From Candidatus Bathyarchaeota archaeon (lineage in GTDB: Archaea; Thermoproteota; Bathyarchaeia; 40CM-2-53-6), in NCBI GenBank assembly GCA_005882895.1, contig VBBD01000016.1:1-39399 (forward strand): 39,399 nt of DNA. The letters are read 5' to 3'. A model generated the notes under the pieces. That model was given only the letters and a program-made list of their open reading frames with translations. It was not told the origin of the DNA and ran no database searches. Both the position numbers and the translations under genes were made by a program. Positions 1 to 39,399 of the stretch are shown in pieces (position 1 is the first letter of the stretch; each line of letters begins with the position of its first letter).

Positions 1-336
1 TACCAGGACCTTCTCCGAGGTTTCGCAGGGGTCATCCGGACCGGTGGGGACATGAAGAAGTTCTTCCAAGGCATAACAGACCACTTGTTCCAGAAACGCG
101 CTCTCTCCGTCCAATCATTCCTCGACTCGCTAGGAATCATCGCTGAGACCTACGTGCTCATGCTCATCGCCTTCCCACTGATGCTCGTCGTCATGCTCTC
201 GATCATGGCCTCTATCGGAGGAAACCTGGGAGGAGTGGACGTTTTCTCCTTCATGTACCTCCTAGCCTTCATACTCATACCAATATGCGGCGTAATGTTC
301 CTCTTCATCCTGGACACTATGCAGCCGAAAGGTTAG
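1..336 (+). CDS. Type II secretion system F family protein, C-terminal part (cut by window edge)
   Basis: The reading frame is open from base 1, so the gene starts before the window; the first in-frame ATG at 52 is internal. What remains is the end of a T2SS-F/TadB-like inner-membrane platform protein. A polar, basic cytoplasmic stretch (residues about 1-45, including LLRGFAGVIRTGGDMK) is followed by two hydrophobic helices separated by a short Gly-rich loop, the usual C-terminal layout of the F domain. It stops 12 nt before a second T2SS-F gene in the same direction, and such pairs are normal in archaeal Tad/type IV pilus-like loci. In that family the proteins form the membrane base on which the secretion ATPase acts. 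The ATPase gene would be expected to the left, outside the window. Confidence 0.8.
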   Translation, partial: YQDLLRGFAGVIRTGGDMKKFFQGITDHLFQKRALSVQSFLDSLGIIAETYVLMLIAFPLMLVVMLSIMASIGGNLGGVDVFSFMYLLAFILIPICGVMFLFILDTMQPKG

Positions 337-348
337 GAAAAAAGAAAA

Positions 349-1356
349 ATGTCACAACCCAACGAACCACCATCGGCACCGGTCCCACAGACTCCGGACG
401 CCGCAGTCCCCTCCAAGAAAGTCAAAAAGATCAAAGCGGATTCCGGGGGCGGGGGAGTGAGGGGGATCTTTGGTAAGGTCACTCGTAAACTTGTCTGGGT
501 CTTGAGCGGCGTGATCTTCGCTGGAATATTTTTCTGGGGACTCGTAGAAATCGCCCTCTTCGGCCCCACGCCTAGCGTTCCAATCGCTGGCTTGGTAGGC
601 AAGTTTAGCATCGATCGTTTCCTCCTCTTGGCCGGAATTATCGCGCTTATACCTCCAGCCATAGTCTACCTTGGAGAGTCCAAGCGAAGAGACGCCATCG
701 ATAACAACATTCCGCACTTGATCCGAGACATTGCTGACGCGGGTCGAAGCGGCATGACTCTGACGAGGTCTATCGAAATATCGGCAGAACGGGAATATGG
801 TCCATTGACGAAAGAGCTCAAAAAACTAATCGCGAAGATCAGCTTCAGAGTCCCCCTTGAGAGAGCTCTCCAGTACTTTGCAGATGCCACTGGTACAACC
901 CTTTCCAGAAGGAGCGCCATGCTGATCTCTGAAGCTAACAAGTCCGGAGGAGACATTCAAGAAAGCATGGAGTCCGTAGCCAAGCACGTGCAAGAGATAC
1001 AGTACTTGGAAAGGAAGAGGCGCGCGACTCTAAGGCCTTTCATAGGCGTCATGTACATCAGCTTCGCAGTATTCCTCGTCACAGTGTACCTCCTCATATC
1101 GAGCTTCTTCAAACAACTGGCCAACTCGACCTTTGGCGCTGGCTCGGGAAGCGCTGGGGGATTCGGGGGAGGATTCAGCTTCGTTAGTCTCCCGCTTGAC
1201 AAGATTACCACGGTATTCCTCTACATGGCCATGATAGAAGCGCTGTTCGCGGGGTTGGTGGGTGGAAAGATGGCAACAGGCTATCTCAAAGACGGGCTGA
1301 AGCATGCTATACTGCTCATGATGATATGCTTCGTAACCTTCGTCTTCTTCATCTAG
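349..1356 (+). CDS. Type II secretion system F family protein (TadC-like)
   Basis: The product is 335 residues. A Pro-rich, Lys-rich N-terminus is followed by membrane segments at about 49-70 and 92-108, a cytoplasmic T2SS-F core at about 115-225, and membrane helices at about 230-252, 288-310 and 317-335. The core carries typical family features: IPHLIRDIADAGRSGMTL near its start, the RVPLERAL stretch and a GGDIQESM segment. A Gly/Ser/Phe-rich loop at about 260-276 lies between helices. In the family it forms the inner-membrane platform of an archaeal pilus or secretion machine with the preceding protein, from which it is separated by 12 nt, so the two are probably co-transcribed. No pilin gene is visible nearby. 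Start is ATG at 349. Confidence 0.85.
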   Translation: MSQPNEPPSAPVPQTPDAAVPSKKVKKIKADSGGGGVRGIFGKVTRKLVWVLSGVIFAGIFFWGLVEIALFGPTPSVPIAGLVGKFSIDRFLLLAGIIALIPPAIVYLGESKRRDAIDNNIPHLIRDIADAGRSGMTLTRSIEISAEREYGPLTKELKKLIAKISFRVPLERALQYFADATGTTLSRRSAMLISEANKSGGDIQESMESVAKHVQEIQYLERKRRATLRPFIGVMYISFAVFLVTVYLLISSFFKQLANSTFGAGSGSAGGFGGGFSFVSLPLDKITTVFLYMAMIEALFAGLVGGKMATGYLKDGLKHAILLMMICFVTFVFFI

Positions 1357-1626
1357 GACCTCGTTTTCAAGCGTGGCGAAGAGTTACTTCCGGTTCCGCG
1401 CTGAACCGTCAGGAATCGAGGAAGCGTCTGGTCTTGCATGTTGCGAGCTCCTCTTCTGGGTAATGGTTGCTTACAAATCCGTCTGCGCCCCGTCGTTTCT
1501 CTCGCCTTGCAAAGTTTTCGCTTAGACCCGTCCGCGGGTAGGAGCAGTAGAACGCCCGTCTGGCACGATTCGGGTCCTGCCAGGAAGCGATTTCGGTTTC
1601 TCCGGGTGAAACCAGGTGTTCTTTCT

Positions 1627-1647
1627 CCGTTCAAACTGCCTGAACGG
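1627..1647. promoter_or_regulatory. Perfect inverted repeat (possible operator or hairpin)
   Basis: Arms CCGTTCA at 1627-1633 and TGAACGG at 1641-1647 are perfectly complementary around a 7-nt loop. The site is about 50 nt upstream of the TATA box of the small DNA-binding-like gene at 1729. It could be an operator or a chance hairpin. Confidence 0.3.
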
Positions 1648-1696
1648 ACGTTTAGACGGCATCCGGCATCGCAATTTGCCTGTTCAAAATTGTGGG

Positions 1697-1704
1697 CTTA
1701 TACC
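1697..1704 (+). promoter_or_regulatory. TATA box (CTTATACC)
   Basis: An archaeal TATA-like octamer is centred about 28 nt before the ATG at 1729, which predicts a leaderless or nearly leaderless transcript. It supports choosing 1729 over the upstream in-frame ATG at 1438. Confidence 0.55.
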
Positions 1705-1728
1705 GATCTATACCACAATGTATCTGTC

Positions 1729-1986
1729 ATGGCCAAGTTTATCTTCTCAATGGGGAACGAGAACTACCGGAAGCTGCAGCTCGAAGCCAAGACGAGAGAC
1801 GTGACCATCCAAGCGCTGATCCGCACCGTGGTCATACCCGAGTGGATTAGAACCCACATCGACACGACAGCAACGAACACGCACGCCAACCTCACCGAGA
1901 CATCGTCTCTCCTCAGCCACACGACCGGATTCATCGGCCAATCGCATCGTTCCCTGCCCCCGTCGGTTGGGCGGTCCCGGACCTAA
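1729..1986 (+). CDS. Small putative DNA-binding protein (ribbon-helix-helix-like)
   Basis: The product is 85 residues, starting at the ATG directly downstream of a TATA box. The N-terminal half (a short beta-like start AKFIFSMG, then helix ENYRKLQLEAKTRD and helix VTIQALIRTVVIPEW) resembles the compact ribbon-helix-helix folds of small archaeal regulators. The C-terminal 40 residues are Thr/Ser/His-rich and probably disordered. The frame remains open upstream to 1438, but that part looks non-coding. No named family is claimed. A role as a transcription regulator is inferred only from size and predicted fold, and its targets are unknown. Confidence 0.6.
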   Translation: MAKFIFSMGNENYRKLQLEAKTRDVTIQALIRTVVIPEWIRTHIDTTATNTHANLTETSSLLSHTTGFIGQSHRSLPPSVGRSRT

Positions 1987-2000
1987 CCCAACCTCCCGCC

Positions 2001-2006
2001 TTTTTT
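2001..2006 (+). terminator. Oligo-T terminator
   Basis: Six T residues lie 15 nt after the stop of the 1729 gene, in the 71-nt gap before the convergent CDC48 gene. Archaeal RNA polymerase terminates on such T runs. A short GAGCG/CGCTC hairpin follows at 2009-2022. Confidence 0.45.
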
Positions 2007-2057
2007 CCGAGCGGTCGCGCTCCAGCCCGGCCCTAGAAATCCCTCATCTCAACTTGT

Positions 2058-4277
2058 CTACGCCGGCGTAGGAACCTTTTGAAGGCCTGTCTTCGTGTCC
2101 GCAAACTGTTGCGAGAAGCGCTCGTACATTCTAAGCTCCTGGCCAGAAATCGGCTTAACCTTCTGCATAGCCTCGTCAAAATGACGCTTAGCCACCTTCA
2201 ACCCCTTAGCCCTCTTCTTCGCATCCTCCGCATCCTTCGCCTTCCCAATATGTTCCTTGATTGACAACATCACGGCAGTATTGCAGATAGACGCGATATC
2301 AGCTCCAGTGTATCCTTCCGTTTTCCTAGCAAGCTCGTCCAGCTTCACATCCTCAGCCAACGGCGTCTTCTTCGTATGAATTCGAAAGATCTGCTTTCTT
2401 GCCTCCGGATCCGGTGGGGGGACGAGCAGTAGCCTGTCGAATCTGCCCGGACGTAGTAGTGCCGGGTCCACGATGTCGGGTCTATTCGTGGCTGCGATTA
2501 TGATGACGTTCCTCAGCTCTTCCAGCCCGTCCATCTCAGTCAGGAACTGGCTGATCACCCTCTCCGTCACATTGGAGTCTCCCGAGCTGCTCCCACGGAC
2601 AGGTGCCACCGAGTCGATCTCGTCGAAGAAGATGATGCATGGCGATGCTTGGCGGGCCTTGCGAAAGACCTCTCTAATCGCCTTCTCCGACTCGCCAACA
2701 AACTTGTTGAGCAGCTCCGGACCCTTTACACTGATGAAGTTCGCCTCGCTCTCGTTCGCCGCAGCCTTCGCCAAGAGCGTCTTCCCAGTTCCAGGCGGAC
2801 CGTACAACAGCAATCCCTTCGGGGGAACGGCGTTCATCTGGGCGAAGAGTTCCGGATACTTCAGCGGCCATTCTATAGCCTCTCGAAGTTCTTCTTTAAC
2901 CCCCTCCAGCCCGCCAATATCCCCCCACTTGATATCCGGAACCTCCACCAAGACCTCCCGCATCGCCGAAGGTTCCACCTCCTTCAGCGCTTCTTGGAAG
3001 TCGCTCATTCGCACGATAATCTTGTTGAGAACTTCCACCGGGATGTTCTCCGCTTCCAAGTTGATCTCCGGCAGGATCCTGCGAAGCGCCCTGATAGCCG
3101 CCTCCTTTGCGAGCGCCTCCAAATCCGCTCCCACAAACCCGTGCGTAACATCAGCCAGCCTCTTCAGATCCACATCCTCCGCCAAAGGCATCCCCCGCGT
3201 GTGAATCTGCAAAATCTCCAATCTCCCATCCCGGTCCGGGACCCCGATCTCGATCTCCCGATCAAATCTTCCCGGCCGGCGGAGAGCAGGGTCTATCGAG
3301 TTGATCCGGTTTGTCGCTCCTATTACCACCACCTTACCACGCGATTGTAGGCCATCCATTACAGAAAGTAGTTGCGAAACAACGCGCTTCTCGACCTCAC
3401 CGGTAACCTCCTCCCGCTTCGGCGCGATCGAGTCTATCTCGTCGATGAAGATGATAGATGGCGCGTTCTCCTGGGCCTCTTTGAAAATCTCTCTGAGCCT
3501 CTCCTCGCTCTCACCGTAGAACTTGCTCATTATCTCCGGCCCACCAATACTGTAAAAGTTCGCGTTCGTCTCGCTCGCCACCGCCTTGGCAAGCAACGTC
3601 TTACCCGTCCCTGGTGGTCCGTGAAGAAGGACTCCTTTTGGCGCCTCGACCCCCAGCCGCTCAAACAGTTCCGGATGTCTCAGGGGAAGTTCTATCATCT
3701 CCCGGACTTTCTGGATGACGGGCCGAAGGCCTCCAATGTCCTCGTACGCGATCCTCGGGATTGCTCTAGGCGCTTCTTTGACTTGTTCGCCGACAGTGAC
3801 TTGTGTCTGGTCTGTGACGATTACGGCTTCCGCGGTCGGAGTGGTGCTTGTAACAACGAGGTCGATTTTGCGACCCATCACGTTTATCGGAACGTAGTCT
3901 CCGCGTGCTAAGACTCGGCCTTCCAGGATCTGGCTGAGATATTCCTCTCCTCCTACAATCCGGAGCGGTTCGGTTGGTGCCAGGGTGAGACGCTGGGCGA
4001 TCTTCGCCTCTATCTTCCTAATTGTGACCTTGTCGTCGATCGAAACTCCAGCATTATTCCTGAGATACCCATCGATACGTATCGTTCCCTTGCCGAAATC
4101 CGACTCGTATCCTGGCCATGAAAGAGCCGTTGTCTTCTTCTTACCAATAATCTGAATCACATCGCCTGAGGTCAGGCCGAGTTCATCCACAACTTTCGGG
4201 TCTACTCGAGCGATGCCTCGACCGACATCTCTCTGATACGCATCCGCCACTCTAAGCGTCAGGGTCTTTTCCGGCAA
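2058..4277 (-). CDS. CDC48/VCP-like AAA+ ATPase
   Basis: The product is 739 residues, a full-length archaeal VAT/CDC48 unfoldase. The N-terminal double-psi barrel and CDC48 domain 2 occupy about 1-185. The D1 ring has a Walker A GPPGTGKT near 219-226 and Walker [10 protein letters not shown]. The D2 ring has a second GPPGTGKT near 491-498 and [10 protein letters not shown], followed by the arginine-finger helix region (RPGRFDR in both rings). The family forms a hexameric ring that unfolds proteins using ATP and passes them to the proteasome or releases them from complexes. The start is TTG, supported by a GAGG motif 7 nt upstream. The C-terminus ends KVPTPA and shows no clear HbYX proteasome-docking motif. 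It is a single gene, transcribed away from the DJ-1/PfpI gene. Confidence 0.97.
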
Positions 4278-4380
4278 AGTCGATCCTCTGAACTTCCGTC
4301 AGGGCGAAATCATCCTTCGGGTAATAACTCTACCTGACTCCTATCGAGACAGGTCATTGCCGTATTTTCAGGGGGAGTTT

Positions 4381-4935
4381 CTATCTTGGTCGCGGAACCT
4401 GCAATAGCTGTGGCTTCCGAAAGACCTCTATCATCGCTCGTGCGAATTCGGAGAGATCGCTGGGGACTCTTGAGGTAACGAGGTTTCCGTCAATCACTAC
4501 AGCCTTGTCGACATAGCGCGCACCGGCGTTGATCATGTCATCCCTTATTCCCGCAACACAGGTTAGCGTCCTGTTCTTCACAATCCCCGCGGACGCCAGC
4601 ACCTGTCCGGCATGGCAGATCGCGGCAATAGGTTTGCCCTGAGAGTCGAAATCCTTTACAAATTTGAGGATCTTGTTGTTGAGTCGTAGTTTCTCTGGCG
4701 ATTTGCCTCCTGGAACAACTAGAAAGTCGAAGCTCTCTGCACTTGCGTCATCAATCGATTCGTTAGGTGTGATCGAGTATCCTTTCTTGCCCTTGATAGG
4801 GTCCCTGGTCAGCCCGATGACTAATGTCCTGATTCCTTCCTCTTGCAACCGGTACATGGGATGGAATAGTTCTAGGTCCTCGAACTCATCTGTGGCAATT
4901 AGGGCTGCTGTCTTTCCTTTTAGATCGTTTGGCAC
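4381..4935 (-). CDS. DJ-1/PfpI family protein (type 1 glutamine amidotransferase-like)
   Basis: The product is 184 residues, the usual length for the family. The flavodoxin-like fold starts with KTAALIATDEFEDLELFHP. The FDFLVVPGGKSPEKLR segment is the typical Gly-Gly turn. The nucleophile elbow is AAICHAGQ, with the conserved Cys followed by His. The C-terminal DGNLVTSRVPSDLSEFARAM matches the family end, in which many members read TSR-x-P-x-D. PfpI-like members are described as intracellular proteases or chaperone/deglycase-type proteins, and the actual substrate cannot be read from sequence. Start is GTG; a TATA-like element (complement of 4983-4988) lies about 50 nt upstream. It sits upstream of CDC48 on the same strand with a 103-nt gap, so it is probably a separate unit. 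Confidence 0.93.
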   Translation of the reverse strand: MPNDLKGKTAALIATDEFEDLELFHPMYRLQEEGIRTLVIGLTRDPIKGKKGYSITPNESIDDASAESFDFLVVPGGKSPEKLRLNNKILKFVKDFDSQGKPIAAICHAGQVLASAGIVKNRTLTCVAGIRDDMINAGARYVDKAVVIDGNLVTSRVPSDLSEFARAMIEVFRKPQLLQVPRPR

Positions 4936-5068
4936 TGTCTACAACCAACTAAGGCTTGACCAGTTACTTGAATTTGGCTGGCTATAATGGCTTTTTGGGC
5001 GGCTTTGCGATTTCTGGGTTTCAGCGCTGTCCTTGAAGCGCTGATCCACCTATACTGGTCCCGTGTGA

Positions 5069-5075
5069 TTTATAG
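5069..5075 (+). promoter_or_regulatory. TATA box for the Sssca1-like gene
   Basis: TTTATAG lies 34 nt before the first possible start (TTG at 5109) and predicts a transcription start near 5097, giving a very short leader. Confidence 0.5.
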
Positions 5076-5108
5076 CGCGCTGAGCACGCTATTCCTGTTA
5101 GGTCGAAC

Positions 5109-5462
5109 TTGTCGGAGGATGTGAAGCGTATGGCGGACCTGTTGAAGTCAGGCGCCACCATGCTCTCTGACGTCTGTCCCGTGTGCGGAACGCCCTTGTT
5201 CAAGGTGAAAGGCGAGGTCTTCTGCGCGAAATGTAACAAGCCTGTGGTCTATCAGAAGGCAATGTCGCCTCAAGCCACCCTCTCTCCAGGCTATATTCTG
5301 GATTCGGTTGAGATGACGATTGTCAGCAAGATCAGTGAGGCAAATGATGCTTTGAAGGTTGAGAAGGATCCTGAGAAGCTGTCGGTTTACAGCAACCTCG
5401 TTTTCGGCTGGCTATCGACGCTGGAGAAGCTGCGTAGTCTAAAAGAGTCTTTCAAGGAATAG
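5109..5462 (+). CDS. Sssca1/autoantigen p27-like zinc-ribbon protein
   Basis: The product is 117 residues. The N-terminal segment MADLLKSGATMLSDVCPVCG with a second Cys pair (CAKC, residues about 46-49) matches the archaeal Sjogren syndrome/scleroderma autoantigen 1 family, a zinc ribbon preceded by a short amphipathic helix. The rest is helical and charged. Family function is not established. Start choice is open: TTG 5109 fits the TATA box, while GTG 5121 or ATG 5130 (11 nt after a GGAGG at 5114-5118) are also possible. The 3' end overlaps the convergent Hjc-like gene by 11 nt, a compact arrangement. Confidence 0.85.
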   Translation: MSEDVKRMADLLKSGATMLSDVCPVCGTPLFKVKGEVFCAKCNKPVVYQKAMSPQATLSPGYILDSVEMTIVSKISEANDALKVEKDPEKLSVYSNLVFGWLSTLEKLRSLKESFKE

Positions 5463-5787
5463 CTGCAAGGTTCTTCGGGTCGAAGAGTTTTCCATCTGCG
5501 AGGTTTGTCAGTTCTACTCTGCGTCTCCTGCGTTTAGCCAGTATTATCGGCGTGCCTGCTTGCTCGGCCAGTCCTAGAAGCTCTTTCTTCCTGTCTTTTC
5601 CCAGGAACGATCGGTCTGTTTTGCATTCTATCAAGAACGATTTCCCATCTCTCATACACACCAGATCGATGGGTTTCGATTGCGCTGCTCTGATAACCAC
5701 GTATCCTTCTCTCCGAAAGATATCTCTGATTCTATACTCTAGCCTTCGACCGGTCTCGTAATTCGACAAGTTGTCCCGGCTGTTCAA
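5452..5787 (-). CDS. hjc: Holliday junction resolvase Hjc-like nuclease
   Basis: The product is 111 residues, close to the usual 110-140 of archaeal Hjc. The PD-(D/E)XK core is visible: a conserved N-terminal Glu in the helix GRRLEYRIRDIF, the Asp in KPIDLVCM, and the ExK pair in FLIECKTDRS. A basic C-terminal strand (AKRRRRRVEL) would contact DNA. The enzyme resolves four-way junctions during recombination and replication repair. The start is TTG at 5787; an in-frame TTG at 5769, just before SNYETG, may be the true start. It is convergent with, and overlaps, the Sssca1-like gene. Confidence 0.9.
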   Translation of the reverse strand: MNSRDNLSNYETGRRLEYRIRDIFRREGYVVIRAAQSKPIDLVCMRDGKSFLIECKTDRSFLGKDRKKELLGLAEQAGTPIILAKRRRRRVELTNLADGKLFDPKNLAAIP

Positions 5788-6213
5788 ACATTCAGTCTCT
5801 TAAGAAGAGTGGACAAGTCCGAAACTATTCGGGCTTCACATAACCGGGCGCTTTTCTTCCTGCCAAGAACAGGGGCTGGCTAGAATTCAGCAAACCACCT
5901 GGATGCTGAGACACGTTCGAAAACCGTGCCCATTTCCACAAGCGGGACCGCGAGACCATCCTTCTTTAGCAAATCGCCCATCACCAGCCCTGATCCCGAA
6001 TCTAAGCTCACGATTTCTAGAACATGATCTTCCACGCTTATCCCTAGGGGAATCCTCGGGGATCGAAAAGACAAAACAGGCCGACAACATGCCCGTCTCA
6101 AAGAAACAAACCCCAAATCTCGTTCAGATAGGAAACGGGTCGGGGAAAAGAATGGTCCAGATTGTGACTATGGTTCCGCGACGCAAAAGAGGTTGCGGGA
6201 AGAGACAAAAATG

Positions 6214-6293
6214 GAAAATCGCCCATTTTCCGCCCCGATCTCGAATCTGGAACCCCTCCTGTAACTCTCCCGAAATTCGTTCGGAATTGTCGC
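6214..6293 (-). repeat. Dispersed intergenic repeat, copy 1
   Basis: Read on the minus strand, this element resembles 11500-11577 and 30983-31060. Shared landmarks are a CCGA(A/G)CGA(T/A)TTT motif near one end, an AATCG(A/G)GA(T/C)-type block in the middle, and GGCGATTT at the other end. Length is about 80 nt and divergence is substantial. Confidence 0.45.
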
Positions 6294-6542
6294 GATCTCC
6301 GCCAGGCGTTCCCAGCCTGAACTGTGCCCTGAATCACCTGTCTCGCCTGGAATCCACGCCACACAGGAAATGTTCTAGAAAATAGGGGATCTTAGCGACC
6401 CTGTCTTGCGCCGCGTGTATGGTTCCCTTGGACTATTGTGAAACTAACCTGTGAGAGAACGAAAGTACAGATTTCTCGCCAATAACGATTAGTTCCGGTT
6501 CTGCGCAGCCCAGTCTGCGTCATCTGTTAGGGAAATGGAAAT

Positions 6543-6550
6543 CTTTTAAT
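6543..6550 (+). promoter_or_regulatory. TATA-like box for UPF0147 gene
   Basis: CTTTTAAT, centred near 6547, predicts transcription from about 6573 and therefore favours translation from ATG 6585. Confidence 0.45.
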
Positions 6551-6584
6551 CGGAACCCAGCCCGTCCTCGCCTTCTGGGCTAGG

Positions 6585-6909
6585 ATGCATACAGAGTCGA
6601 GACGCCCCTCCAACAAACTGGTGAAAGCGCCTGCAAAAAGCAAAACGGAAAGAAGAATACGAGACACGGATAAAACAGGCCCTAGCCGTACTCAACGAAG
6701 TCTCCAATGACAACACCACCCCGCGAAACATCCGACGCGCAGCCAAAGGCGCCATGGACGCGCTCCAAGCACAAGGACACACAATAGGAGTCCGCGCCTC
6801 AAACGCCATCTCAACACTAGACGAGATCAGCCAAGACCCTAACATGCCCCCGTACACCCGCGTAAAACTCTGGAACGTCGCAAGCCTTCTCGAAGCAGTG
6901 AAAGACTAG
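6585..6909 (+). CDS. UPF0147 family protein with apparent +1 frameshift near its start
   Basis: The frame ending at the stop 6907-6909 encodes a clear UPF0147 protein: ALAVLNEVSNDNTTPRNIRR, then RASNAISTLDEISQDPN and a C-terminal RVKLWNVASLLEAVKD. That frame is closed by a TGA at 6622-6624 and has no ATG, GTG or TTG before the core. The frame from ATG 6585, which has a good TATA box, is open across the start region but shifts into the wrong frame. Joining them requires removing one base between about 6622 and 6660, and an A5G run at 6635-6640 is a likely place. The cause may be a sequencing error, a non-standard start, a programmed shift or real decay. UPF0147 proteins are small helical archaeal proteins of unknown function, about 90 residues long. 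Confidence 0.75.
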
Positions 6910-6936
6910 CGACTGTTCGCGCCTTTCTCTTCGGCC

Positions 6937-7980
6937 GTGACGAAGCGGACTCCAGCTCCGCATCCTGAGTCTGAGAACCTGTTTTTCGGACAAGTATTTA
7001 TCGCCAGTCGCCACAACCGTAGCCTGCTTGGAGCGGGGACCCTGAGAGGAAACCGGCTTCTACCCTTCCTTGTCGCGCTCATACTCCTAGCATTCGCCCT
7101 TGGCTCCCTTACAAAGAGCCAACCCGGAGGATCACTGCTTCTGAACTCCTATTGGCTGATCTATATTCTCTCACTCGCACCTCTCATCGGCCTGGGGCTC
7201 GTCATAGTAATGATAATCTTTCTAATCTACAACTGGCGCTTACTCTCCGACGCCCTCGGCCATGGAATCGCGAGAAAGAGAAGCCGGCAGAAGAAGGGGA
7301 AGTCGAAGACCCTCACGATAATTATCTGGATGGCTGCTTGGGCCCTCGCTATAGTGGTCCTTACCTCAAGGTGTGGAGGATTCATCTGCCGGGCCACTCC
7401 AGATTTGAATGTCACCTCCCAATTCACCGGCCCTGTGTTAGGAGCTGGAACAACCTCGACGCTTCCCCTACTGGGAACCGTTGCCCAACTGAGCAACCTT
7501 GCTCAGTCAAACTGGTTCTACTTCGCCATATTGGGCCTGATAATCGTAAGCTGCGTGATCGTCGTCCGTGGCATCAAGGTTTCCTGGCAGGAAACCAAGG
7601 CAGACTTGATTACTCAAATTCCCCTGCCCCGCCCTGAGGGGATCGAAGCCGTCGAGGACGCAATTCACATTCTGAAGAATGAAACAACATTGGACCCACG
7701 GATAAGAATCATCAACAGTTACCAGAGCATGATCCAACGAGCCCAAGGTGTGGGCACCAGAATTACATCAGATCAGACCGCTCGGGAACTGGAGGCGGCT
7801 ATACGCAATATGCTTGGAGTCAATAGCCCTGCCATCAAGGAGCTTACTAGCCTCTTCGAGGAAGCACGGTACAGTCTTCATCCTATCACTGAGGACGATG
7901 CTGGGCGAGCGCAACGATGCCTTTTGGACATCAGCGGACAGATGGACCTTCGACTCAATGTTCTGAAAATTGAAACGTAG
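6937..7980 (+). CDS. Membrane protein with DUF4129-like C-terminal domain
   Basis: The product is 347 residues with a GTG start. Membrane helices lie at about 35-53, 69-93, 130-146 and 190-209, with an extracytoplasmic loop between the last two containing two Cys. The cytoplasmic C-terminus (about 230-345), including LDPRIRIINSYQSMIQRAQG, RITSDQTARELEAAIR and SLFEEARYSLHPITEDDAGR, matches the DUF4129 domain. That domain is found beside or fused to transglutaminase proteins in MoxR/DUF58 operons. It heads a five-gene operon, overlapping the next gene by 11 nt. Function in such operons is not established and is thought to concern cell-envelope assembly or chaperoning. Confidence 0.85.
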   Translation: MTKRTPAPHPESENLFFGQVFIASRHNRSLLGAGTLRGNRLLPFLVALILLAFALGSLTKSQPGGSLLLNSYWLIYILSLAPLIGLGLVIVMIIFLIYNWRLLSDALGHGIARKRSRQKKGKSKTLTIIIWMAAWALAIVVLTSRCGGFICRATPDLNVTSQFTGPVLGAGTTSTLPLLGTVAQLSNLAQSNWFYFAILGLIIVSCVIVVRGIKVSWQETKADLITQIPLPRPEGIEAVEDAIHILKNETTLDPRIRIINSYQSMIQRAQGVGTRITSDQTARELEAAIRNMLGVNSPAIKELTSLFEEARYSLHPITEDDAGRAQRCLLDISGQMDLRLNVLKIET

Positions 7981-8488
7981 AACCATAAGACTTTTGGCCT
8001 TTGCCTCAGCAGTCTACGTTCTACTCCTCGTACTGCTTCGAAGTGTCATACCTGAGGCGCTGACCCCTACCGTGACCCTCCTGGCTCTTCCCCTAGTCTT
8101 GCTATCTCTGATTCTCGCTGTTGACCTTTCGGATCGGGCTACAGTCCCTTCAGAGACTATAGCCCGAGAGGATCCTAGAAGATTGCGTGCGAGAGACATA
8201 CAGTCTCTCACAAGACAAGTAGAGGTTGCGGCCAAGGCAAGCCCTGCCTATTTCGAGACTATCCTTCGCGGCCGCCTTCGCGATCTCCTGGCGGAGAAAG
8301 TGAGCTTGGAAACCGGAACAGACAATGAATATGTGAAGCGCGCCCTCGCAGACCATGATCTGGGTCCGCGACTGATCAAAGATCCAGAGCTCTGCAAGCT
8401 ACTATATTACTCTCCTCCGCGAGGAGGAGAGGCACGTCTCCAATTGCTCCGACAAATTATCGATAGAATAGAAGGCTGGAAGGCTTGA
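7970..8488 (+). CDS. Two-helix membrane protein of MoxR operon
   Basis: The product is 172 residues with a TTG start that overlaps the preceding gene by 11 nt. Two membrane helices at about 8-24 and 32-50 are followed by a soluble, charged, helical domain (about 55-172). This is the usual layout of the small uncharacterized membrane protein placed between DUF4129 and MoxR genes in archaea. I do not recognise a named domain with certainty. Its stop overlaps the MoxR start (TTGA), which indicates translational coupling. Confidence 0.8.
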   Translation: MKRRTIRLLAFASAVYVLLLVLLRSVIPEALTPTVTLLALPLVLLSLILAVDLSDRATVPSETIAREDPRRLRARDIQSLTRQVEVAAKASPAYFETILRGRLRDLLAEKVSLETGTDNEYVKRALADHDLGPRLIKDPELCKLLYYSPPRGGEARLQLLRQIIDRIEGWKA

Positions 8489-9435
8489 AGGTAGAGGAAG
8501 CGGGCGAGAAATGCCAACAAGTTGTAAACCAGGTCAAGAAGGTCATCGTTGGAAAAGAACCAGTTCTGGAGAAGGTCATGCTTGCGATTCTGGCAAACTC
8601 CCACATACTCTTCGAGGACTACCCCGGGCTTGCGAAGACCCTACTAGCACGAAGCTTCGCTATGAGCATGGGCTGTGACTTCTCAAGAATACAGTTCACT
8701 CCCGACCTCCTACCCTCCGATATTACAGGGACGTACGTGTACAATGTCAAGAACGGCGAATTTGATCTCAGAAGAGGCCCAGTTTTCACCAACATATTGC
8801 TAGCCGACGAGATAAACAGAGCTCCTCCCAAGACTCAAGCTGCTCTCTTAGAGGCAATGCAGGAACGCCAGACGACTCTGGACGGGAAGACGCACCTTCT
8901 CACAGACCCCTTTATTGTCATCGCGACGCAGAACCCAATCGAGTACGAAGGAGTCTATCCCCTGCCTGAAGCGCAGCTCGACCGTTTCCTGGTCAGGCTC
9001 CAGCTGGGATACCCGAACCGTGCAGAGGAGGTGGAGATTTTGAAGAGACGGATGCAACGTGGCCGTGAGGACGTTCAGCTTGAGCCTGCTGCTAGTGCAG
9101 CAACGATTCTTGCTCTTCAAAAGACTGTTGAGGGGATCCATGTTGACGATGATGTTCTCGGATATGTAACGGATATTGTCCAGGCAACGAGGGCTCAGCG
9201 GCAGGTCGAGGTTGGTGCTAGTCCGCGAGGCTCTCTTGCAATATTCAAGATGGCTAGGGCGAGAGCGGTCTTCCACGGTCGAGACTTTGTCATACCTGAT
9301 GATGTAAAGGAGGTTGCTGGGCCGGCTCTGATGCACCGGATGATCATGAAAGCGGAGTCGTGGGTCAAGGGGGTTGACCCGCGGCTTGTTGTCGACGAGA
9401 TCTTGAAGGCTGTTCCTGTGCCCAAGGCCAAGTGA
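8485..9435 (+). CDS. MoxR family AAA+ ATPase
   Basis: The product is 316 residues, typical for MoxR. The Walker A region reads EDYPGLAKTLLARSFA, the MoxR-specific P-loop form. Walker B is LLADEINRAPPKTQAALLEAM. The sensor 1 strand VIATQNPIEYEG and the C-terminal lid (ASPRGSLAIFKMARARA) follow. MoxR ATPases act as chaperone-like partners of VWA or DUF58 proteins during maturation of metalloenzymes or surface complexes. Start is TTG at 8485, sharing bases with the preceding stop. The DUF58 gene begins 12 nt later, consistent with the partnership. Confidence 0.95.
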   Translation: MKVEEAGEKCQQVVNQVKKVIVGKEPVLEKVMLAILANSHILFEDYPGLAKTLLARSFAMSMGCDFSRIQFTPDLLPSDITGTYVYNVKNGEFDLRRGPVFTNILLADEINRAPPKTQAALLEAMQERQTTLDGKTHLLTDPFIVIATQNPIEYEGVYPLPEAQLDRFLVRLQLGYPNRAEEVEILKRRMQRGREDVQLEPAASAATILALQKTVEGIHVDDDVLGYVTDIVQATRAQRQVEVGASPRGSLAIFKMARARAVFHGRDFVIPDDVKEVAGPALMHRMIMKAESWVKGVDPRLVVDEILKAVPVPKAK

Positions 9436-9447
9436 TCCCTGCAGCAC

Positions 9448-10719
9448 TTGTTTACTCGAAAGGCAAGTCTCTATTTTGCGCTGGCAGCTGTCGTGCTGAT
9501 CCTCGGGCTGCTTCTCCAGGACTGGCAGCTAGCGTCAATGGTTCTTCCGCTCGCCTCTATGTTCTTCCTCGCTAACTTCTGGGGTCTTCCCGAAACAATC
9601 GAGCTGGAGATAAGTCATCTGGTCGTTCCAGCTGACAGCTTCGGAGACGAGGACATATCAATCCAGATCGTGATCTCGAACAACACCGGCTATCAGCTCG
9701 GAAACGTCGAAGTCGACGAGCTTCTGCCGGGCGATATTAAGCTCAAGTCAGGAGCGAGTCGTGTATTGACCCGGCTCGGTGCTCGCGAGAATTTTGCGCT
9801 AGGGCTCGAGTTCCGCAGCCCGATCCGGGGACACTATCAGATCGGACCCTTGGTCGCACGGGTCCAGGATCCGTTCGGATTCTATCTCGTCGAGGAAAGA
9901 TCCGAGGCGGAGATTCTTTCAATAATGCCTCGGCCAGAAAGGATTAGAGGAGCTCAGCTCCGGCCGCGACATCTGGGTCCTTGGCCTGGAACAATCCCGG
10001 CAAGAACGTTAGGTCCTGGAACAGAGTTCTATAGCATGCGCGACTATGTCGCAGGAGATGATCCAAAGCGGATCAACTGGAAAACCTCAGCCAAACACGC
10101 GCGCTTGATTGTGAACGAGATGGAAGCTGAAAGAGTCACCGATGTAATGATCGTTCTCGACACGGACGTCAGCTATTGCGAGGCCGCTGAGGCGGAGTTG
10201 TTCGAGCGGGGAGTTAGAGCAGCTGCTTCCATGGCCAGCCTTCTGCTGAGGCAGGGGAACAGGGTTGGGATGGTACTTCAGGGAGAGGAGCGTGGAGCCG
10301 TGTCACCAAGGTTCGGTAAGAGGCATGAGCGAAACATTCTCTTTCTTCTCGCGGCAGCGAAGCCTGGAAGATCACTGCTCTCGACCAGTTATGTCATCAC
10401 GTTGCTCGCTCGCCTTATGCTACCTGCTAAGGCTCAGATACTAATCATCTCTCCACTTCTAGACACAACAATCGCCGATGGCATCCGACAACTCTCAGCG
10501 ACTGGATACAGTATACTGGTTCTATCGCCTTTGCCCATGGCGCCTGCCAGATTCAACTCTGAAGAGGAAGAGATCGCGTATCGAATGCTGATGCTCGGAC
10601 GATCCAACACGCTACTCGCCCTAGAGAAGATTTGCACGGTTAGCCAGTGGCCGGCAGGCATTCCCCTCTCAGCCATTCTAAGCGAGGTAAGGCCTACACG
10701 ACCAATCATACGAGTCTAA
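9448..10719 (+). CDS. DUF58 domain protein
   Basis: The product is 423 residues with a TTG start. Two N-terminal membrane helices (about 8-40) are followed by an extracytoplasmic-like beta domain. The DUF58 signature sits at about 190-235 (EFYSMRDYVAGDDPKRINWK, then TSAKHARLIVNEMEAE), and a VWA-like fold follows with a DTDVS metal-site-like loop. DUF58 proteins are partners of MoxR ATPases. It lies 12 nt after moxR and 29 nt before a further membrane protein gene. The direct role in this organism is unknown. Confidence 0.93.
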   Translation: MFTRKASLYFALAAVVLILGLLLQDWQLASMVLPLASMFFLANFWGLPETIELEISHLVVPADSFGDEDISIQIVISNNTGYQLGNVEVDELLPGDIKLKSGASRVLTRLGARENFALGLEFRSPIRGHYQIGPLVARVQDPFGFYLVEERSEAEILSIMPRPERIRGAQLRPRHLGPWPGTIPARTLGPGTEFYSMRDYVAGDDPKRINWKTSAKHARLIVNEMEAERVTDVMIVLDTDVSYCEAAEAELFERGVRAAASMASLLLRQGNRVGMVLQGEERGAVSPRFGKRHERNILFLLAAAKPGRSLLSTSYVITLLARLMLPAKAQILIISPLLDTTIADGIRQLSATGYSILVLSPLPMAPARFNSEEEEIAYRMLMLGRSNTLLALEKICTVSQWPAGIPLSAILSEVRPTRPIIRV

Positions 10720-10748
10720 CACTAGGTGTCAAGGCCGCTGTTCTGATC

Positions 10749-11318
10749 GTGAAGCTCCACTATCTCTTCTTGGCACCTTGGATTGTTCTTGTCGTACCAT
10801 CGCAGGTGTTTCTGGGACTCGGGATTCTGATCGTGCTTATCGTCGGGTTTCTTGGACTGTATGGGATGTCTGCAAAGAAGAAAGCGTTTACGATTCCGGC
10901 TTCCGTAATGCTGCTAGTATCGTTCGTGGCAGGGAAGGCAGGAACAGATCTCACCAGGGCTTCGGGCCCTGATACTGCGGTTTTGCTTCTCCAGCTTGTC
11001 GCGATCATATTTTTTATGGAGGCATCGAGAGTAGTCTTGTCCTTCGACAGGGAGATGGGCGAGCTGGCAGGGAGAACGGATGACATGTCGCAGGCTGTCA
11101 GAGGTAGACTCGCGATGTGGGTCGCAGGCCAACTGAGTAGGCAAGCAAGGCTGATGATTGGGGCCCTAGGACTTTCGCTGGTCCTTCTGGTCTTGGGAGG
11201 TTTCACCAGCGTATCCATCAACCAACCAGCACTTTCAGCGATCCTTGTCTTGCTAGTGGTTGGTGCTCTTCTCTTCCTCATAACGCAACGACGAGAACCA
11301 GAAACGCGCAAACGATAA
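10749..11318 (+). CDS. Hypothetical multi-pass membrane protein, last gene of MoxR operon
   Basis: The product is 189 residues from GTG 10749, chosen because the longer frame from 10647 would overlap DUF58 by 73 nt and its added residues are not hydrophobic. Four membrane pairs are visible at about 4-40, 48-62, 78-95 and 130-180, ending in a basic tail (TQRREPETRKR). No family recognised. Its position after DUF58 and its membrane nature suggest it belongs to the same complex. Confidence 0.7.
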   Translation: MKLHYLFLAPWIVLVVPSQVFLGLGILIVLIVGFLGLYGMSAKKKAFTIPASVMLLVSFVAGKAGTDLTRASGPDTAVLLLQLVAIIFFMEASRVVLSFDREMGELAGRTDDMSQAVRGRLAMWVAGQLSRQARLMIGALGLSLVLLVLGGFTSVSINQPALSAILVLLVVGALLFLITQRREPETRKR

Positions 11319-11499
11319 CTTAGAACGAGGGATATTACTCGCCGACGCCGTCGTGGGACTCTTGCGTTGCGAGATGCTCTGTGCAATACCGGCCTTATCG
11401 AGGAGAGGACTTGCTGTCTGGCAGGGTTTCTGGGCGAGACAGGCCATTCAGCGTGCAATCCAGGCTTCGATGGTAGGGTAAGGAGTCGGGAGATCGTCG

Positions 11500-11577
11500 G
11501 CGATCTCCGAACGATTTTAGGGCGAAATTTTAGGCGTGTCCCAGAATCGAGATCAGAGCTGATCATAGGCGATTTTC
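11500..11577 (+). repeat. Dispersed intergenic repeat, copy 2
   Basis: About 78 nt related to 30983-31060 (same strand, same length) and, inverted, to 6214-6293. Shared blocks include GCGAT near the start, GCGAAATTTT and ATAGGCGATTT at the end. Confidence 0.5.
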
Positions 11578-11639
11578 TTACTCTCCTTCCCTGAACGCCG
11601 AACAACAAGGGATAGGTGTCTCAAGGTATCAAGGGCGCA

Positions 11640-11646
11640 TTTTTTT
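11640..11646 (+). terminator. Oligo-T run, possible terminator of MoxR operon
   Basis: Seven T residues are followed by an A5 run that can fold back imperfectly (GCG arms around T/A pairing, 11635-11661). It lies 321 nt after the last operon gene, so it may be a secondary stop. Confidence 0.35.
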
Positions 11647-11908
11647 CACGAAGAAAAACGCACTTTCCAGCGGTTTTGGCATCTATCAATATTCTTTTTT
11701 CGAGCTCTTCTCGGCCGCGTCAGCGGCGGCCACGAGTCGGAGCCCTGTTCGTATGAGATTCGCGTGTCCTTCGGTGGATAGCTTGCAAAACGACGGATGG
11801 AAAGGTGTCTGGATCGCTTACACTTCTGAACCTTCGATAGAGAGCGTCTAGCTTTAGAACCGTCCTCACACGGGATTGTTCGAGAAAACCGGAGGGGAGG
11901 GGAAGGGT

Positions 11909-12595
11909 TTGGAAAAACCTCGAGAGTTTGAGTTTGTGACCTTCGATTGTTATGGGACCCTGATCGACTGGGAGACGGGAATCCGGCGCGCTTTCAAACA
12001 AGCACTCGAAGGGACAGGACTGAGCCAAACCCAAGAAAGTGAACTGTTCGACCTCTACCAGGAGGAAGAGAAGAGGATCGAGGGCCAGACGCCTTACCGA
12101 CCGTACCGCGAAGTTCTATCTCTAGCCGCATCAGGGGCTGCTAGAAAATTCGGAAAGAACATTCCGGACAGGCTAACAAGTCTTCTTGCAGAGCAGTTGC
12201 CAAGCTGGGCTCCCTTCCCCGATACGAACCCTGCCCTTGAGAGGCTTTCCACGGAGTACGTGTTGGGAATATTGTCGAACGTCGATGATGATCTTCTGGC
12301 GGGCACCTTGAAACATTTCACGGTTCCTTTCGATCTCGTCGTGACCGCCGAGCATGTGAGATCCTATAAGCCCGAGACCGAGCATTTTGAAGAAGCACGG
12401 AAGACTATCGGAGCTGACAGAGGATGGCTTCATGTCGCAACAAGCCTATATCACGATATTGAGCCGGCTTCACGCCTTGGAATCAATACCGCATGGATCA
12501 ACAGGAAGAATAGTCCTGAAGGAAAACGGCTCAAAGGCAGGATTGTCAGGGAGGCTGAAGACCTGACTCAGCTGGCAGATTGGCTCGCACCCTGA
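11909..12595 (+). CDS. HAD superfamily hydrolase (haloacid dehalogenase type II-like)
   Basis: The product is 228 residues from TTG 11909, chosen because a strong GGAGGGGAGG (11891-11900) lies 8 nt upstream; a longer frame starts at TTG 11876. HAD motif I is TFDCYGTLIDW (nucleophile Asp, although the second catalytic Asp position is Tyr-Gly-Thr as in haloacid dehalogenases). Motif II is ILSNVDDD, motif III SYKPETEHF with the Lys, and motif IV LYHDIEPASRLG. A helical cap spans about 20-95. The likely activity is a small-molecule dehalogenase or phosphatase. The last about 12 codons and the downstream sequence are duplicated at 16902-17025. Confidence 0.9.
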   Translation: MEKPREFEFVTFDCYGTLIDWETGIRRAFKQALEGTGLSQTQESELFDLYQEEEKRIEGQTPYRPYREVLSLAASGAARKFGKNIPDRLTSLLAEQLPSWAPFPDTNPALERLSTEYVLGILSNVDDDLLAGTLKHFTVPFDLVVTAEHVRSYKPETEHFEEARKTIGADRGWLHVATSLYHDIEPASRLGINTAWINRKNSPEGKRLKGRIVREAEDLTQLADWLAP

Positions 12596-12680
12596 GTAGT
12601 GCGAGTCCCCAACGGTTTCGTGAAGGGCGGGGCGCGGGAAAATCGACCACCCCGGGGGGTCGAGAAAGCATGCTTATTTC
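12560..12680 (+). repeat. Direct repeat copy 1: HAD gene 3' end plus downstream
   Basis: The final codons of the HAD gene and about 85 nt after its stop align with 16902-17025. The landmark words are CTGACTCAGC, GGATTGGCTC/AGATTGGCTC, TCGTGAAG, GAAAATCGA, AAAGCATG and TTATTTC in the same order. Identity is about three-quarters by eye. Confidence 0.75.
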
Positions 12681-13034
12681 TGAAAGAGAAAAGTGGCGAA
12701 TGAGCCGTTGTTTGTTCTGAAGAAGGGAATGCGCGGTTCTAGAAGAAGGGTTGGATTTGGATACTTTCCCGGGCGTCCTTGAAAGCCACTCATGCCCCGC
12801 GGATCCCTCAGGGGAGCCATTCTTTCCGAGCACGTGTTTCCCTCCCTGAACTGGATTAGAGCACAGTCTGGGCTCCGATCACTTGGGATTTTTCGAGTTT
12901 CCCTGCACGAAAGGTCCCTTGAGGCTCGACTGCTTGTTCAGATCGTGAATCGGGCCGGTAAATGTGATATATCTCCGGCTTCCTATTGTCATCTAGAGAT
13001 GTCTATCAGGAAAGAACAACCCCTGTACCATAGG

Positions 13035-13044
13035 CGTTATAAAC
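13035..13044 (+). promoter_or_regulatory. TATA box upstream of duplicated leader
   Basis: CGTTATAAAC is the best TATA match in this gap and predicts a transcript from about 13065 with a leader of roughly 640 nt before the phosphoesterase. A second candidate, CTATACC at 13479-13485, is conserved in the other copy (22549-22555). Confidence 0.35.
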
Positions 13045-13127
13045 GAAATGGGGATTAACGCGAAGTTTGGAGCGATGGAGTCGTTAGTAGTATCTCCAAC
13101 CGCTGAGCCTCGAGGCTCTTCAGACAT

Positions 13128-13700
13128 TGGGGACGAGTTCTTTTTCCTGAACCTCTTCCTTCAATATACGATAGACTCGGCCTCGCGGGCTAGAGCGGCC
13201 CCCCTTGAAACAGAACTCTTCGGAGTCGAGACACGAGTAGAAACGCTCGGTTTCAGCTCCGGCCCTGCTATCATTTCCGTCCTTTAGTCTAAGGGCCGTT
13301 CCAGGCACCGGCGAGTATGACGTTTTCGATGGAGAGCGGAGCTTCAACGCTAACAGTGACCACGTCGAAGTCGCACAATCTCCTCACGAATTAGCGAACC
13401 TTCTCGCTGAGTCCACGCAAGACTGCAGTGGTCACTGGGCATCTGAACTCGATCCCCAGACAAGAAGTTTGGTAGCACCTATACCGAAAATGCGCGCTAT
13501 AGTTTCTCGCCGAAGAACTCGCTCACAACAAAGAGTCTGGTTCTGCGTCGGCAAAGCGAGCAGACCGTTCGGCTTGGGCCACCGTGATCCCGCCCGAGGA
13601 CGTGAAAGAAAGTTGAGAATGAAAACAAGATTCGTATCGTTAGATCCGCACCGGCAACACGCCAACGTTGCGCTCAAACCTAATGGAGGTCTCTGACAGA
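13128..13700 (+). repeat. Duplicated non-coding leader, copy A
   Basis: About 573 nt aligned with 22190-22764 and ending at the start of a phosphoesterase gene in both places. Very conserved segments include 13406-13441 against 22476-22511 (2 differences in 36) and the block around the CTATACC motif. The first about 135 nt are roughly 80% identical by eye, with substitutions spread evenly over codon positions. Confidence 0.8.
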
Positions 13701-13701
13701 T

Positions 13702-15690
13702 TTGTCAAGGAATCCAGCCATAGTCGGGATACCCAAGGCTCTACTGATCACTGGCTTCATTTTACTGGGGTCATTATTGGCAGCTCCATTGGCGGCCTCT
13801 AACCATGAGTCTCATCCTACGGGTAATGCCCTAGCCCCATTGGCGAGCGCCCCGTTCGATCACATCGTTACGATTCTCATGGAGAACCAAGGGCTGTGTG
13901 ATGTATACGTTGGATGCGGAGGGTCGGCCGCATACATGAGTCAGTTCGCTAACCAAAACGTCCTTGTAATGACTTGGGGGACGACCAGTCACCCAAGCGA
14001 AGGAAACTACATCTCGCTAATCGGAGGAGACAATTTCGGCCACACGAATGACGGTTATTGTTGCTGGGGCATCAATGCACCGAACATCGTAGACAGGATG
14101 GAATCAGCAGGACTGACATGGAAGGCATTTGCTGAAGACGCTTCAGGCTCGGGAACCTGCAGTTTCAACCCACCCAGGGGGGCAGACCATTTCGCATTTC
14201 TGACCTTCGCGGACATGAACACTCCCGCAAGATGCGCGAACCTTCTCACCACAACATCATCCTCCGATACAGAATTTTTGAACTCCCTGAACTCGGCGAC
14301 TCCTGCGAACTTCATCTGGCTGACTCCGAACGACTGCAACAACATGCATGACTGCGGCATCGCAGCCGGAGACAGTTATCTTTCAAAGCTTGTTCCACAG
14401 ATTCTGTCAAGTAAAGAGTTCACCACCACAAAAGCTACTCTCCTGATCGTTTTTGACGAGGGATATACCGGATGTTCCAACACCGGGGGTACGGGAGAAT
14501 GCGTTTACGCCTCGTTCAGTGGTCCAGTAGCAAAGAAGGGACTACAACTTAGTCCGCCCGGTGCGTCTCACTACTCGTACTTGTCAACAATCGAAGCAGC
14601 CTGGGGACTAGCTTCGCTTACCTCCAACGATGCGGGAGCGCCAAACTTGCTCAGTGCTTTCGGCGCAATTTGTACAACCAACTGTCCTCTCGCGACGAGC
14701 TTCGCTTTCCTTCCCGCAAATCCATCAGTGAACTCGCTGGTCACTTTTACAGCGGTAACGACCGGCGGAATTTTACCGTACACTGTTAGCTGGAATTTCG
14801 GTGATGGAGGAAGCGGAACAGGACCTATCGTAACTCATACTTACACTTCGGCACAGTCGTTCACGATCACAGAGACTGCGAAAGACTCGTCTACGCCGAC
14901 GCAGACCGCCACAAGCTCTCAGTCTGTCACAATCTTTGCAATGCCCCAACTCTCCACAACCTTCCAGGCTTCCTCATCCTCACCCCAGGTTGGCCAAGCT
15001 GTAACGTTCACTGAGTCCGCGACAGGCGGAACCTCACCATACGCTTACACGCTAACGTTCGGGGACGGTGGAACTGGTACCGGAGACCCTGTAACTTACG
15101 CTTACTCTTCCCCAGGATCCTACACTGCCACAGTGACCGTTACCGACTCAGCCTCGCCACAAGCAAGTGTCTCGGCAAGCATGACCCTCAATGTACAGGC
15201 TCTAATCCCACCCACACTAACTGTTCCTGGAAACCAGACCGTCACAGCAGGAACATGGATCAACGTTACGGTCACAGCCTCATCAGTCAACATAGGCGGC
15301 ACCATCATTCTTTCAGCAACAGGGCTACCGGCGGGCGCATCATTCGACCCGACGACCGGGCTCCTATCCTGGAAACCCAGCACGAGCCAGACCGGATCTT
15401 ACGCGATCATTTTCACGGCCTCCGACAGCAGCTATCCATCCACCCCTACGAGCAAACCCATGGAAATTCAGGTAAACCAGGCCGCCCCAGGAGGGTCTAA
15501 TGGAGGAAACGGAGGTTCAGGAGGAGGCTCGAACGGAAGCTGCGCACTCTGCGGAATATTCCCGAAGATCTCCACCAGCATCGGTATTTTCGTTGTCGGG
15601 GGACTTCTTGGACTAGTTAGTGCCCTCGCAGTTCTCACAATCAGGACTCGGGCAAGTCTAGAACGAACAAGGCGACGGTTAGGAAATTGA
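13702..15690 (+). CDS. Exported phosphoesterase (pfam04185-like) with PKD repeats and C-terminal anchor
   Basis: The product is 662 residues from TTG 13702, with GGAGGT 11 nt upstream. A signal peptide (about 10-32) is followed by the phosphoesterase domain (about 48-325) with the family motifs MEN (60-62), NNMHD (His216-Asp217), FDEG (Asp252-Glu253) and HYSYLSTIE. The domain is Cys-rich. Two PKD domains follow (NFGDGGSGTG and TFGDGGTGTG), then a putative-Ig domain with GLPAGASFDPTTGLLSWKP, a Gly/Ser/Asn linker, and a tail CALCGIFP + helix + basic end. The family includes acid phosphatases and phospholipase C. The likely role is release of phosphate from organic substrates at the cell surface. 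It overlaps the next gene by 4 nt. Its last 333 residues match the GH5 protein at 32511. Confidence 0.88.
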   Translation: MSRNPAIVGIPKALLITGFILLGSLLAAPLAASNHESHPTGNALAPLASAPFDHIVTILMENQGLCDVYVGCGGSAAYMSQFANQNVLVMTWGTTSHPSEGNYISLIGGDNFGHTNDGYCCWGINAPNIVDRMESAGLTWKAFAEDASGSGTCSFNPPRGADHFAFLTFADMNTPARCANLLTTTSSSDTEFLNSLNSATPANFIWLTPNDCNNMHDCGIAAGDSYLSKLVPQILSSKEFTTTKATLLIVFDEGYTGCSNTGGTGECVYASFSGPVAKKGLQLSPPGASHYSYLSTIEAAWGLASLTSNDAGAPNLLSAFGAICTTNCPLATSFAFLPANPSVNSLVTFTAVTTGGILPYTVSWNFGDGGSGTGPIVTHTYTSAQSFTITETAKDSSTPTQTATSSQSVTIFAMPQLSTTFQASSSSPQVGQAVTFTESATGGTSPYAYTLTFGDGGTGTGDPVTYAYSSPGSYTATVTVTDSASPQASVSASMTLNVQALIPPTLTVPGNQTVTAGTWINVTVTASSVNIGGTIILSATGLPAGASFDPTTGLLSWKPSTSQTGSYAIIFTASDSSYPSTPTSKPMEIQVNQAAPGGSNGGNGGSGGGSNGSCALCGIFPKISTSIGIFVVGGLLGLVSALAVLTIRTRASLERTRRRLGN

Positions 15691-16874
15691 ACGTCGAAAC
15701 GAGACTGGGATCCATAGGTTCAGACTCGCGACACCACGCTACTCGGGTCCATGGGAGGAAGACCTCAACATTAAGAGCTCACCTGCTAGCTGCCATCCTG
15801 ATTATTGGGATTATCGCGATGCCTGCTCTGCCTATCGCACACGCAAGTGGGAGCGGCTTCGACAACATAATTATCGTCGCCATGGAGAATCAGAATTATC
15901 CTGACGTGATGGGGAACGGTACAGGCAGTACTAATGCTCCATTCATCGCAAGCATGCTGGCCGCAGGCTCGACCATTCCCCTCTACCACGGTTACGGTGC
16001 CGCTGGAAGGAGTATCACGGGATGCTCCGCCGGATGCTACACGGCACTCATCTCAGGCTCAGACCAGGGAATATCAGACGGATATTCATGTTGCATAAAC
16101 GCACCGACTCTCATGGACAAGATGATTTCTGCAGGTCTTAGCTGGCAGGCATATTGCGAAAGCGGATGCCCAAGGGGCAACGACCACTTCCCATTCACAG
16201 GATTTGCAAGCATAGCCAGTAGTCCAAACATATTCGCAAGCAGTAGTGTTTCAACAGCCGACTTTGTGGCTGCGTCAAATTCGGCAACCCCTCCTAACCT
16301 GTTGTGGTTCACTCCAACAGACAACCACAACATGCACGACAATAGCATACAAACCGGGGACACTTATCTACACAATTTTTTTGTTGGCTCAACCGGAAGT
16401 CTAGCCAGCCCGGCCCGCGGGTCCCTTCTAGCCAGTAACCTCTTCCAGCCAGGTGACAGAACATTATTGCTTCTCTGGTGGGACGAGTATGACCCAGCAC
16501 CGATCCTATTCTACGGGACAGCGGTCAAACACGGATTCATATCTTCCAGTGACGTTTACGACGAGTTCTCGATTCTGCACCTGATGGAAGACAACTGGGC
16601 TCTTCCAACTCTGACCTCCAATGATGCCGCTGCCTCGTCGATGACTGAGATCTTCGCATCGTCAACTCCACCTCCTGGAGGCTCAGGTGGAGGGTCCACC
16701 GCGTCAGGCGGCGGTTCGAGCGGGAACTGCCCGTTGTGCAGTCCCTTTCCTGGAATCTCCAGCACCGTGTGGCTAATCGTCATCGGTGGACTCGTGGGAC
16801 TCGCTGCCTCGCTTACCCTTATCACGATTAGAGCACAGGCGAATCTGGCTCGTACGAAGCGAACGATGAATTGA
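15687..16874 (+). CDS. Exported phosphoesterase (pfam04185-like) with C-terminal anchor
   Basis: The product is 395 residues; TTG 15687 overlaps the previous stop, so the two are translationally coupled. A long basic N-terminus precedes the signal helix (about 30-50, ending in AHASG). The catalytic motifs are AMENQNY (Met66-Asn68), HNMHD (His217-Asp218), WWDEYDP (Asp266-Glu267) and HLMEDNWALP. It has paired Cys clusters (GCSAGCY, SCCINAP, CESGCP). It has no PKD domains; the catalytic domain joins a Gly/Ser linker directly to the tail CPLCSPFP + helix + TIRAQANLARTKR (from 16728). Its closest relative is the gene at 22772, with which it aligns almost end to end. The likely role is surface acid phosphatase or phospholipase-like activity. 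Confidence 0.88.
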   Translation: MNVETRLGSIGSDSRHHATRVHGRKTSTLRAHLLAAILIIGIIAMPALPIAHASGSGFDNIIIVAMENQNYPDVMGNGTGSTNAPFIASMLAAGSTIPLYHGYGAAGRSITGCSAGCYTALISGSDQGISDGYSCCINAPTLMDKMISAGLSWQAYCESGCPRGNDHFPFTGFASIASSPNIFASSSVSTADFVAASNSATPPNLLWFTPTDNHNMHDNSIQTGDTYLHNFFVGSTGSLASPARGSLLASNLFQPGDRTLLLLWWDEYDPAPILFYGTAVKHGFISSSDVYDEFSILHLMEDNWALPTLTSNDAAASSMTEIFASSTPPPGGSGGGSTASGGGSSGNCPLCSPFPGISSTVWLIVIGGLVGLAASLTLITIRAQANLARTKRTMN

Positions 16875-16901
16875 GTTAGTGCCAATTATCAGCAGGCCCA
16901 A

Positions 16902-17025
16902 GAACTGACTCAGCCAGCGGATTGGCTCTCGCCCTGAGGAATGAGGCGAGTTGCAAATGTCTCGTGAAGATCGCGGCGCGCGAAAATCGAGCGCCCTAGG
17001 GGGTCTTGAAAAGCATGGTTATTTC
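16902..17025 (+). repeat. Direct repeat copy 2: fossil of HAD gene 3' end
   Basis: Copy of 12560-12680 located just after the phosphoesterase stop. In frame it still reads LTQPADWLSP and stop, against LTQLADWLAP and stop at the true HAD end, so it is a gene-end remnant with no gene in front of it. Confidence 0.7.
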
Positions 17026-17114
17026 GAACATAGATTGTTGGATTTGGAAGCCCAAGATCTAGCTTCGAGCGTTTCTCTGTGCTGGGAAGGAGCCTCGGTC
17101 CAAATGTAATAGTC

Positions 17115-17519
17115 TCACGATATGACTTCAACATGAACCAGGGTGGTTACATTTTCCCCGTATTGCTCTGTCTTCTGAACGCTGAGATAGTACGTTCCGC
17201 TTTGCTGAACACTAACGTTGAAGCCAGCTTGGGTGGCGTTTGTAACCTGCTTGTCAAAAAGATAGGTGGTCGCCGCCTGGTTCTGCTGATACCAGAACGT
17301 TACGAAGACAGGATACTGGACGGTGCTGACTGTGATGTTGACATTTCTGTTTCCGAGAACAAAGAGATCAAACTGCCACTGATGATTCTCCTTCAGCGTC
17401 AGGCTATCATCTACCAATACCCTTGGAACGTACTCAGAGTAAACATACGCCGCAACCGCTGAAACTATGATCACCGTCAAGAGTATGATGAGTGTCAGAA
17501 TCTTGTATCTCTTCTTCAA
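17115..17519 (-). CDS. Hypothetical exported or membrane-anchored protein
   Basis: The product is 134 residues. One N-terminal helix (about 6-27) acts as a signal anchor, and the rest is beta-rich with aromatic residues (WQFDLFVLG, VFVTFWYQQ, GTYYLSVQK) and several N-x-T sites, as expected for an exterior domain. No family recognised; the repeating beta pattern suggests a small sandwich domain. It lies 15 nt after the 220-residue membrane protein on the same strand and is probably the last gene of that operon. Confidence 0.7.
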   Translation of the reverse strand: MKKRYKILTLIILLTVIIVSAVAAYVYSEYVPRVLVDDSLTLKENHQWQFDLFVLGNRNVNITVSTVQYPVFVTFWYQQNQAATTYLFDKQVTNATQAGFNVSVQQSGTYYLSVQKTEQYGENVTTLVHVEVIS

Positions 17520-17534
17520 TGCCTGGTCACATTG

Positions 17535-18197
17535 TCACTTTAGGTGAGAAACCATTGCTGGTGGCACCCAGCACTGAAAGCTTTGAGAGGATAGAGAGAA
17601 GCAGAGGAGTTCTGCTCCGGTAGTTCTGACGGCTGTGTTGTTGAGATTATAGGTATATTCCGTGAAGTTCTGAAACTCAAGGAACAATGTTGGGGGACTC
17701 GTTCGATGATACCACGAGACATAATCGCAGTCTGGCAGTCCCTGCTGCTTGGCTCTCTCCTGTGTCGTAATGTTCATGCTTTCCAGCCAAGCGCACTCGT
17801 TATTCGGCTGCAGGGGACTCATTGAGAAAGCCGTGCCGTTTGGAAGAACCAAGTACTGGAATTTCACCAGCTGAAAAGCAGAGGGGGCCGTGAACGTGCG
17901 AACGATGACGTAGGATGAGACAAACAGCGAGAAAATCAATACGGTTGCCAGGAGATGTGTACGCGTTAGGTGGAGTCGTCCTTTGTGTGCAGCGGGGCGA
18001 CTAGTGGGTCTTGGGGTGACGCGGAAACTAATGACGAGATATGTGATTGTTCCGACTGCGAGAACGATGAGTAAGTATCGGGAAGCTGGGATATTATTGA
18101 GAACGAATATTAGGAACAGGAAGACTGCGATGAATGATAGGAGAAACAGTTTGAATAGATTGTTTAGTTTCCATGTTTCGACCAAACAACTAGACAC
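17535..18197 (-). CDS. Hypothetical three-helix membrane protein with exterior domain
   Basis: The product is 220 residues. Hydrophobic helices lie at about 13-33, 40-57 and 82-102, with a basic loop between the second and third. An exterior C-terminal domain of about 115 residues carries Cys and N-x-T sites (NECAWLESMNITT, PDCDYVSWYHR, LLCFSLSSQSFQCW). The Cys pairs suggest disulfides. No family recognised. Its start overlaps the end of the upstream four-helix protein gene by 8 nt, indicating coupling. Confidence 0.7.
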   Translation of the reverse strand: MSSCLVETWKLNNLFKLFLLSFIAVFLFLIFVLNNIPASRYLLIVLAVGTITYLVISFRVTPRPTSRPAAHKGRLHLTRTHLLATVLIFSLFVSSYVIVRTFTAPSAFQLVKFQYLVLPNGTAFSMSPLQPNNECAWLESMNITTQERAKQQGLPDCDYVSWYHRTSPPTLFLEFQNFTEYTYNLNNTAVRTTGAELLCFSLSSQSFQCWVPPAMVSHLK

Positions 18198-18609
18198 TTT
18201 CTAACTGTATGTCACGAGACACTGCGCGCAGGATTGTTCCACAACCTGTTAGCTCCAAGCCCATGACAGCGAAGTCGGTTGCCAAGCCATTTAGCGCGAT
18301 ACCGAAAACGATCGCGGCGATTCCAAAGCAAGCATAGCTTACGATGTGGAAGAACTTTACAGTTGTTGCTGCTTTCCTATGACGTTCAGTTGCGTCAGGT
18401 ATGCTACGTAGAGAGATCATTCGACTTACTGCGTTTAGAATTGTTCCAATGTCCATGGCTCCGAGGGCAAGTACGATGAAGTCGGTTATCAGATAGAGTG
18501 TCAGCATGCTGAGAGAGATTACTGCGAGAACGAAGAATACAACGCTCAACAGATTATAGAATCGGACTGTTGAATCAACTTTTGACCTTGATCTAGAAGT
18601 GTCGTCCAA
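18190..18609 (-). CDS. Four-helix membrane protein made of two internal repeats
   Basis: The product is 139 residues with a TTG start. Two halves of about 53 residues align: VRFYNLLSVVFF...TDFIVLALG...GTILNAVSRMISL and VKFFHIVSYACF...TDFAVMGLE...GTILRAVSRDIQL. Each half holds two membrane helices and ends in a GTIL-x-AVSR motif. This is an old intragenic duplication, a common architecture for small channel- or transporter-like proteins, but no function is claimed. First gene of a probable three-gene operon (18609 to 17115). Confidence 0.7.
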   Translation of the reverse strand: MDDTSRSRSKVDSTVRFYNLLSVVFFVLAVISLSMLTLYLITDFIVLALGAMDIGTILNAVSRMISLRSIPDATERHRKAATTVKFFHIVSYACFGIAAIVFGIALNGLATDFAVMGLELTGCGTILRAVSRDIQLESV

Positions 18610-18801
18610 GTCTTAGATCACTGTGTTAACCGGGCTCTCGATTCCCATGATCAACTTCATTTCCTCTACATAAAGACGGGGAGCATGAGAGCAACGTAAT
18701 TTCGGTTCAATGGGTACCGCACTTCAGAAGCAGACGGAGCTCTTCGACCTTGGTTTAGATAAACCGGCGCTCTGGAAGTTCCCTGAACGGGATCTGCGAA
18801 A

Positions 18802-20055
18802 TCAATCGTCTAGGCTCAACCCAGCAGAAGCCGACGCTAGGGACGACACGGATGAACGGTCAGATATGCCCTGGTCAAGACATCCGATTCTCATCACCCT
18901 TTTCTCTCTGGAATTAGTTGTGAGACGTCTCAACTGTTTGAGGAAAATCGCAGTTATCCCCGTCAAGATGGGGGCGTTAAACAACGAAACAAGGATTAGA
19001 TTGTGCTCGACAAGGTAGAGAAATCCCTCTAAGACTCCAGCAGGTTTGATTATGCTGAATGAGTCGGAGAACCTCCCCCAGAAGTCAGTCTGAGCACTAA
19101 TCTCCTCGGATGTTATGGTGTACTCAACGAACCCATGCCCCATTCCTGGAGTGTTGACACTTGCCAAACTAGCAAAGTAGGGCGCGTTCGGACTCGAATA
19201 ATTGATCGGATAGAACTCCTGCCCAAATGTCCCCGCAATAACGAAAATCGTTCCATGACCTTTCGTATATGTCCCTGATGATCCATCGTTCGCCACGCAA
19301 GCACTAGAGAACCGTTCAACGAAGGCGCAAGTCAACTGCTTGCTGCGCTGGTAGTTGTGGTCATGAGCCTGCAGCACTAGGTCGACCTTCTTTTGGATCA
19401 AGAAGTTCATCAAGTTCTCCCCACCTGGGCATGTGGGGTATATTCCGGCTGAAATGCAGGCTTTCGCCATTCCGACTATTACCCAGGGTATTCCAGAGGC
19501 TCTAGCCCTGTCTATCGTGCGGGACAACCATTCATAGTGTGAAGACCCAACATCATACGAGTAATATCCACCGTTGGTAAAATTCAGTTCGGGAGATATC
19601 ATTATGATTCGTGCGAGAGGACTAGAAGAGGGATAGTCAAAGTAGAATTCCTTTCCATAGACTCCCGTAGACCCCGTTCTGTCGGGGAGACAGTTCGCAA
19701 AATAGTCAATAAGCCCTCCATTGGTAGCCAACGATTCCAATCCGTCATCATGGGACCCTGATACCAGTTCGAAGGGGAAGGTTTGACCCACGTATGACTT
19801 TACAATACCGCACCATTTTGTCTCGTCACCTATGCTGGTGTAGCTCATGTCTCCGAGCGCCAGGTAGAAATTGACGTCTGATGATGCGAGGCGGTGGAGG
19901 GACGAATTTGTGTTGATATCCTGAGAATGATCCCCGGCCGCTCCGAAATGGAAGCTGGTGCTGCCAGAAGTTTCCACAGAATTACCTGTTGGAATTAGAA
20001 GGAACAAGAATAGAAGCGTGGCGACTATCAGGGAAGCTTTCTTCTTCTTTCTCAT
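18802..20055 (-). CDS. Exported calcineurin-like metallophosphoesterase, membrane anchored
   Basis: The product is 417 residues. A KKKK-preceded signal peptide occupies about 5-25. Metal-binding motifs of the family are present: GAAGDHSQD (first motif), LALGDMSYT (second), GSHDDG in place of the common GNHE/D, and LQAHDHNYQRS near 230. This order resembles purple acid phosphatase-type metallophosphoesterases. A C-terminal helix (about 350-375) with a basic tail anchors it. The GSHDD variant is unusual but keeps the His. It adds a second, unrelated phosphatase family to the pfam04185 enzymes in this island. It lies upstream of, and in the same direction as, the unknown membrane operon (192-nt gap). 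Confidence 0.88.
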   Translation of the reverse strand: MRKKKKASLIVATLLFLFLLIPTGNSVETSGSTSFHFGAAGDHSQDINTNSSLHRLASSDVNFYLALGDMSYTSIGDETKWCGIVKSYVGQTFPFELVSGSHDDGLESLATNGGLIDYFANCLPDRTGSTGVYGKEFYFDYPSSSPLARIIMISPELNFTNGGYYSYDVGSSHYEWLSRTIDRARASGIPWVIVGMAKACISAGIYPTCPGGENLMNFLIQKKVDLVLQAHDHNYQRSKQLTCAFVERFSSACVANDGSSGTYTKGHGTIFVIAGTFGQEFYPINYSSPNAPYFASLASVNTPGMGHGFVEYTITSEEISAQTDFWGRFSDSFSIIKPAGVLEGFLYLVEHNLILVSLFNAPILTGITAIFLKQLRRLTTNSREKRVMRIGCLDQGISDRSSVSSLASASAGLSLDD

Positions 20056-20106
20056 TCGAACTTTTCGCCTCTTAACTTGGAATCCAGCACGCAGATTGGT
20101 CGTGAT

Positions 20107-20379
20107 CTACCAGCATGTTTCCTGTCTGGAGTTAGCACGATCAGCAGTCTCGGCTGGAGAGATGCCACCTTGTCTCTCGCTAGAGTCGTATGGTCTGATT
20201 CGGGATGACCTTACTTTCAGATCCAGTTCGATTTCTCTCAAGACCAACTCTCCCTTCTTGGTTCTCGCAAAGGTTGTAATGAAGAAGCGTCCGCATGCGC
20301 TACATGCTTGCAGGTTTACCCTGACAAGATGGTGAATTGACGTGTCATGTTCATGGATACTTGTTTCCTTCGCTAGCAC
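20107..20379 (-). CDS. Possible small hypothetical protein with CxxC motif
   Basis: The product is 90 residues with a GTG start. The middle (HLVRVNLQACSACGRFF, then a Lys/Glu-rich strand-like stretch) could be half of a zinc site together with N-terminal His residues, but the last 30 residues look random. No family recognised and no clear ribosome site. It is kept because codon content in the middle looks protein-like. Confidence 0.35.
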   Translation of the reverse strand: MLAKETSIHEHDTSIHHLVRVNLQACSACGRFFITTFARTKKGELVLREIELDLKVRSSRIRPYDSSERQGGISPAETADRANSRQETCW

Positions 20380-20496
20380 GTCCCTGACGCCTTATCTCGA
20401 CTCACCCGCCATTGTCTCTTGGAATTCCGATGAGACCCAGAGGGACACCAACCCTCATCGTGCTCGTCTTTAGCCGCCCACAAGCGATTAGTCGCA

Positions 20497-20518
20497 GGTT
20501 GCGGTTGACGCCGCAACC
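20497..20518. other. Perfect 8-bp hairpin
   Basis: Arms GGTTGCGG (20497-20504) and CCGCAACC (20511-20518) with loop TTGACG lie about 40 nt after the end of the minus-strand gene at 20557. No T run follows on that strand, so it is more likely an RNA-end hairpin or a protein site than a classical terminator. Confidence 0.35.
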
Positions 20519-20556
20519 CCAATGTGCCTAGCAACGCCGACATCGTTGAGCCGGGG

Positions 20557-21024
20557 CTAGTACCCCAACTCGCGGGCCGCACGTGCAAAATCGGCGAACG
20601 ACCAATCATCTCTGTCATTCAATCCTGACATGTCTTTTCCGGTCAAGAGGATTAGATCTTCCTCGAAATTCATCGCTTCTTGAATTAGTAGGCTTGTGAT
20701 CAGTTTGGCTTCATTATTATCAACGATGTAGGTGCACCGTGCCCAGTCAAGTGTTCCGTTATAGTCATGAAATGTTGATTTTGCCCGATAGTAGAAAATC
20801 GCACCTTCCGCGCACGCCTCACTGACTCCATCACAGAATCCATAATCCCCTTTGATCTGGATCAGATCTTTCGAAGCCCGCTCAAACAACTCAGCGAGCG
20901 ATCTGGGCATAACGGTTTCTTCGGGTATATTGCTCTCCAGATTACGAACCCTGTACGCATCCACAACCCGAACTTTGTTACCCAGCGACTCGGAACTATT
21001 AGCAGTCAACAAACGCGCAAACAC
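20557..21024 (-). CDS. Hypothetical protein (weak resemblance to DUF6197)
   Basis: The product is 155 residues from GTG 21024, or 117 residues from ATG 20910 (MPRSLAELFERASKDLI), which may be the real start. The layout of an N-terminal helix with a DLI motif, a central Cys followed by EGAI-x-YY, and a C-terminal LNDRDDWSFADFARAAREL recalls DUF6197-type proteins. This is a pattern resemblance only. From 21024 it begins 10 nt after the oxidoreductase stop, so co-transcription is likely. Confidence 0.65.
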   Translation of the reverse strand: MFARLLTANSSESLGNKVRVVDAYRVRNLESNIPEETVMPRSLAELFERASKDLIQIKGDYGFCDGVSEACAEGAIFYYRAKSTFHDYNGTLDWARCTYIVDNNEAKLITSLLIQEAMNFEEDLILLTGKDMSGLNDRDDWSFADFARAARELGY

Positions 21025-21034
21025 CTTGTCCGGG

Positions 21035-22138
21035 CTAGGTCGCCAGCTTACGAAATCCTTTTTGGGTTTGTTCGCCGGCGAATATCTCTACTGATTCCAG
21101 AGGTTGGACTTGTACGGTCCGTTCTTCGCATAGAGATCTCTTTGAAGTCTCCAAGAGCCGAACGACTCCAGCCCCAAGCCATCCATCGGCAAGATTGGTG
21201 TAACCCTCTGATCCGCCATTGTGTTCGACACACTCCGCGAAGTGGAGGATCTCATCCCCAAGCGTGTTACTCTGGACAACCGACACTGGATCACTGCTGT
21301 CCGAGCGTCGAAGGACCAGTCTCTGATCGAGGCAATCTAGCCGAGCCACGGCGTCGCTACCGACGACGGTTACCTCTCTGCGTCTCTCGCGGTCCAGCCA
21401 GCTAAGCTCTATATTTGCTACAACGCCATCGAGGTATTCAGCAGTTATGAACGCCACCTCGTCACTTGTTCTGGTTCGGTAGCCTTTGCCCTTGCACGTG
21501 ATCTTTGTCGGCCATTCGCCGAGGACGTTGTTGCAAATGTCGAATGGATGTGGGCCCAGGTCGGTTATCACGTCTCTATCCTTTTGGGGGGGCAAGAATC
21601 CCGTCCAGTTCAATCGGAGATAATAGATATCTCCCAACACTCCGCTGTCTACTACCCGTTTCAGCTCCGTGACCCCATTGTTGAACCGGTGAACATGCCC
21701 AGTGGATAGGACCCGACGGTTCGTTTCTGCAAGCCTCACAAGCTCGTATGCCTCCCTGGCTCTCAGTGCGAGTGGTTTTTCGACAAGGACATCCTTCCTA
21801 GATCTTAGGAGTTCGGACGCTACTTCGAAATGAGTGGGGTTGGGCGAACAGATGTGAACCGCCGAAGCCTCGGAATCAGATAGGAGATCTCCGTAGTTCA
21901 GACGGTACTTTAGTGAGCCGAACTCTTTCCTACACTGTTCCAGTGTGCTTGGTGAGTTGTCGACTACTGAGTGTAGGCTTACCCTTCGAGTCGTCTGGGC
22001 GAGGCTGAGGATTTCGCGGATTACCTTTCTACCCCAGTAGCCAGCACCGACTACGGAGATTGGCAGAGGCTGCATCGCTGAGTAGCTACGTATTGACATG
22101 TCGATATAACCGGGGCGTCTAAGAAGGAACACAACCAA
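21035..22138 (-). CDS. Gfo/Idh/MocA family oxidoreductase
   Basis: Up to 367 residues, but the most natural starts are ATG 22099 or ATG 22075, which put the Rossmann strand PISVVGAGYWGRKVIREI near the N-terminus. The NAD(P)-binding Gly motif (GAGYWG), the HICSPNPTH segment and VEKPLAL (the conserved E-K-P motif with the catalytic-site Lys) are all present. The C-terminal alpha/beta domain includes DLGPHPFD, with the family His. The family oxidises or isomerises sugars and related polyols, often for surface glycan synthesis. No glycosyltransferase is adjacent, so the substrate is open. Confidence 0.93.
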   Translation of the reverse strand: MVVFLLRRPGYIDMSIRSYSAMQPLPISVVGAGYWGRKVIREILSLAQTTRRVSLHSVVDNSPSTLEQCRKEFGSLKYRLNYGDLLSDSEASAVHICSPNPTHFEVASELLRSRKDVLVEKPLALRAREAYELVRLAETNRRVLSTGHVHRFNNGVTELKRVVDSGVLGDIYYLRLNWTGFLPPQKDRDVITDLGPHPFDICNNVLGEWPTKITCKGKGYRTRTSDEVAFITAEYLDGVVANIELSWLDRERRREVTVVGSDAVARLDCLDQRLVLRRSDSSDPVSVVQSNTLGDEILHFAECVEHNGGSEGYTNLADGWLGAGVVRLLETSKRSLCEERTVQVQPLESVEIFAGEQTQKGFRKLAT

Positions 22139-22189
22139 TCACATTGGGGTACAAATTAGTCTCAACATTCGCCTTCACCAACGACTCTT

Positions 22190-22764
22190 CACATCTCGAG
22201 GATGAGCTGTTTTTCACCCAGCTCTTCCTTCGATATGCAACGGATTCGGCCTCGCGGGTAAGAGCGGCACCCCTTGAAACGGAACTCTTCGGAGTCGTGA
22301 CAGGAGTAGAAAAGCTCGGTTTCTGCTGGAGCCCTTCTGTCCCTCGAGTCCCTCAGTCTAAGGGTTGTCCCAGACACCAAGTGTTATGCCGTTTCCGATG
22401 GGGAGCGGAGCCTCGTGCACTAACACGTGATGCCTGAAAGTTGCACGATCTCTACTCGAACTGGAGAACTCTCCCGCCGAGTCCACGCAAGACTGCAGTG
22501 GTAACTGGGCACTTGAACTCGGATACACGACACGAAGTTCGACAGCGCCTATACCGAAAATGTGGACTATACTAGTTTCTTGCCGAGGAACTCGCTCACA
22601 ACAAAGAGTCTGGTTCTGGATCGGCAAGGCTAGCAGATCGTTCGGCTCGGGCCACCATGATCTCGCCCGAGGTCGTGAAAGAAAGTTGAAAATCAAAACA
22701 ATAATGGTATTGTTGGATCCGTACCAGCAGCACCGCGCTGCCGGGTCCAAACTTGTAGGAGGAC
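22190..22764 (+). repeat. Duplicated non-coding leader, copy B
   Basis: Counterpart of 13128-13700, again ending at a phosphoesterase start with an AGGAGG ribosome site. It occupies nearly all of the gap after the divergent oxidoreductase gene. Small frames (22144-22437 plus, 22189-22380 minus, 22358-22843 minus) are mirrored in copy A but differ by indels and stops. Confidence 0.8.
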
Positions 22765-22771
22765 CTTGACT

Positions 22772-23908
22772 TTGAGAGCTCGGCTGCTTGTCGTGATGCT
22801 GATTGTTGGGATAATGGTGGTCCCTGTTCTGCCTCGGGTGCATGCGGCCCCGGGAACTAACTTCAACAACGTTGTGATTGTTGCCATGGAGAACCAGAAC
22901 TATGCCGATGTAATGGGTGCGGGTACCGGGAGCAGTAATGCTCCCTTCATCTCAGGCATGTTGGTTGCAGGGGCCACCGTTCCCCTCTATCACGCCTATG
23001 GTGCTGCTGGAAGGCCAGTGAACGGGTGTTCAGCTGGCTGTTACACAGCCCTGATCTCGGGGTCTGACCAGAGCATCGCGAATGGTTACAGTTGTTGTAT
23101 CAATGCGCCTACTCTCATCGACAGTATGGCCACCGCAGGTTTAACATGGACCGCCTTCTGCGAGAGCGGATGTCCGAGGGCCAACGACCATTTTCCCTTC
23201 ACAGGCTTCGCGGGCACTGCCAACAGTCCGAACATTATGGACAGCACCTGTTGTTCCGGTCAGCCCGACCCAGAGTTTGTGGCGCCGATGAACTCGGCCT
23301 CGCCTCCTAATTTGATCTGGCTGACTCCAACAGACAGTCACAACATGCACGACAATTCTATCCAATCGGGAGACTCATATGTCCATGATCTACTTGTAGG
23401 ACCATCTGGAACGTTGGCAAGTCCCGCCGCGGGCTCAGTTCTTGCAAGCAGCCTCTTCGCGTCAGGTCATAAGACTATGCTCCTTCTATGGTGGGACGAG
23501 TACGACCCGGCCCCGATCTTGTTCTATGGACCAGGGGTCGTCAAGCAGGCGTTCATCTCGTCCAGTGACGTCTATGATGAGTACTCGATTTTGCACCTTA
23601 TCGAGAACAACTGGGCTATGCCAACCCTGACCTCCAACGATGCCGCGGCCCTGTCGATGACAGAGATTTACGGATCGTCAACTCCGCCTACTTCTGGAGG
23701 AACAGGCGGAGGCTCTGGAGGAGGGTCAGGTAGCGGTTCGAATGGGAACTGCTTGTTGTGCGGTACGTTCCCTTCACTCTCTACCAGCATGTGGATGCTC
23801 GTCGTTGGTGGACTCGTGGGTTTCGTAGGCTCGCTTACCCTGATAACAATCCGAACTCGGGCGAATCTAGCCAGGACGAAGCGAAAGATGAATCGACTAA
23901 ATCACTGA
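22772..23908 (+). CDS. Exported phosphoesterase (pfam04185-like) with C-terminal anchor
   Basis: The product is 378 residues from TTG 22772, chosen because AGGAGG (22758-22763 region) is 9 nt upstream; TTG 22766 is only 3 nt from it. The signal peptide RLLVVMLIVGIMVVPVLPRV ends in HAAPG. Catalytic motifs are AMENQNY (Met39), HNMHD (His193-Asp194), WWDEYDP and HLIENNWAMP. Cys pairs match the 15687 protein, plus an extra STCCSG insertion. A Gly/Ser linker leads to the tail CLLCGTFP + helix + TIRTRANLARTKRKMN (from 23750). It is the nearest paralog of the gene at 15687 but carries the leader that precedes the gene at 13702. Confidence 0.88.
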   Translation: MRARLLVVMLIVGIMVVPVLPRVHAAPGTNFNNVVIVAMENQNYADVMGAGTGSSNAPFISGMLVAGATVPLYHAYGAAGRPVNGCSAGCYTALISGSDQSIANGYSCCINAPTLIDSMATAGLTWTAFCESGCPRANDHFPFTGFAGTANSPNIMDSTCCSGQPDPEFVAPMNSASPPNLIWLTPTDSHNMHDNSIQSGDSYVHDLLVGPSGTLASPAAGSVLASSLFASGHKTMLLLWWDEYDPAPILFYGPGVVKQAFISSSDVYDEYSILHLIENNWAMPTLTSNDAAALSMTEIYGSSTPPTSGGTGGGSGGGSGSGSNGNCLLCGTFPSLSTSMWMLVVGGLVGFVGSLTLITIRTRANLARTKRKMNRLNH

Positions 23909-23978
23909 TTATCAGAATATTCGACAAGTCGCCTCCGCAAGAAAGCAGGCGTCCCTGGAAATAGCCTCAAAGGACCAT

Positions 23979-24485
23979 TCACTTGGAACTGCCGGATGTC
24001 ACAATCGACTTGTTGTCTGGATATACTCTGAAAATGGTTCCCCCATGGTTATCGATGATTATTCTAGGAGTCTTGAGAATCTGGCCATAATCATGCGCGT
24101 TCTCGTCCAAGTCGGAGGCGACACGGTGCCAGTGGTCAGGAACTGTGGCGTATACGGGCTCGAATATAGCCCACTTGTCAGTGTATGAGAAGAACTTTGA
24201 ACCGGCCTTCATCAGCAACAGGTAGGCCTCTCCGATGGACCCCTCATCGAGAGTTCGAACGTGGTCTTTGTGAAACAGCATCAGACGTTCTTTGTGGCCC
24301 TTCATTGTCTTGGTGCGCACAAGTTTCCATCGTTGAAATTCTGCTAGAACTTCCTCGGGGGAAATATTGCAGAGAGAGCAGAACAGTCCTCCAGTGGTAG
24401 TCTGGGCAGTGTTTCCCTCAGTGTTCGTTTGCTTTTCATGGGGCAACTCTTGCGACCACGCTACTCGGTTGGTTGCGTGGCGCAC
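23979..24485 (-). CDS. Hypothetical protein, possibly HIT-like
   Basis: The product is 168 residues. A CSLC motif near residue 36-39 is followed by a helical stretch with a basic loop (RTKTMKGHKERLMLFHKDH) and later PDHWHRVASDLDE, ending in a beta-rich tail (RIIIDNHGGTIFRVYP). A Cys pair plus an HWH segment recalls HIT-superfamily nucleotide-binding proteins, but the HxHxH triad is not clear, so this is a suggestion only. It lies 117 nt downstream of the ATG-less gap from the Ig protein on the same strand and is likely independent. Confidence 0.6.
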   Translation of the reverse strand: MRHATNRVAWSQELPHEKQTNTEGNTAQTTTGGLFCSLCNISPEEVLAEFQRWKLVRTKTMKGHKERLMLFHKDHVRTLDEGSIGEAYLLLMKAGSKFFSYTDKWAIFEPVYATVPDHWHRVASDLDENAHDYGQILKTPRIIIDNHGGTIFRVYPDNKSIVTSGSSK

Positions 24486-24601
24486 TTTAGAATATTTCTC
24501 TCGTTTTTCGATAATTCTGCTTCTTTAGGGTGCTATCGATAGAGAACGGTTGAGCAGCCATGTGACTCTTGATTTGAGGTAAGAGTTCGGTTGGCGAGCC
24601 T

Positions 24602-26071
24602 CTATACTCCGAGAGGTGTAGCTGTGACCGCGACGGTCACAGTTGTGGTGCGGGTTACCCCACCGTTCGAGGCGGTGATCGTCACAATGTATGTTCCCGG
24701 TGTTGTGAGGAGTGACGCAGATACCGCCAACGTGGCCGAGTTTGTCCCGTTGGACTGAAGAGTCATAGACGATGAACTCAAGGATGCCGAGGGGTTGACG
24801 GGCGAGAGACCAGCTGTGATACTGGCCGGGGTCACCTGTGCCGCGAGACTCACATTACCAGAAAATCCGTTGAAGCTTGTCAACGTCAATGTAGACGTCC
24901 CGGACGATCCAATTGGGATGGATAGAGAAGTTGGACTAGCAGCTATGCTAAAGTCCATGATGTTTACTGTCACACTCACTGAGCGCGTCAGATTACCGCT
25001 TGTGCCACTTACAACGACGATGTAATTACCGGCTGACGGTACGGCAGTTGTGACGGTCAGTTGGGAGTAAGCGATATAGAATCCGTTCGATGGAAGCGCA
25101 ACGCTAGAAGGCGTCATTGATGCTGTAGGTGCTGCACCAACCGTACTGGCATTGGAAGCAGGCGATATCGCAGTTGAGAAAGACACGTTGCCAGAGAAGA
25201 GGTTGAAGGTGTTGACTGTGATGGTTGAACTGGCTGACTGGCCGGCTAGGACTCCCAAGTTGCTAGCACTAGCGCTGAGGTGGAAATCGGGGGCCCAGTA
25301 TGGAACTCTCCATGCTGTGAGAGGGTGTAGCTCCCATCCTGAGAAATTGTGAGTCGCCTCGTCGACACGGTCCTGGTCCCAGAATACGAATCCTTGGACA
25401 TCGAGCCCTGTTAGGAAGGCTGTGGTCTGCCCTACCAGCGTGTTATTGTCGCAGGAAGTGTATGGGCCACAGTAGGACGCTCCTTTCCAGTCATGATCGA
25501 TCTCCACGTGAATATTGTGCATGCATCCAGTGGTGTTGCTGGAATCGCAGATGCCGTATCCGGGAGTGAAGATGTTGAATGTCGAGTCGGATTGTGGACC
25601 GTTAGGATACTTTGTTCCGCCGTTCACCGGCATGAACGAGCTATTCCAGTCCTCCTCATTACGATAACCCCTCTGGACACCGTTTATCTGGACGAACGCT
25701 GAGACAACCTGTCCGTTCGCGTTTGTCATAGTACATGGCTGCCCCGGCGATATCCATCCCGGAGGCGTTGAAGACGTTGGGCTCAACCACCTTTTCGTAT
25801 TCTCCTGCCCGTAAGGCGAGGTTGTCCCCGGATTGAACATACTACCACCAAGTGTCGCCCCACCTAGCGGACTTGATTGATTCCCTATGATCTGTTCGAT
25901 TGTGACGAGTACCGGCGTGCAATTGACATTGGGGTTCCAAGAAGTCAATGCTCCTGTCGGGCTGTTGGCGGTCGGGACTGGTGAGGCGATTCCCGGGTGA
26001 GTGTACGTGATCATTGCTATGAGAACGCTGCAAGCGAGAATCGTCAATCTCCTACTCTTCGCGACACGCAT
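24602..26071 (-). CDS. Secreted HPLTAW-domain protein with Ig-like repeats
   Basis: The product is 489 residues from ATG 26071 (an upstream frame to 26182 exists but starts before the promoter-like CATATACT and a GGTAGG ribosome site). The signal peptide is RRLTILACSVLIAMITYTHP. The N-terminal domain (about 35-240) starts SWNPNVNCTPVLVTIEQIIG, contains a HVEIDHDWKG segment and closes with QGFVFWD and GWELHPLTAWR. The same domain opens the divergent gene at 26375. Two Ig-like domains of about 110 residues follow, each with a FSGNVSF/FSGNVSL strand and a TPGTYIVTITA ending. There is no C-terminal membrane helix, so it is probably released or bound by other means. Function of the N-terminal domain is unknown. 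Confidence 0.8.
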   Translation of the reverse strand: MRVAKSRRLTILACSVLIAMITYTHPGIASPVPTANSPTGALTSWNPNVNCTPVLVTIEQIIGNQSSPLGGATLGGSMFNPGTTSPYGQENTKRWLSPTSSTPPGWISPGQPCTMTNANGQVVSAFVQINGVQRGYRNEEDWNSSFMPVNGGTKYPNGPQSDSTFNIFTPGYGICDSSNTTGCMHNIHVEIDHDWKGASYCGPYTSCDNNTLVGQTTAFLTGLDVQGFVFWDQDRVDEATHNFSGWELHPLTAWRVPYWAPDFHLSASASNLGVLAGQSASSTITVNTFNLFSGNVSFSTAISPASNASTVGAAPTASMTPSSVALPSNGFYIAYSQLTVTTAVPSAGNYIVVVSGTSGNLTRSVSVTVNIMDFSIAASPTSLSIPIGSSGTSTLTLTSFNGFSGNVSLAAQVTPASITAGLSPVNPSASLSSSSMTLQSNGTNSATLAVSASLLTTPGTYIVTITASNGGVTRTTTVTVAVTATPLGV

Positions 26072-26160
26072 GGCGTGATGCTTCCTACCTTCTTCCGTCC
26101 TTATCCAGTATATGGGCTGGGCGTCTACAAAGTGTTCTAAGAGCACACATCTCGTCGCAA

Positions 26161-26179
26161 TTGTGTAGGAAATACACAA
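26161..26179. promoter_or_regulatory. Palindrome in divergent promoter region
   Basis: TTGTGTA (26161-26167), GGAAA spacer, TACACAA (26173-26179), a perfect 7-bp inverted repeat between the two divergent HPLTAW genes. It suits a dimeric regulator controlling both. Confidence 0.45.
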
Positions 26180-26181
26180 CA

Positions 26182-26269
26182 CTTGAAATCTCTACACTAT
26201 TATAGACAGCTCATCGGACGGCATGGAGTCGATTCCCGCGAGAATGGACTCGTTGTCTTGAAATCTCTA
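26182..26269. repeat. 13-bp direct repeat pair in divergent promoter region
   Basis: CTTGAAATCTCTA occurs exactly at 26182-26194 and 26257-26269, 75 nt apart (about seven helical turns). It may be a second regulator site. Confidence 0.4.
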
Positions 26270-26374
26270 ACGATTCCTGCTGAAGCAAAGTCAGGGTGGG
26301 TATTTTGTCGAGCTTTTAGTTATCTGTGCGACGACGAGTCTTCCTTTGCTTGGTGTGTTATCTTCTAGTCTCTT

Positions 26375-29200
26375 GTGGACAGACTGAACAAATACTCGGG
26401 CCTCACTGTCTTCCCCTTGAGAACCAAAGTGGGTACGACAGTGAAAGGCGCGACTCGGATCCCTTCGCGACGAAAGAGGGCATTGACAAGTGCTATAGTG
26501 CTGTCTACCTTGATAATGTCTGCAACCCTGTTCCTGGCGCACCCATTCTCAGTCTACGGAACTACCGTCACTCCCGGCTCGCTTCCATCTTGGAACCCCG
26601 CTGTCTCGTGCACAGCACTACTAACGACCATAGAGGCAGTTATCGGTAACCAAGCAAACTCGAACGGCGGGGCAACCTTCGGAGGAGGTGGATTCCTGCC
26701 CGGCATTCCCAACAAGAGATCCACCACTCCTCCCTGTACAGTGAATGGAAACGCGACATTCGTCGAAATTCATGGGGTAAAGTTCCCGTCGAGCTACACA
26801 GTGGAGGATTGTGCCTCGTATCCTAACGGGAACTTTTGTGATACTACGTTTAATGTTCAAGATCCGAACTGCGCCAATTCAGACGTCTACTTATGCACGA
26901 TTCACTTGGAGATAGACCAGGCTTGGAAGTCAGCTGGCATTGCTCCAGGAACCCCGCCCGTCAGCTCTCAGCTCTTCAATATTCAGGGCTTTGTCTACTG
27001 GGATCCCAACAACAATAGCCATTTTGCCGATCAGTGGCACAGCTACTCTGGCTGGGAGATTCATCCTCTCACTGCGTGGAGACTATCGAGCGGTAGCACG
27101 ACGGCCAGCTTCACCTATTCTCCAGCGTCACCGTCCACTGGATCTCAAGTCTCGTTCACTGCCACCGCGTCCGGCGGAACGCAACCGTACAGTTTCAGCT
27201 GGAACTTTGGGGACGGCTCAACTGGAACAGGCTCCACCGCAACTCACGCCTATTCCGCGGCGGGTTCATACACCGTGGTCCTTACGGTCAAGGACAGTAG
27301 CTCCCCTCAACAAACCGCCACATCACAACAGACTCTGACGGTAACCAGTCGTCCTCCTCCCCCTTTGACCGCTAGCTTCACTTACAGTCCGTCCTCGCCT
27401 GTCGCTGGCCAGCAGGTGACTTTCACCGCTTCCGCATCAGGTGGAACTCCTCCATACTCTTTCGCCTGGAATTTCGGCGACGGGTCCACTGGCATAGGGG
27501 CTACTGTAAGTCACACTTACGGGACCGCGGGGACTTTTACGGTTACTCTCACGACGAACGACAAAGGGTCACCACAGCAATCAACGAATTCTCAACAATC
27601 TCTGACTGTTGCAAGTCCACCTCCGCCTGCTCTAACCGCCAGTTTCACTTACACTCCTTCAAACCCCAACGTTGGACAGACAGTCTCCTTCGCCGGTTCC
27701 GCGTCTGGTGGAACACAACCCTACAGCTACTCCTGGACGTTCGGTGACGGTGGAACCGCTTCTGGAAGATCCGTCACTCATTCGTATCAAGCTGCTGGAA
27801 GCTACAATGTTGTCCTTACTGTCACCGATGCGCCTGGCCAGACCGCAAATTCAGCACAGACGGTCACAGTCTCTAATCCGCCGCCTCCACCGCTGACTGC
27901 AAGCTTCAGTTACGCACCCGCCTCACCTCTAGTGGGACAACAAGTAACGTTCACTGCTTTAGCGACTGGGGGAACAGCTCCCTATTCGTTTAGCTGGAGT
28001 TTCGGTGATGGTTCAATCGGTACGGGCTCTAGCGTCAGTCATGTCTACTCTTCCCCTGGAACATTCAACGTCATCTTGATAGTCAGCGACAGTGGTTCGC
28101 CTCAGCAGACTGCGAATTCGCAACAATCAGTCACCGTTTCTAATCCACCACCTCCTCCTCTGACGAGCAGCTTCAGCTACAGTCCAACGTCACCGCAGGT
28201 TGGCCAACAGGTTAGCTTCAGCGGCTCAGCCAGCGGTGGAACATCACCTTACTCTTTCAGTTGGAGCTTTGGCGACGGAACAACCGGGACCGGATCATCC
28301 ACAACTCACACCTACTCCTCCGCGGGGACCTTCAATGTTATCTTGACAGTAAGCGACAGCGGGTCACCCCAACAGACGTCAAGCTCTCAAAACTCAATCA
28401 CTGTAACAAGTCCACCCCCGCCACCCTTGACCGTTAGTTTCGCTTTCAGTCCTTCTTCGCCTCAGACGGACCAGCAGGTTACGTTTACAGCGTCGGCCAG
28501 CAGCGGTACGACTCCATACTCGTTCAGTTGGACTTTTGGCGACGGCTCAAGTGGTACTGGTTCCACAGTGACACATGCCTACGCATCGGCAGGAACCTTT
28601 ACGGTTGTCCTCACGGTGAAAGATAGTGGGTCGCCGCAACAGACGGTAACTTCTCAACAATCAGTCACTGTCACTAGCCCGCCTCCGCCGCCTCTGTCGG
28701 CTAGCTTCACCTTCAACCCCTCATCACCTAATGTCGGACAAAGTGTCTCGTTCACAGGCTCAGCCTCCGGGGGCGCTCCTCCATACAGCTATTCCTGGAG
28801 CTTTGGAGACAGTGGAACCGGTTCAGGAAGCTCGGTCAGCCACACGTTCCAGTCAAATGGGGCCTACACAGTGGTACTGACAATTACCGACTCTTCGGGC
28901 CAGACCGCAACATCATCTCAGACAATAACCGTGAACTCTCCGCTCTCCGCGAGCATCTCGTACTCTCCCTCAAACCCAACAGTTCTCACACCTGTTATGT
29001 TCACTGGTAGCGCGACCGGGGGGACTGGATCCTACACCTACAGCTGGGACTTTGGCGATGGAACAACAGGCACCGGATCCAGCGTCAGCCACATCTATCT
29101 GCTCCCAGGAACATACACTGTAACCTTGACTGTTACTGATGCGAATGGACAGACCGCGACTTCAACCGTAACCGTTACTGTCAGTCTGCCCTTGGTTTAG
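26375..29200 (+). CDS. Secreted HPLTAW-domain protein with eight PKD repeats
   Basis: The product is 941 residues with a GTG start. A basic N-terminus (about 1-36, ending RRKRALTS) and signal helix (about 36-55) are followed by the HPLTAW domain (about 65-240: SWNPAVSCTALLTTIEAVIG, CTIHLEIDQAWK, QGFVYWD, GWEIHPLTAWR). Eight PKD domains of about 85 residues then run to the C-terminus, each with a (W/S)xFGDGxxGTG core, mostly joined by Pro-rich PPPPPL linkers. There is no membrane helix at the end. PKD domains usually act as spacers or protein/glycan binding modules on the cell surface. It is divergent from the gene at 24602. Confidence 0.85.
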   Translation: MDRLNKYSGLTVFPLRTKVGTTVKGATRIPSRRKRALTSAIVLSTLIMSATLFLAHPFSVYGTTVTPGSLPSWNPAVSCTALLTTIEAVIGNQANSNGGATFGGGGFLPGIPNKRSTTPPCTVNGNATFVEIHGVKFPSSYTVEDCASYPNGNFCDTTFNVQDPNCANSDVYLCTIHLEIDQAWKSAGIAPGTPPVSSQLFNIQGFVYWDPNNNSHFADQWHSYSGWEIHPLTAWRLSSGSTTASFTYSPASPSTGSQVSFTATASGGTQPYSFSWNFGDGSTGTGSTATHAYSAAGSYTVVLTVKDSSSPQQTATSQQTLTVTSRPPPPLTASFTYSPSSPVAGQQVTFTASASGGTPPYSFAWNFGDGSTGIGATVSHTYGTAGTFTVTLTTNDKGSPQQSTNSQQSLTVASPPPPALTASFTYTPSNPNVGQTVSFAGSASGGTQPYSYSWTFGDGGTASGRSVTHSYQAAGSYNVVLTVTDAPGQTANSAQTVTVSNPPPPPLTASFSYAPASPLVGQQVTFTALATGGTAPYSFSWSFGDGSIGTGSSVSHVYSSPGTFNVILIVSDSGSPQQTANSQQSVTVSNPPPPPLTSSFSYSPTSPQVGQQVSFSGSASGGTSPYSFSWSFGDGTTGTGSSTTHTYSSAGTFNVILTVSDSGSPQQTSSSQNSITVTSPPPPPLTVSFAFSPSSPQTDQQVTFTASASSGTTPYSFSWTFGDGSSGTGSTVTHAYASAGTFTVVLTVKDSGSPQQTVTSQQSVTVTSPPPPPLSASFTFNPSSPNVGQSVSFTGSASGGAPPYSYSWSFGDSGTGSGSSVSHTFQSNGAYTVVLTITDSSGQTATSSQTITVNSPLSASISYSPSNPTVLTPVMFTGSATGGTGSYTYSWDFGDGTTGTGSSVSHIYLLPGTYTVTLTVTDANGQTATSTVTVTVSLPLV

Positions 29201-29293
29201 CGTTAGTTATGCCTGGCATGCAGCTGAGTTCACATCCCCTTCGGCCTGGTAAGATGGTAAAGCGTTCGACGACGAGTCGAGTAGGTTGGCCAA

Positions 29294-30958
29294 GTGTTAA
29301 GATCGATGATAACTCGTAGTTTCCTAGTCGTCCTAATCTGCTTAATCCTAGCATCTAGCATGCTGCTTGCGCCAACTCTCAGAAACTCGAATAGACAAAG
29401 TTCTGACTTTGTGAAGGGTTCCGAGACGGCCCCTACATCATGCAGCACGAACTGCCCCGCACAGCGACCGCCTGTCATGATTGGTTGGGGCGGTTTGAGG
29501 TTGGATTCGGCCACGACAACCTGTTCAACTGTTTGCTACCACAACTCGACGTATGCGGCGAGTAGCGTTTTCCCGGGACAAAATCAAAGCGACATGGAAA
29601 GGTTGGTAATCCGGATGAAGTCTATGGGATTGAACATGATCAGAGTAAGTTTCGCGCCGTACTGCACGGAACCTGCCGGCGATCGAGACGATAGTCCTTA
29701 CTCTTTCACCGATGCCCAGAATATGATCAAGATCGCGAACTACTACCACTTCTGGATCGTGCTGCGGTATGATGGAAACGAGGATATATCCACTGCTACA
29801 ACTTGCTGGCTCAGTTACTGGCAACCCATCGTACAACAAGTCGGACCACAATACGACCTGATTGTCTGGGAGCCCATTAACGAACCAAACGCGTCCGTGA
29901 CACTACTGTCCTCGACATACCAACAATGGATCAACATGGCAAGAGGCACAGGGGACCAGCACTTCATCGTCGTGGAGAATCAGTGCAGTAGCAAATGCCC
30001 GTACTCGGACCTGAGCCAAGGATACCCAACAGTAACTGACCCGCTGGGCAAGGTCTTGATAAGTCTGCACAATTACATGTCATACCTCTATTCAACGTGG
30101 ACCACGCCTGCTGCGATTTCGCATGCTCAACAGGATTATCAAGCAGTACTCAAGGGTGAACTGGTTACAGGGTGGTATGCACTCGATACTGAAGGTGGGG
30201 CCGACCCCCAAGTCCCTACCTGTAACGGTCCAAATGGCACAACATCAGGATGCCCGCCTGACGACATACTTCCTGGATCGGCCGGATACGCTAACGTGTC
30301 ACTAGCCTTTATTCAGAAACTAACACAGTTGTTTGATAATAACAATCCGAGAATAAACTGGGTGTGGTGGCCGGCGGGGACGTGGACAGATACTCCCTGC
30401 GCAGGAACGTATGGTGCACTGCAGCCAGTCTCTTGTCCCGGAGGTACAGGTTACAAAGGAGGGGTTGGTTGGGGTACACTGCTCAACTACATACCTTTGG
30501 CCCCGTTATCTGCGATTTTCAATTTCTCGCCTCTAGCTCCATCGGCCGGAACAATAGTATCCTTCAACGCGATTGGGTTGGGGGGAGCTCCACCCTACAG
30601 TTTCAGATGGGACTTCGGAGATGGCACTACATCTGACGTCGTTACGTCGACTCATTCTTACGCGAACCTTGGACACTACACAGTAATTCTAACTACGAAT
30701 GATAGTTCGGATCAGACAGTGTTTGCATCGCAGGTCGTAGACGTCCACGCGCGGCAACTCCCCGAGAATCAGCCCGGTGGGAGCATATGCCTGCCTTGTT
30801 TCTTTACCCCTCTGCTACCAGTGTTTTTCCTCGTGGGGATAGGGACGGCCTACTGGTTTCTTACAGTTGCAGGCTTGAATTTGACGAGGAATCATTTCCG
30901 GACTGATGGACGAACGTCCTCGCAAGGACAACCCTCCGGAAAGGAAAGACCCGGTTAG
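29294..30958 (+). CDS. Exported GH5-like glycoside hydrolase with PKD domain and membrane tail
   Basis: The product is 554 residues from GTG 29294 (ATG 29306 is an alternative). The signal helix is at about 8-26. A Cys-rich pre-domain (SCSTNCP, TTTCSTVCYHN) leads into a TIM-barrel region about 40-400 with GH5 marks: MIGWGGLRL, NMIRVSFAPYC, the acid/base Glu197 in VWEPINEPN and the nucleophile Glu300 in ALDTEGG. The enzyme family cleaves beta-glucans, mannans and similar polymers. A PKD domain (WDFGDGTTSD) follows, then CLPCFFTP, a membrane helix and a less conserved tail. It is a paralog of the gene at 32511, but its tail has diverged from the TIR-type consensus. Confidence 0.85.
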   Translation: MLRSMITRSFLVVLICLILASSMLLAPTLRNSNRQSSDFVKGSETAPTSCSTNCPAQRPPVMIGWGGLRLDSATTTCSTVCYHNSTYAASSVFPGQNQSDMERLVIRMKSMGLNMIRVSFAPYCTEPAGDRDDSPYSFTDAQNMIKIANYYHFWIVLRYDGNEDISTATTCWLSYWQPIVQQVGPQYDLIVWEPINEPNASVTLLSSTYQQWINMARGTGDQHFIVVENQCSSKCPYSDLSQGYPTVTDPLGKVLISLHNYMSYLYSTWTTPAAISHAQQDYQAVLKGELVTGWYALDTEGGADPQVPTCNGPNGTTSGCPPDDILPGSAGYANVSLAFIQKLTQLFDNNNPRINWVWWPAGTWTDTPCAGTYGALQPVSCPGGTGYKGGVGWGTLLNYIPLAPLSAIFNFSPLAPSAGTIVSFNAIGLGGAPPYSFRWDFGDGTTSDVVTSTHSYANLGHYTVILTTNDSSDQTVFASQVVDVHARQLPENQPGGSICLPCFFTPLLPVFFLVGIGTAYWFLTVAGLNLTRNHFRTDGRTSSQGQPSGKERPG

Positions 30959-30982
30959 ACTGACGCTTTCCCCGTTTATCGA

Positions 30983-31060
30983 GCGATTCCCGAGCGATTT
31001 TCCAAGCGAAATTTTGCGGTAGGCTCAGGTTCGGAATCGGGACTGAAAATAGGCGATTTC
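30983..31060 (+). repeat. Dispersed intergenic repeat, copy 3
   Basis: Same strand and length as 11500-11577; shares GCGAT, CGA(A/G)CGATTTT-like, GCGAAATTTT and ATAGGCGATTT blocks in order. It lies 25 nt after the GH5 stop. Confidence 0.5.
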
Positions 31061-31225
31061 GTGTCTGAGGGAGTGTTAGACCACATTCTCTCCCCGACAA
31101 TTGTAAGTCTTGGGTTGCTGTCGATACAGTAGGATTGCTTTTGCCTTATCTTCGAAAGGTTGGATTCACACTCGGCATCAGTGTTTACCCCTCCAAGTCA
31201 CAATTCACCAGTTGTGTCTAGGAGC

Positions 31226-31234
31226 GTTTAATAT
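31226..31234 (+). promoter_or_regulatory. TATA box for the acyltransferase-like gene
   Basis: GTTTAATAT lies about 50 nt before ATG 31281, with a predicted transcription start near 31255. Confidence 0.4.
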
Positions 31235-31280
31235 CTGGCTTGACGATTGGTCTACGCACAAAATGTTGTGGGGTTAGTCC

Positions 31281-32183
31281 ATGCTGATGGAATCATTGCC
31301 TCCACTGAATGACAACTCAACGCTCAGACCTATCAAATTTGCAAATCTGAGATTTGCGCGTGGTGATGATTTTCTCTATCGTTTCGACAGGGACTCGATT
31401 GACGAGGCCAGATCCCTCGGAGCTGACGTGCTTGTCTTTTGCGACAGGCCATGGCTCGGGGAATCAGTCCAGTTTCCCCTAACTGACAGAATAGAGATAG
31501 CATTACTATCTTTCAGAAATTTCGACGAATGGTTTAACGGTCTGAAAAAGGACACACGGAATGAGATTCGAAAGGGAAGTAAGAGAGGAGTCGAGACCAA
31601 AGTCATAGAGAAGTTATCGGTCTCCGAAGCACAGGAAATTGTGAGCCTATTTCGAGAGTCTCCATTCAGAGAGGGCCGATACTTCGAGGGCTACCATCAC
31701 TGGACTCTCAAAAGAGTAATGGAATCATTCAAGACAAATGACGAATTCGTCTCGATTGCTTCCGTTTACGAGGGAAAAATTGTCGGAGTCGCTAGAACAA
31801 AATTCAAAGGACCGGTGGGAGTTATCAACAATCTTCTTTCCAGCCTTGAAGTGAGACGAAAAATTATTGGCGTCTCCAATTCATTGCTGGCAACTCAGAT
31901 CAAGATGCTGAGCTACCGAGGAGTAAGCCATCTCGCCTATGGAAAGATGGGGGTCTTAGGAGGCCTAGACCACTTTAGGATAAGTAACGGGTTCAGGTCA
32001 GTCCCAGTTAACTACAACTACGTTCTTCTAACCAGAAAGGCAAAGGTATTCGCCAAGTTCAGGATTTACCAGCCACGAGACTTGATCTTCTCGACGAAGC
32101 TTCGATTCGTTGTTCCCCTATCGATCCCTCTGCAGAAACACATTCCGATAAGACTAATTCAGAAACTCCATTTGTACGCCTGA
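31281..32183 (+). CDS. FemAB/GNAT-like acyltransferase
   Basis: The product is 300 residues. The layout (a conserved KKDTRNEIRKGSKRGV basic helix, then FREGRYFEGYHHWTLKRVM, a core strand SIASVYEGKIVGVARTKF and a C-terminal FRISNGFRSVPVNYNYVLLT) matches FemAB-like or GNAT-fold enzymes that transfer acyl or aminoacyl groups, often during exopolysaccharide or envelope synthesis. It sits between two GH5 genes, consistent with surface polymer metabolism, though its substrate is not visible. Base content is more AT-rich than its neighbours by eye, which may indicate separate origin. Confidence 0.75.
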   Translation: MLMESLPPLNDNSTLRPIKFANLRFARGDDFLYRFDRDSIDEARSLGADVLVFCDRPWLGESVQFPLTDRIEIALLSFRNFDEWFNGLKKDTRNEIRKGSKRGVETKVIEKLSVSEAQEIVSLFRESPFREGRYFEGYHHWTLKRVMESFKTNDEFVSIASVYEGKIVGVARTKFKGPVGVINNLLSSLEVRRKIIGVSNSLLATQIKMLSYRGVSHLAYGKMGVLGGLDHFRISNGFRSVPVNYNYVLLTRKAKVFAKFRIYQPRDLIFSTKLRFVVPLSIPLQKHIPIRLIQKLHLYA

Positions 32184-32510
32184 ATTCACTCTTTTTGTGG
32201 GGGTCGAACACGTCAGCAGCTGCCACGTGTCAACCTAGTACACGAACCCTAGTCTGAAATGTTCCCTGCCACAGGATCACTCAAGTGGAAATCCGGTTCG
32301 GCCAAGAGTTCAAACTACAATCCACACTACTGTACCCACTAGACTAGGCAACTATACCCATACCCTTCAAGACGGGTTAAGAGAAACCTATCCTTTTCGA
32401 CACCGATATATCTATCGCCGTAGGATTCGTCTCTCTCCCGGAGTTAGTTGTCCTTCGGTTACCGTGAGACGCGGGAAAACGTCTGACGCCATTCCGAATC
32501 GATTGGTTGA
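32184..32510. other. Intergenic region upstream of second GH5 gene
   Basis: No gene seen. A GATATATC-like TATA element lies at 32405-32412, about 100 nt before ATG 32511. No copy of the phosphoesterase leader is visible here. Confidence 0.4.
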
Positions 32511-34757
32511 ATGTTGAAATTGGTAGGAACTCGCCGCCTCCTAGGCCTCCTGACCTGCTCAATTCTAGTGGCTAGCTTGCTGTTTGCGCCAACTCTCAAG
32601 GGCCCGAGTGGGGACGTGGGTCAAGCCTTCCTGAAGGGTTCCTCGATGACTAGCACCTCATGTAGCACGAACTGCCCGCCTCAGCAACCTCCCGTGATGA
32701 TTGGTTGGGGCGGTTTGAGGTTGGATTCAGCGACGACCACCTGTTCAAGTGTTTGCTATCAGAACTCGACTTATGTGGCAAGCAATGTTTTCCCGGGACA
32801 AAGTCAGAGCGATATGGAAAGACTGGTTGTCAGGATGAAGGCTATGGGACTGAATACGATAAGGGTGAGTTTTGCGCCCTATTGTACGAACCCTAGCGGG
32901 GACCCAAGCGATAGTCCGTACTCGTCGTCTGATACCCAGAACATGATCAAAATTGCGAACTATTACAATTTCTGGATCGTCTTACGCTACGACGGTGACA
33001 GTGACATATCCTCAGCTACGACTTGCTGGCTCAATTATTGGCAACCCATCGTACAGCAACTGGGACCGTTGTACAGTCAGATTGTCTGGGAACCAATCAA
33101 CGAGCCAAGCGCGTCGGTAGCGACACTGTCTTCGGCATACCAGCAATGGATTAACATGGCCAGACAGTCAGGCGACCAACACTTCATAGCAGTGGAAAAT
33201 CAGTGCAGTAACAGCTGCCCATATTCAGATGTGAGCCAAGGTTATCCAACCGTTACTGACCCTCTGGGCAAGGTCTTGATCAGCCTACACGACTACATGT
33301 CTTACCAGTACTCAACCTGGACCATACCTGCGGCCATATCCTATGCTCAACAAGATTACCAAGCCGTGCTAAAAGGAGAGCAAACGACAGGTTGGTTTGC
33401 ACTAGATACTGAGGGTGGCCCCGACCCTCAATCACTTACTTGCAACGGTCCAGGTGGCACGACATCTGGGTGTCCACCTGACGACATACTACCAGGGTCC
33501 GCTGGATACGCCACCGTGTCACTAACATTCATCCAAACACTAACACAGTTGTTTGATAATAACAATCCGAGAATAAACTGGGTGTGGTGGCCAGCAGGGA
33601 CATGGACAGATACTCCCTGTGCAGGTACCTACGGTGCGCTGCAACCAGCCAATTGTCCGGGAGGTGCCGGCTACAGCGGAGGAGTTGGATGGGGCAACCT
33701 TCTCCAGTACATGCCAGTCGGCGGGACCCCACCTCCTGCTCTCTTGACGAGCTTCACTTTTCTGCCTACCAGTCCGCTAGTCAACTCACCAGTCTCCTTC
33801 ACGGCAATAACCACGGGCGGAGTCTTGCCATACACCATCACCTGGAATTTCGGCGACGGAGTGACAAGCACTGGAATTACAGCCACCCATACCTACACTA
33901 CCGCTCAATCGTTTACAGTAACAGAAACAGTGACGGACTCATCTAGTCCAGTACAGACCTCAACCAGTTCTCAATCTGTAACCGCCTACACTAGCCTCCC
34001 ACTCTCCACGACCCTTGCCGTCTCATCACCCATGCCCGCGGTTGGCCAAACCGTAACATTCACTGCGTCCGCGAGTGGCGGAACAGCACCCTACACTTAC
34101 ATGATAGCATTCGGCGACGGGGGAATCGGAACGGGAAATCCTGTAACCCACGCTTACAATGCCCCAGGATCTTACACTGCCAAAGTGACAGTCACTGATT
34201 CAGCTTTGCCTCTAGCGAGCGCATCAGCAAGCAAATCCGTGAACGTACAGGCTTTGGTCCCGCCTACACTTGCAGTTCCTGCAAACCAGACGGTGGTCGC
34301 GGGAACCTGGATCAACTTTACCGTTACAGCCGCATCTGTCAACACAGGTGGCACTGTCATCCTGTCAGCAACGGGGCTGCCGGCCGGGGCGACCTTCGAT
34401 CCCTCAACTGGAGTCTTCTCTTGGAAGCCCAGCTCAAGCCAGACAGGGTCCTACACGATTGTTTTCATCGCTACGGACAGCAACTCTCCTTCTACGCCTA
34501 CGAGCCAACCAATGGGAATTCAAGTAGACCAAGCCGCCCCCGGAGGATCTAACGGAGGAAACGGAGGCTCAGGTGGAGGCTCGAACGGGCCCTGTTTCTA
34601 TTGTGGAATATTCCCCACGATACCGAGTGGCATCGGGCTCCTCGTCATCGGTGGGCTCCTCGCGCTGATCGCCTCGCTCGCCTTGCTTACGATCAGAACT
34701 CGGGCGAGTCTAGAGCGTAGGAAGCGAAGAATGAACCGGTTAACCAGTGAAGACTGA
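32511..34757 (+). CDS. Exported GH5-like glycoside hydrolase with PKD-PKD-Ig module and C-terminal anchor
   Basis: The product is 748 residues. The signal helix at about 8-25 is followed by a GH5-like barrel (about 40-405) with NTIRVSFAPYC, acid/base Glu198 in VWEPINEPS and nucleophile Glu301 in ALDTEGG. A module of 283 residues begins at 33744: PKD (NFGDGVTSTG), PKD (AFGDGGIGTG), a putative-Ig domain (GLPAGATFDPSTGVFSWKP) and a Gly/Asn linker. The tail from 34593 is CFYCGIFP + helix + TIRTRASLERRKRRMN. From 33744 onward it aligns without gaps to the end of the phosphoesterase at 13702. Likely a surface-bound glucanase or mannanase. Confidence 0.88.
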   Translation: MLKLVGTRRLLGLLTCSILVASLLFAPTLKGPSGDVGQAFLKGSSMTSTSCSTNCPPQQPPVMIGWGGLRLDSATTTCSSVCYQNSTYVASNVFPGQSQSDMERLVVRMKAMGLNTIRVSFAPYCTNPSGDPSDSPYSSSDTQNMIKIANYYNFWIVLRYDGDSDISSATTCWLNYWQPIVQQLGPLYSQIVWEPINEPSASVATLSSAYQQWINMARQSGDQHFIAVENQCSNSCPYSDVSQGYPTVTDPLGKVLISLHDYMSYQYSTWTIPAAISYAQQDYQAVLKGEQTTGWFALDTEGGPDPQSLTCNGPGGTTSGCPPDDILPGSAGYATVSLTFIQTLTQLFDNNNPRINWVWWPAGTWTDTPCAGTYGALQPANCPGGAGYSGGVGWGNLLQYMPVGGTPPPALLTSFTFLPTSPLVNSPVSFTAITTGGVLPYTITWNFGDGVTSTGITATHTYTTAQSFTVTETVTDSSSPVQTSTSSQSVTAYTSLPLSTTLAVSSPMPAVGQTVTFTASASGGTAPYTYMIAFGDGGIGTGNPVTHAYNAPGSYTAKVTVTDSALPLASASASKSVNVQALVPPTLAVPANQTVVAGTWINFTVTAASVNTGGTVILSATGLPAGATFDPSTGVFSWKPSSSQTGSYTIVFIATDSNSPSTPTSQPMGIQVDQAAPGGSNGGNGGSGGGSNGPCFYCGIFPTIPSGIGLLVIGGLLALIASLALLTIRTRASLERRKRRMNRLTSED

Positions 34758-34939
34758 ACTTTTCCCTGAACCGTTGAGATCAAGAAAAACACATCGTACA
34801 CTCAATTTGTGATAGTGACTTTGTCAGCAATGCATTGCCGCTAGTTCGCAAGCGTGGCTGTCTGACAATGTCGGACATGACGAGAGATTAGCCGGTAATG
34901 CCTTGGTAGGCCAAATCAGAAAGCTTTCGAGAGCTTGCT

Positions 34940-36658
34940 TCACCCAGTAGTCAGGGCCGGGGGTCTTCTTTTTCGGCGGAGGGTCAGGAATATTGAAAGG
35001 ATTAGAACGGCGCCGATTCCAACTACCGCTCCGAAGATTACAGCCAACCCCATTGTTTGGGGTAACCCGAGGACCCTCTGTGGTCCCACCGTTAGGACTG
35101 TGGTTGCGTTCGCGGATTCCATTGCACGATCGGTAACCGTCACGGTCACGCGGTAATTGCCCATGGAAGATGGGTAGCATGAAAGCGTAGTCGTATTGGT
35201 AGACAGGCAACCCGCTGGAAGATTCGCGTACGAATATGATAGGGCCTCGTATCCTCCGCTCGTTGTGACGGTGAATGTAACCTTCTCCCCGGCGTCGACG
35301 TTGGCAAGGGAAGCCGTAAAGGATGTGATCGAGAGAGCGGACCCGACCGCTATGCTTTCCGTGTCACTACTCGAAGTGTGAGTAGAATCACCAGGATAGC
35401 TTGCACTGATAGTTGCCGTCCCGGTGGCAGAGGCTGTGAAGGTGGAATTGCACGTTGCGGAGGCAAGGGTGCCGACAAGTATGCATGCAGTGAAAGTACC
35501 GGTCACTCCGGTTTGGCTCAAGCCAACGGTGCCGGTCGGTGTGATGAAGGTTCCAGGCGAATTGTCAGTAACGGTCACACGGCACGTCGAACCGCGGTTA
35601 GTGATGAATGGGTCAGCACAACTTACACTCGTTAGGGTCGTGCGCGGATTGACTGTCAATTGCACGGCTCCATCCGCTGTTGTTCCAAGGGCATCGGTCA
35701 CCGTGCAAGCCACGTTCATCGTTCCGGGAGTACTGTAGATGTGGGTCGTACTAGCCCCAGATCCTGTACTTCCATCATCAAATGTCCAAGAATAGGTGTA
35801 AGGAGGAACTCCACCCGCACCAGCGCAGGAGAACGAGGCCAATTGTCCCACATCAACAGCATTCGAACCAGCAGTGACCGAGGCACTAAGAGGCCCAGGA
35901 GCGGACTGGATCGCGTCCCCGATAACGGCGAAGGGTGAGACTGCGGTGTCGAAGGGCCAGCTTACATCGCTTGAGGACTGGGTGGTAGATACAATTTCAG
36001 AGTAAGTAGCGCTTTGGAAGCCGTCGGCTGGGCAGTTGCTACTCGATCGGACATTACCAGCGTTTACAAGAGAGAAGCCCGATGGTGAACCGGAACCTGC
36101 CGCACCTTGAGCACAAAATCCTTCGAGAACCATTAGAAGGTCATTGGGGTTGCTGGTGTTATACTTGAGAGTGGCGGTGGTAGACAAGCCACTATTCTTG
36201 TCTGGCATGCCTACATTCGGGTCAAAAGGGGCATTGGTGTTGGCTCCGGAAACACCAAAGTCCAGGCAAACCGTGGCAACTGACGCCGAGCTTAATCCGA
36301 AAGTCACAGAGTCGGCAGGTAGTGGAGCTGGAGCTATGGCATAGTAGTAGACGATCTGCACGTTTCCGGGTCCCGTTTGGCTCGCTCTAAAAGTCCATGA
36401 CAGCGAGGCGGTGTCCGAAGGAGGTGTGACGGTCGTAGTTGTGTCATTGATAGCTAGCATCGCTACAATTACGTCCGGTCCGTTCAAAGTGGTAAGTTTC
36501 TGGCTCCAAACGCAGTTACCTCCAACTGATGACCCGCTGCCGCTCCCGTCAAGTTGAAGTGTCGTACCGGCTTCGATATGAGGAACCTGAGACACAAAGC
36601 TCGCAAGAGCTAGGACGATAGCGAGACCAATAAGCCGTCCACGATCTCGTTGCCTCAC
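34940..36658 (-). CDS. Exported multi-domain Ig/PKD protein with C-terminal membrane anchor
   Basis: The product is 572 residues. The signal peptide (about 8-29) is followed by an N-terminal beta domain (about 32-255; GPDVIVAMLAIN, LLMVLEGFCAQG) resembling lectin-like or adhesin domains of environmental archaea. Next are a PKD domain (WTFDDGSTGSG), a bacterial Ig-like domain with three Cys (SCADPFITNRGSTC, TATISASYPGDSTH) and another beta domain. A C-terminal helix (about 535-560) with RRKRRPP tail completes it. It lacks the CxxC-FP motif of the other anchored proteins. Likely role is adhesion or scaffolding; no catalytic motif seen. Confidence 0.8.
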   Translation of the reverse strand: MRQRDRGRLIGLAIVLALASFVSQVPHIEAGTTLQLDGSGSGSSVGGNCVWSQKLTTLNGPDVIVAMLAINDTTTTVTPPSDTASLSWTFRASQTGPGNVQIVYYYAIAPAPLPADSVTFGLSSASVATVCLDFGVSGANTNAPFDPNVGMPDKNSGLSTTATLKYNTSNPNDLLMVLEGFCAQGAAGSGSPSGFSLVNAGNVRSSSNCPADGFQSATYSEIVSTTQSSSDVSWPFDTAVSPFAVIGDAIQSAPGPLSASVTAGSNAVDVGQLASFSCAGAGGVPPYTYSWTFDDGSTGSGASTTHIYSTPGTMNVACTVTDALGTTADGAVQLTVNPRTTLTSVSCADPFITNRGSTCRVTVTDNSPGTFITPTGTVGLSQTGVTGTFTACILVGTLASATCNSTFTASATGTATISASYPGDSTHTSSSDTESIAVGSALSITSFTASLANVDAGEKVTFTVTTSGGYEALSYSYANLPAGCLSTNTTTLSCYPSSMGNYRVTVTVTDRAMESANATTVLTVGPQRVLGLPQTMGLAVIFGAVVGIGAVLILSIFLTLRRKRRPPALTTG

Positions 36659-37017
36659 AGGGGTTACACCAGCCCCGGATGAGTTTTCTCACTCATCGGT
36701 TAGTCTCTTCACTCACGCTTTTCAATATCGAGGTCCATTTCTCTGCCAATTCGACACTGAGCTTGTTGCTAAGTGGTACTTCCTGCTGGGAGTGGGACGG
36801 CAAAGAGACATCGCGTCGTTGAGGAGGCAAAGTGGCTATGCCAATCAACCTGACCACGAGAGCCAATCGAGGGAAACCTCGACTCCTATTCGTTAACTAA
36901 TGAAATAAGCGTTGCTCGCGTCACGAGATAGAGTTTTATTGCCAAAGATTGGCAAAGATACAACCCGGGCTCCCCACGGTGCTCCTCAATGAGCGTGGCT
37001 CTCAAAAGAGTCCTGCT
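36659..37017. other. Intergenic region with palindrome
   Basis: No gene supported. It holds a perfect palindrome at 36939-36955 next to a TTTTATT stretch. Confidence 0.4.
36939..36955. promoter_or_regulatory. TTGCCAA palindrome
   Basis: TTGCCAA, AGA, TTGGCAA forms a perfect 7-bp inverted repeat. The half site TTGCCAA recurs as a direct repeat at 38905-38921 upstream of a secreted-protein gene. Confidence 0.4.
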
Positions 37018-38091
37018 TCAATGGAAGAACTCTTGCATGTTATTCGCGGCACCATCAGTCGTGGCATTGAGGTATGGCAGCCTCCAATTGTCTTCGATTG
37101 TTCTCAGCGGACTGTAGTGTGTGTAGGAACTAACAGATCTGAACCCCGTCTTGGTGACCCAGTTTGACGCCCAAACTGAGTACAATTCTTTTCTCAAAGG
37201 AGGGCAACTTGTCGGCGTGTTCGAGTTCGTGCAGTCCGGTTCGTCAAACGTGATGAAGAGCGCAGCCCTTTTAGTCTTGAATAGGGTGCTGCCCAGGATC
37301 TGTGGAACCATCTTGTTTAGCCACGCATTGCCTACCGAAACGTCGTTGCAGTCGTGGTTATCATCGATTCTGTTCGGGGTTAGGAACGTGTAGTTAGGTG
37401 CGGTAGATGGAGAGTTCAAGTCGTTGAGGAGCAAGTCATCGTTTTGGACATCTGTTGGCCAACAGCCAGTTGAATTTTGAGGGAGTATTTGCGAGTTAGC
37501 GTTACGGATGTGTGAGCATCTTGTCACGTTATTCTGGATGTTAGCGTAGTAGATGAACGGGTTGTGGTTAGGTTCGTAACTCCCGGTGAAGCTATTGGAA
37601 CAACCAAACGGTATGGGATAGTCTTCCATGTAGGCCTTCCAGCTCAAATGGGCGGACTCTAGACGATCGACAATATTGGTTTGCGAAAGCAGTTGGCAAC
37701 CACTAGCAAAGGGGCCGGCGTTGCATAGTTGTGGCGTATTTCCATATCCTGACGTAATCGCAATATAGCAACCCAAGCTGCAGCCAGTGATTTGGTTTCG
37801 GTCTTGGATATACTCCTTTGCAAGCCCATTTGAATCGGCAAGTAGGTCGTAATACGTACAATTCCCCAGACAGGTATTTGTGCTCCCACTATTCCAGCTA
37901 GGATTAGAGACGCCATAGGTGTAGTTGATATCGTGATTCTCCATCATGATAATCACCACATAATCGAACCATTTTCCGCTTAAGGGGCCTGTTACGAATC
38001 CTGAATTGTTTACGCTTAGCGTCGTGCTCGCAAGTGTGCTCGAAACTAGAATGACCGTTACGAACAGGACGAACGAAAAGGGTGATCGCAT
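37018..38091 (-). CDS. Exported phosphoesterase (pfam04185-like), fourth paralog, no anchor
   Basis: The product is 357 residues from ATG 38091 (the frame extends to 38148, but the signal peptide begins here: MRSPFSFVLFVTVILVSSTL). Catalytic motifs are VVIIMMENHD (Met50-Asn52), TPNRIDDNHDCND, LFITFDEPDC and THYSPLRTIEDNW. It is Cys-rich (NTCLGNCTYY, GCSLGCYIAIT) and shares the NKMVPQILGS motif with the 13702 protein. It ends directly after the catalytic domain (MQEFFH) with no linker, CxxC motif or helix, so it is probably secreted free. Transcribed alone on the minus strand. Confidence 0.85.
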   Translation of the reverse strand: MRSPFSFVLFVTVILVSSTLASTTLSVNNSGFVTGPLSGKWFDYVVIIMMENHDINYTYGVSNPSWNSGSTNTCLGNCTYYDLLADSNGLAKEYIQDRNQITGCSLGCYIAITSGYGNTPQLCNAGPFASGCQLLSQTNIVDRLESAHLSWKAYMEDYPIPFGCSNSFTGSYEPNHNPFIYYANIQNNVTRCSHIRNANSQILPQNSTGCWPTDVQNDDLLLNDLNSPSTAPNYTFLTPNRIDDNHDCNDVSVGNAWLNKMVPQILGSTLFKTKRAALFITFDEPDCTNSNTPTSCPPLRKELYSVWASNWVTKTGFRSVSSYTHYSPLRTIEDNWRLPYLNATTDGAANNMQEFFH

Positions 38092-38311
38092 TTTCTCCCT
38101 ATCCCAAGCGGGAAGCTTTGGTAGCCGAAACCAAGCCCCGTTTTGCAACCACGGGAATGGCCGTAACAGCTGATCCGAACTGGTGGAGACTGTTGGCGCA
38201 TTGTATAAGTGTGCGAAACATTGTATCTGAGTTCACAGATCGCACTGTCGGCTGCCCCGACCCAGAAAAAGAGCGTGGGTTTCGCCCGAATCTCACAGGC
38301 TCATCAGGAGG

Positions 38312-38803
38312 CTAAGCGATGTTCGTCGTGAAACTAAGACTACCGCTTGAGGCAGAGCCAGCTGAAACCGTGACCGTCACTAGGTCTGTACTACCTGCTA
38401 GTATGCTGGCACTGGTTATCGTTGCAGACGGCGTAGGATTCGTAGCATCACTACAGGCGACTGTTACGGATCCCGTCAATGCAGTAGTAGTTACGGTAAA
38501 AGTGTGCGAAGAAGTACTGATATTCTTGACGCAGATTCCAGCTGTTTGCGAACCGCTGGCTGGAACTGACCAAGTTGTTATTGCAGATGGAGTATCCGAA
38601 TACGTGGCCGTAGCACAGTTTGGAACTGTTCCGGGCGCAAAGGTCGCTCCCTGCCAATTGGCGCCGACCGTGGTTACGCTCCCAGTGTTGCTGATTGAAA
38701 GTTGAGTTGCGGCGTATGCCACATAACCCGCCAACGATATTGCGACTAGTGCTATAGCCACCCTGGCCAGTCTGACTCTTTTGGCCGTAAATTCTATCTT
38801 CAT
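38312..38803 (-). CDS. Small secreted beta-rich protein
   Basis: The product is 163 residues. The signal peptide is at about 10-31 (VAIALVAISLAGYVAYA, then AT). The mature part is Ser/Thr/Ala-rich and strand-forming (NISTSSHTFTVTTT, VTVACSDATN, ILAGSTDLVTVTV) with three Cys. It resembles the small repetitive surface or filament subunits of archaea and TasA/camelysin-like proteins in style, but no family is claimed. It has the best Shine-Dalgarno of the window (GGGAGGTG, complement of 38814-38821, 10 nt upstream), suggesting high expression. Confidence 0.7.
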   Translation of the reverse strand: MKIEFTAKRVRLARVAIALVAISLAGYVAYAATQLSISNTGSVTTVGANWQGATFAPGTVPNCATATYSDTPSAITTWSVPASGSQTAGICVKNISTSSHTFTVTTTALTGSVTVACSDATNPTPSATITSASILAGSTDLVTVTVSAGSASSGSLSFTTNIA

Positions 38804-39286
38804 TTGTCCTTTACACCTCCCATATTCTTTGCCTTAATTTAGCTTCGAGAGGGAGGGGCGACCGTCAATCTATTTAGGATTTGGTATCCGAATCATTCTT
38901 TTTGTTGCCAAGGATTGCCAAAAAGCCCACCCTTAGTCAGCTTCCGACACAGTCAAGGGAGTTTTTCGATTCCGTTCGGAAACGTGTTTGAGCAATAACT
39001 AGCTTAATGGTAATACTAACTACGAGTAGGGCGCTCGAACAGAGTTTGTAAGGTGCAATATTGAAAGGCGTCTGGTTTTTCCACCTTAGAGAAAGATCTA
39101 AGACAGAGATCCAGAGCATTCTCACAGAACCCGATCTCCGAAGGTCGTTAAGAACAGAGCCCGAGAAACGTCTAGTGCACCTACAGGAGATTAATACCAG
39201 AAGAAGGAGTTGCCCAGTTGCATCCGAAGTCATGCTCAAGGCTATGTAGCTCGGCGCGAGAGAATTCAGGGTAACGTGGAAAGCGA
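38804..39286. other. Intergenic region with direct TTGCCAA repeats
   Basis: Holds the promoter of the minus-strand secreted protein (TATA-like CTAAATAG complement near 38870-38878) and TTGCCAA-GGA-TTGCCAA at 38905-38921. A plus-strand frame at 39061-39249 (62 residues, TTG start) is charged and helical but unsupported; its minus-strand competitor at 38937-39239 is equally weak. Confidence 0.4.
38814..38821 (-). promoter_or_regulatory. Strong ribosome binding site
   Basis: GGGAGGTG on the minus strand, 10 nt before ATG 38803. Most neighbouring exported genes use TTG or GTG starts with weaker sites. Confidence 0.55.
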
Positions 39287-39399
39287 TTGAGCCTCTCAGG
39301 ACTCTGGCGATGCATTATTACCATCACACTGATAGTTCTGGTGATTTCGATTACTCCTATTAGTTCGCACGAAGCTACCGGAGGACAATTAGCGACCGC
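39287..39399 (+). CDS. N-terminal fragment of an exported protein (runs off window)
   Basis: From TTG 39287 the frame stays open to the window edge and encodes a textbook signal peptide: LWRC, then a hydrophobic core IITITLIVLVISITP, then a polar exit (SSHEATGG). A stop at 39272-39274 closes the frame upstream, so this is the only normal start. Only 37 codons are visible, so the mature protein cannot be named. It continues the run of exported proteins. Confidence 0.5.
   Translation, partial: MSLSGLWRCIITITLIVLVISITPISSHEATGGQLAT

Follow-up and report, generated by a model that had tools for sequence, protein, structure and literature searches.

A CxxC-bearing C-terminal helix tail on predicted exported enzymes of one Bathyarchaeota family is a candidate membrane anchor

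The MYXO-CTERM signal consists of a cysteine motif, a helix and an Arg-rich end and is cleaved, according to the published account (PMC11980579), which gives GCGC as the generic motif. A separate candidate sorting motif is described for Thermococcales in another report (PMC8416519). Here, we analyzed a window of 39,399 nucleotides from a Candidatus Bathyarchaeota archaeon (contig VBBD01000016.1), in which four predicted proteins end in a tail with two cysteines, a hydrophobic helix and a basic segment (Table 1). There is no good match for this tail among the described sorting models, in agreement with the earlier note on this DNA, which had set it apart from known archaeal sorting tails. The top CTERM-type match was PFE_CTERM (E = 0.025, 5 of 32 diverse tails), LPXTG_anchor matched weakly (E = 0.096, 3 of 32 tails), and the Pfam matches were all below the cut-off (LapA_dom, E = 0.0019; DUF6724, E = 0.029). 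Further Cys-containing CTERM signals were reportedly described by Haft in 2024. The tail is apparently undescribed in the model sets and literature searched, and the work of Haft may cover a related signal.

Table 1. Tail-bearing genes, shared modules and tail copies in the window
Coordinates	Strand	Feature	Evidence
13702..15690	+	PF04185 phosphoesterase of 662 aa (TTG start); domain order PKD, PKD, He_PIG, then Gly/Ser/Asn linker and CxxC tail	
14689..15690	+	C-terminal module PKD-PKD-He_PIG-linker-tail of the 13702 protein, common to GH5 protein 32511	71% over 333 aa
15541..15690	+	Tail copy 1, CALCGIFP...: CxxC, then a GGLLG-containing helix and a basic segment after it	translation, alignment
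15687..16874	+	PF04185 phosphoesterase, 395 aa; start overlaps the stop of the preceding 13702 gene	
16728..16874	+	Tail copy 2, CPLCSPFP...	translation, alignment
22766..23908	+	PF04185 phosphoesterase, 380 aa; 67% identity to the 15687 protein	
23750..23908	+	Tail copy 3, CLLCGTFP...; CxxC formed by Cys329 and Cys332	translation, alignment, AlphaFold2 model
29294..30958	+	GH5 protein; catalytic part 83% identical to that of 32511, different CxxC and helix tail	
30788..30958	+	Diverged tail CLPCFFTP... of the 29294 GH5 protein	
32511..34757	+	GH5 protein of 748 aa; domain order PKD, PKD, He_PIG, then linker and CxxC tail	
33741..34757	+	C-terminal module of the 32511 GH5 protein, common to the 13702 protein; alignment to residue 743/748	
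34593..34757	+	Tail copy 4, CFYCGIFP...	translation, alignment

All four tails proposed in the earlier note translate at their positions and align without internal gaps, and the diverged CLPCFFTP version that it had assigned to the 29294 gene was found at 30788. Residues C1, C4, F7, P8, V18, G20, G21, L22, L29, T33, I34, R35, A38, L40, R42 and R45 are invariant among the four. The description of the hosts as unrelated surface enzymes was overstated for the window. Three of the four (13702, 15687 and 22766) are PF04185 phosphoesterases, two of which (15687 and 22766) are 67% identical, and the fourth, GH5 protein 32511, has its whole 333-aa C-terminal module in common with 13702 (71% identity). 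The window tails therefore sit on two catalytic types, not four. Among PDB sequences, no convincing relative of the phosphoesterase was found (lowest E = 0.014, most matches lying in the Gly/Ser linker), and a search with the GH5 protein gave a single weak match (E = 0.085). Foldseek, run from a model of mean pLDDT 62.7, returned nothing at E ≤ 0.001; LtaS (E = 0.009) and other enzymes of the alkaline-phosphatase-like type were its top matches. For the 24602 protein, the model was unusable (pLDDT 28.8). In the AlphaFold2 model of the 22766 protein, a low-confidence linker is followed by a single helix (residues 340–379) that includes the basic end. Hydropathy, reading of the ORFs and this helix give a type-I single-pass layout, with an N-terminal signal, one C-terminal helix and a basic inside end, and the signal peptide suggests that the tail hosts are exported.

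A profile built from the four tails, the check suggested in the earlier note, recovered three held-out copies from the same genome (E = 4.4e-24, 2.9e-23 and 1.3e-18); the matches that followed in this genome were at E = 0.55, 0.60 and 1.04. Because the profile finds copies absent from its building set, the tail is more than a chance likeness. Of 21 genomes from a single Bathyarchaeota family, 18 had tails, which bore CxxC in 16 and were exclusively Cys-less in 2, and 3 had none; samples of the class and phylum beyond that family gave weak matches only. The tail is not limited to close paralogs, as its hosts in relatives are of at least three unrelated kinds, namely PF04185, GH5 and one with an unnamed domain. 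Further, tail history and host history disagree among the relatives. In the window, the GH5 domains of 29294 and 32511 bear different CxxC tails at 83% identity; BLAST produced no alignment between these two tails, which have in common only CxxC and a hydrophobic stretch. The tail is a separable C-terminal module that has been exchanged between enzymes.

The anatomy of the tail was followed in several sets. Thirty-nine tails were selected in which CxxC and the helix glycines share a single register (G/S, G/A/S and G/A being allowed at the glycine positions); their median dN/dS was 0.32 (148 of 741 pairs with usable dS). Because of this selection, constancy at the Cys and helix glycines is partly imposed in that set, and its motif dN/dS of 0.22 is biased; the calculation was repeated on 57 C-terminal places without that selection, namely the 58 places found with a seven-copy profile minus one internal match (G006:C132:7365). 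The training tails of the A5 profile all bear CxxC. For a wider set of 65 tails, six weaker profile matches were added, as were two tails recognized by visual inspection (G000:C83 and 29294); three weak matches (G012:C68, G183 and G242) were omitted, being plain helices that lack CxxC. The pattern given in the earlier note stood in part. G-x-C-x2-C, the helix GxxxG and a later Leu persist and form the lasting core in the alignments of the 57 places and of 50 full hosts, whereas C-[GS]-x-F-P is not general, the motif being loose after the second Cys (among 39 tails, F in 17, P in 30 and G directly following in 18). The spacing from CxxC to the helix is variable, being 8–11 in 49 of 59 and −5 to 6 or 18–19 in the remainder. 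GxxxG was found in 55/65 tail helices versus 4/13 control helices, the latter hand-picked from 22 non-CxxC candidates of a survey of a 445-kb genome sample that included the window. Owing to its filter, this survey did not recover the known tail hosts 32511 and a GH5 gene on C23; of the 29 ORFs with a signal and a C-terminal helix that it yielded, 22 were without CxxC.

Exactly two cysteines, as CxxC near the helix, were present in 52 of the 57 places. Three places had no Cys at all, none had a single Cys, and two had only a C-x3-C approximately 20 residues ahead of the helix, which we interpret as the last part of the catalytic domain. From this distribution, the two cysteines appear to behave as a pair, both or none. 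When all 57 places were aligned, Cys-less ones included, the Cys columns (54/56 and 52/56), the GxxxG glycines (52/57 and 55/57) and the post-helix Leu (53/56) ranked among the ten most constant columns, as they did in the 50 full hosts. The dN/dS of the motif in the 57-place set was 0.25 with the two Cys and 0.45 without them, and that of the linker was 0.52. With its Cys set aside, the motif is under little more constraint than the linker, so it is the cysteines as such that are retained. The post-helix segment (0.28) and the helix (0.30) were equally constrained in this set.

These values bear on the possibility that the tail is merely a common membrane helix duplicated along with its gene family, its cysteines being inherited without a function. 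Many hosts are paralogs, the tail is known from one family only, the motif is no more constrained than the helix and post-helix segment, and part of the tails are without CxxC (5/57 places; 6/65 in the wider set). Since such tails exist, CxxC is not essential to anchoring. However, the Cys columns stay constant in a motif whose other positions drift much as the linker does, and silent changes are present at the Cys codons (TGC/TGC in 26, TGT/TGC in 22 and other combinations in 4 of 52 tails). CxxC also remains in tails whose helix and flanks have diverged, and the 83%-identical GH5 domains carry different tails that both have it. We therefore regard an ordinary inherited helix as improbable.

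The number of Cys upstream of the tail was even in 42 of 44 complete hosts, compared with 51/122 non-membrane ORFs and 13/19 signal-bearing ORFs of the 445-kb sample. One host with an odd number has three Cys ahead of its signal peptide. Because other signal-bearing ORFs also lean even and the hosts are related, neither the parity count nor the GxxxG count can be taken as independent support. CxxCG resembles zinc-knuckle halves, and CxxC, or two of them from neighboring chains, might bind zinc or another metal beside the membrane; the both-or-none Cys and the G after the second Cys in 18/39 tails are compatible with such a clasp. We consider it quite unlikely, as the tail is without any other conserved metal ligand and the site would be extracellular in the predicted topology, where host Cys appear paired.

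We searched 38 genomes, 18 with the tail and 20 tail-less ones of the order, for five candidate partner families. Exosortase/archaeosortase (PF09721) was detected in 1/18 tail genomes versus 16/20 tail-less genomes, and was not found in the genome containing the window (86.6% complete); this anti-correlation follows a single clade and may represent one event. Sortase (PF04203) was found in none of the 38 genomes, and rhomboid (PF01694) in all of them. CPBP (PF02517, E ≤ 0.001) was present in 17/18 tail and 18/20 tail-less genomes (35/38 overall), the tail-bearing exception being G001 (80% complete). VKOR (PF07884), one possible disulfide maker, was sporadic (3/18 tail genomes, 4/38 overall). 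On these counts, each of the five families was rejected as a tail-specific partner, and none was found among them. A dedicated attachment system, as raised in the earlier note, is not supported by these counts or by the 22 of 29 surveyed ORFs without CxxC; the interpretation given in the note was, as a whole, partly supported. A PGF-CTERM-like substrate of an archaeosortase/exosortase-family transpeptidase would arrange its motif, helix and basic end as the tail does, but this alternative is largely refuted and very improbable given the distribution of PF09721 and the PFE_CTERM match noted above.

In myxosortase-like sorting, one Cys would be lipidated and an intramembrane protease would then remove the helix, leaving a lipid-anchored enzyme. 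The order of parts is that of MYXO-CTERM (PMC11980579), and a CPBP protease gene is present in nearly all tail genomes. However, the MYXO-CTERM model TIGR03901 matched neither the four window tails nor any of 32 diverse tails at E ≤ 10 (HMMER filters on), while the TraA peptide used as positive control scored 20.6 bits against a cut-off of 20. CPBP is equally common without the tail and was not found in G001. Of the CPBPs scanned, from the window's genome and G007, the single one of the former had no myxosortase-family match at E ≤ 1, and that of G007 scored 17.3 bits (cut-off 100). Further, none of the 57 tails had just one Cys, and conservation of the post-helix segment would be odd for a discarded peptide. 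Myxosortase-like sorting is therefore unlikely.

The observed anatomy, constraint, sharing between hosts, both-or-none Cys, scarcity of archaeosortase and lack of detectable sortase are best explained, with a probability of about 0.5, by a type-I membrane anchor that is specific to the lineage, swappable and probably uncleaved, and whose juxtamembrane CxxC acts as a pair. The signal peptide would export the enzyme, which would stand outside the cell on the Gly/Ser/Asn linker and, in many hosts, on a PKD/Ig stalk as well. The single C-terminal helix would span the membrane, run into the conserved basic cytoplasmic segment and hold the enzyme, being retained without cleavage. The juxtamembrane Cys would most likely form a disulfide within CxxC; alternatively, two inter-chain disulfides and the GxxxG helix face may join two anchors, and this dimerisation is the most speculative element. 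As counterpoints, VKOR occurs in few tail genomes, and MYXO-CTERM, with the same three-part shape and a Cys motif, is cleaved (PMC11980579).

Beyond such an anchor, the tail could be a Cys-dependent surface-display module of one Bathyarchaeota family, with a chemically active CxxC that serves to dimerise the protein covalently, to attach a lipid or to release scavenging enzymes under redox control, a reading that we consider less likely. Archaeosortase is mostly undetectable in the genomes concerned. If Cys-dependent display were true, the tail would be, as far as we know, the first archaeal C-terminal attachment signal based on a Cys pair. The tail offers a recognizable signature by which phosphoesterases and GH5 enzymes held at the membrane may be spotted in uncultured archaea. 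It also exemplifies a lineage in which little archaeosortase is detectable and a different C-terminal anchor, likewise exchangeable, is carried. As the Cys occur together or not at all, the role of the pair can be tested directly.

Among known systems, MYXO-CTERM/myxosortase (TIGR03901, MrtX) likewise equips a variety of surface proteins with a Cys-containing motif, a helix and a basic cytoplasmic end. The tail differs in having no match to the model, a C-x2-C pair instead of GCGC and a conserved post-helix segment, and in being archaeal, without a dedicated CPBP found. PGF-CTERM and other archaeosortase signals are similarly made up of a C-terminal motif followed by a helix and a basic end, and occur on archaeal proteins that are exported, whereas the tail has no PGF-type motif and PF09721 was not found in 17/18 tail genomes. 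Ordinary C-terminal type-I anchors share with the tail a stop-transfer helix, a basic inside end, a stalk and a low-complexity linker; the tail is distinguished from them by its conserved juxtamembrane CxxC and GxxxG and by its exchange between unrelated enzymes.

Translation of the four CxxC-containing C-terminal tails, carried by the window proteins 13702, 15687, 22766 and 32511 (named by gene start), was exactly as the earlier note had given it, and their alignment was free of internal gaps. We built a profile from these four tails, the check proposed in that note, and searched the same genome. Three held-out copies, standing in tandem on another contig, C23, were recovered (E = 4.4e-24, 2.9e-23 and 1.3e-18), and the next three matches had E values of 0.55 to 1.04. 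Thus, the tails are more than a chance resemblance, because the profile found copies absent from its building.

Pfam assigned 13702, 15687 and 22766 to PF04185 (phosphoesterases), 32511 and 29294 to GH5, and the C23 hosts to PF04185 (two) and GH5 (one). The hosts had been called unrelated; two catalytic types indeed carry the tail, but independence was overstated, as several hosts share sequence. The 15687 and 22766 proteins were 67% identical, and 13702 and 32511 were 71% identical over a 333-residue stretch that begins with the first PKD domain and runs to the end. The latter comparison shows the tail travelling within a C-terminal module that passes between catalytic domains of unrelated type. 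Further, a closely similar signal peptide (LRARLLVV-LI-GIIAVP-LP-AHA, by eye) was common to PF04185 and GH5 hosts (window 22766 and 15687; locus L033, 2482, 4664 and 7917), so that exchange or recent duplication seems to have affected these genes at both ends.

Of the 65 hosts, 50 had a start and 150 aa or more; clustering of their N-terminal parts gave groups of 34 (PF04185), 6 (GH5), 5 and 2, plus three singletons, of which at least one starts just ahead of PKD repeats. The five-member cluster includes an unnamed domain that the window 26375 protein has without the tail. The catalytic part of 13702 was 82% identical to one gene of a related genome (G007) and 32% identical to that gene's neighbour, whereas the tail identities were 71% and 88%, respectively. 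For 29294 and 32511, the GH5 domains were 83% identical, and the tails gave no BLAST alignment. By these comparisons, the histories of tail and host disagree.

Features of the window, of loci elsewhere and of the 22766 model
Location	Coordinates	Feature
Window	6937-10719	Membrane protein, then genes resembling (by eye) MoxR-type ATPase and DUF58-type protein
Window	18802-20055	Metallophos protein; C-terminal end similar (by eye) to that of L188 protein; near CxxC-tailed phosphoesterases
L188	14800-16005	Protein with similar C-terminal end; near CxxC-tailed phosphoesterases
Window	24602-26182	Protein with Cys-containing domain SWNP-V-C ... WE-HP-TAWR; domain without Pfam match of its own
Window	26375-29200	Protein with the same domain
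L078		Relative that has the SWNP-V-C domain together with CxxC tail
L083	1606-5793	1396-aa PF04185-GH5 fusion with PKD repeats, CxxC tail at end
22766 protein	residues 302-339	Low-confidence linker
22766 protein	residues 329-332	CxxC, within linker
22766 protein	residues 340-379	Single helix, covering basic end

A conserved neighbourhood, seen on two contigs, of these C-terminally similar proteins and tailed phosphoesterases is possible.

Searching with all seven copies from this genome yielded 57 tails, which were aligned with Cys-less tails kept in. Ten columns reached 80% constancy or more: a Gly two residues ahead of the first Cys (50/57), the first and second Cys (54/56 and 52/56), a helix Leu (52/57), three helix glycines (52/57, 48/57 and 55/57, the first and third forming GxxxG), and a post-helix Ala (48/56), Leu (53/56) and Arg (46/56). 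C-[GS]-x-F-P did not hold as a general motif in a preselected set of 39 tails. Across 312 of the 1596 pairs of the 57 tails, dN/dS was 0.25 for the motif including Cys, 0.52 for the linker, 0.49 for the motif-to-helix stretch, 0.30 for the helix and 0.28 post-helix; the 39 tails gave 0.22, 0.47, 0.52 (juxtamembrane), 0.31 and 0.32. Counted with Cys, the motif was thus under roughly the same constraint as the helix and post-helix segment. Without Cys its value rose to 0.45; therefore, what is maintained is the cysteines rather than the whole motif.

Exactly one CxxC lay close to the helix in 52 of 57 tails. Three had no Cys there, two had just a C-x3-C, placed about 20 residues upstream and resembling the end of the 13702 catalytic domain, and none of the 57 had a single Cys. 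CxxC was present in 59 of 65 tails of a wider set; the other six seem, by their sequences, to stem from three independent losses. Cysteines upstream of the tail were even-numbered in 42 of 44 complete hosts (one exception is explained by an overlong start), compared with 51/122 non-membrane and 13/19 signal-bearing ORFs in a genome sample, counts that carry no probability since the hosts are related. This fits exported, disulfide-bonded proteins to which the tail would supply one further pair.

The seven-copy query detected tails in 17 of the order's 38 genomes, all in one family; a profile from 32 CxxC tails raised this to 18 of that family's 21 genomes. Within the class (256 genomes), 16 others matched, only at E 6e-4 to 0.01, and the two inspected were plain helices without CxxC. 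A phylum sample of 398 genomes gave four family members and two weak outsiders (E 2.3e-4). Relatives of the 22766 protein in named records (11 loci) came from Candidatus Bathyarchaeota and Crenarchaeota MAGs, probably of soil origin by their sample names.

PF04185 turned up in 20 of the 38 genomes, every one within the 21-genome family (0/17 others); it is expanded in this genome and its relatives G001-G019, each having 3 to 12 match places. In a 445-kb sample of the same genome, 29 ORFs combined a signal with a C-terminal helix; CxxC was present in 7 of these, and the only one outside the two clusters was a further PF04185 protein, on contig C83. Thus, as far as sampled, the anchor is a property of a group of enzymes rather than of surface proteins at large.

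Processing by an archaeosortase was also considered. PF09721 was present in 17 of 38 genomes, in 1/18 with tails and 16/20 without; this distribution rules against PF09721 as partner and speaks strongly against an archaeosortase substrate, though the contrast follows one clade. Sortase PF04203 was not detected in any of the 38 genomes; rhomboid was present in all 38, CPBP in 17/18 tail and 18/20 tail-less genomes, and VKOR in 3/18 and 1/20. The three tail genomes with VKOR were G004, the sole tail genome with an exosortase, and G005 and G016, whose tails are all Cys-less. A partner gene sharing the tail's distribution, which the earlier note proposed to look for, did not emerge among the families searched.

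AlphaFold2 modelling of 22766 (mean pLDDT 62.7) gave a helix that would span the membrane and take in the basic end as well. We favour an anchor retained in the mature enzyme, its Cys pair forming an intra-chain or inter-chain disulfide, because the post-helix segment is conserved, the motif-to-helix distance varies, the model has a single helix and no dedicated processing enzyme was found. GxxxG occurred in 55 of 65 tail helices versus 4 of 13 hand-picked controls, making pairing of the helices plausible.

Among known designs MYXO-CTERM comes closest; it is described as cleaved following presumed lipidation (PMC11980579). The CxxC tail did not match its model, whereas the positive control did, and the CPBP protein of this genome did not match the myxosortase family. 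On this criterion the tail falls outside MYXO-CTERM, but it may function like a member; it is best classed as a variant form of C-terminal membrane anchor.
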